Positions 1 to 64,000 of a DNA stretch of 64,000 nucleotides are shown here, piece by piece; the first letter of the stretch is position 1, and each line of letters opens with the position of its first letter. The translations under genes were made by a program, and so were the position numbers. Source of the stretch: Clostridioides sp. ES-S-0010-02 (lineage in GTDB: Bacteria > Bacillota > Clostridia > Peptostreptococcales > Peptostreptococcaceae); contig CP067345.1 of NCBI GenBank assembly GCA_020641055.1, positions 1,791,317 through 1,855,316 of the forward strand. The letters are read 5' to 3'. The notes below the pieces were generated by a model, which worked only from the letters and a program-made list of their open reading frames with translations, was not told the origin of the DNA and did no database searches.

Positions 1-2
1 CA

Positions 3-2669
3 GCCTCACTAGATGATACTGTTTCTGTAATAGAGACTAATACAAATAATGTAACATTGCATTTTGTTGAAGATTGGATTCACAGAAGAGATTTAGCTAC
101 AAAAAATGATGATTACTTTCCAGAAACTATTGAATTTACTGGTGAAAAAGGCACAGAATTAGAAGGGTATTGGGGTGTTTTATATAGAGATTTTGTTATG
201 TGGGATGAATCTACAGTTACTGATTTTAAACCAGAGCATAAAGTTCAACATGAGGAATTTAAAGGTCTATTAGCTAAAAGAGTGCCTATAGACAAGATAT
301 ACAATGATGGTGATAAGTATGGTGTTTTAAATTTGACAAACTCTATATTTGAAGCTGTAAGCTTTGTGGAAACTGAGAATGAACTTATTGATTATAATCC
401 TAAAACTTATAATGCATATACACGATATGAAGGTTTGGTTAGAAAGTTAAAAGTATTGTATAATGGGTCAGCTAAATATAGTGGTGTTGTAAATAAAAAA
501 GATGAAATATCAAATATACATCCAGAACAGGAAAGAGAAATAATAATGTATCCAGATGAAAGTGGTCTTTTACATAGAATTGATGGAGAGTATTTGATAG
601 ATGACGATTTATTTTATATTACAAATAAATTTAAGGACAACATACCACTGTATTACAGATATAAGTTAAAGTATAAAATTTATGATAATGTCGGATTAGA
701 TATAAATGGTTTGTATAATTCAGAAAATATAAATATCGTTTCAGAAAATAATTATCCAATAGATGAAAATGAGTTTAAGTACAAGGTCTTTATAGAAAAA
801 ACTAAATATGAAAATGTCTATGATGCATATCTATATACATCATTTGTACCAACTGTAGAAAATCCTATATATGTTATGTATGATGGATTGACAGAAGAAG
901 CTTATGGAAAAGATAGTGTAAATCCTTTAGAAACTAAAGCAGGTATACTTGAAAAGATAAGTCCAATTCAATGTTGCGATTTAGATTCATATAGAGTAAA
1001 TAGGTTTCAAGATATAACAAATAAGTCTTCTATAGAGGTATTTGAATATGAAATATTGGAAGACAAAAGAAGTAAAATACAAATTGAATACATTATAATG
1101 GCGGATGAGTTAGAAATAGCTCCTATTACAAAGGAAATAATAAATAAAAAATATGCGTTATACTCAGAACTTGCTAGTTTTAAGAATGAGGACATGATTA
1201 TATCTGAAAAGGATACAAATGGATATATGACAGCAAGAGAGATGTTTATGAAGTACTCATCAGTTGAAGACAGAGATAAAATAAATGAAAACTCAACTTT
1301 TAGAGTTAAATATAATCTTCAAAATTTAGATACTATGTATTCAAAAGATAAGACTTTGATATATACAGCATCAGATGGAAATGGATTTATATATGGAAGA
1401 ACATATGAAGATACTGGATTTCCAGAACAAGATTCAACTACTCTTGGAGATATTAAAAATACTAATATGTTAGATAAAGATTCTATATATAAATCAGCGA
1501 ATGGAAAAGTTTATAAAGGATATTCAGTAGTGTGTAGAAATATAAATCAAATTGTTGTGGGAACTCCTCTAGAAAAAGAGCCCCTAAAAGGTTGGTTTCC
1601 AACTATTAAATATGCTTATTTTAGTAAAAAATATGAAAGAATCGATAAAACAATAGAAATTATATATTCCATACCAGAATATGATTTACAGATATTTGGA
1701 AAGTATGGCAAACCATATATTGACATATCTGGAGAAAAAGGAAGTTTTGTTGGAAATAGTACTATTAAGGTAAAAAATACTCCAATGTATATAGAAGTTG
1801 ATAATAGCTGGAAGCCAACTAATTTAAAAGTTTATAAAATGTTAAATGATAAAGATAAAAAAGAACTTGAAATAAAAGGATTTAATTTTAAGTATGGATT
1901 TATAGAGATTAATGATTCAGTAAGTGATAATGATAAGATATTAGTAGATTATACTTATGAAGAAAAGAATCTTCATTACAGAGGCTATTATAAAAACCAA
2001 GATAAAGATAGCAAAATTATAGATTTAAATTTAAATCCAAATATGTATAGTTTTTATACAGACACTTCTAATGAACTAAATGAGATGAAAAATTCTTATG
2101 ATTTATTTAATCGAACAATTCACTTTTTTTTAAAACCCATGAGAATAATAGACAGAGGCACAGGTGAGATTTTAAAGGACAACTATTTTTGTGTATACCA
2201 TAAATTTGATGATCAAGAAGCTTTAGAACCATTTGACTTACATATAGGTAGAATTTTTGTGAGGCATCATACTTCATTAAAATCCACAAATTTAATAGAT
2301 ACTAGATTGAGAGGCGGAGGTATTATCAAAGAAATGGAAGATATACTTCGTCGAGATTTAGAGCCTGAAAGTGATTATTATTTAGATATTGGTACACTTG
2401 ATGGTAAACCATATCAAGAAAACTCTGTAATTATAATAAGAATAGATAGTAAGCTTCTTTATAAAAATGGAGGAAGATTTTCTGAAGAAGATATAAAAAA
2501 AGCTGTTCAAAAGTGGGCTGCTTATGGTAGCTATCCTATTATTGAATTTGTAGATGTAATAAGTGATGATGAGTTACCTCAGACTAGCATAGAAGTCAGT
2601 AAAAACATAGATAATCAAAAACATGTAAGACCAAGTATATGGATAGAAAATGTAAACTATAATATATAA
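3..2669 (+). CDS. Large phage tail/baseplate-like structural protein (5' truncated)
   Basis: The reading frame is open to the left edge. A TTG at 57 is only an internal Leu codon, so the true start lies outside the window and the visible part is 888 codons. The protein is soluble, beta-rich and Tyr/Asp/Lys-rich, with no signal peptide or membrane segment. The C-terminal ~130 residues (from about nt 2300) are well ordered and contain 'RLRGGGIIKEMEDILRRDL' and 'KAVQKWAAYGSYPIIEF', which reads like a baseplate-type assembly domain. Assignment to virion structure rests mainly on the neighbours: a tail-fibre protein downstream, then a run of large adhesin-like proteins. Exact identity is unknown; confidence is high that it is a gene and moderate that it is a tail component. 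Confidence 0.6.
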   Translation, partial: ASLDDTVSVIETNTNNVTLHFVEDWIHRRDLATKNDDYFPETIEFTGEKGTELEGYWGVLYRDFVMWDESTVTDFKPEHKVQHEEFKGLLAKRVPIDKIYNDGDKYGVLNLTNSIFEAVSFVETENELIDYNPKTYNAYTRYEGLVRKLKVLYNGSAKYSGVVNKKDEISNIHPEQEREIIMYPDESGLLHRIDGEYLIDDDLFYITNKFKDNIPLYYRYKLKYKIYDNVGLDINGLYNSENINIVSENNYPIDENEFKYKVFIEKTKYENVYDAYLYTSFVPTVENPIYVMYDGLTEEAYGKDSVNPLETKAGILEKISPIQCCDLDSYRVNRFQDITNKSSIEVFEYEILEDKRSKIQIEYIIMADELEIAPITKEIINKKYALYSELASFKNEDMIISEKDTNGYMTAREMFMKYSSVEDRDKINENSTFRVKYNLQNLDTMYSKDKTLIYTASDGNGFIYGRTYEDTGFPEQDSTTLGDIKNTNMLDKDSIYKSANGKVYKGYSVVCRNINQIVVGTPLEKEPLKGWFPTIKYAYFSKKYERIDKTIEIIYSIPEYDLQIFGKYGKPYIDISGEKGSFVGNSTIKVKNTPMYIEVDNSWKPTNLKVYKMLNDKDKKELEIKGFNFKYGFIEINDSVSDNDKILVDYTYEEKNLHYRGYYKNQDKDSKIIDLNLNPNMYSFYTDTSNELNEMKNSYDLFNRTIHFFLKPMRIIDRGTGEILKDNYFCVYHKFDDQEALEPFDLHIGRIFVRHHTSLKSTNLIDTRLRGGGIIKEMEDILRRDLEPESDYYLDIGTLDGKPYQENSVIIIRIDSKLLYKNGGRFSEEDIKKAVQKWAAYGSYPIIEFVDVISDDELPQTSIEVSKNIDNQKHVRPSIWIENVNYNI

Positions 2670-2787
2670 CTGTATTTTAATAATTATACAAAATATATTT
2701 AAATGAAACTCGTTATAAACAATTAAATTAAAAGATTAATAACTATAATTTTAAAAATATACTACTAGATTAAATGAGGTGATTTTA

Positions 2788-5022
2788 TTGGGTGTTTTAC
2801 CTTCAGCAACATTGCTTACAAATGAATTGAAATTACATGATTTCAAAGGTGTTAAGTTATCCGTTACATTTGGAGATGCTGATTTAAATGATGGATATTC
2901 ATATGCAAAAATGAATTTTAGAGCAAGTGACATTAAATTTGATTGGTGGATAGATAAACCAAGATTAAATATTATAACAAGTGAACTGACTTTAAATGAT
3001 AAAAAAGTTTGGAGTGAGTTAAATCATGGTCCTAATAGTGGATTAAATGCAGATTGCCTAGATGGGTATCATGCTGTTGATTTTAAAGATAGATTGGGAT
3101 ACAACCATTTTAAACATGCTGCATTGGTGTCCCATAAAAGATATATTAAAATAGCCACATTTACTCCAAGAAGAGTTGGAAATGTACCTGATTTTTCTAC
3201 AGATGGTAAACTTCCATATCAGGGGATATTTGCAAATAGTCTAGTGGCTAAAATGAAAAATGAAGATTACATTGATGAATTTGTTAAATCTACATCTAAT
3301 TATATCGATTACACAAAACCGAATATAGGAAAATTCGACCACACTGATATGATGACAGAAGGAATTTACAACTCCATATTTAGAGGGTCTATAACTTTTC
3401 TTAAAGAAAACAGTCCAACTACTATGGATATTCATATTGGTTTATTTGAAGACCCTACAAATACAAATAAAGATGGATGGACTTGTACAAACAAGTTTTT
3501 TTATGTATCATTACATGATGAAAAATTACCATTTTTAAATGAAGATTTGTCTTCTGAAGAAAATTTAATAAAAGAAGATGAATTTAGAGAACAAAAAAAC
3601 AATGGTGGAAAAATTAATTTTGATAAAACTATAGCTGATAAAATAGAAGATTCTATAGAAAAATCAAATTTAGAAAAAGAAAATATCTCAATGTATGCAA
3701 GTGTAACTTCACCAAGTGAAAATCATGCACATGAAAGACCTCTTGATTTAAGTGGATATAAGACTCCTCAAGACCCTAGTAAAAATGACTATAAAGCTGA
3801 ACAATTTCCACCATATAAACATGAAGGGGATAGCTATCAAAAAGAGATAGATATACTAAGGTTATATCATGTGAAGTCAGATTCTACTACAGTTGATGGT
3901 GTGGAAATAGTTACTCACAAATTTGAATTATACTTAGCTATAGATGAAAAAACAGAAGTACATATACAGCCATATATGTCCAGTTCTTGTATAGTTCATC
4001 AATATCAAAGCCCAGTTACAATATCTGGACTTCCTGAGACAAATCATTTTATAAAGCCAAAGTCAATTTACGATAATAGATATTCCCATATTAGACATAG
4101 ACATTATGATTATGAAGCTAGAATGGATAAGATTGATAGCGAAGTAGAGGAAATTTGGGATACTTTTGACTATTATGTTGTAATAGCTCAAGGAAGTGAT
4201 AATGCTAGAAAAATTCTTATGACAGATGATAATGGAAATGTTTTTTGTTCAAATGATAATATGGAAAGGCACACTGATTATAGGAGAAATGGTTCAAGAG
4301 TTTTAGTTAGTGATACAAATAAGTGTATTAGTGAAAGTTCTGTTACAACTAGGGAACTTGCTCAACTTAAAGAGGTAAGAGCCAATGTTCAAGAACAGTT
4401 AGACGAACTAAGAGATGATATTGATGATATAAAAAGAGACATAATCAATATAGAAAATGAAATTAAAAATATTAAAAAAGATTATGTCAAAAGACGAGGG
4501 GATTCTATGTATGGAGATTTAACTATGATTCAAAATTCTAAGATAGTTATAACTGATGAAGGAAATAGAAAAATATCATTACGTGGAGATATGGAAGGTG
4601 CTCTAAATGCTGATAGTGATGGAGAGATTGACCATTTTTGTTTATATGATGAAGCTATTAAGTACACAGATCATAATAAAAAGGAGAGGGTAGGTAGACG
4701 AATATTATCATATAGGCCTCAAGATGGAAATGGTGGATGTGTGTGGTTTTTTAATAATTCTATCCGTCTTGGAGATGGATTTGGCCTACCAGGTCCTAAA
4801 TTTTCATTATCTTATTGTCCTCCTGGAGACTATCCTCCATTTAAAAAACCTAAAGTAGGTGATATATGGATAAAGCATATATTGGATACAATATCAGAAA
4901 GTAAAAAAGAAGATAATGATAAATACCCTATAGGTCTTTATGTTTGTACTAAAAGTGATGATGATGGAAGTAGTGGTAAGAAATATAAAGCAGAATGGAC
5001 TCCAATAGCACAAAAAAAATAG
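2788..5022 (+). CDS. Phage tail-fibre-like protein
   Basis: The start chosen is TTG at 2788, 6 nt after a GAGGTG box; the upstream GTG at 2779 lies inside that box and cannot be the real start. The product is about 744 aa. Residues ~80-98 carry 'GLNADCLDGYHAVDF', the T4 gp12/gp37-type fibre repeat (consensus like LDADTLDGxHASDF). A predicted coiled coil lies at ~520-565 (heptads around 'LDELRDDIDDIKRDI'), followed by 'YVKRRGDSMYGDLTM' at ~566-580, the classic 'YVxxxGDxMxGxL' tail-fibre repeat. This makes it a trimeric fibre or spike component. The gap to the upstream gene is 118 nt, and a strong hairpin terminator follows at 5037. No chaperone or receptor-binding tip can be assigned. Confidence 0.8.
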   Translation: MGVLPSATLLTNELKLHDFKGVKLSVTFGDADLNDGYSYAKMNFRASDIKFDWWIDKPRLNIITSELTLNDKKVWSELNHGPNSGLNADCLDGYHAVDFKDRLGYNHFKHAALVSHKRYIKIATFTPRRVGNVPDFSTDGKLPYQGIFANSLVAKMKNEDYIDEFVKSTSNYIDYTKPNIGKFDHTDMMTEGIYNSIFRGSITFLKENSPTTMDIHIGLFEDPTNTNKDGWTCTNKFFYVSLHDEKLPFLNEDLSSEENLIKEDEFREQKNNGGKINFDKTIADKIEDSIEKSNLEKENISMYASVTSPSENHAHERPLDLSGYKTPQDPSKNDYKAEQFPPYKHEGDSYQKEIDILRLYHVKSDSTTVDGVEIVTHKFELYLAIDEKTEVHIQPYMSSSCIVHQYQSPVTISGLPETNHFIKPKSIYDNRYSHIRHRHYDYEARMDKIDSEVEEIWDTFDYYVVIAQGSDNARKILMTDDNGNVFCSNDNMERHTDYRRNGSRVLVSDTNKCISESSVTTRELAQLKEVRANVQEQLDELRDDIDDIKRDIINIENEIKNIKKDYVKRRGDSMYGDLTMIQNSKIVITDEGNRKISLRGDMEGALNADSDGEIDHFCLYDEAIKYTDHNKKERVGRRILSYRPQDGNGGCVWFFNNSIRLGDGFGLPGPKFSLSYCPPGDYPPFKKPKVGDIWIKHILDTISESKKEDNDKYPIGLYVCTKSDDDGSSGKKYKAEWTPIAQKK

Positions 5023-5036
5023 TAAGTATACTAGAT

Positions 5037-5078
5037 AAAGGGATTGTTTTAATTAAAATTGAAACAATCCCTTTTATA
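5037..5078 (+). terminator. Intrinsic terminator after tail-fibre gene
   Basis: A long near-perfect inverted repeat, AAAGGGATTGTTTT on the left and GAAACAATCCCTTTT on the right, is followed by a T-rich tail. It separates the first two structural genes from the operon starting at 5247. Confidence 0.85.
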
Positions 5079-5246
5079 GTAATCACATATCTTATTTTCG
5101 GCAAACTTAAATTGCAATATTTATTTATATAAAAAATTATTAATATAATTTAAAAAATGTTAAACAAATTGCTATATAGATAAGGTATATTAAAAATAAA
5201 AGTAAGTTTACAAAAGTAAAATGATATGCAAAAGAGGTGAGTTTAT

Positions 5247-6614
5247 TTGGAACATCCCAAGATAAATATATGTAAATCTACAGAAGGAAATTTATTACAC
5301 TATATTTATAGATTTAAAAATATTTCATCAGAAACAGAAATAGAAGAATATATAAATAATCAAGACCCAATTATAGAAATATTAGAAGAAAATGCTGATA
5401 TAGAATCGACTAACATCAAAGATTTTTTACTTAGTAGAAATGATTTTCCAAAAGGATATGATGGGTATACTGAATTTACGCTACCATTTGAAATAGTAAT
5501 TCCTTTTAAAAAATTAATTGTGAATTTAAAAAATGATTTATCATCAGCACCTCAAGAAAAAATAGAAATACAATTAAGTTCATATCAAACTATAGCAAAA
5601 ATTTTATTTAAGAAAAGAAATAATTATAATGAATATGAAACATATAGGATTATAACAGAACAATATGAGATTGATGATACAATAAAGATTAGAAATAACA
5701 ATGGATTTCTAATAAAAAAATCTAATGTGGAATATAATAAAATCACCTTAGATTTTTCCATAGATATAGTTACACATATAGATATACACGCACATGGAGT
5801 GTTTGATCCAGTAGTAGCTACTATAGAAGGAAAAAATTACACATTATTTTATCAAATGAAAGAAAAGCAAAAGAATAAATATGAATATAGAGTCATAAGT
5901 AAATTTCCTAGTGGAAATATAACAGAACTATCAAATCTAGGAATTTGTGAATTATCTGAAAGTCCAGATAAAATAACTCAAATATTAGAAGTAAAAGAAG
6001 ATGACCCTAAAATAACAAAATGGAAAGAGATAAAAAGAGAAAAAGCATCAAAGGATATAAATATTAATAAAGAGGATTTATACAGCAAAGTAATAAATAC
6101 AATAACTAGCCAAGAAGTACATTCAGATGATTCTACACTAATAACTGATGGGATAAGATATGTAAAGTTACCAAATATATGGCATAAAGATAAAAGAGAA
6201 TTATTTTATAGAAAATCTAGAGTTTTTAGAATGAAAAACATATATAAAAACATATCAACAGACTACTGTAAGCCAATAATATTTCAAGATAAATTTGAAG
6301 TATTAATTGATAAAATGGTTATCTATAGAAAAGATGTAACGAATTTAAATGAAAACGAGCAGAAAAAGCCAGTTGATATAACAGATGAAAAAGCCACCAT
6401 ATTTAAAACATATATAAGGCAAGGTGGTAAGTACTATAATGATTATATAAATAATATAGAAGATAATGGTGCAGTTGAGATGGTTGTGTTAAATTCTAGA
6501 TATCCACTTTTATCAATAAAAGATTACTGTTTGTACTCAAATAAGTACAACTATACTATATATTTATATGATGAGAAAGGAAATATATCAGACCCAGTAG
6601 TGGCTGTATTATAG
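5247..6614 (+). CDS. Structural protein of the phage-like locus, unknown
   Basis: A 455-aa soluble protein starting with TTG, 6 nt downstream of an AGAGGTGAG ribosome binding site. It is the first gene of the compact 5247-17723 operon and starts after a terminator and an AT-rich gap that may hold the operon promoter. No family motif was recognised. It is rich in beta-type alternation, and the last ~25 residues ('YTIYLYDEKGNISDPVVAVL') look like the edge of an Ig/fibronectin-like domain ('DxxGNxSxP'). There are no transmembrane segments and no signal peptide, so export by a classical route is unlikely; assembly into a cytoplasmic particle released by lysis fits better, by inference from the neighbours. 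Confidence 0.6.
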   Translation: MEHPKINICKSTEGNLLHYIYRFKNISSETEIEEYINNQDPIIEILEENADIESTNIKDFLLSRNDFPKGYDGYTEFTLPFEIVIPFKKLIVNLKNDLSSAPQEKIEIQLSSYQTIAKILFKKRNNYNEYETYRIITEQYEIDDTIKIRNNNGFLIKKSNVEYNKITLDFSIDIVTHIDIHAHGVFDPVVATIEGKNYTLFYQMKEKQKNKYEYRVISKFPSGNITELSNLGICELSESPDKITQILEVKEDDPKITKWKEIKREKASKDININKEDLYSKVINTITSQEVHSDDSTLITDGIRYVKLPNIWHKDKRELFYRKSRVFRMKNIYKNISTDYCKPIIFQDKFEVLIDKMVIYRKDVTNLNENEQKKPVDITDEKATIFKTYIRQGGKYYNDYINNIEDNGAVEMVVLNSRYPLLSIKDYCLYSNKYNYTIYLYDEKGNISDPVVAVL

Positions 6615-6622
6615 GTGTACAT

Positions 6623-7108
6623 ATGTATGATAATATCAATAGTCTTTCAAAAATATATACAGAAAATACAATAACTTTTTCAAGGATAAAAAATCTAAAA
6701 TGTATAAGTTATAAATTGTATGTAAATGAAAAGATAGGAGAAAGATGGCAAAGTTATTTATTAGCAGAAATACCAAATCCAAAGGTTGAAGTGCTGTTGA
6801 ATGAAAATAAGGTGCTAGAGTACAATTCGAATCAAAAGTGGGATGTATCTAAGGCTATAAGTGGGACAGTAAGCAAGTCTATAAAAGTGAGTGTAAATAA
6901 CATAGAGCTAAATAATAGGAATTATACATTTAATTCTAAGTTTAAAATTTTATATATTCATATAGAACTTTCTCCTACAGACTTTGTTGAGATACAATAT
7001 CAAGTTGATAAGATAAAATACGTGCATAAGACTTTAAATAAATGTGAATACAGTGTAGTACCTGTTTTTGATAAACAATATTTAACAGGGCAGCACTCTT
7101 TATTATAG
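6623..7108 (+). CDS. Small structural-cluster protein, unknown
   Basis: 161 aa, with an ATG start 8 nt after the previous stop and an AGGTG box overlapping that stop region, so it is translationally coupled. The sequence is beta-rich and soluble with no recognised motif. The 'YTFNSKFKILYIHIELSPT' and 'FVEIQYQVDKIKYVHK' stretches suggest a single beta-sandwich. The position between two larger operon members suggests a minor component of the same particle. Confidence 0.55.
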   Translation: MYDNINSLSKIYTENTITFSRIKNLKCISYKLYVNEKIGERWQSYLLAEIPNPKVEVLLNENKVLEYNSNQKWDVSKAISGTVSKSIKVSVNNIELNNRNYTFNSKFKILYIHIELSPTDFVEIQYQVDKIKYVHKTLNKCEYSVVPVFDKQYLTGQHSLL

Positions 7109-7115
7109 GTGAGTT

Positions 7116-7994
7116 ATGAGTGAAAAATTTACTAAGATTTCAAGAAAAAATATAATAGATAAACTGTATACTGATGAAGATATGATTGAAAATTCATTTG
7201 AAAAGGATATATCTTATTATTCAGATAATTTATTTTTTGATAGAGCTTTATTTAATTTTGATAATAATAGATATGCAAATTCCTTATTTATAAATGAATT
7301 TAAAAATAAGGAGTATTCTGATGTCCAAAATAGTAGTGATATAAAGTTTGATTTTGATAAAACTTGTATATATTTAAATGAAGGTAGCAGTTTTGGAGAA
7401 TATAATTCAGTTGATATTTATACTCATGAACATAAAAGTTCTTCATTAAATAATTTTTTTCTGATTGTAGACCAAACTATACCAAATGGTTCGGAAGTAA
7501 TCTATTATCTAGTAACTGATAAAAAAGAAGTGCTTCAGATAAGAGCAAATAATACTGTACCATATACTATACAAAAAGAAGAAGATATACCTAAAACAGT
7601 AAAAGTAAGAGCTAAGATATGGTCAAATTTAGCAGGAGAATCACCTAAAATTAATGCAATAGCACTTCTCTATAGTGATGATTTTACAGAAGCTCAAATG
7701 GGGCTAATTAATCCTGATTTAGGAAGACTCCCAGATACTGAATATCCAGAATTAAATGATGTAACAACTATATTAAGAGATTCTAAAAATGATGATAAAT
7801 TGATAAAAGTAAGTAATGCAACTGAAGACATAGTACTTAATTATGCTGAAGAAGGAAATTTAGATACAATAAATATTTATGAAACTGTATCAGGAGATAA
7901 AAAAGAAGATATTTATCTTATATATGATGATTACGAAAATAGTGATAAAGAGGTTGAAAAAGTCTTGATGCAGATCATAAGTAAGAAAAAATAG
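7116..7994 (+). CDS. Structural-cluster protein, unknown
   Basis: 292 aa; ATG start 7 nt after the upstream stop with an AGGTGAG box. Soluble and acidic. The segment around 'FGEYNSVDIYTHEHKSSSL' and 'FFLIVDQTIPNGSEVIYYL' reads as a beta-sandwich, and a recurring 'KLIKVSNATEDIVLNYAE' element lies nearer the C-terminus. No named family was recognised. It sits in the same operon as the tail-like proteins; function cannot be assigned beyond a likely structural role. Confidence 0.55.
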   Translation: MSEKFTKISRKNIIDKLYTDEDMIENSFEKDISYYSDNLFFDRALFNFDNNRYANSLFINEFKNKEYSDVQNSSDIKFDFDKTCIYLNEGSSFGEYNSVDIYTHEHKSSSLNNFFLIVDQTIPNGSEVIYYLVTDKKEVLQIRANNTVPYTIQKEEDIPKTVKVRAKIWSNLAGESPKINAIALLYSDDFTEAQMGLINPDLGRLPDTEYPELNDVTTILRDSKNDDKLIKVSNATEDIVLNYAEEGNLDTINIYETVSGDKKEDIYLIYDDYENSDKEVEKVLMQIISKKK

Positions 7995-8029
7995 TAATGT
8001 ATATAGACAATATGGTGAGTTGGTGAAAT

Positions 8030-8344
8030 ATGAGAATACAACAGAAAAAAGAGAATATTTATGTAAAAGGTTTAGATAAAGTTGATGCGTACTTAATAAA
8101 TATAATTCAAAGATATTTTGAATATGATGGTAAAAAAATATTAGGGTCTAAAGAGCAAATCATAGATGAGGTTATACAAAGAGTTAAAGAAGATTTAATA
8201 TTACCTGAAATTCAAAATTTATTTGAAGAGTTTTTGTTAAAAAAAGGAATATCATTTGATGAAAATAAAGTGATAATAACTAATAAAGATTTAATAATTA
8301 TCAATGGTCAAATAAAAGAAGAAAAAAATAATGAAGGAATATAA
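8030..8344 (+). CDS. Small helical protein of the structural operon
   Basis: 104 aa with an ATG start; a GGTGAG/GGTGAAA stretch lies just upstream. Mostly helical, with a charged segment around 'KEQIIDEVIQRVKEDLILP', and ending in a Lys/Glu/Asn-rich tail. No motif was recognised. It lies 35 nt after the preceding gene and 31 nt before the next, whose strong ribosome binding site (AAGGAGG) suggests higher expression of the following protein. Confidence 0.55.
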   Translation: MRIQQKKENIYVKGLDKVDAYLINIIQRYFEYDGKKILGSKEQIIDEVIQRVKEDLILPEIQNLFEEFLLKKGISFDENKVIITNKDLIIINGQIKEEKNNEGI

Positions 8345-8375
8345 AATCATAATATAAACATAAGGAGGAAACTTT

Positions 8376-8705
8376 ATGCACAGTTTTGAAAGAGATAAGT
8401 ATTTCATTTCAAAAGAAAGTTTAGAAGGATATACTATGGAAAGTGGTATTATCATAGGAAAACAATTAACTAGAGAATTAGAATTAATGGATGAAAATAT
8501 GTATGAAGTTCATAAATTATCTCTGTGGACTAAGTTGCTAAAAGAAGGAATTAGACCTATTAAATGGAATAAATCAGAATGGAATGGCACTAAGATAGAG
8601 TTTGAAGTAATGAAAACTAAAGAAGATGTAAAAATGGCTGTAAATGAGTTAATTAATCTATCTAATAAATGTCATGAAAAGTATAAATTAAAGGCTGGAA
8701 TGTAA
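8376..8705 (+). CDS. Small conserved-looking protein of the structural operon
   Basis: 109 aa; ATG at 8376 preceded by a consensus AAGGAGG, the strongest ribosome binding site in this operon, which could mean a high-copy component. It contains an ordered core with 'YTMESGIIIGKQLTRELEL' and 'LWTKLLKEGIRPIKWNKSE', predicted mixed helix/strand, and no membrane segment. The stop codon is one base before the ATG of the next gene, so the two are coupled. Family unknown. Confidence 0.55.
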   Translation: MHSFERDKYFISKESLEGYTMESGIIIGKQLTRELELMDENMYEVHKLSLWTKLLKEGIRPIKWNKSEWNGTKIEFEVMKTKEDVKMAVNELINLSNKCHEKYKLKAGM

Positions 8706-8706
8706 T

Positions 8707-10887
8707 ATGCCAAATACTTCATTGAATATAAGTAAAATAAAAGATGAGATTATAGAAGCTGTTGTAAGAGAAATAACATCCAATTGTTCTACTGATGAGG
8801 AAAGAGAAATTTTAGAAAATGAATTTGAGACAAAAATTAAAAATAATACATTGATAACGAGCTTAGATGAGCATGAAATAAGTATTAATTCTCAATCAAT
8901 TAATAAGACTATGAACGAACTGTATATAGATTTACTGACTAGTTTTGGTGTAGTTAACTCAATGAGTGAGTTGATATCAAAGTATGATAGTATGAGTACA
9001 TCATATATAAATAGTATAGCGACAAAGATAAATCAAATAAAAGATAAACTAGAGAGTTGTAGATATTCTACCTCATTTAAACATATGCCTAAATTTATAA
9101 TAGAGAGATTTAGAAACTCAAACAATTTCGATAAAAGTAGAAGTATTCAAAAAGATAGATATGGTCAATGGATACCAGAAAAGTGTTATGTTAATTTTGA
9201 TGAAAAGGAAAACATATTAACATTACCATTTTTAAAACGAGATAACATGTTAAGATATGATAATAAAGTCTCAACAGCATCTTTAAATTATAAGTTTCAG
9301 CTTGGTGAAGGATTTATAAAATCTTACAATAATGGAACATCTCTTGAAAATGCTATAGATGGAAATCCAACATCATTTTGGAGTGATACTATACTGTCAG
9401 ATGCTCCATTAAGTGTTTCGTTTGAAAATAATAAACCAAAAGCTCTATATGTAAGAGATAATTATTTTTATGGAATAGACTCTGGGGCAGTTTGTGACCT
9501 TGAACTTAATTTTGAATCTATTAATAAAATAAACGAAATAAACATAACTCCATTTACAAAATATCCTATTGATATAGTTGCTATAAGATATAAAATGACA
9601 GATGATGAAGATGAAGTGTTGATAGAGTTAGTAACACCAGATAATAAAGACAAAACACTAAAAAGTGTTTTTACTAGAGATAAAGTTACATTTAGATTTC
9701 CAGAAATAATATGTAAGAGGATATACATATTATTTACACAGAAACATTATATAAGAGAAACATATGTATATAATCCAACTGAGGTAAATAAAAATTTACT
9801 TTGGTTTAATAATGAAAATGATAGAAAAGAAAAAGTAAGTAAAGCTGTATTTAAACCAGTGTACTATGATAGAGAAATGGTTAATTCTCTATGGCAACAA
9901 ATGAATGATAGAATATTATCAGATTCTTATGATGAGCTACTATCTAGAATAGTTGGAAATGACAAGTTGAATCACAAGGTATTAAAATATGAATACAACT
10001 ATGGTTTATATGATTTAGGATGCTATAATAATCATTTTGATAGAACTGGCTTTTATATAAGCAAATCTTTAAATTTAAATTCTAATATAAAAAGTGTACA
10101 GATAGTAACTGATGAACTACATCCTAAAAATTCACTTGGAAAAACTGTCACCGACATAGAATACTATATTACAGTATCTGATAATCCAGATGCTAAAGAT
10201 TGGATTCCTATATTGCCAATGAATAAGGAGATTATAGAATCTGAACTTTTATTTATAACAGGAAGTACTAGAGCTTATTTTAGATTTGAAGCAGAAATCG
10301 TTTATAAAGTAATGAAAGATGGAGAAGAGATACCTTTAGGTAGTGAAGGATTTTATATACATAAAAATCAAAAAACTGGATTTTTTTGGTGTATTCAAAT
10401 ATTTAATTATGATTATAATGCAGTATATAGTATAAGTTATAAGCCTGTAAGGGGCAGTGATTCTGTAGATTTTGCATCAAAGTTAGAAACAACTATAGAA
10501 TCTTTTAATGGAGAAAATAAATCAAATTTTGAACTTAAATACAGTCCATTTACAGAGTCTACAGTGGATTATTGTGATGTAAAAGTGGTAGACACATTAA
10601 ATCAGAATATTAACTGTGAAATAGAAACTCTAAATGTGACAGATATATCAGAAAATGGAAGTAGTTATAAGAATTTTGATAATTTAAATGACAAACTTCA
10701 ATTTTATATATTTAAGAACTCAATCTATTTTAATAGAGAGATAGAGAATAAGTATATCATAGATATATCATATAAACATTTAGTATCAAAAATAAAGTTA
10801 AAAGCATTATTTAGAAGAAATACAGTTAAAGATGGATGGTTAACACCTGCTTTAAAAGAAATAAAATATATGGTAGATACATTTTAA
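8707..10887 (+). CDS. Large adhesin/baseplate-type protein with discoidin-like domain (paralog 1)
   Basis: 726 aa. The N-terminal ~120 residues are helical, with a likely coiled coil around 'YINSIATKINQIKDKLES'. Residues ~205-300 resemble an F5/8 type C (discoidin) jelly roll, with 'LENAIDGNPTSFWSD', the usual 'A.DGN..T.W' turn, followed by a beta strand pattern 'INKINEINITPF'. At about residues 460-505 there is a module (I..I..I, then a D.EYYI..SDN strand, then W.PILP) that recurs in the next two gene products. Discoidin domains in other proteins bind glycans or lipids, so a cell-surface binding role is an inference. The gene abuts the previous one at 1 nt. Confidence 0.65.
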   Translation: MPNTSLNISKIKDEIIEAVVREITSNCSTDEEREILENEFETKIKNNTLITSLDEHEISINSQSINKTMNELYIDLLTSFGVVNSMSELISKYDSMSTSYINSIATKINQIKDKLESCRYSTSFKHMPKFIIERFRNSNNFDKSRSIQKDRYGQWIPEKCYVNFDEKENILTLPFLKRDNMLRYDNKVSTASLNYKFQLGEGFIKSYNNGTSLENAIDGNPTSFWSDTILSDAPLSVSFENNKPKALYVRDNYFYGIDSGAVCDLELNFESINKINEINITPFTKYPIDIVAIRYKMTDDEDEVLIELVTPDNKDKTLKSVFTRDKVTFRFPEIICKRIYILFTQKHYIRETYVYNPTEVNKNLLWFNNENDRKEKVSKAVFKPVYYDREMVNSLWQQMNDRILSDSYDELLSRIVGNDKLNHKVLKYEYNYGLYDLGCYNNHFDRTGFYISKSLNLNSNIKSVQIVTDELHPKNSLGKTVTDIEYYITVSDNPDAKDWIPILPMNKEIIESELLFITGSTRAYFRFEAEIVYKVMKDGEEIPLGSEGFYIHKNQKTGFFWCIQIFNYDYNAVYSISYKPVRGSDSVDFASKLETTIESFNGENKSNFELKYSPFTESTVDYCDVKVVDTLNQNINCEIETLNVTDISENGSSYKNFDNLNDKLQFYIFKNSIYFNREIENKYIIDISYKHLVSKIKLKALFRRNTVKDGWLTPALKEIKYMVDTF

Positions 10888-10897
10888 AGGTGATAAT

Positions 10898-12661
10898 ATG
10901 AATAATTATAAATATAAAAAGCCAAATATATTGTTTGAAGAAAGGATTAAAATTCTAATAGATGATTTAAACAAAGATTTTGATTCTGGAAAAATAAAAA
11001 CTAAAGCAGAGTATTTTTACGAATTTAAGAATATGATTATTGATTTTTATAATAAACTTGGAAAACCATCATTTAAATTCTATGAGGCAGTATATATACC
11101 ATCATTTTCAAACTATAGTGATATGTTAAAAAAAGCTAAATATGATATGCATGTCTTAATGTGTAGTTGTGAGAAAATAGGAAATGATTTACAAGTATAT
11201 TTTAAAGATGTTAAAGAAGATACTGGTATATTAATGAAAAAATTAAACTGCATAGAAACAGAGATAAATGAACTAGATAAAAAAGTAGACTCTTTGAAAA
11301 CAGTAAGTAATATGATTTATTCAGATGACTTTGTAAAAGTTAGTAATAGAAATAACTTGAATAATACTTCTTGCAGTGTATTATATGGAGCATTAACATT
11401 AGCAACAACATCGAGTAAATGTTTAAATGACAATATAAATATACAAGTTTTAGATATATCAAATGGCTTTCCTGGAAATACACATGAAATATATCCATCT
11501 TATAATAAAATAAAATATATTGGAGAAGATGACCCTCATATATATTTATCAGATATGTTAGATGGAAATGATGATACTTGGTTTGAGTTTGAAATGTATA
11601 ATTTAGAATCTGATGTAAAAATAAAAACTGGAATGGTTGGATTTAAGTACAAAGAAGGTATAAGTTGGATAAGTGATGATAGAGTTTTAAAACTACATTT
11701 TAAAGTTTCTTTGGAGATACCTGTTAATATCAATTGGTTCAAAATTTCTGGTATACCAAGGCCAAATGTTAATCTACATAATCCTATAATAAAAAGAATA
11801 GTTGTAAGAGATAAATATGAAAATGCTCAAATATTACAATTAAATCAATATCTAGATGAAGAGCATATAATAACATTTGAATCGAGTATAGTTAAAGAAA
11901 TTATAGTTGAATTAGAACAAGAGGACAGTAATTTTACTAAAGTATGTAGAGAGTATTTTTTAAATATAAATCCAACTAGAATTCCATATTTTTTTTATGA
12001 CAGTGAGAAAGATTATGTACAATTTGATAAACCTCAAAAAAGTATAGAATTAATAGGGCTTAAATATAATCATGATGATAAAAATATAATTTATCCATCT
12101 ACAAAAACAATAAACAATTTTTTGACAAGAGAGTATGTTAAATCTCAATTGTTTTATAAAAAGATAAGTGAAGATATTTATAAATTTCAATATGAAGAAG
12201 TAAGTGCAAGGAGATATGTTATAGGCATAAAAAATATTGATCTTAAATACAAAGTTTATGATATATATGGAGTATATCTATCACGTAAATTTTTATCAAA
12301 TGAAAATATAAGGTCAATTACTTTAAATTCTAAAGATTACATACCTAAAAGATTTATAGAATATACAGATAAAAACAACAAAATTGATGATTATATTAAA
12401 TATTATATAAGTTTTGATGATGGTTCAATATGGACTAGGATAAGACCAAGACATAGAACTCAATATGGCTCTTGTACAATAGTAGTAAATAGTAATGTGT
12501 CAATTGTAAATAGAAATAAAAATGTTACATATGTTGATATGCTTAATGATGTAAAAGAATTTAGATTAAAAATAGAGTTATATAGACCAGAGGAAATAAT
12601 TGATGAGTCACCTATAGTATATAGTTATAGTATAGATGTAGGTTCGGAGGAAATTATATGA
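10898..12661 (+). CDS. Large adhesin/baseplate-type protein with discoidin-like domain (paralog 2)
   Basis: 587 aa; ATG with an AGGTGATA box, 10 nt after the previous stop. It has the same layout as the upstream protein: helical N-terminus with a predicted coiled coil (~105-140, 'TEINELDKKVDSLKT'), a discoidin-like segment around 'LSDMLDGNDDTWFEFEMY' (~215-235), and near the C-terminus the shared module with 'IKYYISFDDGSIWTRIRP'. Its last codons overlap the next gene by 4 nt (ATGA). The shared architecture suggests tandem duplication within the locus. Role inferred as part of a multi-subunit tail or spike. Confidence 0.65.
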   Translation: MNNYKYKKPNILFEERIKILIDDLNKDFDSGKIKTKAEYFYEFKNMIIDFYNKLGKPSFKFYEAVYIPSFSNYSDMLKKAKYDMHVLMCSCEKIGNDLQVYFKDVKEDTGILMKKLNCIETEINELDKKVDSLKTVSNMIYSDDFVKVSNRNNLNNTSCSVLYGALTLATTSSKCLNDNINIQVLDISNGFPGNTHEIYPSYNKIKYIGEDDPHIYLSDMLDGNDDTWFEFEMYNLESDVKIKTGMVGFKYKEGISWISDDRVLKLHFKVSLEIPVNINWFKISGIPRPNVNLHNPIIKRIVVRDKYENAQILQLNQYLDEEHIITFESSIVKEIIVELEQEDSNFTKVCREYFLNINPTRIPYFFYDSEKDYVQFDKPQKSIELIGLKYNHDDKNIIYPSTKTINNFLTREYVKSQLFYKKISEDIYKFQYEEVSARRYVIGIKNIDLKYKVYDIYGVYLSRKFLSNENIRSITLNSKDYIPKRFIEYTDKNNKIDDYIKYYISFDDGSIWTRIRPRHRTQYGSCTIVVNSNVSIVNRNKNVTYVDMLNDVKEFRLKIELYRPEEIIDESPIVYSYSIDVGSEEII

Positions 12662-14784
12662 TGAACATTCAAGAGTATCAATTAAAAATTAAAGAAGAAG
12701 AGATAATAAAAAGGCTTTTGAATAATGGAGATTTAGTGACTTTTTATGAAGTAAATAAGTTTATAAGTGAATTTTTTGAAAAGAAAATAATTGGTTTGCC
12801 TTATTTTAAGCCAATTACATTATTACCATATCAAAATTCAGATAAAGAACAGTTTAATAATATGTTTAAAAATATAGAAGGTGATTTGAAATCTATTTAT
12901 GAAGTACATAATAATCATGTAGAGTCTTTTATAGAGACTGTAAATAAATATGATTTAGAAATAATAAATATATATAATGAAGCAAATAAGATTATTGCTT
13001 ATTCAGAAATAGCAAATGAATTTTCAAGCCAAAAAATGGCTTATTACCCCTATGTTATAACTTTTAATACACTTGAAGATACAAATACTATAAACTTAGT
13101 AAAAAATAATATACCTAAGTCAACTTGTGAAATAGATTATAATACATCTACACTTAGAAATGAACTTCATTCAACCCCAGATGATAAAATAGATTTAAGT
13201 AAGTCAAATTTGAAAATATTATTAAATGGGCAAGAGATAGGTACAAGTTCAAATCTAAATTTAATATTAAATGAGGCTCTTAATGAAAACATATCATTAA
13301 ATATAATGCCAATTAAAAATGAAACTCAAATAATTATAATTGACTTAGTGTTAGATGATATTAAAACAGTATCTAGAATTGAGTTGAGCGGTTACTCACT
13401 ACAAGATACCATTATAACACTATTAATTTCTTCTGATAATAAGAATTTTAAAGAGAAGTTTAAATATCATGGAGAAAGAAATAATATATGGAGATTTAAC
13501 AAAGAAGATATTTTATCGATTAAATTTATAATTGAAAAATACGAAATTGACCAAGAAGAAATAGATAACTTAAATTCATTATTTGTATTAAACAATATTT
13601 CACTTTACAATGATAAGTATTCTAAAACTAGTGTGTATACAAGTAATAAAATTAAAATTGATGCACCTATATCAAATATAACATTAAATCCTAAAAATAA
13701 AATACCACCTATGACGAATATATCATATTTCATAGGTATAGAAGATAAAAATAATAGTGTAGAATGGAAGAATATAAAGCCAGGTGTAGCTTTAGATTTA
13801 AATCTTCTATGCAAAGAAGAAAAACTACTTAATTATTATACATCTGATTTATTTGGAAGACGTGACTTTGATATAGAATTAAAAAATTTTCTGTTTTATA
13901 TACAACAACTTCCAGAACATGTAAACTTAAATTCTATTGAAATGAGAACAGGACATTCACAATGGATGATTGAGAGGCTGAATGTAAGTGATAAATATAA
14001 TCAAGAATATCCAAGTTCATTGAAGGTATCTATAAATGACTATGCAAAACATAGAGTTACTGGAATAGCTCCAATGGATGCAAATATGATGGAAATAATG
14101 TGTAAAAGCGTATGGAATTATATGGTAATGAGTCAATATGTTAATTGTCTTGAAGATACTGTAATAGAAAATAAATATTTTAGTTTTGACAAAGACAAGG
14201 AAGTTTTTGATGTAGTTGTACTTGTAAATGGAAGACAAGTATTTAAAAAAGATAATAAGTATGCATTTAAGTTAAAAAAGGGAGAAAATAAAGTTCAAAT
14301 AATGTTTTTACTTGGTGAATTAGATTTATCCGAGCCATTAAAAACCATCAAGCATAATTTTAATCTAATGTCTTATAGTGATTATATATTTGCTGGTCCA
14401 AAAATGAAAAGAATAACGTATAATTCTCTAGTGAAAGATATAAATCCTCATTCTCTTAAATATTATGCAATAAAATCTATAGATAATATGGACAATATAG
14501 TTACAAAATTTGACCCTAATTATACGATTAGCCCAAATGACCCTATAAATATTGAATTAAGAGAAAAAAGGAGTCCACAATACCAAAGACCAGATATAAA
14601 AATTAATACAGCTGAGTATTTTAGAATATTTATAAAATATAGACATATGTTGCCATCAACAATTGAAAAGTTAAAATCTATAAATGATGATAGCTTAATA
14701 AGATATAGAGTAATGGCTAAATTATCTACTTCAGATATATCTGTCACTCCTGTAATCAATAATATAAAGGTGGTGGCTGAATAA
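12658..14784 (+). CDS. Large adhesin/baseplate-type protein with discoidin-like domain (paralog 3)
   Basis: 708 aa. The first ATG overlaps the upstream stop (ATGATG; the second ATG at 12661 is equally possible), with a GGAGG about 6 nt upstream. The N-terminal ~120 residues are helical. A discoidin-like beta segment follows, with 'VSRIELSGYSLQDTIITLL' and 'ISSDNKNFKEKF' (~240-270). The shared module is at ~335-380 ('ISYFIGIEDKNNSVEWKNI'). The remainder is beta-rich and ends with a 'VTPVINNIKVV' strand. The next gene starts inside its stop codon (TAATG). Likely structural; no catalytic motif was seen. Confidence 0.65.
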   Translation: MMNIQEYQLKIKEEEIIKRLLNNGDLVTFYEVNKFISEFFEKKIIGLPYFKPITLLPYQNSDKEQFNNMFKNIEGDLKSIYEVHNNHVESFIETVNKYDLEIINIYNEANKIIAYSEIANEFSSQKMAYYPYVITFNTLEDTNTINLVKNNIPKSTCEIDYNTSTLRNELHSTPDDKIDLSKSNLKILLNGQEIGTSSNLNLILNEALNENISLNIMPIKNETQIIIIDLVLDDIKTVSRIELSGYSLQDTIITLLISSDNKNFKEKFKYHGERNNIWRFNKEDILSIKFIIEKYEIDQEEIDNLNSLFVLNNISLYNDKYSKTSVYTSNKIKIDAPISNITLNPKNKIPPMTNISYFIGIEDKNNSVEWKNIKPGVALDLNLLCKEEKLLNYYTSDLFGRRDFDIELKNFLFYIQQLPEHVNLNSIEMRTGHSQWMIERLNVSDKYNQEYPSSLKVSINDYAKHRVTGIAPMDANMMEIMCKSVWNYMVMSQYVNCLEDTVIENKYFSFDKDKEVFDVVVLVNGRQVFKKDNKYAFKLKKGENKVQIMFLLGELDLSEPLKTIKHNFNLMSYSDYIFAGPKMKRITYNSLVKDINPHSLKYYAIKSIDNMDNIVTKFDPNYTISPNDPINIELREKRSPQYQRPDIKINTAEYFRIFIKYRHMLPSTIEKLKSINDDSLIRYRVMAKLSTSDISVTPVINNIKVVAE

Positions 14785-16493
14785 TGTCAATAACACTATA
14801 TACTAAATCATCTGATAAAGAAAATAAGGTTAGTTTAAGTTGGGAGAATACATCAAGTTCACCTCACTTGTACAGAGTATTTAGAAAAAAAATAGGAGAT
14901 GATTTTGGTAATTCTGTTGATGAAATATTTCAACCTATTTCTTTATGTGAACTAGAAAAATTAGAAAGTGACATAAAGGTATTGAATATACATCCAGACA
15001 TAGGAGAAGAAATTAGTTTTAAATGTTATAGAGGTATTACATGGAGTATTAAGAAGTCTGCTTCTTTAAAAAAATGGATGGAAGAGCCTTGCAAAGAAGA
15101 TGCAAGAGGATATGGTATGGCTAAGATAAATGTAACTCCTGTATCAAACAAAGAATTTTGTGAAAATCCAGATGATTTTTTAAAGGATACTAGTGGTATG
15201 TACATTTATGATGTAATAGTTATCGGATTTTCTAGTGGTGAAGATTATACTAATGAAAATAAGTTAAATAAGATAGCATTAGATTCTATATTTGAATTTA
15301 TGAATACAAATAGAAGTGTTATTGCTAGTCATGATTTAATTTCATCCATATTTAGAGAAGATGAAAGTTTAAATAAGTTAAGGGAGTTTTTTAATGTAAA
15401 GATTGGAAAATGGAAAGGAGAGAATATATTTTTTGATAAAGGCTATGGATTTACAAGTTCTGTATGGGGAAATGAAGTCGTTGTAAATAAATTAGATTCA
15501 GTTGCATTATATCCATGGAATATTGTAAATAAAGAAGAAAAGATAAAAATATCATATACCCATACTACATCTAATTTTGCACATGGAGATATATGGTTTA
15601 ATATAATACCACAAAAAACAGAAGGAGAGTCGAATTGGTCTACTTCACAAGAAAGAGCTGCTTCATATTATCTTACAACATGGAATAATACTGCCATGAT
15701 TCAAATAGGACACAATATAAATGATATTGAAGATATAGAGGAAGATGAAAAGAAGATATTGGCAAATACTATTTTTAGAATGAAACAACTAACTGAAAAT
15801 ACGTCTATTGAAGACAAACCTGGAGATACCTCTATTCCAATTAAACCAAGTATAACAAATCAGTATACTACTGAAGATAGAAAAGTCATTTTGGAATATA
15901 CTTCTAAAGATACAGGGAGTATATATCAATATTATGTAGAAGGAATAGATTTAAGTACAAAAACAGTAACAGAATCGAACATAGCCACCACAATAGTTAC
16001 TACAGGCATAAAAGAGTACAATTGGTGTTTACATCCTGTAGAAAGTGATATTAATCCAATTATTTTAAATAATTCACATATTGTATACAATAAGACCCAA
16101 AGAGAAACAGTGATGACACAATCTCTACAAAAAGGATATTATATGTTTAGGATTTATACAACTGATTATTCAGGTAATAAATCTAAAGTAGAAAGTAAGA
16201 TTTTTCATGTAGATGGTGAAGTAGACGAAACTTCAAACAGGGTATTAGATGAAGTTCCAAATGCTGTAAGATTTAATAATAGGTATAGGGGGCCACAAGA
16301 AAGTTGTAAGACAAGTTCGATGTACAATCAGATAGATTATAATATAAGAAAGTTAAGTGGTAAAATAGATAGATTAGGTGTAATGAAAGAAGAAGTGCTT
16401 ATAGACTCAAATTATAGTTATGGAAGTTTTGTAGATATAATTGACAATATACAAGAAGAGATAGACATATTTTATGATGTAAGGGGAGATTAG
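14784..16493 (+). CDS. Protein with Rossmann-like (DUF5057/ThuA-type) and fibronectin-like regions
   Basis: 569 aa, ATG overlapping the upstream stop. The first ~25 residues look like the beginning of a fibronectin-type domain ('NKVSLSWENTSSSPHLYRV'). Residues ~140-300 form an alpha/beta segment with 'MYIYDVIVIGFSSGEDY' and 'FMNTNRSVIASHDLI', resembling clostridial DUF5057/amidotransferase-like domains that sit in surface proteins. The C-terminal ~190 residues look like an Ig/FnIII-type domain ('YMFRIYTTDYSGNKSKVES'). No classical Cys-His-Glu triad was identified, so enzymatic activity is not claimed. The family call is from memory of the pattern and is moderate. Confidence 0.6.
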   Translation: MSITLYTKSSDKENKVSLSWENTSSSPHLYRVFRKKIGDDFGNSVDEIFQPISLCELEKLESDIKVLNIHPDIGEEISFKCYRGITWSIKKSASLKKWMEEPCKEDARGYGMAKINVTPVSNKEFCENPDDFLKDTSGMYIYDVIVIGFSSGEDYTNENKLNKIALDSIFEFMNTNRSVIASHDLISSIFREDESLNKLREFFNVKIGKWKGENIFFDKGYGFTSSVWGNEVVVNKLDSVALYPWNIVNKEEKIKISYTHTTSNFAHGDIWFNIIPQKTEGESNWSTSQERAASYYLTTWNNTAMIQIGHNINDIEDIEEDEKKILANTIFRMKQLTENTSIEDKPGDTSIPIKPSITNQYTTEDRKVILEYTSKDTGSIYQYYVEGIDLSTKTVTESNIATTIVTTGIKEYNWCLHPVESDINPIILNNSHIVYNKTQRETVMTQSLQKGYYMFRIYTTDYSGNKSKVESKIFHVDGEVDETSNRVLDEVPNAVRFNNRYRGPQESCKTSSMYNQIDYNIRKLSGKIDRLGVMKEEVLIDSNYSYGSFVDIIDNIQEEIDIFYDVRGD

Positions 16494-17723
16494 ATGAATA
16501 AACTTATCATTAATAACTTACCAGTATCAAACAGGAATGATTTTGGATATAAAGCTATAAACAAAAGTTCAATGCATAATGATAATCAGAATAATATGCT
16601 AAATGATATCCTAGATTTATTCAATAAAACTAATGAGATAGAACGTACATTAAATAATAAGATAAGTTTGATAAAACTTGAAAATGCTCAGTTGGAAGCT
16701 GTAAATTTAAACTTGATACAAAAGTATAATCAATTATTGAATAAGTATATTGATATACAAAAGTCTAATAAATCAAGAAGAAAAATAATATTACCTCAAG
16801 ATTGTAAGACTGAGGAGAGTACATTTGGAGCTATAATAAACAATGTAACATCAGATATAACTATAAGACCTTCAAAAAAAATTTCAAAATTGGCTGTTTT
16901 TGATGATATATCAAATTCTATGTTTATTCCCAAAAGTCTTTCGGTTAAGACAAAAATTACTAGTTTTGGTGTCATATCAGAACAGGATAATGATTTATAT
17001 GCACCTTTTTCTAAAGATAATAATCTATATTGGACAAAAAGAGTAGTTACAAGTAATTTCGTAGATTTTTTAGATACAGAGTATGAAATTACTCTTCCAG
17101 AGGATATTATGACTACATTAGAAATGAATGAAATATATATACATCCATTTTTATGTAGTGTAAAAAATGTATATGTAAGGTTTGGAGATTCCAGCTATTG
17201 GGAAGAAGTAGAGGGAATTGAATATCATTCAGCAATAACACAGAATAATTTAACAAATGAATTTTCAAATTCAGTTAGAGCATTTAGAATAAATTTTCCT
17301 AATAAAAAAGTTAATCAAATAAAAATAGTTTTAAGAGGTTATAATTATGAAGAATGTGAAACAAATCTAAGAACTTTTGTTTATGGTATAAAATCCTTAG
17401 GAGCTTATATAAATTATTATAATAATTATGAATCTTCTACATTTAGTTTTAAGTGTAATATTGATGAAAAGAAAGATGTAATGATTACAGGTATAACGCC
17501 CCACTTTAATAATAGCAGTGACACTGGAAAATATTCTAAAGACTTTATATTTGACGTATATTATGAAGATAAAGGAGAATATCATCATAAAATAGTAGAT
17601 ACTTTTCCATTTAAACCTCCTACAAAAAAATTGATGTTTAAATGCAGGATAGGTGAAATTTATAGTGAAATAAATATAAAGAGTATTGATATAAATTATA
17701 CCTATTATGGAGATGACTTGTAG
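16494..17723 (+). CDS. Coiled-coil plus jelly-roll protein, last gene of the structural operon
   Basis: 409 aa; the ATG directly follows the upstream stop (TAGATG). Residues ~30-95 form a predicted coiled coil ('LLNKYIDIQKSNKSRRK' at its end). The rest is beta-rich, with a discoidin-like strand pattern around 'NQIKIVLRGYNYEECETNL'. It therefore shares the layout of the three paralogs upstream but is shorter. It terminates the run of overlapping genes; a new promoter-like element lies just downstream. Likely a fibre or baseplate accessory protein. Confidence 0.6.
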   Translation: MNKLIINNLPVSNRNDFGYKAINKSSMHNDNQNNMLNDILDLFNKTNEIERTLNNKISLIKLENAQLEAVNLNLIQKYNQLLNKYIDIQKSNKSRRKIILPQDCKTEESTFGAIINNVTSDITIRPSKKISKLAVFDDISNSMFIPKSLSVKTKITSFGVISEQDNDLYAPFSKDNNLYWTKRVVTSNFVDFLDTEYEITLPEDIMTTLEMNEIYIHPFLCSVKNVYVRFGDSSYWEEVEGIEYHSAITQNNLTNEFSNSVRAFRINFPNKKVNQIKIVLRGYNYEECETNLRTFVYGIKSLGAYINYYNNYESSTFSFKCNIDEKKDVMITGITPHFNNSSDTGKYSKDFIFDVYYEDKGEYHHKIVDTFPFKPPTKKLMFKCRIGEIYSEINIKSIDINYTYYGDDL

Positions 17724-17742
17724 TGTTTTTAAGTGTGAACGA

Positions 17743-17772
17743 TTGTATTTAACATTTTGCATATGATATAAT
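17743..17772 (+). promoter_or_regulatory. Candidate promoter after the structural operon
   Basis: TTGTAT (17743-17748), an 18-nt spacer and TATAAT (17767-17772). It would transcribe a ~110-nt stretch ending at the terminator at 17869. Confidence 0.45.
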
Positions 17773-17820
17773 TAGTAGTACAAATTTGGGGGTGGTTATT
17801 TTGATAGTGCTGATTTAGGA

Positions 17821-17858
17821 TTTATAATAAAATATTTTAAGGTTTATAATAAAATATT
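17821..17858 (+). repeat. 16-nt direct repeat pair
   Basis: TTTATAATAAAATATT occurs at 17821-17836 and again at 17843-17858, spaced 22 nt start to start. It is AT-only, so chance is possible, but the copies are perfect. Confidence 0.6.
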
Positions 17859-17868
17859 AAAAAATTTT

Positions 17869-17893
17869 GTCTTTATCGAAAGACTTTTTTTTA
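17869..17893 (+). terminator. Intrinsic terminator
   Basis: GTCTTT-ATCG-AAAGAC stem-loop (17869-17884) followed immediately by a run of T. Confidence 0.75.
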
Positions 17894-17903
17894 TTTTTAA
17901 ATT

Positions 17904-17922
17904 GTCAATTGTGACAATTGAC
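17904..17922. promoter_or_regulatory. Perfect 19-bp operator-like palindrome
   Basis: GTCAATTGT-G-ACAATTGAC: two 9-bp arms around one base, in the gap upstream of the 17989 gene. A degenerate version occurs at 19362-19382 inside the sigma-factor gene. The symmetry and length suit a dimeric repressor site; the cognate protein is unknown. Confidence 0.5.
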
Positions 17923-17988
17923 CTATATACTTTTATGCTTAGATTTATCATTAATAATGATAGATAGAGCGACATTAAAGATTAGGAG

Positions 17989-18360
17989 GTGAAAACTATA
18001 CATTTATTATACAAAAATAAAAGTGAAATTAAAACAGTAACTAAAATAGTAAATCTTATTTTTAAAATTATTGATGAGTTAAAACTATTTGCTAATAATG
18101 TGGTGATATGTAATATAAATAAAGATGACTTAAAATATTATTTTTTGAAATTTGATTTACAAAATAAAAACTTGTTGTTTAATATAAAGCTTTACAATTC
18201 AATTACAAAAACAATTGTTATAAAAAGTTATGTGTTAACGGACTTGATAAGAGACTGTGAAACTAAAAAAATAGAATTAAAATTGAACTATGATGTCAAA
18301 AATATGATATTAAAATCAAAAGAGAATGTACATAAAGATATTACTGAAATTTATATATGA
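17989..18360 (+). CDS. Small hypothetical protein
   Basis: About 120 aa, Lys/Asn/Ile-rich and soluble, with no recognised domain. The only canonical start, GTG at 17989, overlaps the AGGAGGTG ribosome binding site, so initiation there is doubtful. An in-frame ATA at 17998, 8 nt after the box, has ideal spacing and may be a rare non-canonical start. The gene lies between the operator-like palindrome and the zinc-site protein, in the same orientation as the structural operon. Confidence 0.5.
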   Translation: MKTIHLLYKNKSEIKTVTKIVNLIFKIIDELKLFANNVVICNINKDDLKYYFLKFDLQNKNLLFNIKLYNSITKTIVIKSYVLTDLIRDCETKKIELKLNYDVKNMILKSKENVHKDITEIYI

Positions 18361-18387
18361 TTTTATCAAGCTTATGGGGGGAGAAAT

Positions 18388-18651
18388 ATGAATTTTACTA
18401 TTGATAAAAATATAGAAGCAAAGCATTACACTACAGGCGGTAGAGTTCCAAAGCCACCAGGAAAAGGAGAGGTAATGATATGTCAAATATGTAATAAGCC
18501 AATAATGCCAGAACAATTTTCAATAGATAAATATAAAAGAAAAAAAGAATTTAAATGGCATATACATCCAAAATGCTTTGAGTACATAGATAAAATGGCT
18601 GATAAATCAGTTCCTGGTTTACTTAATGAAAGAAGATATTTACTTGAGTAA
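18388..18651 (+). CDS. Small zinc-site protein
   Basis: 87 aa; ATG preceded by GGGGGGAG. It contains C-x2-C ('MICQICNKPI') followed after ~22 residues by 'WHIHPKCFEYI', a likely Cys-Cys-His-Cys zinc site of the kind seen in small phage and mobile-element proteins. Such modules commonly bind nucleic acid or partner proteins; which applies here is unknown. It lies 79 nt upstream of the sigma-factor gene and may be cotranscribed with it. Confidence 0.6.
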   Translation: MNFTIDKNIEAKHYTTGGRVPKPPGKGEVMICQICNKPIMPEQFSIDKYKRKKEFKWHIHPKCFEYIDKMADKSVPGLLNERRYLLE

Positions 18652-18729
18652 ATATTTCTTGTATAAATGTATAGTTTTATAATCTTAATGGATAAGAAAT
18701 GATAATATAATGCTAAGAAGGTATATAAT

Positions 18730-19641
18730 ATGGAGAAAAAAATAACTTATAAAAATAATATGCAAAAGTATGGAATGAGTGAATATCAAAGAATACATGA
18801 TTTGGTATATGAATTACAAGCTGGTTCAAGAGATGCTGCACAAGAATTAATTAATTCATTTAGAACAATGTTAAATAAGTATGTCTCTTTAATAGTGTAT
18901 GGACAATATTCTATAGAAGATTACTCAATAAGAAGTTTTATTAAATTATTTGTAGAGGAAGAAAATGAACGACTAAAATTAAATTCATATTTTGTGAATG
19001 GCCATGGTCAAAGGGTAGCAGATAAGACAGTTGCAAAAATAGTTGGTATATTTTCAAATAATGACAAAGAAGACATACAACAGGAGATAAGCGCTATTTT
19101 TTTATCTATGTGTCATAAATATAAAGATACAAAGCCGTCTTTTCACAATCATGTCAAAAGAAATTTTCATTATTATGTCTTTAGACATTTAGAAAAACTA
19201 TCTAAAGACCCAATAGCAAGAGGTCTATATTATCAGAAAAAAATATGTAAGATATATGATTCTGACCAACAATTACCTATAGAAGAAACAATTTGTGATA
19301 AAAATGCACAAAAAGAAATAGACGAAGTGCTCGATTATGTCGAGCTTTTTTATAAGTTACAATTGTCAATTGCGATAATTGAAAAAGATGTAGCTATAAA
19401 TATATACGATGATGAATTTTTAAATAATAATTGGATTAATGGAATTACGTGTTCTAATATTTTTAAGGATCTTACAACATTTGAAAGACGAATATTAGTA
19501 ATGTGGTATATGAAAGATAATACTGATTCAGAAATAGCAGAGCTATTTGGTCTTTGTAGAGGGACAATAAATAAAAAAAGAGCCTGTGCAAAATCTAAAT
19601 TGAGAAAAGCTGTAAGATTGATTAATTATTTAAAGGAGTAA
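18730..19641 (+). CDS. Sigma70-family RNA polymerase sigma factor (phage-type)
   Basis: 303 aa. Residues ~112-155 look like sigma region 2 ('EDIQQEISAIFLSMCHKYK', then 'FHNHVKRNFHYYVFRHLEK'). Residues ~248-300 form a region 4 helix-turn-helix ('FERRILVMWYMKDNTDSEI', then 'AELFGLCRGTINKKRA'). The first ~75 residues resemble the N-terminal HTH_16-type helix seen in clostridial alternative sigma factors. A plausible role is transcription of the upstream tail-like operon, inferred only from position. Oddities are a terminator-like hairpin at 19329-19351 and a palindrome-like element at 19362-19382, both inside the coding sequence. The gene ends at a terminator shared with the convergent PadR gene. 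Confidence 0.75.
   Translation: MEKKITYKNNMQKYGMSEYQRIHDLVYELQAGSRDAAQELINSFRTMLNKYVSLIVYGQYSIEDYSIRSFIKLFVEEENERLKLNSYFVNGHGQRVADKTVAKIVGIFSNNDKEDIQQEISAIFLSMCHKYKDTKPSFHNHVKRNFHYYVFRHLEKLSKDPIARGLYYQKKICKIYDSDQQLPIEETICDKNAQKEIDEVLDYVELFYKLQLSIAIIEKDVAINIYDDEFLNNNWINGITCSNIFKDLTTFERRILVMWYMKDNTDSEIAELFGLCRGTINKKRACAKSKLRKAVRLINYLKE
19329..19351 (+). promoter_or_regulatory. Terminator-like hairpin inside the sigma-factor gene
   Basis: GCTCGA-TTATG-TCGAGC followed by six T residues, within codons ~203-210. It has the form of a compact intrinsic terminator and could attenuate full-length sigma mRNA. Confidence 0.4.
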
Positions 19642-19664
19642 GAATTATTACTCTTATAAGATTT

Positions 19665-19697
19665 AGACCACTCTAATATAAAGAGTGGTCTTCTTGA
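19665..19697. terminator. Terminator between sigma factor and PadR genes
   Basis: AGACCACTCT / AGAGTGGTCT perfect 10-bp stem at 19665-19691, T-rich after it, between convergent genes; probably used from both sides. Confidence 0.8.
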
Positions 19698-19700
19698 GTA

Positions 19701-20078
19701 TTATTCTAATTCGTTCGCAATAGTATTATAAAAATTTGCTGATTCTATTAGCATCTGTTTAAAGTCTGCAGACCTTTCATTGTAATAGGTTCTACCTTTT
19801 TCAGTTATTTTATAGAGCTTTTTACGTTCTTTTTTTGCTGCAACCTCAATAAGACCTTTTGTGAGCATTTTTTCTATTATTGGATACATAGTTCCATTAC
19901 TAGGTTTCCAAGATAAATTAAAACTACCTATATAATCTGTAACTTCCTTTCCATAAACACAATCGTCTTTTTTTATCATCAAATTTAACGTGTACAGCTC
20001 TAAAAATATACTACTAGAAAATTTATTATCATTTTCTTTTGTATTTACCGCTTTCATACCCATTGTTGAATATTTCAT
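19701..20078 (-). CDS. PadR-family transcriptional regulator
   Basis: 125 aa; ATG with AAAGGAG 7 nt upstream. The winged-helix core is clear: 'LNLMIKKDDCVYGKEVTDYI' then 'SWKPSNGTMYPIIEKMLTKG', the PadR hallmark 'G.LYP.L..L...G', and 'KKERKKLYKITEKGRTYY' for the wing. The short C-terminal helix would mediate dimerisation. PadR proteins usually repress their own gene or a neighbour; a repeat-rich AT region with an 11-bp palindrome lies upstream. It is convergent to the sigma gene. Target unknown. Confidence 0.85.
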   Translation of the reverse strand: MKYSTMGMKAVNTKENDNKFSSSIFLELYTLNLMIKKDDCVYGKEVTDYIGSFNLSWKPSNGTMYPIIEKMLTKGLIEVAAKKERKKLYKITEKGRTYYNERSADFKQMLIESANFYNTIANELE

Positions 20079-20130
20079 ATATTTTCTCCTTTTAAATATT
20101 ATTTTACAAATTCTGATACAGTTTTAATAA

Positions 20131-20163
20131 ATAATTTACATGATAAATAATTTACATTATGTA
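20131..20163. promoter_or_regulatory. Candidate PadR operator
   Basis: ATAATTTACAT repeated at 20131-20141 and 20147-20157 (16-nt period), the second running into the palindrome TACAT-T-ATGTA (20153-20163). PadR sites in other bacteria typically have ATGT...ACAT symmetry. Placed 53 nt upstream of the PadR start. Confidence 0.35.
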
Positions 20164-20343
20164 TTTGAATAATATAATTGAATATACACTATGAATTTTA
20201 ACTTATATTTTTTGTATAGTTTTTACACGTACTTGATTATTATTATATAACATCCAACAGTCGCAAACAACAATTAATAAGTTAGAAGATATTTAGTTTT
20301 TAAGCTATAAATAAAATTTCAAATAAAGGAATGGTGAATAAAC

Positions 20344-20778
20344 ATGTGTAATACCAATATACAAGAAGAAACTATTTTAGAACAAATAAAAAGGATAAAT
20401 GAAGAAGATAACAATATAGTTACCAATATAGTAGATAATTTTATAAATAAGCTTTATGATGAAATTAATAATAATGAGAATTTTAGTCTAAAACATGGTT
20501 TTTTAACTATAGGAAAATTACTAGTTATTTTAGCACAGTCATTATGTGATAATGAAGAACATTTTTCTAAAGAGTGTGATTTAGCAAAAGATATAGTTTT
20601 AAACAAAATTATGGAAGCTATTATGCCAAAAGTTGATTGTGGAAAAGTTATTGATGAGGATTTTGATATAGAAGATTTATCAATAAGAAGAATAATGCTT
20701 ACACTTGGAATAGCTATAGATTATATTATTTGGAAAACTGATTTAACAAAAAAATATCAAGAAAATAGTATTAAGTAG
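20344..20778 (+). CDS. Hypothetical helical protein
   Basis: 144 aa; ATG at 20344 with a weak GGTGAA box. Strongly helical and acidic ('INNNENFSLKHGFLTIGKLL'), with no membrane segment and no recognised motif. It stands alone between the PadR gene and the NUMOD-like gene; the 265-nt region upstream is AT-rich and could carry its promoter. Function unknown. Confidence 0.55.
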   Translation: MCNTNIQEETILEQIKRINEEDNNIVTNIVDNFINKLYDEINNNENFSLKHGFLTIGKLLVILAQSLCDNEEHFSKECDLAKDIVLNKIMEAIMPKVDCGKVIDEDFDIEDLSIRRIMLTLGIAIDYIIWKTDLTKKYQENSIK

Positions 20779-20861
20779 TTATATACCAAATAAGAGTTTT
20801 GACAAAGTAATATTTTGTATGGCAATATAAAGAGTAGATAAAGTATTAGGAGGAACATTGA

Positions 20862-22097
20862 GTGTTAAAAAAGTGGTTTGGTATTATGAAAAAGAGACAA
20901 AAAGTTGAGGCAGCAAAAGAAGAAGGTGAAATAATATTAAAAAATGAAAAAATTTTGTATGAAGAAAATTTAATTGATAAAGAAAAAAAGGTATTATGCT
21001 GTAAAGAGGAAGTTGTAAGTGAAGAAAATGAGTCTTTAAACCAAGAAGAATATTTGTCTAATAAAGAAGATAAAGTGTTACGCAAAGAAGAAGTGGTATG
21101 TGATAAAAAAAATAAAGTCTTATCTGAAGAAGAATTGATAATCAACAATGATAAAGAAGAATTAATAGTTAATAATGATGATACAACTTTAAATAAAGTA
21201 GAAATAATAATTGATGATATAGAAATAATAGAAAAAAGTATAAATAGCGAAGAAATACTAATTAATAAAAATACTATAGAATTAGATAAAAATGAAGTAT
21301 TTATTACTGATGAATCTATCAACTTAAATAAAGAAGAAATACCGCTTGAAAGTAAAAAAACAGATTCTAAAAAATTTGAAGAAATTGAGCGAAGTGAAAA
21401 TAATATTTTAGTAACAAACACTACTGAAGTTGAAGAAAAACAAGTAATTGGTATAAATGAATATTTAACAGAAGAAGATTTAAATTACATAAAAGAAATA
21501 AAAATAAAACGAGGAAGAAGTATAAAAGCAATAAACTTATATACTAAAGAAGAGAAGACTTTTGATACTCATATTCAATGTAGTAAAAATCTTAAGGTAC
21601 CACTTGGCTACATAAGAGAAAATTTAAAATATGGATATATGGATTACTTTGGAGAAGCTATAAATTATTTAAGTAAAGTGTTAAATGTAGAAGAATACTG
21701 TAAAAATGAGTGGAGCTATCTAGAAAATAGTAAATCTCCATCTGAGATATTTAATATTCTTAATGACAAAATATTTAGTACAAGACTTTCTGATAAAAGG
21801 AGAAATGAAATTTTAACTAATGATAAGATTGAAACAATAAAAATGAATTATAAGTTTGAGTGTATTGATGAAGAATATGATGAATATTTTAAAAAATATA
21901 AGTCTATAATCAAAAGAGGTGGAAAGAAAAAGATTGAATTAGTAAATAAAAAAGGCGAAGTATTAGAGATATTTAAGTCTTTAGAAGAATGTTCTATTTA
22001 TTTGCAAAAAGAAAAAAATGAAGTTATACAAATGTTAAAGTATGGAGATACAAAAATAGGAAGAAATTTCATAAGATATAGTTTAAGAAATATTTAA
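20862..22097 (+). CDS. Acidic-tract protein with two NUMOD-like DNA-binding repeats
   Basis: 411 aa; GTG start with AGGAGG 8 nt upstream. Residues ~15-195 are low-complexity and Glu/Lys/Asn-rich, with repeating 'EE-x-(hydrophobic)2' units. The C-terminal half has two similar modules: ~218-272 ('SIKAINLYTKEEKTFDTHIQ' then 'GYIRENLKYGYM') and ~355-411 ('KIELVNKKGEVLEIFKSLEE' then 'VIQMLKYGDTKIGRNFIRY'). Both match the 'x-N-x-G-x-x-x-x-F-x-S-x-x-E-A' pattern of NUMOD1-like helix modules known from homing endonucleases and phage proteins. No nuclease motif (GIY-YIG, HNH) was seen, so it may be a DNA-binding protein only. Confidence 0.6.
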   Translation: MLKKWFGIMKKRQKVEAAKEEGEIILKNEKILYEENLIDKEKKVLCCKEEVVSEENESLNQEEYLSNKEDKVLRKEEVVCDKKNKVLSEEELIINNDKEELIVNNDDTTLNKVEIIIDDIEIIEKSINSEEILINKNTIELDKNEVFITDESINLNKEEIPLESKKTDSKKFEEIERSENNILVTNTTEVEEKQVIGINEYLTEEDLNYIKEIKIKRGRSIKAINLYTKEEKTFDTHIQCSKNLKVPLGYIRENLKYGYMDYFGEAINYLSKVLNVEEYCKNEWSYLENSKSPSEIFNILNDKIFSTRLSDKRRNEILTNDKIETIKMNYKFECIDEEYDEYFKKYKSIIKRGGKKKIELVNKKGEVLEIFKSLEECSIYLQKEKNEVIQMLKYGDTKIGRNFIRYSLRNI

Positions 22098-22207
22098 TTT
22101 CATTTTAAATTCATGAGAGTTTCATTTATGATTCACACATTTAATATTATTTTAATGTAAAATAATAAAAGTGAAGTATTGTACAATTAAATTTAAGGAG
22201 GATATTA

Positions 22208-23350
22208 ATGTCTGAAGAAAAAAATTCAAAAGATAATACATTGAATGAAATTAAAAATTCAGAAAATGTAAGTTCTAAACAAGATGATGTGTCAGGTGAA
22301 AAAAATACTGATAACAAAATCAAAAAAAGAGAAATAAAATTAAGTAGTAAAAAGCTTAAAGCAATTGTAGCAATTGTTGCAGTAGGGGCAATTTGCTTGG
22401 GTGGAGGCTATGTCTCTGGAAAAGAAGCTGGAAGAAAATTACCAGCCACTTCAAAGCGTTATAATAGTAATGAAGTAGTAGCTACTATTGGGGATAAAAA
22501 AATTACAGGGGAAATGTTAAGAAAAAGAATGGAGCCATTATTTTATTTAAATGCAAAAAATACTATGAGTGATGATGAAATACGTTCATATGAATCAAAT
22601 ATGATTGAGACTATGATTACATCAGAGATATTATCTTCAGAAGCAGCAAAAGAAAAGATAAGCATAACTAATGACGAATTAAATTCTCAATATGATAATC
22701 TAATGTCTAGCATAGAATCTGCAATGGGAATGACAAAAGAAGAGTTTCTAAAGCAATTTGACCTGACTGAGAAATATATAAAAGACGATATGAAAAAAGA
22801 ACTAATAGCATCAAAATACTTAAATGAAGCATCAAAAGTAACAGATAAAGATGCACAAAGTTATTATGACAAAAACAAGAGCAATTATTTACAAGTTAGA
22901 GCTTCACATATTTTAATAAAAACTGTTGATGATAAAGGTAAACAAGTCAGTGATAGTAAAAAAGCTGAACTTAAAAAACAAGCAGAAGAAATACTTAAAA
23001 AAGCTGAAGCTGGAGAAGATTTTGCTACTCTAGCTAAAAAGTATTCTGAAGATAGTAGTGCAGAATCAGGTGGAGATTTAGGATTTTTTGGAAAAGGTCA
23101 AATGGTAGAATCTTTTGAAAAAGCTGCATTTGCTTTGAAAAAAGGAGAAATATCTAGTAAGCTTGTAGAAAGTGATTATGGATACCATATAATTAAGAAA
23201 ACAGATGAAAAATATCAACCATTTGAAGAAGTAAAATCAGATTTAGTAAGTACTTTAACATCAGAAAAGCAAAACTTACTTATAAATGATTTAAAGGAAA
23301 AATACAATGTAAAAATTACAGATAAATATCAAATGAAAGCAAAGCAATAG
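22208..23350 (+). CDS. prsA: PrsA-like foldase (parvulin peptidyl-prolyl isomerase)
   Basis: 380 aa. The N-terminal ~45 residues are charged, then a single membrane segment lies at ~47-68 ('AIVAIVAVGAICLGGG'). No proper lipobox is present, so it is anchored by a transmembrane helix rather than as a lipoprotein, unlike typical PrsA. A SurA-N-like helical region spans ~85-215. The parvulin domain is at ~225-330, with 'VRASHILIKTVDDKG', 'FATLAKKYSEDSSAESGGDL' and 'GYHIIKKTDE'. It acts outside the membrane, folding secreted proteins. A consensus AAGGAGG precedes the ATG, and a strong terminator follows. Which paralog of this family it is cannot be told from the sequence alone. Confidence 0.85.
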   Translation: MSEEKNSKDNTLNEIKNSENVSSKQDDVSGEKNTDNKIKKREIKLSSKKLKAIVAIVAVGAICLGGGYVSGKEAGRKLPATSKRYNSNEVVATIGDKKITGEMLRKRMEPLFYLNAKNTMSDDEIRSYESNMIETMITSEILSSEAAKEKISITNDELNSQYDNLMSSIESAMGMTKEEFLKQFDLTEKYIKDDMKKELIASKYLNEASKVTDKDAQSYYDKNKSNYLQVRASHILIKTVDDKGKQVSDSKKAELKKQAEEILKKAEAGEDFATLAKKYSEDSSAESGGDLGFFGKGQMVESFEKAAFALKKGEISSKLVESDYGYHIIKKTDEKYQPFEEVKSDLVSTLTSEKQNLLINDLKEKYNVKITDKYQMKAKQ

Positions 23351-23395
23351 ATTAAATCAATTTATTAAAAGAAGAAAATATTAATATATATATCT

Positions 23396-23438
23396 AAAAG
23401 CTGTTTTTGTTCTTAAATAGAGAACTTAAACAGCTTTT
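23396..23438 (+). terminator. Terminator after the foldase gene
   Basis: AAAAGCTGTTT pairs with AAACAGCTTTT, with an inner GTTCT/AGAAC stem, then a T-rich stretch. The following ~265 nt to the next promoter are very AT-rich and show nothing else I can support. Confidence 0.85.
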
Positions 23439-23706
23439 ATTATTTTATCATAAAATTAATTCGCCTAAAAATGAAATTATAAAAAAATAACATGCATAAA
23501 TTAACAATGAAAACGTATTTTGAATTTAAATTATTTCATTGAAAATCTATATAAAATATAAAAAAAATAAATAAAAAAATTTAAAAGCTAAAAAAATACT
23601 ATTCAAATATATATACTAAAGTTATTCTTTAAAAATACTTAAAAAAGAATATTTTTCATAATTTTAAAAATAATAATAAAAAAATGAAAATATTAACAAT
23701 AATCTA

Positions 23707-23735
23707 TTGAGTAATATAAAAAAAGATGCTATTAT
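23707..23735 (+). promoter_or_regulatory. SigmaA-type promoter for peptide transporter
   Basis: TTGAGT (23707-23712), 17-nt spacer, TATTAT (23730-23735), 75 nt before the chosen start codon. Confidence 0.6.
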
Positions 23736-23809
23736 AAGTATGTGTTAAAATGATTAAGCTAATCTTAGTACTGAATTTAACTATAAAAATAATAAGGGGG
23801 CGTTTTTTT

Positions 23810-25201
23810 ATGTCAAATACTGAAAGCGTATCTAAAAAAGCTAGTCATCCGAAGAGTTTTTGGCTTGTTTGTATGACAATTTTATGGGAAAGATTTAGTT
23901 ATTATGGATTAACAGCTTTGTTGGTATTATTTTTTACAGCGAGTGTAACTCAAGGTGGTCTAGGACTTTCTACTCAAGAAGCAACTTCAATGTTTGGTTT
24001 GTTTACAGGTCTTATATATCTTACACCATTAATTGGTGGCTGGTTGGCAGATAAAGTTTTAGGTCAACAAAAATGTATATCTATAGGTGCACTTTTAATA
24101 GCAATAGGTGACTTTGTTTTGTTTGCATCATCTACATCTATTAATATGGTTTGGGTAGGTCTATCAATAATCATTTTAGGAAATGGTTTTTTTAAATCAA
24201 GTTGTTCCAATATAGTTGGTGATATATATCCTAAAACCGAGGTATCAAGAAAAGACGCAGCATATAGTTTATTCTATATGGCAGTAAATGTAGGTGCATT
24301 CATAGCTCCAATCATATGTGGACTGCTTTCTGATAATGTATTTGCAGTAAGAGGAGTAAACGGAGATATAGTGTCTTATGGATATAAGATGGCATTCTTA
24401 GTTTGTGGTATAGGTATGATGCTTGGTATGATTATATTTACACTTTTTGCGCCAAAGCTACTAAAAGAAGTTGGAAAACATCCAGTTACTAAGGGAAATA
24501 AAGGTGAAAAAATTGAGTATGGACCACTTACTAAATTAGAGAAAAATAGAATCATAGCAATGGTTGTATTATTCTTATTTGTAGTTTTATTTTGGACAGC
24601 ATACTATCAAACACAAAGTTCATTTATGATTTATGTAAGAGACAATGTAAATAGAACTCTATTTGGATTTGAAATGCCAGTGGCATGGCTTACATCGTTA
24701 AATGCTATATTATGTGTAGCTTTATGCCCTGTATTAGCTGCTTTGTGGGTTAAATTATCTAATACTAAAAGAGGCGACTTTTCTATTCCAGTTAAAATGG
24801 GGTTGGGAATGATAATAATGGGTCTTGGTTTTATAGTTATGGTATTGGCCACATTAGCCAATGGTTCAGATGGGACAATAAAGGCTAGCATACTTTTTAT
24901 AGTAGTAACCTATATATTTACAACTGTAGGGGAGTTATTTTTGTCTCCTATAGGTCTTGCAATGTTTAATAAATTAGCTCCAGCTAAATATGCTACATTA
25001 TCTATGGGTGCATGGTATCTGACAAGTTTTTTTGCTAGTTTGTTATCAGGAAAAATTGCTGGATTTACAGCTACATTAGGTTTTTTGCAAATCTTTGGAG
25101 GAATAGCAGGAGTCTTAATAATCTTTGGTTTAATATTACTTGGATTAAGAAATATATTGACAAAATTAATGGCAATGGATTTGTTAACAGAAACAAAATA
25201 A
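23810..25201 (+). CDS. POT/PTR2-family proton-dependent oligopeptide transporter
   Basis: 463 aa from ATG at 23810 (AAGGGGG box ~7-10 nt upstream); an earlier in-frame ATG at 23750 has no ribosome binding site and would add a non-conserved tail. It is a polytopic membrane protein with about 12-14 helices. Family marks: 'LWERFSYYGLTALLVLFF' in helix 1, 'GGWLADKVLGQQKCI' after helix 2, and 'SLFYMAVNVGAFIAP' in helix 5. The Glu-Arg of the usual ExxER motif is kept but the first Glu is replaced by Ile. Such carriers bring in di- and tripeptides with protons. The adjacent aminopeptidase P and second carrier suggest a peptide-nutrition module. Confidence 0.9.
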   Translation: MSNTESVSKKASHPKSFWLVCMTILWERFSYYGLTALLVLFFTASVTQGGLGLSTQEATSMFGLFTGLIYLTPLIGGWLADKVLGQQKCISIGALLIAIGDFVLFASSTSINMVWVGLSIIILGNGFFKSSCSNIVGDIYPKTEVSRKDAAYSLFYMAVNVGAFIAPIICGLLSDNVFAVRGVNGDIVSYGYKMAFLVCGIGMMLGMIIFTLFAPKLLKEVGKHPVTKGNKGEKIEYGPLTKLEKNRIIAMVVLFLFVVLFWTAYYQTQSSFMIYVRDNVNRTLFGFEMPVAWLTSLNAILCVALCPVLAALWVKLSNTKRGDFSIPVKMGLGMIIMGLGFIVMVLATLANGSDGTIKASILFIVVTYIFTTVGELFLSPIGLAMFNKLAPAKYATLSMGAWYLTSFFASLLSGKIAGFTATLGFLQIFGGIAGVLIIFGLILLGLRNILTKLMAMDLLTETK

Positions 25202-25223
25202 TCCACACTTAATTAGTGAAAAT

Positions 25224-25269
25224 AAAGGAAATTACATTTGAATATAAAATCAAACGTAATTTCCTCTTT
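25224..25269 (+). terminator. Terminator after peptide transporter
   Basis: GGAAATTACATTTGA pairs with TCAAACGTAATTTCC (one mismatch) followed by TCTTT. Confidence 0.8.
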
Positions 25270-25285
25270 AATTATGAAAAAAAGC

Positions 25286-25314
25286 TTTACATAGATAGAT
25301 ATTGTAATTAAAAT
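25286..25314 (+). promoter_or_regulatory. Candidate promoter for aminopeptidase P
   Basis: TTTACA (25286-25291), 17 nt, TAAAAT (25309-25314). A second CTTTACATA element occurs near 25383, so the choice is not certain. Confidence 0.4.
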
Positions 25315-25437
25315 TATAATTGTGATAATTAGAGTGTATAAGATTTATATAAATTATATAAAAGGAAAATTTATGTAATAAACTTTACATACTTATATAT
25401 TTAGTTATTCAAACTATTATTTTGAGGAGGTCTTGTT

Positions 25438-27231
25438 GTGAATATAAAAGACAGAGTAAATGAATTAAGAAGACTTATGGAAGAAAAAAATATTGATGCT
25501 TATATGATTCCGTCTTCTGACAATCATCAAAGTGAATATGTAGGAGATTACTTCAAATCAAGAGAATTTATATCAGGATTCAATGGTTCAGCTGGAACAG
25601 TTATTGTGACTAAAGATGAAGCTGGATTATGGACAGATGGAAGATACTTTATACAAGCAGAATCTCAATTAGAAGGAAGTACAATAAAATTATTTAAAAT
25701 GGGACAAGAAGGTTGCCCAACTACTGATGAATATTTATATACAAATATTCCAGAAGGTGGAACTTTAGGTTTTGATGGTAAAGTTATATGTGCTAAAGAA
25801 GGAGCTACATTAGCTGAAAAATTATCTAAAAAAGGTATAAAAGTAGAATACCAATATGATTTAATAGATAGCATATGGTCAGATAGACCAGCTTTATCAG
25901 ATAGTAAAGCATTTTTATTAGATGTTAAATACTGTGGAGAAAGTTTTAGTTCAAAGTTAGCTAGATTGAGAGAAAAAATGAGTGAAAAAGGTACTTCTAC
26001 TCATGTAATAACAACTCTTGATGACATAGCATGGTTATTTAATATAAGAGGTGGAGATGTTAAATACAATCCAGTTGTACTTTCTTATGCAGTGATAACT
26101 TTAAAAGAAGTTTATTTATTTGTTGATGAAAGTAAATTAAATGAAGAGATATTAAATGAATTGGCTAAAGAAAATGTAAAAATAAAACCATATAATGATG
26201 TATATGATTTTGTAAAACATATAGATAAAGATGAAAAAGTTTTAGTTGATGGAACTAAGATTAACTATGCAATTTACAATAATATACCTTGTGGAGTTGA
26301 AAAAGTTGATGAGTTTAATCCAGTAATGTTCTTTAAGGCCCAAAAAAATGAGGTAGAATTAGAGAACATAAGAAATTCACATGTTAAAGATGGTGTAGCT
26401 TTCACTAAATTTATGTACTGGTTAAAGAATAATGTAGGTAAGATAGAAATAACTGAAATAAGTGCTACTGAAAAATTAGAGGGACTAAGAAGAGAACAAG
26501 AAGGATTCTTTGAACCAAGTTTCAATACAATTGCTGCATATAAAGAGCATGCTGCTATGATGCACTATAGTGCAACTCCAGAATCAAACTATAAGTTGGA
26601 AGCTGAAGGTTTATTCTTAGTAGATTCAGGTGGACAATATTATGATGGAACTACTGATATAACTAGAACTACAGTATTAGGACCTATAAGTGATGAATTA
26701 AAATTACATTTCACTTCTGTAGCAAGAGGTATGATAAATCTTTCTAAGGTTAAATTCTTACATGGTTGTAGAGGATACAACCTAGATATATTATCTAGAA
26801 GTTGTATGTGGAATATGGGAATAGATTATCAATGTGGAACTGGACATGGTATAGGATTTGTATTAAATGTTCATGAAGCTCCAAATGGATTTAGATGGAG
26901 AGTAGTTCCTGAAAGATTTGATAGTGCAGTTCTTGAAGAAGGAATGGTAACTACTAATGAACCAGGTATATATATAGAAGGTTCTCATGGTATAAGAACA
27001 GAAAATGAAATAGTAGTTAGAAAAGCTGAAAAGAATTTTTATGGTCAATTTATGGAATTTGAAGTTGTTACATTAGCTCCTATTGATTTAGATGGTATAG
27101 TTCCAGAATTAATGAATCAAGATGAAAAAGATTATTTAAACTGGTATCATAAATTAGTTTATGATAAGATATCTCCTTTCCTAACTGGTGAAGAAAGAGA
27201 ATGGTTAAAAGTTTATACTAGAGCTATATAG
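25438..27231 (+). CDS. Xaa-Pro aminopeptidase (aminopeptidase P, M24B)
   Basis: 597 aa; GTG start with GAGGAGG upstream. It has the three-part architecture of the long bacterial/eukaryotic aminopeptidase P: two N-terminal creatinase-like domains ('MIPSSDNHQSEYVGDYF', 'SAGTVIVTKDEAGLWTDGRY') and a C-terminal pita-bread catalytic domain. Metal ligands are visible as Asp in 'LVDSGGQYYDGTTDITRT', His in 'CGTGHGIGFVLN', and Glu in 'TTNEPGIYIEG' and 'RTENEIVV'. It removes an N-terminal residue preceding proline, a bond other peptidases cannot cut, and works in the cytoplasm on imported peptides. It sits between two POT carriers and ends at its own terminator. Confidence 0.93.
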   Translation: MNIKDRVNELRRLMEEKNIDAYMIPSSDNHQSEYVGDYFKSREFISGFNGSAGTVIVTKDEAGLWTDGRYFIQAESQLEGSTIKLFKMGQEGCPTTDEYLYTNIPEGGTLGFDGKVICAKEGATLAEKLSKKGIKVEYQYDLIDSIWSDRPALSDSKAFLLDVKYCGESFSSKLARLREKMSEKGTSTHVITTLDDIAWLFNIRGGDVKYNPVVLSYAVITLKEVYLFVDESKLNEEILNELAKENVKIKPYNDVYDFVKHIDKDEKVLVDGTKINYAIYNNIPCGVEKVDEFNPVMFFKAQKNEVELENIRNSHVKDGVAFTKFMYWLKNNVGKIEITEISATEKLEGLRREQEGFFEPSFNTIAAYKEHAAMMHYSATPESNYKLEAEGLFLVDSGGQYYDGTTDITRTTVLGPISDELKLHFTSVARGMINLSKVKFLHGCRGYNLDILSRSCMWNMGIDYQCGTGHGIGFVLNVHEAPNGFRWRVVPERFDSAVLEEGMVTTNEPGIYIEGSHGIRTENEIVVRKAEKNFYGQFMEFEVVTLAPIDLDGIVPELMNQDEKDYLNWYHKLVYDKISPFLTGEEREWLKVYTRAI

Positions 27232-27255
27232 TTTTGTAATTGAATACTATAAATA

Positions 27256-27285
27256 AATCGAGGCATTTTAATGCCTCGATTTTTG
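27256..27285. terminator. Terminator between aminopeptidase P and second transporter
   Basis: AATCGAGGCATT / AATGCCTCGATT perfect 12-bp stem followed by T residues; convergent genes on both sides. Confidence 0.85.
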
Positions 27286-27316
27286 ATATATTATCTATTA
27301 AACTTAAACATAGTTT

Positions 27317-28699
27317 TTACTTTGATAATTCTACAAGTTTTTTATTCATTATAAGTAATATAATTCCAAATAGCAATAAAAATGAAGGGATTACTATAAA
27401 TACTTGTAACATACCAAGGTGGTCTATAATAGCCTGTGTATAACCAGATAATTTATTTGCTGCAAATTTACCTAAGAACCAAACACCCATTAAGAATGAA
27501 ATATATTTTTCTGGTGAAAGTTTATTTACCATACCATATCCAACTGGAGAAAAACAAATCTCTCCTATACTTTGGAATGTTAAAAATCCAATTACCCAAA
27601 ATACACTTGCTTTCTGAATTGAATTAGGGTTAGTTCCTGTTTGTATAACTGCGACTATCATGAATAAAAATGCTATAGCTAATAGTATAAACCCTAGACT
27701 CATTTTTGAAGGTACACTTAAATCGCCTTTTTTAGTCTGAGATAATTTTACCCAGACTAGAGCAGATATAGGGCCAAGGATGACACATAGAAGACCATTA
27801 TATGAATCTATCCATGAGGTTGGTATTTGAAAATTACCAACAGTCAGATTTATGTGTTCTTTTGTATACAAAGCTATAGACATAGAAGCTTGATTATATG
27901 CTATCCAAAAAAATACTGTAAAAAAAGCTAATATTAATATTACTATTATTCTTTTTTTCTCAACTGTAGTTAATGGTTTTGAAGCAAGTAATTTTTTATA
28001 TTCTAATGATTTCTTTATAGTTTCTTTTTGACTACTAAATTCATTACTTGAAGATTTATAAAATCTTTTGTGACCAAATATAAAGAATAATAAGCCTATT
28101 AAAACAGTAATTGAAGCAAATAAAAATACATATCTGTAACCATACATATTTATAGAAGTACCATTTTTCATAGCGAACCATTCATTAGCGACCAAACCAC
28201 AGATTAAAGGACCAAATAATGTTCCCAGATTAGTAGCCATATATGTAATAGAAAAAGCGCCATCCTTTCTTGGGTCATCATTAGTATATAAGTTTCCAAC
28301 TAAGGTATGCAAGTTTCCCTTATAAAAACCTATTCCTAATCCAGACAAGAATATCATGATGTTTACATCCATTTTGCTATTTGCCAGATATCCTAAAAAG
28401 TAGCCAATTGAAACCATTATCATTCCAAGCATAATACAATTTTTCGGACCTAAAAATCTATCACTAACCCATCCACCAATAACTGGAGAAAAATAAGTCC
28501 ATGCTAAAAAAGATGCAAGCATTGATGCAGATTCTGCTGGTGTTAATCCCAAACCACCTTTAGATACTTGCTCAGCTAGAAATAACAATAGCACTAATTT
28601 CATACCATAGTATGCAAGTCCTACAAATGTAAATATTGAACAACAAAAATATAAATCCTTAGGCTGTTTAAGCTTTTCTTGAGTTTTTAAAATTGACAT
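27317..28699 (-). CDS. POT/PTR2-family transporter, atypical
   Basis: 460 aa from ATG at 28699, with GGAGG 9-10 nt upstream; an in-frame start at 28732 would place codons over the ribosome binding site. Polytopic membrane protein of the same family as the 23810 product ('GGWVSDRFLGPKNCIM', 'SITYMATNLGTLFGPLICGL'). The helix-1 ExxERFxYYG motif is replaced: the sequence reads 'FTFVGLAYYGMKL', so both the Glu and Arg that couple protons and substrate in this family are missing. Substrate or mechanism may differ. It is transcribed toward the aminopeptidase from a well-formed promoter at 28752-28780. Confidence 0.88.
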   Translation of the reverse strand: MSILKTQEKLKQPKDLYFCCSIFTFVGLAYYGMKLVLLLFLAEQVSKGGLGLTPAESASMLASFLAWTYFSPVIGGWVSDRFLGPKNCIMLGMIMVSIGYFLGYLANSKMDVNIMIFLSGLGIGFYKGNLHTLVGNLYTNDDPRKDGAFSITYMATNLGTLFGPLICGLVANEWFAMKNGTSINMYGYRYVFLFASITVLIGLLFFIFGHKRFYKSSSNEFSSQKETIKKSLEYKKLLASKPLTTVEKKRIIVILILAFFTVFFWIAYNQASMSIALYTKEHINLTVGNFQIPTSWIDSYNGLLCVILGPISALVWVKLSQTKKGDLSVPSKMSLGFILLAIAFLFMIVAVIQTGTNPNSIQKASVFWVIGFLTFQSIGEICFSPVGYGMVNKLSPEKYISFLMGVWFLGKFAANKLSGYTQAIIDHLGMLQVFIVIPSFLLLFGIILLIMNKKLVELSK

Positions 28700-28751
28700 A
28701 TGTTGAGAACCTCCAGACCAATAATTTAACAAAATTTTTCCACACTATATG

Positions 28752-28780
28752 AGTATATGTTTTTTTTATAAAGACGTCAA
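28752..28780 (-). promoter_or_regulatory. SigmaA-type promoter for second transporter
   Basis: On the minus strand TTGACG (28780-28775), 17 nt, TATACT (28757-28752), about 50 nt before the start codon. Confidence 0.7.
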
Positions 28781-28852
28781 CTTATGGCATAAGAAAACAA
28801 AGTGTTAATAATCTATAAAAATAGTATTATTTTATAGATTCAGTAATATTTT

Positions 28853-28881
28853 TTTACAAGAATATATGTTATTATTATATT
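28853..28881 (+). promoter_or_regulatory. SigmaA-type promoter for cupin operon
   Basis: TTTACA (28853-28858), 17 nt, TATATT (28876-28881), divergent from the transporter promoter. Confidence 0.55.
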
Positions 28882-28954
28882 AAAATACAACATATTATGG
28901 AAAGGATATGCCAATTTAGTAGTTAGATTGATTGTTTGGCAGGTGGGATGAGCT

Positions 28955-29302
28955 ATGATAAGAAAGAAATCTGAATTACAAGTAGAAGTAAAAGAAAATT
29001 TAACTGGTGGGGTTGGAAAAGTTAAGCTTGAAAATATATTACAAATTGATGAGCTTAAAGGAAAAGGAAGATTATTTAAAAGAATAACTTTACCAGTAGG
29101 AAGTTCAATTGGTGTGCATGACCATACAACTGATTTTGAGGTATATTATATATTAAAGGGAAAAGGTAAAGTTTTTGATAATGGGGAATTTGTAGAAGTA
29201 AATGAGGGTGATGTAATATACACTGCTGATGGTGAAGAACATTCTATAGAGAATATAGGAGAAGAAGAACTTGAATTTGTAGCAGTAGTCTTATATGTGT
29301 AA
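28955..29302 (+). CDS. Small cupin-domain protein
   Basis: 115 aa; ATG with GGTGGGATGAG upstream. It is a single cupin barrel: motif 1 'SIGVHDHTTDFEVYYILKG' with the two His and Glu, motif 2 'GDVIYTADGEEHSIENIG' with the final His. These residues bind a divalent metal in the family. Such one-domain cupins act as small metal enzymes or ligand-binding proteins; substrate unknown. It is the first gene of a two-gene unit with the HTH/TPR protein 18 nt downstream, so the two may work together. Confidence 0.8.
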   Translation: MIRKKSELQVEVKENLTGGVGKVKLENILQIDELKGKGRLFKRITLPVGSSIGVHDHTTDFEVYYILKGKGKVFDNGEFVEVNEGDVIYTADGEEHSIENIGEEELEFVAVVLYV

Positions 29303-29319
29303 AATATGGAGGAGGAGTC

Positions 29320-30354
29320 ATGACAAGCAAGATAGAAGAAATTAAAGACAAGATAAATAGATTTTGCAACTCCAATCTAAATCAAGAATATAAAGATATA
29401 AGTTTTAAAATCTTGCAAGACATTTTAGATAATAATAAAGAGATAATTCATTCTTCTAGAGCTGATATATGGTCTTCAGCTATACTAAACATAGTTTTGG
29501 AGCAAAATCTCTTATATAATAAGAAGCATCCATTACATATAACCAAAAAGGAATTTTCAAAAAAAATAGGTGTTTCTTTAAACACTATAAACAATAAATC
29601 ATCATTGATAAAAGACGTTTGTAATATTGATTTCTTAAATCAAGATACTATTGCTATCTCTAATATTGAGTTTTGGGTAAGAGAGAGTAACTCTAAATCC
29701 AAAGCCATAGATTTAGAGTTAGAAAAGAAAAAAATACTTTATAAAAGATATATTAAACTATCACAAGAAGCTAAAAATCATATTGAGTCAATTAGGTATA
29801 TGGAAGAAGCTGTAAACATTGGAAAAAGCATGATTACTAAGGAAGATAGACAACTTGGATTTTGGAAAGGTGTATCTACTAGAGCTTATATGGTAGCACT
29901 TGAGTCTCTTGCTAGGAAGTTAGAGAGTATTGATAATTTAAAGGAAGCTAGAAAGGTATTAGAGTATTTAATAGAAATCAATCCTGATGATGAGCAAGGA
30001 ATAAGGTATAAATTACTCAATGTATTAATTAGGTTAAATGATAGAATAGCAATAAATAATTTATTTGAAATGTATAAAGAAGAAAATTCTGCTACATGGA
30101 TGTATAGCAAAGCTCTTTATTATTTTAAAAATAAAAATATGTTTTTAGCAAGTGATGCTATTAAAAGTGCTAAAAATAAAAATAAATATATTGGATTATA
30201 TTTAATAGATTGGCGAAATGCCTTTGGTAGAGAGTTTGTTACAGCGGAAGAAAAGGGAGAAGCTGTCTATTACTATGATGAAAATATAGTACTTTGGAAT
30301 GAAGTTAAAGGTTCTATGGATTGGTTACTGAAAAAAATGTTGGAATTTTCATAA
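29320..30354 (+). CDS. HTH (DUF6398-like) and TPR-like protein
   Basis: 344 aa; ATG after a GGAGGAGGAG box. The N-terminal ~125 residues resemble DUF6398: a helical region with 'SRADIWSSAILNIVLEQN' and a helix-turn-helix 'TKKEFSKKIGVSLNTINNKS'. The C-terminal half (~145-340) is all-helical with TPR-like pairs ('ESLARKLESIDNLKEARKVL' then 'EYLIEINPDDEQGIRY', and 'WMYSKALYYFKNKNMFLASD'). Likely a DNA- or protein-binding regulator or scaffold. It is cotranscribed with the cupin gene and ends in a bidirectional terminator. Confidence 0.7.
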   Translation: MTSKIEEIKDKINRFCNSNLNQEYKDISFKILQDILDNNKEIIHSSRADIWSSAILNIVLEQNLLYNKKHPLHITKKEFSKKIGVSLNTINNKSSLIKDVCNIDFLNQDTIAISNIEFWVRESNSKSKAIDLELEKKKILYKRYIKLSQEAKNHIESIRYMEEAVNIGKSMITKEDRQLGFWKGVSTRAYMVALESLARKLESIDNLKEARKVLEYLIEINPDDEQGIRYKLLNVLIRLNDRIAINNLFEMYKEENSATWMYSKALYYFKNKNMFLASDAIKSAKNKNKYIGLYLIDWRNAFGREFVTAEEKGEAVYYYDENIVLWNEVKGSMDWLLKKMLEFS

Positions 30355-30402
30355 AAAAAACTACTCCTTATTACTTATAAAAAAGTAAGGAGTAGTTTTT
30401 TT
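30354..30402. terminator. Bidirectional terminator
   Basis: AAAAAAACTACTCCTTA / TAAGGAGTAGTTTTTTT, a 17-bp stem with A-run on one side and T-run on the other, between convergent genes. Confidence 0.9.
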
Positions 30403-30404
30403 AT

Positions 30405-31454
30405 TTATACATCTAATTTTAAATCTCCTGGTTTTATCATACCTTTTTTTCTCATAAATTCTGATATTATTAGAGTTACAATAGCAGGAAGTACAAAGTT
30501 AAGTAAAAGTATACCAATCCACATAGTTATTCCACCTTTTCCAGCACTTTGCATGGCAGTTACTGTTCCAAATTGTCCAACTAATCCACAAGTTCCCATA
30601 CCAGAGCCAATAGGTATATTTTCCATTTTAAATATTGTTGTAGACAATGGCCCAAGTATTATTGAAGCTATTGTAGGTGGTATCCAAATTTTCCAGTTTT
30701 TTATTATATTGGGAACTTGGAGCATGGATGTACCAAGTCCTTGAGCTACAAGACCTCCTACTCCATTTTCTCTAAAACTCATAACAGCAAAACCTATCAT
30801 TTGGCAACAACAACCAACAGTTGCTGCTCCACCAGCAAGCCCTCCCAAACTTAACATCATACAAATAGCTGCACTACTTATGGGTAGTGTAAGAGCTATT
30901 CCAACAAGTGCAGAGACAAGAGCTCCCATTATTATAGGTTGCATAGTGGTTGCTTGCATTATTATGTTTCCAAATGAAGTCATAAATGCAGAAACTGCTG
31001 GTCCAATAAGTTCTGCCACAAGTACTCCTATTAGTATTGTTACAGCAGGTGTAACTAATATGTCTACCTTTGTTTCCTTTGAAACTAATTTTCCAATTTC
31101 TACTGCAAAAAGTGTAGCGACAAATGCACCCACAGGTCCTCCTAGTTCATTACCACAAGCTCCAACAAGTGCACAAGAAAATAGCACAAGTGGAGGCGCT
31201 TGAAGTCCATACGCAATAGCCACTGCTATAGCTGGGCCTGTAACTTGCTTAGCAAGTGGGCTTATAACTTCAGTAAAAAGAGATATGTTAAAGTTATCTC
31301 CTAATGTGTTAAAAATTGTTCCAATTAAAAGGGAAGAAAAAAGGCCTAGTGCCATATAACTTAATGCATCAATAAGATACCTTTGAACAGAAATTTCAAT
31401 GTTTTTGCTCTTAGCAAACGATTTAAAATTTCTTTTTTTGCAATTGATTTCCAA
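30405..31454 (-). CDS. PTS-type IIC-like membrane protein (PTS_EIIC_2 family)
   Basis: 349 aa; TTG start at 31454 with GAGGAGGAT 8 nt upstream. About nine to ten membrane helices rich in Gly/Ala/Ser. The marks of the clostridial/listerial PTS_EIIC_2 family are present: 'GSGMGTCGLVGQFGTV', 'CALVGACGNELGGPVGAFV' and 'GGLAGGAATVGCCCQMIGF'. No IIA or IIB domain is fused and none is encoded next to it, so whether it phosphorylates a sugar is unclear; the family includes stand-alone proteins of unknown substrate. It is transcribed alone on the minus strand; ~270 nt separate it from the divergent surface-protein gene. Confidence 0.85.
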   Translation of the reverse strand: MEINCKKRNFKSFAKSKNIEISVQRYLIDALSYMALGLFSSLLIGTIFNTLGDNFNISLFTEVISPLAKQVTGPAIAVAIAYGLQAPPLVLFSCALVGACGNELGGPVGAFVATLFAVEIGKLVSKETKVDILVTPAVTILIGVLVAELIGPAVSAFMTSFGNIIMQATTMQPIIMGALVSALVGIALTLPISSAAICMMLSLGGLAGGAATVGCCCQMIGFAVMSFRENGVGGLVAQGLGTSMLQVPNIIKNWKIWIPPTIASIILGPLSTTIFKMENIPIGSGMGTCGLVGQFGTVTAMQSAGKGGITMWIGILLLNFVLPAIVTLIISEFMRKKGMIKPGDLKLDV

Positions 31455-31727
31455 TTTAAAATCCTCCTCATATAATACAAATATAATTTCTTTTTAATTA
31501 ATTATATAACTTTTTAGCTGACAAGACAAATGTTATTTCACTAAAATTAGACTACTGTAATAGTAAGAAATTAACACTAATTTTAGTTTTAAATTTTAAA
31601 TTTATGGTTTATAATTAGTATAGGGATATTCTGAAATATAATACTTTTCCAGTTTATCCCAATATTTAACTTAGGTAGATTGCTTACAAAACAAATGATT
31701 ATATATTAGGCTAAAGGAAGTGGATAG

Positions 31728-33269
31728 ATGAGATTTGTAGAAAATAAGAAATACAGAAAAATTGCCATAATTATATCTATTCCTATATTGCTTGTTGCGC
31801 AGTACTACCTTTTTAAATTTGGAATACTTAGACCAATGGTAAAGGGAGTGGAAATCGAAATTGTAGATGGGGAATATGTTAAAGATTTAGATAAATATGT
31901 AGTAAAACTAAATGAAACAGTTACTTTGTCTACTGGCGAATATATCAAGGTTCCTTCATATGCTAAAGACCCAAATATTTGGTTTAATGTGTTGGATAAT
32001 TCAGGGACTTTAAAAATAGATGGAAATAAGATGACAGCATTAAAGGTTGGGTATTCTTCTGTGGGTATTATGAAGAATTCAAGAGTGTTGAAAAAGGCTA
32101 CTATAAAGGTAGTAGACCCAGAAGTAGAATCACTAGATATGGAGATTAATGGGGATTTAAAACATGTTGGTGATAGTGCTACTATAGAAAGTACAATAGA
32201 GGTTGATTATGACAAATTTAAAAAGTCATATAAACCTATCTATAAGAGTAGTAATGATGATGTGCTAAAAATTAAAGGAAATACAGTAAGTGCAGTTGGA
32301 GTTGGAAAAGCCACAATATATGCTAAGTGTGGAAATAAAGAAGTAGAGAGAACCTTTAGAATTCAAGCTAGAGTTGCCGAAATAAATATGAATGATGTAA
32401 AAATAGAAGTTGACCAAAATGAGAAATTAAAACCAGATATAATAACTTCTCCACCAGGTTTAGAACCACCAAAAATACACTATGAGTTGGCCGATTCAAA
32501 ATTACCTGTGGAAAGAGCTATAAGTCTAAGCGGTGATGGAAGTGTAGTAGGTCTTAGAGAAGGTAAAGAAAGAGTAAGGATAACTTGTGGAGATAAGTCT
32601 AAAATAATAACTGTAACAGTAGTCAAAGAAACTATAACTAATGATTATATACAGAATTTAGTAGGTTCACATAAAATAGTAAATAACAAAGTTATTATTA
32701 AACTTGAATGGGATTATATGAAAGATGTTTTTGACTATGATATATATCTTAAAGACAAGTTGTCAGAAGAATCATTTAAGAAAATCAAATCTATAACTGT
32801 AAATGAAAGTGATTTAGGAAAATCACAAAAAGTATATGCTACTATAGAAATTGATGTAAAAGATAATCAGAGTATAGATTATGATATTTATGTTCTAGGT
32901 AAGAAAGACTCAGATACAACCAAGCCAAGTAATATAATAAACATTACTAATATGAATGGTAATGGCAACTCAGATAATAATGATAACATACAAAACATGA
33001 AGGTTGAAAATATATCCGCTAATGTTGACAGAGATAACAATGTTATTAGAGTTAACTGGAGCAGTGTATCTCATAAAGAATGTACCTATAGTATATATAT
33101 AAAAAATAATACTAATGGAGATGGTGAGTTTACTTTGTATCAAAGTGATATAAAAGGGAATGAACATACTATAAGTATCCCTGAAGGAGATTTAAATTTA
33201 GATATATATGTAGTGGCAAATTACAATGGACAAAATTCTAAAAATAGTGATGTTATAAATGTAAGATAA
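31728..33269 (+). CDS. Membrane-anchored Ig-like (Big_2) surface protein
   Basis: 513 aa; ATG with AAAGGAAGTGG upstream. A single membrane segment at ~10-32 ('IAIIISIPILLVAQYYLFKF') acts as a signal anchor. Residues ~40-130 and ~130-220 resemble bacterial Ig-like Big_2 domains ('MTALKVGYSSVGIMKNSRVL', 'NTVSAVGVGKATIYAKCGNK', the usual 'G.at...G.a.it.....' pattern), followed by a third around 220-300. The C-terminal part has two fibronectin-like repeats ('IKLEWDYMKDVFDYDIYL', 'IRVNWSSVSHKECTYSIYI'). No sortase motif was seen. Its position outside the membrane suggests adhesion or cell-wall interaction, which is inference. Confidence 0.75.
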   Translation: MRFVENKKYRKIAIIISIPILLVAQYYLFKFGILRPMVKGVEIEIVDGEYVKDLDKYVVKLNETVTLSTGEYIKVPSYAKDPNIWFNVLDNSGTLKIDGNKMTALKVGYSSVGIMKNSRVLKKATIKVVDPEVESLDMEINGDLKHVGDSATIESTIEVDYDKFKKSYKPIYKSSNDDVLKIKGNTVSAVGVGKATIYAKCGNKEVERTFRIQARVAEINMNDVKIEVDQNEKLKPDIITSPPGLEPPKIHYELADSKLPVERAISLSGDGSVVGLREGKERVRITCGDKSKIITVTVVKETITNDYIQNLVGSHKIVNNKVIIKLEWDYMKDVFDYDIYLKDKLSEESFKKIKSITVNESDLGKSQKVYATIEIDVKDNQSIDYDIYVLGKKDSDTTKPSNIINITNMNGNGNSDNNDNIQNMKVENISANVDRDNNVIRVNWSSVSHKECTYSIYIKNNTNGDGEFTLYQSDIKGNEHTISIPEGDLNLDIYVVANYNGQNSKNSDVINVR

Positions 33270-33334
33270 ATTTATACAAAAATTTAGAAGTGTTAGATTT
33301 ATGATTTATTAATAAATCAAATCATTATAAGAAG

Positions 33335-33375
33335 AGGATAGTATGGGAGTAATCATACTATCCTTTCTATTTTAT
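33335..33375 (+). terminator. Terminator after the Ig-like protein gene
   Basis: AGGATAGTATG / CATACTATCCT perfect 11-bp stem followed by a T-rich tract. Confidence 0.85.
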
Positions 33376-33402
33376 TGAAACATACTGGTGTTAAATTTTT
33401 AG

Positions 33403-33621
33403 TGTGAAAATTATTGTAAAAATGAAAACATAAAAGGCATATATATCATACCAGATTATCATAATCCAACAACGCATTCTATGTCTAACTTATCATGTAA
33501 GAAAATAGCAGAGATAGCAAAAAAGTATAATATCATAATTATTGAAGAAAGAAAAGATGAGATTATAAAAAGAAATGAAGCTACTAATAAGATTTTATCT
33601 GAGTATAATTTAATTAAATAA
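33403..33621 (+). pseudogene. Remnant of a PLP-dependent aminotransferase/MocR-type protein
   Basis: An open stretch of 72 codons with no start codon and no ribosome binding site, ending in TAA at 33619. Its product contains 'IKGIYIIPDYHNPTTHSMS' and 'AEIAKKYNIIIIEERKDEI', which match the conserved fold-type I aminotransferase segment (consensus 'vy.tP.hqNPtG..ms..rr..ll.la..y...iieDd.'), as found in GntR/MocR-type regulators. The PLP lysine region and everything upstream are missing, and the GTG.. extension is closed by a stop at 33400. This is best read as a decayed fragment. Confidence 0.7.
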
Positions 33622-33629
33622 ATAAAAAT

Positions 33630-33667
33630 GCGGAGAAATTTATTATAATAAACCTCCGCTTTTATTA
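33630..33667 (+). terminator. Terminator after the aminotransferase remnant
   Basis: GCGGAG / CTCCGC stem (33630-33659) with a T-rich tail; the conserved 3' end of the decayed gene. The next ~280 nt up to the leader of the aminomutase are AT-rich with no other supported feature. Confidence 0.65.
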
Positions 33668-33992
33668 TTTAATGAAATACTTTACTTTCTATTAAAATTT
33701 TAACTTTAATCATCTTGAAAATATAATCGTTTTATGGTAAAATAATTCTTAAAAATAGAAATAATTAATCATTTGTTAAAAAAAATGCATAATAAATTGT
33801 AATTTATTGACTATAGTGGGAAAATATTCACAAATGTATAAAATAACAGAAAAAATGCAAAAATAAAATCAATTTCATATGTTATAAAATCTATATGGCA
33901 AAATTAAATTTGCCTATCAGAATGATATAAACACATCAGAAAGGAGGATGCTATCAATAATGGAAATTAATTAATTTTGGTAGCTAAAAATT

Positions 33993-35261
33993 ATGAATGA
34001 ACAAACTAGAATATCCTTAGAGAGAGCTGCTGAACTAAAATCAAAAATTGATGATTATATTCAGGCTAGGAAAACAATTAACAGAGGTCTTGAAAAAGAA
34101 GAAGAGATAAATAAACGAAAACAAAACATATTAAGCATATTAAATGGAACAGAAGAAGACTGGAATAATTACAAATGGCAATTATCAAATAGAATCACAG
34201 ATGTAGATACTTTATCAAAGATTATCAATCTAACTAAAAAAGAAAAAGAATATATAAAAGAAGTTGGTACTCAATTTAGATGGGCAATATCTCCATATTA
34301 TTTGAGCTTGATAGACCCAAATGATATATGTGACCCTATAAAATTACTTTCTATACCGACACATATAGAATTGGAAGATGAACAAGATGATTTAGACCCA
34401 ATGGGAGAAGAGTATACAAATCCAGCAGGATGTATAACTAGAAGATATCCAGATAGATTAATAATAAATGTAACAAATGAATGTGCTATGTATTGTAGAC
34501 ATTGCCAAAGAAGAAGAAATATTGGTCAACAAGATTCTCATAAGTCGAAAGCTGTTATACAAGAATCTATAGACTATATTAGAGAAAATGAAGAAATAAG
34601 AGATGTATTAGTAACTGGTGGAGATGCTCTTACATTAAAAGATGATTATTTGGAATGGATTCTTAGCCAACTTAAAGAAATACCACATGTTGATTATGTT
34701 AGATTAGGAACTAGAACTCTTGTTACCATGCCACAAAGAGTTACAGATGATTTTTGTAATATGCTAAAAAAATATCATCCTATATATATAAATACACATT
34801 TTAATCATCCGATGGAAATAACTAAAGAATCTAAAGAGGCTTGTGAAAAATTAGCAAATGCAGGTATACCATTAGGAAATCAAGCCGTGTTATTAAATGG
34901 TATAAATAATGATAAATTTGTAATGAGATGTTTAAATCAAGAATTACTTAAAATAAGAGTAAAACCATACTATATATTCCAAAGCAAACATGTAAAAGGA
35001 ACAAAACATTTTAATACATCAGTAGATGATGGTCTTGAAATAATGGAATATCTAAGAGGATATACATCAGGAATGGCAATACCAACATATATAGTTAATG
35101 CTCCAAAAGGAGGCGGTAAGACTCCATTACTTCCACAATACCTTGTATCAAAAGGAACAGATTATGTTATGCTTAGAACATGGGAAGGCAAAGTTATAAA
35201 AATGGAAGATGAACCAGCTGTAGATATAAAGAAACTTATAAAAGAGCAAGCACAGGATTAA
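33993..35261 (+). CDS. eam: Glutamate 2,3-aminomutase (radical SAM, PLP)
   Basis: 422 aa. It converts L-glutamate to beta-glutamate with a 4Fe-4S cluster, SAM and PLP. The cluster motif C-x3-C-x2-C is at Cys164, Cys168 and Cys171; the PLP lysine is Lys376 in 'PKGGGKTPLLP'. Lysine 2,3-aminomutase binds the substrate amino group with two Asp; here they are Lys332 ('QSKHVKG') and Asn369 ('IVNAPKG'), the substitution known for the C. difficile glutamate enzyme. The ribosome binding site of the ATG is weak, but a consensus AGGAGG lies at 33942 before an 8-codon frame (33948-33974), so coupling or a leader is possible. Beta-glutamate is a compatible solute in some microbes; the physiological role here is not shown. 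Confidence 0.92.
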   Translation: MNEQTRISLERAAELKSKIDDYIQARKTINRGLEKEEEINKRKQNILSILNGTEEDWNNYKWQLSNRITDVDTLSKIINLTKKEKEYIKEVGTQFRWAISPYYLSLIDPNDICDPIKLLSIPTHIELEDEQDDLDPMGEEYTNPAGCITRRYPDRLIINVTNECAMYCRHCQRRRNIGQQDSHKSKAVIQESIDYIRENEEIRDVLVTGGDALTLKDDYLEWILSQLKEIPHVDYVRLGTRTLVTMPQRVTDDFCNMLKKYHPIYINTHFNHPMEITKESKEACEKLANAGIPLGNQAVLLNGINNDKFVMRCLNQELLKIRVKPYYIFQSKHVKGTKHFNTSVDDGLEIMEYLRGYTSGMAIPTYIVNAPKGGGKTPLLPQYLVSKGTDYVMLRTWEGKVIKMEDEPAVDIKKLIKEQAQD

Positions 35262-35306
35262 TAAAATATTTAAATATATAAAAAGAAACAACTTTAAAAT
35301 AAAAAT

Positions 35307-35346
35307 AAAATGGATGCTAAATTTATATCAATTTGCATCCATTTTT
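35307..35346. terminator. Terminator between eam and the convergent small gene
   Basis: AAAATGGATGC / GCATCCATTTTT, with an inner AAATT/AATTT pairing; flanked by A and T runs, so probably bidirectional. Confidence 0.85.
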
Positions 35347-35362
35347 ATATTAGTTAATTATT

Positions 35363-35719
35363 TTATTTATTATTTTGTTGTTGATTAACCAATTCAAGGT
35401 ATCCACTTGGATGGAAGTAATATATCTCAGAAGTATTTTCATTTACAAAATAACCAATGTCACCATCTGCATCTGGTAAAAATACATATCCATTAAGATT
35501 TTTAGCTTTTAATGCTTCAAAATCGCTAGCATTTCCTTGATATATGTAATCAACTTTATTGTTGTATTTTACTAAAAGTTCTTTGGCTTGCTCTTGAGTC
35601 AATTTAGTACTTTGACTTACAGGAACATTCTTTTGAGAATCAGCATAAGAAGATTCATTTACTGGTGCAGTTAATAATAAACAAGATAAAACTAATAAAG
35701 ATATAAGTGCTTTTTTCAT
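35363..35719 (-). CDS. Small secreted protein, unknown
   Basis: 118 aa; ATG with GAGGG 7-8 nt upstream. A clear signal peptide (Lys-Lys, then 'ALISLLVLSCLLLTAP', likely cut near 'SYADS') leads to a mature protein of about 90 residues. An ordered helix 'LTQEQAKELLVKYNNKVDYI' is followed by beta strands ending in 'IYYFHPSGYLELVNQQ'. It resembles small exported clostridial proteins of unknown function. Alone on the minus strand between a terminator and a 150-nt AT-rich gap. Confidence 0.75.
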   Translation of the reverse strand: MKKALISLLVLSCLLLTAPVNESSYADSQKNVPVSQSTKLTQEQAKELLVKYNNKVDYIYQGNASDFEALKAKNLNGYVFLPDADGDIGYFVNENTSEIYYFHPSGYLELVNQQQNNK

Positions 35720-35869
35720 ACTAAAACCCTCTTTCGTAATTAATTATATAAGATTCATTTCTTAATAATATTATATGTTTTCTATAATTAAATATTACCA
35801 TTAAAGAGGATAATATTACAGTTACACAGCTGTAACCTTTGATTACAAAATCGTAATTAAATTGTATTT

Positions 35870-36964
35870 TTATTCCATTTGTATTTTATCATGTCTACGA
35901 TTAACAAATTCACAAAAGTATATTTTTATTACACCCATAACAGGAGCAGATAGAATCATACCAGGTATACCAAAAAATCCTCCACCAATAGTAACTGCTA
36001 GTATTGTAAAGAATGGGCTAAGCCCTAGCTGTCCACCTACAATTTTTGGTTCTATAAATGCAACTTCTACTTGTTGAATTATTATTAAGTAAATTAAACA
36101 AGTTAATGCAGTTGTCGGATTGTAGAATAAGTTGATTACTACAACTGGTGCCATACCTATTACTGGGCCAAAATATGGAACCATATTCATAATACCCATT
36201 AATGTACCAAACAATAGGGCATATTCAGACTTTAAAAAGTATAGACCAATTCCAGAAAGTACTCCAACTACAAATGAATCTAAAATTTTGCCTGTAAAGT
36301 ATTTACCAATATTTAAATTTAAGCTTTGACACAATTCTATTATAAAGTCTCCATATTTTTTACCTAAAGAAATATAAACAATTTTCTTTGTAAATTCTAA
36401 GAATCTTTCTTTTTCTAATAATATATAGAAACAAATTATAAAACCTAAAACAAGTTGTACTATAAATTTTCCAACAGAGAAGGTAGTACTAAAGATTCCT
36501 CCAAGTGAACCAATAAGCAAGTTACTAAACTTGGGCATTACGCTCATAATTTTATCACCATATTCTTTTAATGTATTAGGGTCTACTGATTGTAAGCTTT
36601 TTCCTAAATCAAATAAAAATTGTTCTGTCTTGTCTATATACATAGGAACTTGAGTTACCAAATCAGCCAAACTGTTTACTATGGATGGAACTGTAAATAG
36701 TATAAAAGATATTAATATAACTATTAATACACCATAAGTAAGAAGCAAAGAATATATCCTTTTAAAATTAAGTTTATTTTCTAAAAACTTTACTAATGGA
36801 TTAAATACATATGCTAATACAAAGGCTATTATAAATGGAGTTAGTAGTGACATCAGTAAACTTATTACTCCAAAAAAATATTTGTAATTATCAATAACTT
36901 TAATCAAAATATATGAAATAACTACAGTAAGTATAATATTTAAATGAATTTTTTTATCTTGCAA
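35870..36964 (-). CDS. AI-2E family transporter (TqsA/YdbI-like permease)
   Basis: 364 aa from the TTG at 36964, ~10 nt after GAAAGG; an earlier in-frame TTG at 37021 would add 19 residues and cannot be excluded. Seven to eight membrane helices. Family marks: 'VISLLMSLLTPFIIAFVLAY', 'FNPLVKFLENKL', and the C-terminal block with 'GILSGIGLYFL'-like glycine patterns and 'MNMVPYFGPVIGMAPVV'. Members export or import small molecules, including autoinducer-2 in one case and Na/Li-H exchange in another; no substrate can be assigned here. Not obviously in an operon. Confidence 0.85.
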   Translation of the reverse strand: MQDKKIHLNIILTVVISYILIKVIDNYKYFFGVISLLMSLLTPFIIAFVLAYVFNPLVKFLENKLNFKRIYSLLLTYGVLIVILISFILFTVPSIVNSLADLVTQVPMYIDKTEQFLFDLGKSLQSVDPNTLKEYGDKIMSVMPKFSNLLIGSLGGIFSTTFSVGKFIVQLVLGFIICFYILLEKERFLEFTKKIVYISLGKKYGDFIIELCQSLNLNIGKYFTGKILDSFVVGVLSGIGLYFLKSEYALLFGTLMGIMNMVPYFGPVIGMAPVVVINLFYNPTTALTCLIYLIIIQQVEVAFIEPKIVGGQLGLSPFFTILAVTIGGGFFGIPGMILSAPVMGVIKIYFCEFVNRRHDKIQME

Positions 36965-37167
36965 AACAACACAACCTTTCTTATATTTATTAAGTTTATA
37001 TTTACTTAAATTTAAAATCAAGTTAATATTTATAGCTTATTATACAATAAAAAGTAGTATTAATATAGTGTGATTAATATTAAATTTGACAAGTGTACAA
37101 TATTTTGCAAGTTTTCTCTAAATAGTGTTTTTATCTTCTCAAATTTGCATATTGCAAATAGAAACAG

Positions 37168-37866
37168 TTATAATTTGTTTCTAATTCTCTGTACATTTCT
37201 ATTTATATAGTGCCTTCCAATATATTTGTATAAAAGATTTTTACACCATCCTATTTTTTGGTTATATTGATTGAAAAAATCATCTGGAGTATCAAAGGTT
37301 CCCAAATCATCAATTATTCCCTCTTTTTGAATAAATGTATTATTTAGATTCCAAGATATTTGAGGATTTTGCAAATCCTTAGTGGCAATGCCCCATCCCA
37401 AAAATAAGCCTTGACAGTCATTGTATTTTTGCTGAATACTTGTAAGATAATTTTTATCTAAAATAAGACCTTCTAATTGATACCATTGTTTTTCATAGTA
37501 TACTTCTATCCATGTGTGAATGATTTCTGTAGGAGTAATCTTGTAAAGAACTCCTAAGAGCTCTAATTGAACTCTTTTATCTAGAGTAAAACCATGAATC
37601 CTACATGGAATGCCAACTCCTTTTAAAAGTGCCATAGCAAGTATAGTCTTTGTATTGCATTGTCCATATCCATCTTTTAGTATTTTACTTGCAGATATAT
37701 TGTCACTTTCATTAAAACCAAACTTGATGTCATCTCTAACAAAATTATAAATTTGTTTGATTTTATTAAAATTATCTAATTGATTCCATTTCTTTTCGCT
37801 AATAAGCTCTTGAACATTTTTTGAATTAAAGTCTAATAATGTACTTTCTGATAAATGTCTTTTCAT
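37168..37866 (-). CDS. Transglutaminase-like (cysteine protease fold) protein
   Basis: 232 aa; ATG with AAAGGAG. The transglutaminase core is visible: catalytic Cys in 'LKDGYGQCNTKTILAMALL', the segment 'GVGIPCRIHGFTLDK', and His in 'PTEIIHTWIEVYYEKQWYQL' followed by an Asp ('LILDKNYL'). The protein has no signal peptide and should be cytoplasmic. Bacterial members act as peptidases or amidases of unknown substrate. It is 37 nt downstream of the AraC-family gene on the same strand, so the regulator and enzyme probably form one unit. Confidence 0.8.
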   Translation of the reverse strand: MKRHLSESTLLDFNSKNVQELISEKKWNQLDNFNKIKQIYNFVRDDIKFGFNESDNISASKILKDGYGQCNTKTILAMALLKGVGIPCRIHGFTLDKRVQLELLGVLYKITPTEIIHTWIEVYYEKQWYQLEGLILDKNYLTSIQQKYNDCQGLFLGWGIATKDLQNPQISWNLNNTFIQKEGIIDDLGTFDTPDDFFNQYNQKIGWCKNLLYKYIGRHYINRNVQRIRNKL

Positions 37867-37902
37867 AAAATATAAATCTCCTTTATTTAGTGTAATTATA
37901 TT

Positions 37903-38664
37903 TTATATCTTAGAGTAATTTGAAACTTTCAAAAACTTGCTGTTTTTTAATATACCAGAAATATTCATACCAGTCATACATTTATTGGTATATGCTAGAT
38001 GTGAAGCGCTGTCAAAACCTGACATCATAGCAGCATCGGTTATAGAGTATTTACCAGATAAAAGTAAAAAATATGCTTTTTGAATTTTATGTAGGAGAAT
38101 ATAACTTTTTAATGGCATTCCTGTTTGTTCTTTGAATATATGGGACAGTCTACTTGGCGAAAGAAAGACCATATTAGAAATATTTTTTATAGAATGGTCA
38201 TGACAGTCACACTCATTAAGTCTTTGCATTATTTTATGAATTCTTTTATCAACTACTGTGTAATTGTCTTGAGTAACATTAAGATATTCGAACATAGAAT
38301 TTGTAAAATTTAAATAACTTTTTTCATCATGATTTTTGAAAAAATTAATATATTCTTTTTGTGTATGTTTATTATTATGAATATCTATAATTCCATAACC
38401 TTTAATTTTGTCAATATATTTTGACTTAAAGCTTAATGCAAGTGATGATGTTGGCTCAATTAACATAGTAAAACATATTTTTTCTCCTGTTGAAAAACAA
38501 TGTTCTATATTACTATCTACAATAATACATTTACCTTCTATATCATTGCCATCTATAGTTATATTTAAACTGTCTTCAATTCCTATAAACAATTGTAACA
38601 TCCAATGTTTATGCTTATTTGATTGAATAGAATTTGTAAACGAAGAAATATGATTATTTGACAT
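37903..38664 (-). CDS. AraC-family transcriptional regulator
   Basis: 253 aa from ATG at 38664. The start is uncertain: an ATG at 38697 lies upstream of a GGAGG that sits inside the frame, and an ATT at 38679 has the best spacing to that box. The C-terminal ~100 residues hold the two helix-turn-helices of the family, 'HSIKNISNMVFLSPSRLSHI' with 'FKEQTGMPLKSYILLHKI', then 'YSITDAAMMSGFDSASHLAY'. The N-terminal ~140 residues form a cupin-like sensor domain. Cotranscribed with the transglutaminase-like gene and divergent from the Fe-ADH gene 38986, which it could regulate. Confidence 0.82.
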   Translation of the reverse strand: MSNNHISSFTNSIQSNKHKHWMLQLFIGIEDSLNITIDGNDIEGKCIIVDSNIEHCFSTGEKICFTMLIEPTSSLALSFKSKYIDKIKGYGIIDIHNNKHTQKEYINFFKNHDEKSYLNFTNSMFEYLNVTQDNYTVVDKRIHKIMQRLNECDCHDHSIKNISNMVFLSPSRLSHIFKEQTGMPLKSYILLHKIQKAYFLLLSGKYSITDAAMMSGFDSASHLAYTNKCMTGMNISGILKNSKFLKVSNYSKI

Positions 38665-38985
38665 AATTATATAATTAATAAAATTACCTCCAAACATTTT
38701 TCTTATTGAGGAAATACAGGTTAATTGTACAGTATTTTTCAGTAAGATTAGTGAAATTTTTATTTTATTATACTTTAGATTTTAATTTTGTTCAATTATT
38801 TTAAAATTAGATTATTTTTATAATGAATTAATTTTATTTTATATACTATTGGACCTGTATTAAGATATTTTAAAATATAAATTACTTATGGTAAAACTTG
38901 CATATAAAAAATAAAAATTTTATAATTATATTACAGATTATATAAAATAAAACATCAAGTCATAAGTTGAAGAAAAGAGGATGTC

Positions 38986-40101
38986 ATGAAGTTATTTCAG
39001 CAAAAAACACAAGTTCATAAATTTAAAAATTCAAAGGAATTTATAGAAGAATTCAAAATTTGTAAATCAGATTTTATATTGACAAGTAAAAGTGCATATG
39101 ATACATATTTTAAAAGCCTTGGTTTGGATGCACATGTAGAATATAAAAGTAAGTATGGAACTGGTGAACCTAATGATATAATGATGGATAAATTATTGGA
39201 TGATTTTTCAAAAACTAATTGTACAAGAATTATTGCTATTGGTGGGGGAGCAGTTATTGATATGGCAAAGTTGTTAGTACTGAAAGATGGAAATAAATCA
39301 AGTGATTTATTTCAAAAAAAGGTTCCTTTAGAAAAAATAAGAGAATTAATAGCTGTTCCTACAACTTGTGGAGCAGGTTCAGAGGTGTCAAATATTTCAA
39401 TTGCAGAAATAACAGAGATGAATACGAAGTTTGGATTAGCTGTAGATGAATTATTTCCAGATTATGCAGTTTTAATTCCAGAGTTATTATTAGAGCTTCC
39501 ATATTCATTTTTTGCTACAAGTGCAATCGACGCTTTAATACATGCTATAGAATCTTTTGTATCTCCAAAGGCGAGTATTTATACAGAAATTTTTAGTACC
39601 AAAGCTATAGAGATGATTTTAAATGGATTTCAGCAAATTGTACTAAATGGAAAAGATTATAGATTTGATATTATAGAAGATTTTTTGATTGCAAGTGATT
39701 TAGCTGGTATTGCTTTTGGAAATGCTGGTACAGGAGCAGTACATGCACTTTCATACCCATTAAGTGGAGTTTATCATGTTACTCATGGTGAAGCTAATTA
39801 TCAATTTTTTATAGAAGTATTTAAAGCATATAATAGATTATCACCAGATGGTAAATTAGCAAAAATAAATATGCTTTTGAGTGAAATAATGAGTTGTAAA
39901 GTATCAGAGGTATATGAAAAAATGGAAGAACTACTTAATAAAATTATTACAAGAAAAAGTTTAAGAGAATATGGAATGAAAGAGTATGAGATAAATAGTT
40001 TTGCAGACAGTGTACTAGATAGTCAACAAAGGTTGCTAAATCAAAGTTATATTAAACTTAATAAAGAAGAAATAGTAAATATATACAGAACTTTATATTG
40101 A
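38986..40101 (+). CDS. Iron-containing alcohol dehydrogenase, 4-hydroxybutyrate dehydrogenase-like
   Basis: 371 aa, the same length as the Clostridium kluyveri 4-hydroxybutyrate dehydrogenase, which it resembles along its length ('IAIGGGAVIDMAKLLVLK', 'AVPTTCGAGSEVSNISIAEI', 'ATSAIDALIHAIESFVSPKA', 'GTGAVHALSYPLSGVYHVTH'). NAD(P) binds the first Gly-rich segment; Asp and three His in the latter blocks bind Fe2+. The reaction is interconversion of succinate semialdehyde and 4-hydroxybutyrate. No succinyl-CoA or 4-hydroxybutyryl-CoA genes are next to it, so the exact substrate is uncertain. A divergent AraC gene lies 320 nt away. A terminator follows. Confidence 0.85.
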   Translation: MKLFQQKTQVHKFKNSKEFIEEFKICKSDFILTSKSAYDTYFKSLGLDAHVEYKSKYGTGEPNDIMMDKLLDDFSKTNCTRIIAIGGGAVIDMAKLLVLKDGNKSSDLFQKKVPLEKIRELIAVPTTCGAGSEVSNISIAEITEMNTKFGLAVDELFPDYAVLIPELLLELPYSFFATSAIDALIHAIESFVSPKASIYTEIFSTKAIEMILNGFQQIVLNGKDYRFDIIEDFLIASDLAGIAFGNAGTGAVHALSYPLSGVYHVTHGEANYQFFIEVFKAYNRLSPDGKLAKINMLLSEIMSCKVSEVYEKMEELLNKIITRKSLREYGMKEYEINSFADSVLDSQQRLLNQSYIKLNKEEIVNIYRTLY

Positions 40102-40155
40102 TATCCCAAATCTAAAAGTTAATTGTTCTATATTTAGCTATAACTCAAATTTATG

Positions 40156-40188
40156 AAAAGCGGTGATTTGATTAAATCATCGCTTTTT
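40156..40188 (+). terminator. Terminator after the Fe-ADH gene
   Basis: AAAAGCGGTGATTT / AAATCATCGCTTTTT stem with one G-T pair and a T-run. The ~230 nt up to the MoxR gene are AT-rich with a possible -10 (TATAAT at 40368), no clear -35 and nothing else supported. Confidence 0.85.
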
Positions 40189-40419
40189 ATGACTGACATT
40201 TTTATAAGATAATATATCTTGTACTTATTAAAAAATATATATTTCATTTAATTATGACAAATAAAGATAAAATTTAAATATTTTAGAGGTAATTTTATTT
40301 AGATATAGAATTTTAGAGTAATGATATACAAATGTGTTATATTACCACTTTATATCAAAAATAGTAATATAATAGTCATATACATTTAGAAAATTTATTG
40401 TTTAAAAGGAGTAGAACCT

Positions 40420-41241
40420 ATGATAAAAAAAGAAATGGGTAATTTTAAAGGAAGCAGTGATTATGTAGTATCACCAGAATTAATGGCATCAGTTAATGTT
40501 GCTATAGCACTTGAAAAACCACTTTTAATTAAAGGAGAACCTGGAACAGGAAAAACTATGCTTGCACAAGCAATTTCAAATCAACTGCAAAAAGATTTAG
40601 TAATTTGGAACATAAAATCAACTACAAAAGCACAGGATGGTCTTTATGTATATGATACTGTTCAAAGACTTTATGATAGCCAATTTGGAGGTGAAGGAGT
40701 AGATGATATTGGTAAGTACATAAAATATGGTAAATTAGGAGAAGCATTTAGTTCAGAACAACAAGTAATTCTTTTGATAGATGAAATAGACAAGGCAGAC
40801 TTAGAGTTTCCAAACGACTTACTTTGGGAATTAGATAAAATGGAGTTTTATATAAATGAAACAAAAGAAACTGTAACAGCAAAACAAAGACCTATAGTGA
40901 TTATAACTTCGAATGCAGAAAAAGAGCTTCCAGATGCTTTTTTAAGAAGATGTATATTTCATTATATAGAATTTCCTGATAGAGATATGATGGAGGAGAT
41001 AGTAAAAGTACATTTTGATAAAGTTGAAGAACATTTATTGGAACAAGTAATGACTACTTTTTATTGGATTAGAAGTTTAAGAGAGATACAAAAGAAGCCT
41101 AGTACATCAGAGTTAATAGACTGGATACAAGCATTGACTTTGAGTGGAATTCCAATTGAAAAAATAGAAAAAGAAGTTCCTTTTGCAGGGATACTGCTTA
41201 AAAATAACGAGGATATTGAATCTATGCAAAAACGTTTGTAG
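40420..41241 (+). CDS. MoxR-family AAA+ ATPase
   Basis: 273 aa; ATG with AAAAGGAG. Walker A 'GEPGTGKTML' at ~38-47, Walker B 'VILLIDEIDKAD' at ~117-128, and a sensor-1-like 'RPIVIITSNAEKELPDAF' with an arginine-finger segment 'LRRCIFHYIEFPDRDMM'. MoxR proteins act as chaperone-like ATPases that remodel or insert a metal or cofactor into a partner, together with a VWA protein, which is the next gene 20 nt downstream. The client is not evident in this window. Transcribed with the VWA gene, ending at a terminator before cspBA. Confidence 0.9.
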   Translation: MIKKEMGNFKGSSDYVVSPELMASVNVAIALEKPLLIKGEPGTGKTMLAQAISNQLQKDLVIWNIKSTTKAQDGLYVYDTVQRLYDSQFGGEGVDDIGKYIKYGKLGEAFSSEQQVILLIDEIDKADLEFPNDLLWELDKMEFYINETKETVTAKQRPIVIITSNAEKELPDAFLRRCIFHYIEFPDRDMMEEIVKVHFDKVEEHLLEQVMTTFYWIRSLREIQKKPSTSELIDWIQALTLSGIPIEKIEKEVPFAGILLKNNEDIESMQKRL

Positions 41242-41261
41242 TCAATAGGAGCTGAATAATT

Positions 41262-42458
41262 ATGTTTATTAAATTTTTTTATTTATTGAGAGCAAGAGGC
41301 CTAGATATATCTTTAAATGAGTGGATGACTCTAATTGAAGCACTAGACAAAGGGCTTTGTCATTCAAATTTTTCGAATTTTTACTATCTTTGTAGGATGA
41401 TTTTAATAAAAAGTGAAAGTAATTTTGATAAATTTGATGCAGTGTTTTTGGAGTACTTTAAAGGTATAGAACACAAAGAGGAAATTCCAGAAGAGATTAT
41501 GAACTGGCTTAAAAATCCAAATGTAGATTTAGAAGGATTTGAAAGATTAGAGCAAAATCCCAACATAAACCTTGATGAATTGAGAGCTAAATTAGAGGAA
41601 CGTATAAAAGAACAAGATTCTCCACATAATGGAGGGAATTACTGGATAGGAACAGGGGGTACTTCTGAATTAGGTCATTCAGGCAAAGGTCAAACTGGTA
41701 TACGCATAGGCGGAACTTCCACCTATGGAAGAGCTGTTCTCGAAGTTGCAGGAGAAAGAAAGTATAGGGATTTTAGAGATGATGAAGTTTTAAATATGCG
41801 TCAATTTCAAGTTGCATTAAAAAGGCTTCGTCAATTTTCTACTAGAATAGATGCTCCAAAAACAGAGCTTGATTTAGATAAAACCATTGAAGAGACTTGT
41901 AATAATGCAGGGTATTTAAAACTGTTTTTCGAAAAACCAAGAAAAAATACAGTGAAGCTTTTGTTGCTTATAGATTCAGGGGGTTCAATGAGAGGATATA
42001 GTACTTTATGTAATACATTATTTCAGTCTGTAAGTAAATCAAATCACTTTAAAGATGTAAAAGTATGCTATTTTCATAACTGTTTTTATGATAGATTATT
42101 TACTACACCAGAATGTTGGTTAAGTAAGTCTATTGATACTGAATGGATATTACAAAACATAGATAAAAACTATAAAGTTATAATCGTGGGTGATGCGTCT
42201 ATGGCACCTTCTGAGTTACTTCATATTGGTGGTAATTATCGAGGTCCATATAACGATACACCTGGAATAGAGTGGCTTAAAAGATTCAAAAGAAAGTATA
42301 GTAAAATTGTGTGGCTAAATCCGGAACTGAGAGATGGGTGGGATTCAATCAGTTATTGGTATCAGACTCAAAGGTTAATACAAAGTGAGTTTAATATGTA
42401 TCCATTAACTGTAAAAGGATTGGAAAAATCATTGAAAAATTTAATGGTCGCGAAATAA
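41262..42458 (+). CDS. CoxE-like VWA-domain protein partnering MoxR
   Basis: 398 aa; ATG with AGGAG upstream. The N-terminal half is helical and charged. The C-terminal ~200 residues form a von Willebrand A domain with the metal-binding MIDAS motif Asp-x-Gly-x-Ser in 'LLLIDSGGSMRGYS' (~234-247), plus 'YKVIIVGDASMAP' near the third site. A Gly-rich stretch at ~118-145 ('GNYWIGTGGTSELGHSGKG') joins the halves. MoxR-VWA pairs cooperate in metal insertion or complex assembly in other bacteria. Cytoplasmic; no membrane segment or signal peptide. Target unknown. Confidence 0.87.
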   Translation: MFIKFFYLLRARGLDISLNEWMTLIEALDKGLCHSNFSNFYYLCRMILIKSESNFDKFDAVFLEYFKGIEHKEEIPEEIMNWLKNPNVDLEGFERLEQNPNINLDELRAKLEERIKEQDSPHNGGNYWIGTGGTSELGHSGKGQTGIRIGGTSTYGRAVLEVAGERKYRDFRDDEVLNMRQFQVALKRLRQFSTRIDAPKTELDLDKTIEETCNNAGYLKLFFEKPRKNTVKLLLLIDSGGSMRGYSTLCNTLFQSVSKSNHFKDVKVCYFHNCFYDRLFTTPECWLSKSIDTEWILQNIDKNYKVIIVGDASMAPSELLHIGGNYRGPYNDTPGIEWLKRFKRKYSKIVWLNPELRDGWDSISYWYQTQRLIQSEFNMYPLTVKGLEKSLKNLMVAK

Positions 42459-42461
42459 TAT

Positions 42462-42508
42462 AAAAAATGATGGTACAAATTATATAAAAAATGTACCATC
42501 ATTTTTTA
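42462..42508 (+). terminator. Terminator after the MoxR/VWA operon
   Basis: AAAAAATGATGGTAC / GTACCATCATTTTTT perfect 15-bp stem, T-run at the end. It separates this operon from cspBA. Confidence 0.9.
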
Positions 42509-42606
42509 TATTATAAATTGTATAATTGAAATTTAAAAATTATGTAGTCTAATACATTTTAGACTTACAAAAAACATATACATTAATAATAATTTTAGAA
42601 ATTGAG

Positions 42607-45600
42607 GTGATTATAATAAATTATGAATTAATCGTAAAATACAATGGAGATATATTAAGATTAGAGCAAGAATTAGGTGTTTCAGTAGAAATACTTAATG
42701 CTTCCTATGCGATAATAACATCAAGTGATGAAGAAGATATAAATAGATTACTGACTTATCCAGAAATAGAGTTTATAGAAAAACCTTTTATATTACAAAC
42801 TCAAGACATACAAAGTTTTTCAAGCACAGGGATAACAGGTTTTAAAAATAGAACAGGATTAACTGGAAAAGGAACTATAATTGGTATAATTGATTCAGGT
42901 ATAGATTATACTTTGCCTGTGTTTAGAGATAGTGAAGGAAAGTCCAAAATATTATACTATTGGGACCAGTCTATACAAGGAAATCCTCCAGCAGGTTTTA
43001 AAGAAGGAACATTATATAATAATGAAGATATAAATAATGCAATAGCTGGTAATACATATATACCTATCTCAACGACTAGTCTACATGGTACACATGTTGC
43101 AGGTATTTGTTCAACCATTGCAAGCGATGCTAGGATAATCGTAGTAAGGGTTGGAAATATACAGACAGATGTTTTTTCAAGAAGTACAGAGTTTATGAGG
43201 GCGATTAAATTTATTTTAGATAGGGCATTAGAATTAAGAATGCCTGTTACATTAAATATAAGTTATGGAAGTAATGAAGGCTCACATAGAGGGACTTCTT
43301 TATTTGAGCAGTATATAGATGATATGTGTTTATTTTGGAAAAATAATATAGTGGTAGCGGCTGGTAATAATGCAGATAAGGGGGGACATAAAAGGATTAG
43401 GCTTCAAAATAATACTACAGAAGAAGTTGAGTTTGTAATTGGAGAAGGAGAGCGTATATTAAATATAAACATATGGCCAGATTTTATTGATGACTTTAGT
43501 GTACATTTAGTAAGTCCATCGAATAGTCAGACACAATCAATTTCTCTAACTTCAGGTGAAATAAGAAATACTCTAGGAGATACAAGAATTACTGGTTATT
43601 TTTATCCTATAGCACCATATTCTCTTACTAGAAGAGTTACATTGCAATTAAGTTCAAATACACAGATAAATCCTGGTCTATGGAGAATTGTATTTGAACC
43701 TATAGATATTGTAACTGGTAATGTAAACATATATCTACCAACTTCTGAGGGATTAAATAGAAACACGAGGTTTTTGATTCCTACTCAAGAACTTACTGTT
43801 ACAGTTCCTGGAACAGCAAGTAGAGTTATAACTGTAGGAAGTTTCAATTCAAGAACAGATATAGTATCTATATTTTCTGGCGAGGGAGATACACAATTGG
43901 GTGTATTTAAACCAGATTTATTAGCTCCAGGCGAAGATATAATATCTTTTTTACCAGGAGGTACCAGTGGAGCATTAACTGGAACGAGCATGGCCACTCC
44001 TCATGTTACAGGAGTTTGTTCGTTGTTTATGGAATGGGGAATTGTAAATGGAAATGATTTGTTTTTATATTCGCAAAAGTTAAGAGCATTGCTTCTTAGG
44101 GGAGCAAGAAGAACAAGTAATCAGTCATATCCAAATAATTCATCGGGATTTGGTTTTTTAAGTTTATCAGACATAGATTTATATACTTTATCTAGTATAA
44201 ATCAAGACTTAGAAACAGAAGACATTGGATATAGAAGCACTAATAAGTCGTTTAAAGATGAAGAAAATAATTATAGAGTTATAGAAAATTATAATTCTCA
44301 GAGAAACGATGATTTAAAGTTGGAGGATTTTATAAGTGAAAATATGGATAGACAATCAGGAACATTGGCAGGAATAAATGTAATTCATACTCCTGAATTT
44401 GAAGATGAGTTAGCCTCATTGGGTATGAGTCAAGAATTTCTTAAGCTAAGTGACTCATTTGGTGTATTATCTATAAACACTACAGACTATAATAGCATAC
44501 AACGAGTTTTGGAACTTCCATCAGTTATAAGGACAGAATCAACTATAAAGATGACACTGCTTGGAGAGATTAATCAAGGTACTTTTGGTGGTGTAGTTGC
44601 AACCGAAGAAATAGGTGTAAATTTTTTTAAAAATAATCCCAATATAACAATAACAGGAAGAGGTACTCTTATAGCGATTGCTGACACAGGAATAGACTAT
44701 TTACATAAAGACTTTATATATGCAGATGGAACCTCAAAAATAGCTTTTTTATGGGACCAAACAAAGAATGGAACTCCACCTGAAGGTTTTTATATTGGGA
44801 CAGAATATACACGAGAAGATATTAATAGAGCAATTGCAGAAAATGATGCTAGTCTATCTCAAGATGAAGTTGGGCAAGGGACTATGATAAGTGGCATATG
44901 TGCAGGTCTTGGTAATGTAAATAAGGAATATGCAGGAATAGCTGAAGATGCTGAATTAATAATAATAAAAATTGCTAAGATAGAAGGATTTTATAATAGT
45001 GCAATGTTATTTGCTGCATCTCAGTATGCATATAAAAAATCTTTAGAACTTGGGAAACCATTAGTAATAAATATATCTTTGGGTAGCAATAGTTTAGTTG
45101 GATTGACCAATAGAAGTAATAGTGAAAAAGCATTTTTTACTAGAGGGCTGTGTATAACAGCAGGAGCTGGAAATGAGGGAAATACTCAGACACACACATC
45201 TGGAAGAATACCAAATGTAGGAAGTTCCGTTGAAGTCGAGTTGGAATTAAATGAAGAAGAAGAAGAATTATCAGTTGAACTTTGGCTGAATAAACCAGAT
45301 AAGGCAGATGTAATAATAGTGTCTCCCACTGGGGAAGAAAGTAAAAGTGTTGGAATATCAAGTTATAATAGGATAACAGGTTTATTTGATTTAGAAGGAA
45401 CGGAGTATTCTATAACATATGTATATCCAACTACTTTTTCAGGACAGCAGTTTACCAATGTTACTCTGAAAAATGCTAAAAGAGGAGTGTGGAAGATTAG
45501 ATTAGTAGGAGTTTATATTGTAAATGGAATATATAACTTGTATCTTCCAAATAGGGCTCTTTTAAAAAGTGGAACTAGATTTAGAGAGGTTGACCCTTTT

Positions 45601-46005
45601 TATACAATAAATTATCCAGCTGTTCAAGATGATTTAATAACTGTAGGAGCTTATAATACTATTAATAATAGTTTGTGGCAAAGTTCATCAAGAGGGCCGA
45701 CTATTGAGGATAGATTAAAGCCAGACTTAGTAGCACCAGGAGTTAATATAATAGCTGCATATCCTGGAAATACATATGCGACTATAACTGGGACAGCAGC
45801 AGCTAGTGCACATGCTGCAGGAGCCGCTGCGATGTATTTTCAATATACTTTTGTTGATAGAAGATATCCAAATCAAGCATATGTTCAAAAAATAAAAACT
45901 TTTATGCAGGCTGGAGCTAGAAAAAACCAAACTACAGAGTATCCAAATATGAGTACTGGATATGGAACTTTGGATGTTAGAGGTATGTTTGATGTGTTAA
46001 GATAG
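42607..46005 (+). CDS. cspBA: CspBA: subtilisin-like germination protease CspB fused to pseudoprotease CspA
   Basis: 1132 aa, incorporated into spores. The CspB half is a complete subtilase: Asp96 ('[10 protein letters not shown]'), His160 ('[10 protein letters not shown]') and Ser461 ('[10 protein letters not shown]'), with a prodomain of about 66 residues. In C. difficile, CspB activates pro-SleC, the cortex hydrolase encoded elsewhere. The CspA half (~580-1132) keeps Asp693 but has Gln757 and Ala1064 where His and Ser should be, so it is catalytically dead; the family role is controlling CspC levels and germinant sensing. The GTG start overlaps the GAGGTG box; an in-frame ATA at 42616 has better spacing. 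A CATACAT-like sigmaE -10 (AATACATT, 42551) lies upstream, with no clear -35. cspC follows 9 nt downstream. Confidence 0.97.
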
Positions 46006-47688
<1,683 letters not shown>

Positions 47689-47798
47689 ATAAAAAAATAT
47701 GTAAATAATGGTATTTTATCTGTTATAAATTTTACTTATGAATTTAATTTGAAAAATTGCTAAAACTATTACAAAATAAATATATAGAGGTGATAGTT

Positions 47799-47993
47799 TT
47801 GGAAAGTAAAAAAGCAAGAGCATTAAAAGGTAACGATAACAAAAGACTTAGAAGTCCGCTTCTAGTTGGAAATGAATCAACAGCAGCTTGGGCAGATGTT
47901 GAAAAATTAAAACCTCATAGTAAAGTTTCAATACCTTCACTTAATAGTGTTGAAGAAGCAAAAGATTGGGTTGACAATGGAAGTAAATTGTAA
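47799..47993 (+). CDS. Small DUF3787-like protein
   Basis: 64 aa from a TTG at 47799 that sits 7 nt after a GAGGTGATAG box; an upstream in-frame start at 47757 is poorer. The core 'ESTAAWADVEKLKPHSKVS' followed by 'VEEAKDWVDNGSKL' matches the small clostridial DUF3787 family as I remember it. Basic N-terminus and no membrane segment. It lies 110 nt after cspC, so it could be spore-related, but nothing in its own sequence shows this. A long hairpin terminator follows. Confidence 0.7.
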   Translation: MESKKARALKGNDNKRLRSPLLVGNESTAAWADVEKLKPHSKVSIPSLNSVEEAKDWVDNGSKL

Positions 47994-48036
47994 AACTTCT
48001 ATACTTGATAACAAAAATAAATAATTTATTGTATTT

Positions 48037-48112
48037 AAGTAAAGTAGTATTAGTTTAAAAAGCTTAAAGTTAAACTTAAGCTAATAAACAGTATACTGCT
48101 TTACTTTTTTTA
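48037..48112 (+). terminator. Long hairpin terminator
   Basis: Outer arms AAGTAAAGTAGTAT / AGTATACTGCTTTACTT enclose an inner perfect stem AGCTTAA / TTAAGCT (48061-48082), then a T-run. It ends the csp region transcription. Confidence 0.8.
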
Positions 48113-48226
48113 TAGGTGTCAGAAGGCAAAATGTAATTTACAAATATTTGAAAGGAAAATATAAATTTTTGCATATAAATATTTCTAGATTATATAAGAC
48201 TAGTAAATATCAATTGCATAAATTTA

Positions 48227-48255
48227 TTGACTAAAAATTTATAAATTGGTATAAT
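48227..48255 (+). promoter_or_regulatory. SigmaA promoter of the asnS transcript
   Basis: TTGACT (48227-48232), exactly 17 nt, TATAAT (48250-48255); transcription should start near 48262. Confidence 0.8.
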
Positions 48256-48261
48256 TTTGTT

Positions 48262-48541
48262 AATTAGCGGAAATAATAGAAGATAAATACTGTGAAGAGA
48301 AGAGTAGATATAAAATGCAGTTTTAGCGAGTTGAGGATGGTGAAAGCTCAATACAAGTTTTATATTGAAGAACATCTTGGAGTTTCTAATCGAAAGCTTA
48401 TTTAGTAAGTAGACTTAGACGGAAGGCACCGTTATAGGCTTTAAGCATTGCTTAACTAAGAGGTCATTTATGACAACTAGGGTGGTACCGCGAAAGTAAT
48501 AGTCTTTCGTCCCTTTATACAGGGATGAAGGGCTTTTTTTA
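48262..48541 (+). promoter_or_regulatory. T-box leader, asparagine type
   Basis: The hallmark T-box AGGGTGGTACCGCG is at 48479-48492. It is followed by a terminator stem (TCGTCCCT / AGGGATGA, 48508-48528) and a T-run (48534-48541). Stem I includes the 'GGTGAAAGCTC' element at ~48338, with a candidate specifier AAC (Asn) at 48371-48373. Uncharged tRNA-Asn would pair and favour the antiterminator, turning on asnS. The AAC assignment is inferred from the downstream gene. Confidence 0.92.
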
Positions 48542-48592
48542 TGGAATTATATTTAGAAAAAATTACTAAAAATTAAACTAGGAGGCTTTAAA

Positions 48593-49990
48593 ATGCAAAA
48601 GGAATTTATAACAGTAAAAGAATTGTACAGAGATAAAGAACAGTACATAGGAAAAACTGTAAAAGTAGCTGGATGGATAAGAACATCTAGAGTATCTAAA
48701 AACTTTGGATTTATAGAATTAAATGATGGAAGTTTCTTTAAAAATATGCAAATAGTATTTGATGAAAAAGTTGAAAATTTTAAAGAGATAGGTAAATTGG
48801 CAATAAGTTCATCTATACTTGTAGAAGGTGAGTTGGTATCTACAGAAGGAGCTAAGCAACCAGTAGAAATACATGCAAAAAATATAGTTGTAGAAGGTGA
48901 ATCAGATAGTTCATACCCACTACAAAAGAAAAGACATACACTTGAGTATTTAAGAACAATAGCACATTTAAGACCAAGAAGTAATACTTTTTCAGCTGTA
49001 TTTAGAGTAAGATCAATAGCTGCATATGCAATACACAAATTCTTTCAAGAAAGAAACTTTGTATATGCACATTCTCCAATCATAACAGGTAGTGACTGCG
49101 AAGGTGCAGGAGAAATGTTTAGAATAACAACTATGGATTTAAATGATATTCCAAAAACAGAAGATGGTAAAATAGACTATACACAAGATTTCTTTGGGAA
49201 AGAAGCTAATTTGACAGTTAGTGGGCAATTAAATGCCGAAATAATGGCACTTTCTTTTAGAAATGTCTATACTTTTGGACCTACATTTAGAGCTGAAAAC
49301 TCTTATACAGGAAGACATGCTTCAGAATTTTGGATGATAGAGCCAGAAATAGTTTTTGCAGACCTTGAAGATAATATGGAACTTGCAGAAGATATGATAA
49401 AATATGTTATAAACTATGTTTTAGAAAACGCTCCTGAAGAAATGGAATTCTTTAATAGTTTTATAGATAAAGGATTGCTAGAAAGACTAAATAAAATAGT
49501 AAACTCTGAATTTGTTAGAATAACATATACTAAAGCAGTAGAGCTATTACTTGAATCAGGACATGAGTTTGAGTATCCAGTAGAATGGGGATGCGATCTT
49601 CAAACTGAACATGAAAGATATATAACAGAACAAATATACAATTCTCCAGTATTTGTTACAGATTATCCAAAAGATATAAAAGCTTTCTATATGAGAATGA
49701 ATGAAGATGGGAAAACTGTTAGAGCAATGGATTTATTAGTTCCTGGTGTTGGAGAGATAGTTGGAGGTTCTCAAAGAGAAGAAAGAGAAGACGTACTATT
49801 AGATAGAATTCATGAAATGGGATTAAATGAAGAAGATTACTGGTGGTATTTAGAACTTAGAAAATTTGGTACTGCTACTCACTCTGGATTTGGTCTTGGA
49901 TTTGAAAGAATAATTATGTATATGACAGGTATGTCTAACATAAGAGACGTTATACCTTTCCCAAGAACTCCTAAAAATGCTGAATTCTAA
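48593..49990 (+). CDS. asnS: Asparaginyl-tRNA synthetase
   Basis: 465 aa; ATG with AGGAGG. Class II synthetase: the N-terminal ~100 residues form the anticodon-binding OB fold ('[20 protein letters not shown]'). Motif 1 lies around '[19 protein letters not shown]', motif 2 around '[20 protein letters not shown]', and motif 3 in '[18 protein letters not shown]'. The AsnRS-specific '[11 protein letters not shown]' is present, rather than an AspRS pattern. It charges tRNA-Asn in the cytoplasm. Expression is controlled by the T-box leader just upstream. Confidence 0.97.
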
Positions 49991-50035
49991 TAATTATAAC
50001 CTATAATATGATTATATAATTTTTCGATATAATAA

Positions 50036-50082
50036 AATAGCTTGTGTGCTATCTGATTTAGATACATACAAGTTATTTTTAT
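50036..50082 (+). terminator. Imperfect terminator after asnS
   Basis: AATAGCTTGTGTGCTATCT / AGATACATACAAGTTATT, stem with several mismatches, then five T. Confidence 0.6.
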
Positions 50083-50166
50083 TGTGTTTACAAATATATG
50101 TAGTTTGTTTATTCATATTTTATTATACAATGTAATTATAAGTTACTTATACTAGGAGGATAAATA

Positions 50167-50625
50167 ATGTGTAGTTTTTGTTTTATTAAATTTAATGTGA
50201 ATGATGTAAAAATATTTAATCGAATAAAAAATTTATTTTCATATATAGCAGATATAAAAAATGATTGTATACAAATTGAGGATTTAGAATATTATATTTT
50301 AGAAAAAGTAGACGAATTTTATAATAAAGAAGAATTAGATTATTTTTGGTGGCCAACAGAAGCAGAAAATAAAATGTTTTGGGAGAACTATAAACTACTG
50401 GATGAAGAGAATCGACAGGAATACATAAAGTCTGTTTCATGGGATTTTGAGACTGTGTTTTCTGAAATTGGACTTGGCGATTATACAATAGAAGGTTGCG
50501 AAATGATTGGTGAACAAACTGCTAAACTTTATTTTAACCCTATTGGATATCCTTATGGTGGAAATGAAGTGCTTCAAGAGGCACTAAAAGCTTTTGGAGT
50601 GACAATAGTGGGTGTGCTTGGATAA
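50167..50625 (+). CDS. Hypothetical protein
   Basis: 152 aa; ATG with AGGAGG. Acidic, with many aromatic residues ('YFWWPTEAENKMFWENYKLL'), ending in a small alpha/beta segment 'FNPIGYPYGGNEVLQEALKA' and a Gly-rich hydrophobic tail. A start motif with two Cys ('MCSFCF') is notable and could bind metal or form a disulphide. No family was recognised. Alone between asnS and the YARHG lipoprotein gene. Confidence 0.6.
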   Translation: MCSFCFIKFNVNDVKIFNRIKNLFSYIADIKNDCIQIEDLEYYILEKVDEFYNKEELDYFWWPTEAENKMFWENYKLLDEENRQEYIKSVSWDFETVFSEIGLGDYTIEGCEMIGEQTAKLYFNPIGYPYGGNEVLQEALKAFGVTIVGVLG

Positions 50626-50808
50626 CGTTTATTGTGCTATACTATAACTAGTAGAGTAATTTTTTGGAAGTTTAAATATAAATTATATTTAAGCATTATC
50701 TTTATGTAAATAGTATAAAAATATGTAAGGTGATTTAAATCTAAAAAATTATTGAATAGTATATTTATTACACAAAAAGTTTTATCATTATCATGAGGGG
50801 GAGTAATA

Positions 50809-52743
50809 ATGTTAAAGAAAGGGTTGTTTATAGTTTTAAGTTTGGCACTTATATGTACAGGTTGCAGTTCACAAAATGATTCTAAAGGTAAGCAAGCAAA
50901 CAAAGATAATTCTCTTATACTATTAAAAAATGATGAGAATAACTCAGGTGATATGACAGATGTATACATAAAGACAGAAGGTAAGGATGAAGAAAAAATA
51001 GCATCAGATGTACCTACATATACTAAAAAAGATTATATAAATGGAGAACAATCAATATTAATCTAAGATAAAGAAAATAATTTATATAAGTATAATCTAA
51101 AAAAAGAAAAGGAAAAAATAGCATCAGATTTATCTTCTGACGAAATTAATTCATATGAATTTATGCCTTCTTCAAACACTATAGCATATATATCATCAGA
51201 AAAATCCTTGTATGTAAAATACGATGGAAAAGATAAAGAAAAAATAGCCAATGATGTTGTATTGTATAGGATGTCTACAGATGGAAAATTCATATATTAT
51301 ATGAATACAGATGAAGAGTTATATCTATATAAAGAAGATGGAAATAAAGAAAAAATATCTACTGATATACAGAGTTTTGATATTGTAAATAATAAAGGTG
51401 ATGTAATATTTATAAATAATGATGATAATCTATATTTAAAAAGTACAGATAAAAATGATAAGGTCAAAATTAGTTCAGATGTATCAAATTTATGGGGGGT
51501 AAAATCTAATGATGAAGAAATTATGTATATAAGTGAGTATAATTATAAGGATTTGAAAGGTGAATTATATTTGTACAAAAATAATGCTAGTGAAAAAATA
51601 GCATCGGATGTTAGGTCTTATAAATATAGAGATAGTAAATTTTATTTTATAAATAGTGATGATGAATTATATGAGAAAGAAATAGGTAAAGAGGTGTCTA
51701 ATAAAATAAAATCAGACATTAATTATGTAAGTTTTATTAAAGATGGAATTGTATTTACAAATTCTGATGGAGATGTATATATTAAGAAAAATAATAAAGA
51801 AGAAGAAAAAATAGGCAATGATATGAAAGAAAATTCTAATGTATCTATTATTAATGATGAAAAATTACTTTATATTAAATCAAGTGGTGAGTTATTTTTA
51901 GATAAAGACAGGATAGCAAGTGATGTTGTTGGCTATTCATTTAATTCAGAGAATATAGCATATTCCACTAAAAATAAGGAAATACATTTTTATAATTTAA
52001 AAACTAAGAAAGACAATATAGAAATAAACAATGTAGGAAAATATTCAGAGATTTATTTAGGAAATAAATTGATTTACTCTAAAAATTTAGAACCAAAAGA
52101 CTTAAATGGTTTTTGGAAAGCTGATGAATATAATATATTTGAATTTGAAGAGCCAAATAAGATAAAACTTTATAGTAAAAGTGAAGAAGAAAGCAATTAT
52201 ACAGTTAAATATGAAGTAGAAAGTTCAGATAGTAATAGCATAGTATTAAAAGGAAAAGATACTTTATCAAAGGAAAAATTTACTATAACTAAGTTTAATA
52301 GTAATGAAATTTCATTACAAGCTAATAATGTAAGTGGTACACTTAATAAAATTTCCAAAGAAGAAGCGGAGAAATTTATCAAGAGTATAAATAACAAGGA
52401 AAATAGTGAAAATACTGATAAAAAGAGTATTAAAAGTGATTCAGGTTCAAGTTCTAATTTGAAAAATAAAGAAGTAAGTTATGATGATGATTATATTATA
52501 TATGATAGTGATTCTAGAGTATTAACTAAAGATGAACTTGAACTTTATAGTAAAGAGGAGTTAGCATATATAAGAAATGAAATATTTGCAAGATATGGAT
52601 ATGTATTTAAAGAAGAACCTTATAAAAGCTATTTTAGCAATAAGTCATGGTATCAGCCAGATTATAGTATAGGAGCGGATACAGATGTTTTAAATTCTGT
52701 AGAGAAACAAAATGTATCATTGATTAAGGAAATGGAAAACTAA
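50809..52743 (+). pseudogene. YARHG-domain lipoprotein gene interrupted by one in-frame stop
   Basis: One frame from the ATG at 50809 (GAGGGGGAG box) to TAA at 52741 would encode ~644 aa, broken by a single TAA at 51064-51066, after codon 85. The sequence continues in the same frame with an unchanged repeat pattern: about nine copies of a 'K-I-A-S-D-V' unit every ~35-40 residues, as in a beta-propeller. An N-terminal lipobox signal ('LALICTGCSS') leads to a lipid-anchored exterior location. The C-terminal ~75 residues form a YARHG domain ('AYIRNEIFARYGYVF', 'WYQPDYSIGADTDV'). A one-base change from TAT, TAC or AAA explains the stop. A sequencing error or readthrough cannot be ruled out. Confidence 0.75.
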
Positions 52744-53015
52744 GTTATAAGAAATTTTAAAATACATGTCTAAATGTAGTATAAGATAGTCTATAGACAT
52801 TAAAATTGAAATGTGAATTAATTTTAAACATGAATTAATTATATATAAAATTATTAAATCTATAAGTTAGACTTAAGTATAATTTATAGATTTAATAATT
52901 ATGAATCTAAAAGCTAATTTATAGGTTTACATAATATTATACAAATATTTTGAACAAAATAAATTTATTATTAAGAAAATATAAATATAAGGATTAATAC
53001 TTTGTTTCTATACTC

Positions 53016-54191
53016 CTAATAAAACTCAACACGATTACGACCTTGTTCTTTTGCAATATATAAAGCTTTATCACAATAACTTATAAATTCATTTAAAGTT
53101 ATTAATTCTTCAACTTTCTTTGTATGAACTCCGATGCTAACAGTCACACATTTTGAAGGAACGTCATCACGTTCAAAATTACAATACTCTATAATCTTAC
53201 GTAAATATTCGGATTTAAGTTTAGCATTCGCCTCATCACAATTGAAAAGACATATAAAAAATTCTTCACCACCATAACGGATAGCATGTGAATTTTCAGA
53301 ATTTGTAAAATCTAAAATTACTTTAGCAATATTCTGTAAACAGTAGTCACCCTTTTGATGTCCGTAAGTGTCATTAAACTGTTTAAAATAATCTATATCT
53401 ATCATCATTCCTGTTATAGGTTCTTGCTTTGTATGGGTCTTTAATTTTTTTTGAAGAACATCTTCTAAATACCTACGATTATTCATTTTAGTTAGGTCAT
53501 CAGTCATAACCTTAAGATTTAATAAATTGTTCATATGGGAGATTTCTTCATATTGTTGATGGATTAGCATTTTATCATAATAAGTAAATACACGACTTCT
53601 ATATAACATTGTAGAAATAAAAATAGCAAGTGATGTTATAAAAAATGTGTTTACAATATTACTGAACTCATTACCTGATACAGTTTGAATTCCTGGTAAG
53701 AGTAGATTAAGAAATAAAAAACATCCTCCAAAAACTATTATTGATTGACCTAATTTTAATACTGAAAAAGCAGCAGCTGTTAACATTATATAACTGAATA
53801 CACTCAAATCATTTCCGCCTAACTGGTCAAGCAAAGTAATTACACAACCCCATAAGCAGAAAAATGTTACATAAATCACCCACAAGTTTATATAATAAGT
53901 ACAATGTTCCTTTTTTTTATTCCAAAGATAAGAAAAAACAAGCATAAAAATTAAAGAGATACAAAATAGTATTATATACATACAAAAATACCATTGACGT
54001 CTTGGGGTGGCAAAAGGACCACCATCTCTAGCTGATATTGATATCATCATAATTAGTTGAGATATTATTATTATGATACAAATAATTTTGCCTGTATGAT
54101 AAAGATAATTGCAAAGTTCTCGTTCAACATTTTCTTTGTATTTTTTATCTAGAGGGAATCCAAAGAATTTTTTTAAATTTTCTAAGTTCAT
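53016..54191 (-). CDS. Membrane diguanylate cyclase (GGDEF)
   Basis: 391 aa from ATG at 54191, with GGAGG 5 nt upstream; the earlier ATG at 54203 would include the box. About six membrane helices (~30-210) form an integral sensor region with no recognised ligand domain. The GGDEF domain follows: active site 'GGEEF' at 307-311, with the preceding 'KMNNRRYLEDVL' helix and 'IDIDYFKQFNDTYGHQKGD'. It should make c-di-GMP, which in C. difficile favours sessile growth over motility. The product-inhibition motif RxxD five residues before GGEEF is absent (Ser-Glu-Asn-Ser). A promoter lies ~85 nt upstream. Confidence 0.93.
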   Translation of the reverse strand: MNLENLKKFFGFPLDKKYKENVERELCNYLYHTGKIICIIIIISQLIMMISISARDGGPFATPRRQWYFCMYIILFCISLIFMLVFSYLWNKKKEHCTYYINLWVIYVTFFCLWGCVITLLDQLGGNDLSVFSYIMLTAAAFSVLKLGQSIIVFGGCFLFLNLLLPGIQTVSGNEFSNIVNTFFITSLAIFISTMLYRSRVFTYYDKMLIHQQYEEISHMNNLLNLKVMTDDLTKMNNRRYLEDVLQKKLKTHTKQEPITGMMIDIDYFKQFNDTYGHQKGDYCLQNIAKVILDFTNSENSHAIRYGGEEFFICLFNCDEANAKLKSEYLRKIIEYCNFERDDVPSKCVTVSIGVHTKKVEELITLNEFISYCDKALYIAKEQGRNRVEFY

Positions 54192-54274
54192 ATAAGCCTC
54201 CATTAAAAATAAAACATAAAAATAAGTATTCCTCTTCTTTTCTTAGATACTCGGAATACTTTGTTTATAACTTA

Positions 54275-54303
54275 ATTATAGCAAAATATGTTATATGTAA
54301 CAA
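54275..54303 (-). promoter_or_regulatory. SigmaA promoter of the diguanylate cyclase gene
   Basis: On the minus strand TTGTTA (54303-54298), 17 nt, TATAAT (54280-54275). Confidence 0.7.
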
Positions 54304-54535
54304 TCTAAATTTGTAATAGATAGTATTTATTAGTTAAGATTAAATAAAATTTTGTATTAGTATTTTATTATAATTAAGATTAGTAAGTTATTTATTTTAG
54401 AATATTAGATAATTATAATGAAATACTAATACAAGACAAATAAAATAGATAAATATATCCAATTAAGGTATAATTAAGTTTTATATGATATAGTTATATT
54501 TGATAATTGACAATGGTAAAACTTGGAGGGAAAAA

Positions 54536-55900
54536 ATGGATGAAAAAAAAATAGATAATATGAATTATTCATATAGTAACTATTCTAAAAAAACAGGTAA
54601 GCCAACTAGAAAAATAAAAAATAATAACCTTACACTTGAAACTAAAGAAGATAAACTTTGTTCTAGTTGCAACAAAGAAAATAATCCTAAAGATAATTAC
54701 TGTAAATTTTGTGGAAATGAACTTTATGAAATAGTATCATTAAAATCGAGCGAAACAAAACTTGACTTAAAATCTAAAATAAAAGAACTCTCATATCACG
54801 CAAATACAAGAGGGATATTTTTAACGACTTTTTCAACTATATTCATATTGCTTGTTATTTCGTTAATATTTAAGGCTATAATTACTATTCAATTTAATGA
54901 TATCAGTTACATGATAAATCCAGCACATATAATGTTAGCCCTTAATCTAGGTCAAATTAGCGTATCTATGTCTACTATGATGGGTTCTGGATTTATAAGT
55001 GCAAATATAGGATTGTTAATATTACTTATAATTCCTGTTTTAGGATTAATTATATCAAATTTAATTTTTATGAGAAAAAGATGTAAGGATTCAAAAACTA
55101 CATTAGCCAATTCTCTTGGAGTGGGAATTTTCTATGGATTAATTTTAGCTATTTTATGTACTTTTACTAATGTTAAAACTAGCTCACATAGTATGCTAGA
55201 GTATGGATATGCTTTAGAGTATAGTTATGAATTTTTTAGTGCACTTTTAAATGGATTTGTATTAGGATTTATATGTACATATATAACTAATTATAGAAAA
55301 AGCTATGAAAAAGAAAATATGTATATGTCCCTTTTTTCAAATGCTATTAAAATATTCATATTAGGTTATGTTTTAGTGTTAGCAATACTTTTTATATTAA
55401 CTATATCTGATAGTAGTTATTTAAATGAATTGAATATGAGTGGATATTCAAGTGGTATCGATTTATTTGCTGTATTGCCACAAATTGCTAGTTACATGTG
55501 GGCTTTTGCAAATGGAATTTCGGTAACAATAATAAATTCAACAGTTTCAATGCTTAGCTTAGGCTCATCCTCTTTATTTGGAGATACTAAATTAATGTTT
55601 TATGCAATGGGGGCTTTGTCTGCATTAATAATTTTATTAAATGGATATAAATTAAGATTTAAATATGATACAGATAATATTAAACCTGTAATAATATTTA
55701 GTATATATTATGCATTTTTAATGGGTATGTTGGCTCTATTTAGTACTTTTATACTTGATAGTAATATTAACTTCTTTAATACAACTAGCTATGGAACAAC
55801 TCTAGTTATGCAATTTAAATTGTTCTCAACTATTATAATTTCATTTATATACAGTTTTGTGATATCTTTAATAGGATATAAGCTAAACTCAGCTGATTAA
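54536..55900 (+). CDS. Zinc-ribbon membrane protein
   Basis: 454 aa from ATG at 54536 (GGAGGG box); the ORF could begin earlier at 54500, but without a ribosome binding site. An N-terminal zinc ribbon 'LCSSCNKENNPKDNYCKFCG' (C-x2-C..C-x2-C, ~37-56) is followed by a charged linker and about eight to ten membrane helices. No transport motif was recognised. Cytoplasmic zinc ribbon plus membrane domain is a common clostridial layout of unknown function. The next gene, 21 nt downstream, also carries zinc ribbons, so the two are probably partners. Confidence 0.75.
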   Translation: MDEKKIDNMNYSYSNYSKKTGKPTRKIKNNNLTLETKEDKLCSSCNKENNPKDNYCKFCGNELYEIVSLKSSETKLDLKSKIKELSYHANTRGIFLTTFSTIFILLVISLIFKAIITIQFNDISYMINPAHIMLALNLGQISVSMSTMMGSGFISANIGLLILLIIPVLGLIISNLIFMRKRCKDSKTTLANSLGVGIFYGLILAILCTFTNVKTSSHSMLEYGYALEYSYEFFSALLNGFVLGFICTYITNYRKSYEKENMYMSLFSNAIKIFILGYVLVLAILFILTISDSSYLNELNMSGYSSGIDLFAVLPQIASYMWAFANGISVTIINSTVSMLSLGSSSLFGDTKLMFYAMGALSALIILLNGYKLRFKYDTDNIKPVIIFSIYYAFLMGMLALFSTFILDSNINFFNTTSYGTTLVMQFKLFSTIIISFIYSFVISLIGYKLNSAD

Positions 55901-55921
55901 ATATGATTGGAGGAAACTTCT

Positions 55922-56413
55922 GTGGAAGAAAATAATAAAAAGACAGTAGATGATAAATTTTCTAAGGTTAAGAAAAGATTTGGTAATGGAAAATTTAAGA
56001 TTGAATTATATAAAGAAAAATCAAAGATAAATAGAGAAATTGATGATATTCAAGAAAAGAAGAGTAAAATCTTTTTAGAAATGGGAATGTTGACTTATCA
56101 AAAAATTAGAGAAAATTCTATTGATGATGAGTGTTTTGATAAATTCTGTGATGAGTTATTAGAACTTGATAAGATAATTTATGAAAAAAATATGGAAATT
56201 AATGATATGGAAATTGCAGAAAGCAATGTAACTTGTGAATGTGGCTATATTGGAAATATAAATGACAAATATTGCGCTGAATGTGGTAAAAAATTTGAAT
56301 TAGATAATGATTGCGATAATTTTATAGTTTGTGGTTATTGTGAAAGTGAAGTAGATTCGGAATCTGAGTTTTGTCCATGTTGTGGTAGAAAAATTATTAT
56401 GGATTTAGAGTAA
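55922..56413 (+). CDS. Double zinc-ribbon protein
   Basis: 163 aa from GTG at 55922, 9 nt after TTGGAGG; a TTG at 55907 lies inside that box. A charged coiled-coil region (~15-90, 'IDDIQEKKSKIFLEMGMLT') is followed by two C-terminal zinc ribbons: 'CECGYIGNINDKYCAECGKK' and 'CGYCESEVDSESEFCPCCGR', each with four Cys. Likely a cytoplasmic scaffold partner of the upstream membrane protein. Ends before a terminator that precedes the nan promoter. Confidence 0.75.
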   Translation: MEENNKKTVDDKFSKVKKRFGNGKFKIELYKEKSKINREIDDIQEKKSKIFLEMGMLTYQKIRENSIDDECFDKFCDELLELDKIIYEKNMEINDMEIAESNVTCECGYIGNINDKYCAECGKKFELDNDCDNFIVCGYCESEVDSESEFCPCCGRKIIMDLE

Positions 56414-56421
56414 TATTGGGG

Positions 56422-56451
56422 AACCTATGTATTGTATACATGGGTTTTTTT
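56422..56451 (+). terminator. Terminator after the zinc-ribbon pair
   Basis: AACCTATGTAT / ATACATGGGTT stem (one G-T pair) followed by a T-run. Confidence 0.85.
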
Positions 56452-56592
56452 ATTGAAATCATTTGTATCTATATAGGAATGAAAATAAAAACCAAAAAAA
56501 TGAAATAAATTTTCTTAAAACTGTGAAATATAAGGAAATACTTGGAATAAATCTATAAAAAAATAGAATTAATAAAAAAATATGAAAAAATA

Positions 56593-56621
56593 TTGCAAAG
56601 AAAAAGTTTTCATGTTATTAT
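56593..56621 (+). promoter_or_regulatory. SigmaA promoter of the nan operon with cre-like site
   Basis: TTGCAA (56593-56598), 17 nt, TATTAT (56616-56621). A near-consensus CcpA site lies in the spacer on the minus strand: TGAAAACTTTTTCT, 56612-56599, 12 of 14 positions against TGWAANCGNTNWCA. A repressor there would block transcription directly. Confidence 0.6.
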
Positions 56622-56670
56622 TAATACATAAATTAAGAAAATAAATTTCAGAAATGAGGTAATCGAAAAA

Positions 56671-57342
56671 ATGCTAGATAAGGTAAAGGGAAGACTAATA
56701 GTATCATGCCAAGCTTTAGAAAATGAGCCTCTTCATAGTTCTTTTATAATGGGTAGAATGGCTAAAGCTGCTCAAGAAGGCGGAGCAGTTGGCATTAGAG
56801 CTCAAGGAGTTGATGATATTATTGAAATAAAAAAAGTTACTGGACTTCCTGTTATAGGTATTATAAAGAGAAATTACGAAGATTCAGATATATATATAAC
56901 ACCAACTAAAAAAGAAGTAGATGAGCTTTTAGCAACAGGATGTGAGATGATAGCACTGGATGCTACTAATAGAGTTAGACCAAACAATGAAGATTTAAAA
57001 GAAATTATAAATTATATAAAAGAAAATAATGTTTTAGTAATGGCTGATATTTCAAATTATGATGAAGCTATTAAGGCGCAAGAATACGGTGTAGACTGCG
57101 TTTCAACTACATTATCTGGATACACTCCATATACAGAAATTTTAGATGGTCCAGATTTTGTATTGATGGAAAGATTGGTTAAAGATTTAAAAATACCTGT
57201 AATAGCAGAAGGAAAAGTAAATACTCCTCAAGATTTAAAGAAAGTCTTTGAAATTGGAGTTCATTCATCAGTTGTAGGTTCAGCAATAACAAGACCACAA
57301 TTGATAACAGAAAAATTTGTCAAAGCAATTGAAATTAATTAA
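56671..57342 (+). CDS. nanE: N-acetylmannosamine-6-phosphate 2-epimerase
   Basis: 223 aa; ATG with GAGGTAAT. A TIM barrel: '[20 protein letters not shown]' at the start, '[17 protein letters not shown]', the '[12 protein letters not shown]' strand, '[13 protein letters not shown]', and '[17 protein letters not shown]' near the end. It turns ManNAc-6-P into GlcNAc-6-P in sialic acid breakdown. It is the first gene of the nan operon, with the lyase, transporter and YhcH-like genes downstream. The phosphate pocket '[10 protein letters not shown]' is intact. Confidence 0.96.
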
Positions 57343-57412
57343 AAAATTAATTTATAAATTAAAAATTAATTATATTTAACTATATTTGAAAATTAAAATT
57401 GGAGGTAAAGAT

Positions 57413-58294
57413 ATGAGAACAACAGATATGAAAGGAATTTATTCAGCATTATTAGTTTCATTTGATAAGGAAGGAAATATAAACGAAAAAGGGTTAAGAC
57501 AAATAATTAGACATAATATAGATGTTTGTAAAATAGATGGTCTTTATGTAGGAGGAAGTACAGGAGAAAACTTCATGCTTTCAACTGATGAAAAGAAAAA
57601 AATATTTGAAATAGCTAAGGACGAAGTAAAAGAAGAAATAAAGTTAATAGCTCAAGTTGGTTCAGTTAATTTAAAAGAAGCTGTAGAGCTTGCTAAATTT
57701 ACAACTGATTTAGGATATGATGCTATAAGTGCTGTTACACCTTTTTATTATAAATTCGATTTTGAAGAAATAAAACATTATTACAATACAATAATAAATT
57801 CTGTAGACAATAGATTAATAATATACTCTATACCATTTTTAACTGGTGTTGATATGAGTTTAGATCAATTTGGAGAATTATTTGAAAATGAAAAAATAAT
57901 AGGTGTTAAGTTTACAGCAGCAGATTTCTACTTATTAGAAAGAATGAGAAAAACATTCCCAAATAAATTAATATTTGCAGGATTTGATGAAATGATGTTA
58001 CCAGCTACAGTTTTAGGTGTAGATGGGGCAATTGGTTCTACATTTAATGTAAACGGTATCAGAGCTAGACAAATATTTGAACTAACGAAGAGTGAAAAAA
58101 TATCAGAAGCACTTGAAGTACAACATGTGACAAATGATTTAATAACAGATATATTAGGAAATGGTCTATATCAAACAATTAAATTACTACTTGAAGAACA
58201 AGGCGTTGAAGCTGGATACTGTAGACAACCTATGAAAGAAGCAACTGATGAAATGAAATCAAGAGCGAAAGAAATATACAGAAAGTATTTTTAA
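57413..58294 (+). CDS. nanA: N-acetylneuraminate lyase
   Basis: 293 aa from ATG at 57413 (TTGGAGG box); the upstream in-frame start at 57386 includes that box. DapA-family TIM barrel with 'GGSTGE' at 47-52 binding the carboxylate, Tyr138 ('IYSIPFLTGV') and the Schiff-base Lys166 ('IIGVKFTAADF'). It splits Neu5Ac into pyruvate and ManNAc. Spacing and residues match E. coli NanA (Tyr137, Lys165), so an active enzyme is expected. Confidence 0.96.
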   Translation: MRTTDMKGIYSALLVSFDKEGNINEKGLRQIIRHNIDVCKIDGLYVGGSTGENFMLSTDEKKKIFEIAKDEVKEEIKLIAQVGSVNLKEAVELAKFTTDLGYDAISAVTPFYYKFDFEEIKHYYNTIINSVDNRLIIYSIPFLTGVDMSLDQFGELFENEKIIGVKFTAADFYLLERMRKTFPNKLIFAGFDEMMLPATVLGVDGAIGSTFNVNGIRARQIFELTKSEKISEALEVQHVTNDLITDILGNGLYQTIKLLLEEQGVEAGYCRQPMKEATDEMKSRAKEIYRKYF

Positions 58295-58327
58295 TAAAAA
58301 TACTTTTAGTATGGGAGGATTGGTCAA

Positions 58328-59830
58328 ATGGTAGGATTTACTTGGATAGATTTTGCAATACTAGTAGTTTACTTATTGGCAGTTTTATTTGCAGGATTGT
58401 TATTTTCAAAGAAGGAAATGAAAGGAAAAGAGTTCTTCAAAGGTGATGGAACTATTCCATGGTGGGTTACATCAGTATCAATATTTGCCACATTATTAAG
58501 CCCAATATCATTTTTATCACTAGCAGGTAATTCTTATGGTGGAACATGGATTTTATGGTTTGCACAATTAGGTATGTTTATAGCTATACCTTTAACAATA
58601 AAATTCTTCTTACCTTTATACAGTAGATTAGAGATAGATACTGCATATGAATACTTAGAAATGAGATATGAAAGTAAAGGACTTAGAGTACTTGGAGCTT
58701 TAATGTTTATAATATACCAAATAGGACGTATGTCTATAATAATGTATCTACCATCAGTAGTTTTAGCAGGTCTTACAGGAATACCTGTAAATGTGTTAAT
58801 AATAGTTATGGGGGTAATAGCAATAATTTATTCATATACAGGTGGATTAAAAGCTGTTTTATGGACTGACTTTATACAAGGTATGGTACTAATAGTAGGT
58901 GTTACAGGTACGCTATTTTATTTAATATCAAGTATAAATGGCGGATTTGGAACAGTGATGGATACTCTTACAAGTGGGCATAAGTTCTTAGCAACAAATG
59001 AAGTTATGTTTGATAAAAACATACTATCTACAAGTGCATTTATAATATTTGTTGGAGCTGGTCTTAATACTTTTTCATCATATGTATCAAGTCAAGATAT
59101 AGTTCAAAGATTTACTACAACAACTGATATAAAACAACTTAACAAAATGACATATGGAAATGGTGTTTTATCAATGGGACTTGCAACAGTATTTTATCTA
59201 ATTGGAACTTGTTTATTTATATACTATACTCAAAACCCAGATTTAGCACAAACAGTTCAACAAGACCAAGTATTTGCATCATATATAGCTTATGAATTAC
59301 CAGTAGGTATAACAGGAATACTACTTGCAGCAATATATGCAGCATCTCAGTCAACTTTATCAACAGGGCTTAATTCAGTTGCTACAAGCTGGACTTTAGA
59401 TATACAAACTATTATAACAAAAGATATGAGTATGGAAAGACAAACTAAGGTTGCACAATATATATCATTAGGAGTAGGTATACTTTCTATAGTTGTTGCA
59501 ATAATCTTAGCAAATGGAGAAATAAAGTCAGCATATGAATGGTTCAATAGTTTTATGGGGCTAGTTCTAGGAGTTTTAGCAGGAATATTTGTACTTGGTG
59601 CGTTTTGTAAAAGAGCAACTAAAATGGGAGCATATATTGGATTTGCAGTATCAGCAATTTTAGTTGTTTATCTAAAATATAGAATGCCAGAAGTAACTTC
59701 TTGGGCTTATTCTCTAATAACAATAACTACTTCTGTAGTAGTAGGAACAGTATTTAGTGCAATAGAATCTAAAGTTAAAGCAAAAGTATCTTTACCAAAA
59801 GCTGAAACTACAGTTTATTATGAAAAATAA
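58328..59830 (+). CDS. nanT: Sodium:solute symporter, likely sialic acid carrier (SSS family)
   Basis: 500 aa; ATG with GGGAGGA. About thirteen membrane helices of the SSS/PutP fold, with 'GGLKAVLWTDFIQGMVL' and 'VGAGLNTFSSYVSSQDIVQR', the Na+ and core sites of the family. Some bacteria use SSS carriers instead of a NanT MFS or TRAP system to import Neu5Ac; the location between nanA and the YhcH-like gene supports this. The symbol is by role, not by homology to the MFS NanT. A strong 18-bp hairpin follows 26 nt downstream. Confidence 0.85.
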   Translation: MVGFTWIDFAILVVYLLAVLFAGLLFSKKEMKGKEFFKGDGTIPWWVTSVSIFATLLSPISFLSLAGNSYGGTWILWFAQLGMFIAIPLTIKFFLPLYSRLEIDTAYEYLEMRYESKGLRVLGALMFIIYQIGRMSIIMYLPSVVLAGLTGIPVNVLIIVMGVIAIIYSYTGGLKAVLWTDFIQGMVLIVGVTGTLFYLISSINGGFGTVMDTLTSGHKFLATNEVMFDKNILSTSAFIIFVGAGLNTFSSYVSSQDIVQRFTTTTDIKQLNKMTYGNGVLSMGLATVFYLIGTCLFIYYTQNPDLAQTVQQDQVFASYIAYELPVGITGILLAAIYAASQSTLSTGLNSVATSWTLDIQTIITKDMSMERQTKVAQYISLGVGILSIVVAIILANGEIKSAYEWFNSFMGLVLGVLAGIFVLGAFCKRATKMGAYIGFAVSAILVVYLKYRMPEVTSWAYSLITITTSVVVGTVFSAIESKVKAKVSLPKAETTVYYEK

Positions 59831-59856
59831 TATAGAATTTAAATAAGAAATTATCC

Positions 59857-59911
59857 TATAGAGTGGCTAGATTAGAGTGATTAGATATATAAATAATCTA
59901 GCTACTCTATA
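59857..59911 (+). promoter_or_regulatory. 18-bp mRNA hairpin between transporter and YhcH-like genes
   Basis: TATAGAGTGGCTAGATTA (59857-59874) pairs with TAATCTAGCTACTCTATA (59894-59911), one G-U pair. No T-run follows, so it is probably a processing or stability element rather than a terminator. Confidence 0.65.
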
Positions 59912-59987
59912 AGAATGTATAAAGAACTGTATATGTAAAAAACCTGAAAGTAGAATATACTTAAAATTATATAGGGAGATAGTGATT

Positions 59988-60440
59988 ATGATATTTGGAA
60001 GTATAAATCATAGTAAGACATATTCAACATTACACGAAGACTTACTTAAGTGTTTTGAATATGCTAAAGAAAATTCATTGATAGATTACGAAAAAGGGAC
60101 TCATACAATAGATGGTGATGATATCTTTGTAAATATTGTTGAGTATAAAACTTGTGAAAAAGAAGAAAGATTCTGGGAAGCTCATAAGAAATATATAGAT
60201 GTACACTTGATGCTAGATGGATGCGAAAGAATAGATTTGAACTTTATAGAAAATTTAGAGCAAAAGACATATGAAGAAGATAGTGACTTTTTGCCTCTTG
60301 ATGGGAAAAACAATGGATATGTTGAACTTAGAAAAGGTGATTTCTTAGTATGTTATCCAGAAGATGCACATATGACAGCAATAAAAGTTTCAGAAAAAGA
60401 AAATATAAAAAAAGCTATTTTTAAGGTTTTGGTTAGATAA
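59988..60440 (+). CDS. YhcH/YjgK/YiaL-family (NanQ-like) protein
   Basis: 150 aa from ATG at 59988, 9 nt after GGAG; a GTG at 59982 is possible. A cupin-like barrel of the YhcH family with 'FWEAHKKYIDVHLMLDGCER' and 'LRKGDFLVCYPEDAHMTAIK', His/Asp/Glu metal-site residues. NanQ members speed conversion between Neu5Ac anomers so that the lyase can act on it; the role here is inferred from that and the cluster. It is separated from the transporter gene by the hairpin and followed by a terminator. Confidence 0.85.
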   Translation: MIFGSINHSKTYSTLHEDLLKCFEYAKENSLIDYEKGTHTIDGDDIFVNIVEYKTCEKEERFWEAHKKYIDVHLMLDGCERIDLNFIENLEQKTYEEDSDFLPLDGKNNGYVELRKGDFLVCYPEDAHMTAIKVSEKENIKKAIFKVLVR

Positions 60441-60457
60441 TGAAAATTTATATAACT

Positions 60458-60546
60458 ACTAAGGCTGAAAATAGTGATTTAACTTTCAGCGATTAGTGAT
60501 ATTTCGTAAATTTTAGTTAGATTACTATTTTCAGCCTTAGTTTTTT
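60458..60546 (+). terminator. Long terminator splitting the nan cluster
   Basis: ACTAAGGCTGAAAATAGT (60458-60475) pairs perfectly over 18 bp with ACTATTTTCAGCCTTAGT (60524-60541), then six T. The next gene must be read through or have its own promoter. Confidence 0.85.
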
Positions 60547-60602
60547 ATAAGAAAGTTTAAATAGATATTAAAAGGTTTAGAATTGTATAGAGGAGTTAAT
60601 TT

Positions 60603-61406
60603 ATGGATAAAATAGATGTATTTTTATTAATAGGACAAAGTAATGCGAGAGGCTTAGGAAATCCAAAAGACAGTGTTATTCCAAATGAGAATTGTTTTGA
60701 ATACTTAAGTAGCAACGAGATTATAAACATGAGATGTGAATTAGAGACTTCTGAAGGAGATGGTACTATAGCACCTGCATTTTCAAATGAGTGGAATAGA
60801 CTTACTGGTAATAAAGTTTGTTTTATACACAATGCAAAGGATGGGTCAAGAATAAAAAATTGGAATCATGATAATAACTGGTTTTTAAATGACACTATAG
60901 AAAAATTTAATGCAGGGTGTAATACTTTAAGCAAGAATTATAAAATAACAAATAAATATGTTATTTGGATTCAAGGTGAAAGTGATGCAAAGTATGGTAG
61001 TGATGTTTTATACTATAAAGAGAGTCTAAAAAAAATTGCATATAGACTAAAGGAAGAATGTATCATTGATAAAATGTTTGTTAGTTTAACTGGTTATTGG
61101 CTTGGAGAAGATGAATATTTTGTTAGAACAAGACGAATTGCAGCAGCACAAGAATTTGCTTGTAATGAATGTGACATATTAAGCATAGGAAGCAAAATTG
61201 CTATGAAATTTCATGACCAAGGTCTAACTATTGATGATGTACATTATAGTCAAGAAGGTCTTAATATGTTGGGAGAAGATTTATGTAAGAATATTTATAA
61301 ATATCATATAACTGAGAAAAAAATTATATTAAAGGATACCATAGATTTATCAGAAGCGAGAAAATATATCTGTGAGTTGGAAAAAATAAATAAAAAATTC
61401 ATGTAA
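60603..61406 (+). CDS. SGNH/SASA-type sialate O-acetylesterase-like protein
   Basis: 267 aa; ATG with GAGGAG. SASA (DUF303) fold: Ser13 in 'LLIGQSNARGLG', the oxyanion segment 'IWIQGESDAKYG' (122-132), and His214 with Asp211 in 'DDVHYSQEG'. This catalytic triad removes O-acetyl groups from sialic acids in related enzymes, so mucin Neu5Ac with acetyl groups could be used. No signal peptide, so it acts after import. It is the first gene after the terminator, likely forming a second transcript with the kinase and regulator. Confidence 0.85.
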   Translation: MDKIDVFLLIGQSNARGLGNPKDSVIPNENCFEYLSSNEIINMRCELETSEGDGTIAPAFSNEWNRLTGNKVCFIHNAKDGSRIKNWNHDNNWFLNDTIEKFNAGCNTLSKNYKITNKYVIWIQGESDAKYGSDVLYYKESLKKIAYRLKEECIIDKMFVSLTGYWLGEDEYFVRTRRIAAAQEFACNECDILSIGSKIAMKFHDQGLTIDDVHYSQEGLNMLGEDLCKNIYKYHITEKKIILKDTIDLSEARKYICELEKINKKFM

Positions 61407-61462
61407 TATAAAATTTTAATTAGTAATATTGGTTATAAAAATAATTTGTATGGAGATATGTT

Positions 61463-62350
61463 ATGAAAAATTACGTTTGTATAGATATTGGAGGTACTTC
61501 AATAAAATATGGATTTATTAGAGAAGATGGGTTAATAATCGATAAATCCAGTTTAGATACTGAAGCAAAAGAAAAAGGTGGACCAGGAATATTATCTAAA
61601 ATAAAGAAAATAGTTAAAAAATATATGAAAGAAAACAATATTGATGGGATATGTATATCAACTGCAGGTATGGTTGACCCAATTGAAGGTAGGATAGTAT
61701 TTGCGTTAGAAGAATTAATTCCAAACTATAAAGGTATGGAATTAAAGAAAGAGATAGAAAAAGAATTTAATATAAAATGTGAAGTTGAAAATGATGTTAA
61801 TTGTGCTGGCCTTGGTGAAATGTGGCTTGGAGCAGGTAAGGGAGCAACTTCTTCTATATGTATGACAATAGGTACTGGTATTGGTGGTTGTGTTATAATA
61901 AATAATAAGCTTATAAATGGATTTAGTAATAGTGCTGGTGAAGTAGGATATATGAATATGAATGGAAGTACTTTCCAAGAACTAGCATCAACTAGTAGTT
62001 TGGTAAAAAAATTAGCAAAAATAAAAAATATGGATGAAAATGACCTAAATGGGAAAATAATTTTTGATTTAGCAAAGAATAATGACGAAGATTGTTTAAA
62101 AGAATTGGATAATATGATAAAATCATTAGCAATTGGTATTGCAAATATATGTTATGTAATAAATCCTGAAGTTGTAATTTTAGGTGGTGGAATAATGGCA
62201 CAAGAAGAATTTCTAAAACCTAAAATAGATAGAGCATTAAAGGAGATTCTTATAGAAAGAGTTTATAAAAATACTAATGTAGAATTTGCAAAGAGACAAA
62301 ATGATGCAGGTATGCTTGGGGCATTGTATAATTTTTTAAACAAAATATAG
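61463..62350 (+). CDS. nanK: ROK-family N-acetylmannosamine kinase
   Basis: 295 aa; ATG with GGAGA. Phosphate-binding 'IDIGGTSIKYGF' at 7-18, catalytic Asp111 in 'EVENDVNCAGLG', and 'CMTIGTGIGGCVIINNKLIN' for the second phosphate loop. It phosphorylates ManNAc before NanE. The usual ROK zinc motif (C-x-C-G-x2-G-C-x-E) is absent here ('SAGEVGYMNMNGSTFQE'), as in some other ROK kinases. It lies 57 nt after the esterase gene and 18 nt before the regulator gene. Confidence 0.88.
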   Translation: MKNYVCIDIGGTSIKYGFIREDGLIIDKSSLDTEAKEKGGPGILSKIKKIVKKYMKENNIDGICISTAGMVDPIEGRIVFALEELIPNYKGMELKKEIEKEFNIKCEVENDVNCAGLGEMWLGAGKGATSSICMTIGTGIGGCVIINNKLINGFSNSAGEVGYMNMNGSTFQELASTSSLVKKLAKIKNMDENDLNGKIIFDLAKNNDEDCLKELDNMIKSLAIGIANICYVINPEVVILGGGIMAQEEFLKPKIDRALKEILIERVYKNTNVEFAKRQNDAGMLGALYNFLNKI

Positions 62351-62368
62351 AGAATAGAAGGTTTTTTA

Positions 62369-63217
62369 ATGAGTATTTTAGAACAATTGGAATCACCAAC
62401 TTTTAAAGTTACAAAGTCAGATAAATTATTGATAGCTTATATAAAGGAAAATATAGAGGATGTATTTTATAAACCAATATCACAAATTGCTAAAGAGAGT
62501 AATATTGGTGAAGCAACTATAACTAGATTTGTTAAAAAAATGAAGTTTAATGGGTTGCAAGACTTTAAAGTTACTTTAGCGCAAGAAATATCAAGTAGTA
62601 ATAAAAAAAATATTATAAATAAGAATATACAAAATGATGAGCCAGCTTTAGATACAGCCAAGAAACTTTTAAACTCAAATATAACTACTTTAGAGAATAC
62701 TGTTGAGATAATCAATAGTGTAGATGTTCATGACTGTGCAAGACTTATAATAAATGCTAAAAAGGTTTACTTTATTGGTATTGGATATTCAGGTATAATA
62801 GCACAAGATTCAAACTATAAGTTTATGAGAATTGGGCTTAATTGTGTAAGTTTTGATAGTAGTCATACTATGATAATGATGTCTTCTATAATGGAAGAAG
62901 GAGATTTAATAGTTGCAATTTCTCATTCTGGGGAAACTGAAGAAATTATAAAAACTGTAAAACTTGCGAGAGCTAATAATGCTAAAATTATATCTATTAC
63001 TGAAAATAAAAATTCTGAATTAAAGGATATTTCAGATGTGCACTTATCTTATGTATCTGGGGAAACTGTATTGGAAACTGGTTCAATATCCTCTAAATTG
63101 GCACAATTTTTTATTATTGATTTAGTATATACACAGGTAGTAAAAGAGCTTTCAAATGAAGCTATTGAAAGAAAAATCAAGACTACAAATGCTATAAAAC
63201 TGTTTAAAAATGAATAA
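62369..63217 (+). CDS. nanR: RpiR-family regulator with SIS domain
   Basis: 282 aa; ATG with AGAAGG. An N-terminal RpiR helix-turn-helix ('ISQIAKESNIGEATITRFVK', ~35-55) is followed by a SIS sugar-phosphate domain ('VYFIGIGYSGIIAQDSNYKF', 'LIVAISHSGETEEIIKTVKL'). SIS proteins of this type sense sugar phosphates such as ManNAc-6-P or GlcNAc-6-P. It likely controls the nan genes; the effector is inferred. Downstream of the kinase with 18 nt between. Confidence 0.85.
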   Translation: MSILEQLESPTFKVTKSDKLLIAYIKENIEDVFYKPISQIAKESNIGEATITRFVKKMKFNGLQDFKVTLAQEISSSNKKNIINKNIQNDEPALDTAKKLLNSNITTLENTVEIINSVDVHDCARLIINAKKVYFIGIGYSGIIAQDSNYKFMRIGLNCVSFDSSHTMIMMSSIMEEGDLIVAISHSGETEEIIKTVKLARANNAKIISITENKNSELKDISDVHLSYVSGETVLETGSISSKLAQFFIIDLVYTQVVKELSNEAIERKIKTTNAIKLFKNE

Positions 63218-63279
63218 AATCAGATATTTGTAATACTTTATGTGGTTTTCTTAAAAATTTAGTAATGGGGAGATTTTAC

Positions 63280-63969
63280 ATGTCTAAATTAAAAGACTAT
63301 GATATTGACAAAGTAATACTTTTTAATAATTTATGTAGTGAAACTAAGAATCAACTTAAGGAAAAAGCTAAACTAAAAAGATTACAAAGAAAAGAAATTT
63401 TATTTTATGAAAAAGAACAATTGGACAGAGTATACGTACTTTTAGATGGAAAAGTATCTATTTTTAAGATAAGCGAAAATGGTGAGAGAAAGGTGATTTT
63501 TATATTAAATAATGGAGAAATTATAAATGACATTACCTTTGATTTTACGAAGAATTCTGCTGTTGGATGTGAGGCATTTGAAAATTCAATTGTGTCTTAT
63601 TATAGCATTGAAGAATTTACAGAAATTATGAAAAATGATTTTCAGCTTACAAAAGATATTATTTCTTATATGGAGAGAAGGACAAGACGTTTATATAGAC
63701 AGTTAAAAAATTCAATATCTATAAAAGTAGATAAGAAATTAGCAGCAAAATTGTATAGATTAAGTAAAGAGTTTGGAATTTATTGTGGAGAATGGACCTT
63801 ATTAAATGTAAATCTTACAGTTACATATTTAGCTGATATGCTTGGCTGTAAAAGAGAGACAGTTTCTAGAATGATAAAAGTATTGCAAAAAGAAGAACTT
63901 ATAAAGATTGATAATAAAGGTTTTTATGTAAAAGAAGCCGAACTATCAAAATACTTTAAAAATAATTAA
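63280..63969 (+). CDS. Crp/Fnr-family transcriptional regulator
   Basis: 229 aa from ATG at 63280 (GGGGAG 9 nt upstream); an in-frame ATG at 63265 lies inside that box. The N-terminal ~120 residues form a cyclic-nucleotide-binding-like beta-roll ('LDRVYVLLDGKVSIFKISEN', 'IFILNNGEIINDITF'). The C-terminal helix-turn-helix is 'TVTYLADMLGCKRETVSRMI'. No cysteine cluster of the FNR type is present, so it is probably not an oxygen sensor. The link to the nan cluster is by position only (62 nt after RpiR). The gene ends 31 nt before the right edge. Confidence 0.8.
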   Translation: MSKLKDYDIDKVILFNNLCSETKNQLKEKAKLKRLQRKEILFYEKEQLDRVYVLLDGKVSIFKISENGERKVIFILNNGEIINDITFDFTKNSAVGCEAFENSIVSYYSIEEFTEIMKNDFQLTKDIISYMERRTRRLYRQLKNSISIKVDKKLAAKLYRLSKEFGIYCGEWTLLNVNLTVTYLADMLGCKRETVSRMIKVLQKEELIKIDNKGFYVKEAELSKYFKNN

Positions 63970-64000
63970 TTATAATTAAATAAAGATATTATTAAGAGAA

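Follow-up and report, generated by a model that had tools for sequence, protein, structure and literature searches.

A chromosomal island of about 66 kb in Clostridioides sp. ES-S-0010-02 derives, on sequence comparison, from the tail genes of a jumbo myophage of the 0305phi8-36 type, and it probably (about 0.6) encodes a domesticated headless contractile particle resembling the R-type tailocins. The island lies at approximately 1746275-1812110 of the chromosome (G000:C1). Its right third falls within the window, the 64,000-nucleotide stretch analyzed here (contig CP067345.1, positions 1,791,317 to 1,855,316), so that in window coordinates the island runs from about -45041 to 20794. The boundaries were set by comparing the genome of the window (G000) with the empty sites of three other Clostridioides genomes (G001, G003 and G004) and with a deletion scar in a fourth (G005), where the last 55 codons alone of g50 survive. 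Fifty ORFs were recognized (non-overlapping; at least 60 amino acids on the plus strand, more than 110 on the minus strand), and 45 of them matched PHROG families at E <= 1e-5.

Gene content of the island

The original prediction described at least twelve consecutive phage-type genes followed by two small genes and a sigma70-family gene, and this arrangement was seen on the plus strand at window positions 3-19641 as g34-g45, g46 and g47, and g48 (Table 1). All 12 of the ORFs g34-g45 matched a PHROG phage family at E <= 4e-7, most of these families having no named function. The same positions returned no megablast match among phages and plasmids.

Table 1 Features of the island within the window.
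Feature	Position in window	Strand	Basis
Island, right third	1..20794	+	Edges from empty sites in G001, G003, G004 and deletion scar in G005
g34, 1225-aa tail protein (start 1,008 bases left of window)	3..2669	+	phrog_28704, 1037.7 bits; MTATph1 and KLEB27-3 homologues in order
g35, 747-aa phage protein, tail/fibre-type by position	2779..5022	+	phrog_31593, E 7.7e-101
g36, 455-aa phage protein	5247..6614	+	phrog_31455, E 1.3e-55
g37-g40, four phage proteins, 104-292 aa	6623..8705	+	phrog_35680, 28136, 36886, 30569, E <= 4e-7
g41-g43, three virion structural proteins	8707..14784	+	phrog_20243, 21108, 19683, E <= 1e-112
g44, phage protein, and g45, virion structural protein	14784..17723	+	phrog_22121, E 1.1e-36; phrog_19670, E 4.3e-100
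g46, 123 aa, no family match	17989..18360	+	Kept in four carriers
g47, 87-aa small phage protein, CxxC motif by eye	18388..18651	+	phrog_24054, E 1.2e-20
g48, phage-type sigma factor, 303 aa	18730..19641	+	phrog_351; dN/dS 0.07-0.10
g49, PadR-type regulator, candidate repressor	19701..20078	-	PF03551, 39.9 bits (cut-off 27); phrog_25401; dN/dS 0.04-0.07
g50, 144-aa phage-type protein, island right edge	20344..20778	+	phrog_35679, E 6.3e-32

The 45 kb to the left of the window contain sheath, tube, hub, spike and baseplate genes. A sheath profile matched solved sheaths (Afp3, E 8e-7), and the baseplate J family was found at 38.7 bits (cut-off 21.1). The tube profile had no credible match among solved chains (best E 0.41), and an AlphaFold model of one viral-contig homologue of the tube protein was unusable (mean pLDDT 27.7); the PHROG label "major head protein" carried by g21 and g22 was judged a mislabel, and both were read as tube genes. 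Among viral contigs the sheath query found one match, at 29% identity. Bacterial Ig-like domains were found in g5, g7 and g8, and laminin-G or F5/8C domains in g13, g14 and g16.

Relationship to jumbo myophages

Twenty island genes matched Moorella phage MTATph1 in strictly identical order, and 20 of 21 matched Bacillus phage KLEB27-3 in order, g1 being the exception; both counts apply to matches at E <= 1e-4, a limit that drops weak out-of-order matches such as that of g37 to MTATph1 (E 0.037). Five of the 12 window ORFs g34-g45 have homologues in MTATph1 at this threshold (g34, g41, g42, g43 and g45) and five have homologues in KLEB27-3 (g34, g41, g42, g44 and g45); g41 and g42 are in order in both phages and g43 in MTATph1. 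The shared order in the two phages is beyond chance. These two phages, a phage contig from another genome of the family (G069) and nine Bacillus, Paenibacillus and Cytobacillus plasmids of about 200-240 kb, the plasmids compared for sheath, tube and hub only, served as relatives of the 0305phi8-36/BtI1 type. As represented by MTATph1 and KLEB27-3, that lineage shares with the island two sheath genes, serial tube genes and a chaperonin-like pair, followed in the same order by the hub, spike, gp25-like and J-type baseplate, fibre and sigma genes. The island differs in having no recognized head, terminase, replication or integrase genes, in lacking the long genes between the chaperonins and the hub, and in the location of the sigma gene, which adjoins the tail genes in the island whereas it lies in the replication region in the phages.

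Missing phage functions

The original prediction had reported no capsid, terminase, lysis or integrase gene and proposed that capsid and terminase genes directly upstream would indicate an ordinary prophage. No capsid, portal or terminase was recognized upstream, which counts against an ordinary prophage, and no integrase, replication or packaging gene was recognized among the 50 ORFs. Portal and capsid queries from MTATph1 matched the G069 phage contig, used as a control, at E 3.5e-92 and 2.1e-68 and found nothing in any of the four genomes that carry the island. An ordinary prophage was thus rejected, since these queries recovered no head module at the locus or elsewhere in the carriers. The absence of a lysis gene, by contrast, holds only for the part read originally, because a candidate holin (PF04531) lies 43 kb left of the window start. 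It scored barely above the cut-off (24.2 bits versus 22), and the ORF went unnoticed in a rough hydropathy scan.

The interval between tube and hub, where the relatives have their tape-measure slot, has collapsed in the island. All 12 relatives have some 15-21 kb here; the island has 3.9 kb, with a 122-aa ORF at the end. None of the long proteins of the relatives' interval matched an island ORF. For the first long protein after the chaperonins a missed detection was rejected, as the relatives match one another strongly (the MTATph1 protein scores 462 bits against its G069 counterpart and 407 and 209 bits against two pieces in KLEB27-3) and no island ORF does; the best pairing, sheath g18 with the G069 protein (E 0.0079, 4.8 bits), was taken as chance, and g26 gave no alignment (hhalign probability 0.4%). 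The likely true tape measure, by position, is the gene just upstream of the hub in the relatives. This gene diverges quickly even among phages (KLEB27-3 to MTATph1, 24.4 bits; G069 to MTATph1, E 0.73), and with all three phage versions as queries no island ORF did better than E 0.29, so the argument for its absence is one of position and length more than of sequence.

No lysin domain was found by Pfam in the hub, g27, and no separate endolysin was found among the island ORFs; of a tailocin lysis cassette, the holin match is the one component recognized. The hubs of the nine plasmid relatives are annotated as glucosaminidase, lysozyme or nuclease. Loss of a lysin from g27 is not firmly established, because the phage hubs are equally poor in Pfam matches (none in KLEB27-3, a sub-threshold VanY in MTATph1) and the PHROG family of g27 is itself labelled endolysin.

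Distribution and selection

The island is present in four of eight Clostridioides genomes (G000, G002, G006 and G007), its genes are collinear among them, and the same two flanking genes border it wherever the contigs permit a view. It is absent from the other four, in G005 through deletion. The original prediction had referred to C. difficile, an imprecise label: the window genome belongs to a sister species, and the C. difficile-like genome of the set (G001) is without the locus. A family-wide sheath search found five of 71 genomes, namely the four carriers and the G069 phage contig, and a class-wide sheath profile found one of 391, the window's own. No direct repeat of 11 or more bases flanks the island in the window genome; two 11-base AT-rich repeats at the flanks in G007 were read as chance.

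Orthologues were found for all 50 island genes in G007, for 49 in G002 and for 37 in G006, whose contig begins inside the island and so limits the count. Pooled dN/dS over g18-g48 was 0.16 for G007 and 0.18 for G006 (13,066 codons each), and 0.20 and 0.17 for the two G002 contigs. Individual values for g13 in G002 and G006 are void (paralogue matches), and others below 35% identity reflect paralogue or chance matches where a contig falls short. In 137 orthologue comparisons, lengths below 0.9 of that in G000 were limited to one gene at a G002 contig break (two comparisons) and three shortened genes: g15 in G006, which is without its first ~170 residues, and g13 and g16 in G007. Sheath, tube, baseplate J and spike-type genes were constrained similarly to, or more strongly than, the genes with fibre, Ig or lectin domains. 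Comparison across strains had been proposed as a test for a decayed remnant; the island is indeed missing from half of the genus genomes, but its collinearity and pooled dN/dS of 0.16-0.20 indicate that it is not decaying.

The sigma factor and regulation

By its profile matches g48 is a member of the sigma-70 family with recognizable regions 2 and 4. It matched phrog_351, "RNA polymerase sigma factor", over residues 9-296 (E 4e-15), and the best solved match of a six-sequence profile was the sigma factor 1l0o_C (E 9e-5, profile positions 91-263), with FliA matched too; Pfam Sigma70_r4 fell below threshold (20.5 bits versus 24.1). Judged by homology, g48 is the phage lineage's own sigma factor, now beside the tail genes. 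It had no match among viral contigs, and its AlphaFold model was unusable (mean pLDDT 36.7). The original prediction's suggestion that such a factor would give the locus its own timing gained no support from a search for a shared promoter motif. The 7-mer GGTATAT, found in four of 10 island upstream regions and none of 55 host ones, was dropped as a sigma-specific promoter because 40 of 500 label permutations yielded a 7-mer as extreme.

Discussion

The original prediction left a jumbo prophage, a large tail-like particle and a remnant as candidates. A large tail-type locus of jumbo ancestry was borne out, and the remnant was not supported, the genes being collinear and under purifying selection in four genomes. 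We propose that an ancestor of several Clostridioides species acquired a 0305phi8-36-type prophage at this chromosomal site, and that the prophage later lost everything except its contractile tail with the receptor-binding fibres, one holin and a handful of regulators. The cell would keep these as a headless contractile particle in the manner of an R-type tailocin. Once repression was lifted, with the PadR-type g49 as candidate repressor, g48 would have the tail genes transcribed by the host RNA polymerase. Assembly of sheath, tube and baseplate would follow, the holin would open the producer cell, and the variable lectin-like fibres g13-g17 may select the target to be killed.

The island has the headless contractile tail cluster with fibres of an R-type tailocin and no recognized tape measure. 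That absence counts against the tailocin reading because diffocin, the R-type tailocin of the genus, has one, together with a hub hydrolase (PMC13324602). Also against it are the lack of a recognized lysin, the holin score near the cut-off, the promoter motif that did not survive label permutation, the four genomes without the island and the truncated g15 of G006. It seems rather unlikely, though conceivable, that these features mark a contractile machine that dispenses with a tape measure and perhaps with a cell-wall hydrolase, is very short or has its length set by another rule (perhaps cell-bound and type VI-like), is switched by the captured sigma factor and PadR regulator, and is selected across species. 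A cell-associated apparatus in particular, acting from the producer as a type VI or cell-anchored device with sheath-tube length unfixed for want of a tape measure, is unlikely. The shortened tube-hub interval, the hub without a recognized lysin domain and g31, which lies among the baseplate genes with a predicted N-terminal membrane helix, would suit it; yet the holin is retained, the 50 ORFs gave no match to AAA+ ATPases or to families of secretion membrane complexes, and g31 is matched over its full length by a phage protein (phrog_18926), so that its helix is no adaptation of the island.

Loss of head, replication and recognizable lysin genes, the four sister genomes without the island and the shortened g13, g15 and g16 are what a functionless, decaying prophage would leave, and a similar element is termed a cryptic prophage in one survey (PMC10778935). 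Gene lengths kept in nearly all comparisons and the low pooled dN/dS make such a remnant quite improbable. It is very doubtful that selection acts on the fibre, Ig and lectin-domain proteins as a surface or spore adhesion organ: the domains of g5, g7, g8, g13, g14 and g16 would fit, but the contractile genes are at least as constrained. A full tail set without a head could also point to a defective satellite paired with a second phage that provides head and tape measure, the satellite's tails being either used by that phage or completed by it. This is highly improbable, as the carriers have no portal or capsid of this lineage and no packaging, replication or integration gene was recognized in the island.

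Several known systems resemble the preferred reading, a domesticated headless particle, in part. Afp/PVC-type extracellular contractile injection systems carry an AAA+ ATPase and payload genes, and no AAA+ family was matched among the 50 island ORFs. PBSX of Bacillus subtilis makes tail-bearing particles, and Xpf drives its late genes. PBSX resembles the island as a defective prophage that encodes a sigma-like factor of its own (PMC4243946), but it belongs to another phage lineage. Diffocins of C. difficile, R-type bacteriocins compared here by description, are headless contractile particles of the same genus. The X particles of Clostridium saccharoperbutylacetonicum N1-4 are described as giant and tail-like, with a headless contractile tail and whip-like filaments, from an element apparently homologous to Bacillus phage genomes (PMC10538166). 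They come from an extrachromosomal element and measure about 450 nm, whereas the island is chromosomal and is without a recognized tape measure; no N1-4 record was among the plasmid matches, and the likeness is one of description. A literature search covering few subscription papers found the island undescribed apart from the 2023 survey, which lists a "phi0305phi8_36-like" cryptic prophage, reportedly without TerL and LysM, in the environmental C. difficile isolate DSS202 (ST258), one isolate among 166 (PMC10778935). By its lineage label this element is perhaps the same.

If particles are made, the island would show a bacterial chromosome taking over the tail of a jumbo phage, and it would offer a natural experiment on what sets the length of a contractile tail when no tape measure is recognizable. 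Retention of the phage sigma factor next to the tail genes, when everything else from the replication region has disappeared, would neatly exemplify the co-domestication of a regulator with its structural genes. The particles would also be a second, unrelated contractile type in a genus where particles of this kind are sought as narrow-spectrum antibacterials.

Extent and gene content of the island

A large tail-like locus had been predicted at window positions 3-19641. When the genome of Clostridioides sp. ES-S-0010-02 (G000; 4.26 Mb, one contig, with the window at contig 1 positions 1791317-1855316) was read 98 kb leftward of the window, the locus held, and this stretch proved to be the right third of one island bordered on both sides by chromosomal genes common to eight Clostridioides genomes. 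Its non-overlapping ORFs (at least 60 aa on the plus strand, more than 110 aa on the minus strand) were numbered g1-g50, and nearly all lie on the plus strand; the stretch first noted corresponds to g34-g48. All 50 were scanned against Pfam and PHROGs; 45 had a PHROG match at E <= 1e-5, the exceptions being g5, g12, g13, g26 and g46. Names such as hub, spike and chaperonin are based upon position, homologues in the Moorella phage MTATph1 and the Bacillus phage KLEB27-3, and the gene order described for 0305phi8-36 (PMC2147016).

Features of the island and its surroundings (G000 contig 1 unless marked as window positions)
Feature	Assignment	Position	Remarks
Repeat upstream of g2	inverted repeat	about 1746680-1746730	~16-base arms, perfect match by eye
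g4	holin	1748035-1748247	PF04531, 24.2 bits (cut-off 22)
g5-g17	among them Ig, laminin-G and F5/8C fibre-type proteins
g14-g17	four tandem fibre-type paralogues	1762227-1769811	common N-terminal domain phrog_10059
g18	sheath	1769995-1771530
g19			between sheath genes g18 and g20
g20	sheath	1772213-1774519
g21, g22	tubes
g23	tube-like
g24, g25	chaperonin-like pair
g26			122 aa
g27	hub	1779121-1782765
g28	spike-type
g29	gp25-like
g30	J-type
g31			one predicted membrane helix
g32			between g31 and g33-g45
g33-g45	large proteins and small phage proteins
g46, g47, g48, g49, g50	g48, sigma; g49, PadR		right-end order; g49 on opposite strand
Within g48	terminator-like hairpin and T run	window 19329-19345
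ORF adjoining island	rich in lysine and glutamate	window 20862-22097	411 aa
T-box leader	RF00230	window 48283-48517, +	133.4 bits (gathering 93); beyond island

The tandem paralogues are among the island's most variable genes. The inverted repeat, a possible operator, is kept in the carriers G007 and G002, with its loop altered in G002. In G001, G003 and G004 the lysine- and glutamate-rich ORF has counterparts of 347-375 aa, and in G005 one of 350 aa.

Sheath, tube and missing genes

A sheath profile reached solved sheaths (Afp3, E 8e-7). The PHROG label of g21 and g22, 'major head protein', was rejected because their KLEB27-3 homologues are annotated as tail tube, because KLEB27-3 and MTATph1 each have a separate gene named as capsid whose products align with one another at 48-49% identity, and because the MTATph1 capsid matches nothing in the carriers. 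No tube of known structure was matched by a tube profile, and the tube name follows from position, the KLEB27-3 annotation and a weak Phage_tube_2 match (16.4 bits, below its cut-off). Two Moorella phage products that carry the name 'major head protein' (OR602862.1 CDS0020 and CDS0022) also resemble tail tubes; the name seems to be a carry-over from a PHROG label.

Among the 50 ORFs, the Pfam and PHROG scans recognised no family of integrases, terminases, primases, helicases or polymerases. Portal and capsid queries from MTATph1 had matches in none of the four carrier genomes; as a positive control, they matched the phage contig of the family genome G069 (E 3.5e-92 and 2.1e-68). The noted lack of recognisable capsid, terminase and integrase genes was thereby extended to the entire island; the accompanying statement that no lysis gene is seen was not, as a holin gene lies to the left of the original stretch.

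The distance from first tube gene to hub, by gene ends, is 15.9 kb in MTATph1 (including a transposase gene), 16.9 kb in KLEB27-3 and 20.6 kb in G069. It is about 15-18 kb in nine plasmid records, measured by match ends and so an upper estimate, with three records counting only if circular. The interval is 3.9 kb in the G000 island and about 3.8 kb in G007, G006 and G002. The first long protein past the chaperonins, well kept among the phages (MTATph1 versus G069, 462 bits), had no counterpart found in the island. The gene ahead of the hub in three relatives, 1,315 to 3,062 aa long and too diverged for confident sequence search, is by its position most likely the tape measure. The same slot in the island holds 122 aa and, since a helical residue spans about 0.15 nm, its product would span some 18 nm. 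A tape measure may be located elsewhere in the genome.

The hubs of the nine plasmids are annotated as glucosaminidase, lysozyme or nuclease, and Pfam found only DUF6046 in g27. True loss of the lysin is considered less firm, because the phage hubs likewise lack one above cut-off (none by Pfam in KLEB27-3, a sub-threshold VanY only in MTATph1) and because the PHROG family of g27 is labelled endolysin. A tail could remain functional after such a loss, since a contractile phage that infects an S-layer bacterium is reported to have no enzymatic domains for penetration (PMC11948020).

Ancestry and the sigma factor

Island genes were compared with ORFs in the first 100 kb of MTATph1 and the first 120 kb of KLEB27-3 (E <= 1e-4). 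Twenty were matched in MTATph1 in strictly identical order, and 21 in KLEB27-3, 20 of them in order; the exception, g1, has its match ~3 kb ahead of that phage's sigma gene. On the G069 contig, where terminase, portal and capsid are in place, 11 ORFs match island genes, all in the same order. We infer that the island belongs to the 0305phi8-36 lineage, placed by that phage's published description, because they share such unusual features as the paired chaperonin genes, oversized hub and gene order (PMC2147016), and because a survey labelled one such element after this phage (PMC10778935).

The predicted sigma70-family gene at the end of the tail locus was corroborated: g48 has homologues in MTATph1 and KLEB27-3 (29 and 31% identity; E 9e-8 and 9e-14) annotated as transcriptional regulator and RNA polymerase sigma factor, respectively, and its six-sequence profile reaches solved sigma factors. 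In both phages the sigma gene lies past the tail genes in the replication region, beside or near a RuvC-type gene; in the island it comes after the tail genes via g46 and g47. The intervening DNA is gone from the island. A promoter-motif search for g48 targets failed its control. The defective prophage PBSX, with its sigma-like factor Xpf, offers a precedent (PMC4243946). The hairpin within g48 is probably a chance occurrence, since the scan count about equals that of shuffles.

Occurrence, insertion site and selection

A comparison across C. difficile strains had been proposed, and was made among eight Clostridioides genomes: sheath g20 is present in four (G000, G007, G002 and G006) and absent from the other four. 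It occurs in 5/71 family genomes, the fifth being the G069 phage, and in 1/391 class genomes. In G000 and G007 the island sits directly between its two flanking genes; in G002 the flanking genes likewise border it, but on two contigs, and in G006 the right flank alone is visible. No island sequence was found between the flanking genes in G001, G003 and G004. In G005, the nearest relative of G000, a deletion scar remains in which a 51-bp left-edge piece is fused to the final 55 codons of g50 (G005:C1 near 2061590). C. difficile proper is most likely represented by G001, since the C-terminal part of its sortase B is identical by eye to solved chain 5gyj, from C. difficile strain 630. Given dS values of 0.48 and 0.59 between G000 and G001 in the two flanking genes, the window does not come from C. 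difficile proper.

Orthologues were found for 50/50 ORFs in G007, 49/50 in G002 and all 37 reached by the G006 contig (g14-g50), with g13 left out for G002 and G006. Five of 137 comparisons gave lengths below 0.9 of G000: g13 and g16 in G007, g15 in G006, a possible truncation in which the initial ~170 residues are absent, and the G002 copy of g27, counted as two halves because a contig break splits it. Pooled over g18-g48 with G000 as reference, dN/dS was 0.16 for G007 (dN 0.054, dS 0.335; 13,066 codons), 0.18 for G006 (0.068, 0.382; 13,066), and 0.20 and 0.17 for the first and second G002 contigs (0.074, 0.361; 3,643 and 0.064, 0.386; 9,395). Genes g1, g48 and g49 were among the tightest (0.04-0.10) and fibre-type g13-g17 among the loosest (0.23-0.41, valid rows). 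Flanking-gene dS in the same genome pairs (0.43-0.53) exceeds that of the island (0.34-0.39); the descent therefore looks old, yet the island may have been exchanged between species.

Interpretation

The island is best read as a domesticated, headless, tailocin-like contractile particle of jumbo-phage lineage, a reading to which we give a probability of roughly 0.6. The kind is already known, because the X particles of C. saccharoperbutylacetonicum are reported as giant tails that lack heads and are apparently of related origin (PMC10538166), and a survey noted one element with the 0305phi8-36 label (PMC10778935). As far as the literature searched shows, the new points are the island's complete anatomy, its collapsed tape-measure slot, the history of the sigma factor, the site shared between genomes together with its deletion scar, and the signs of selection.
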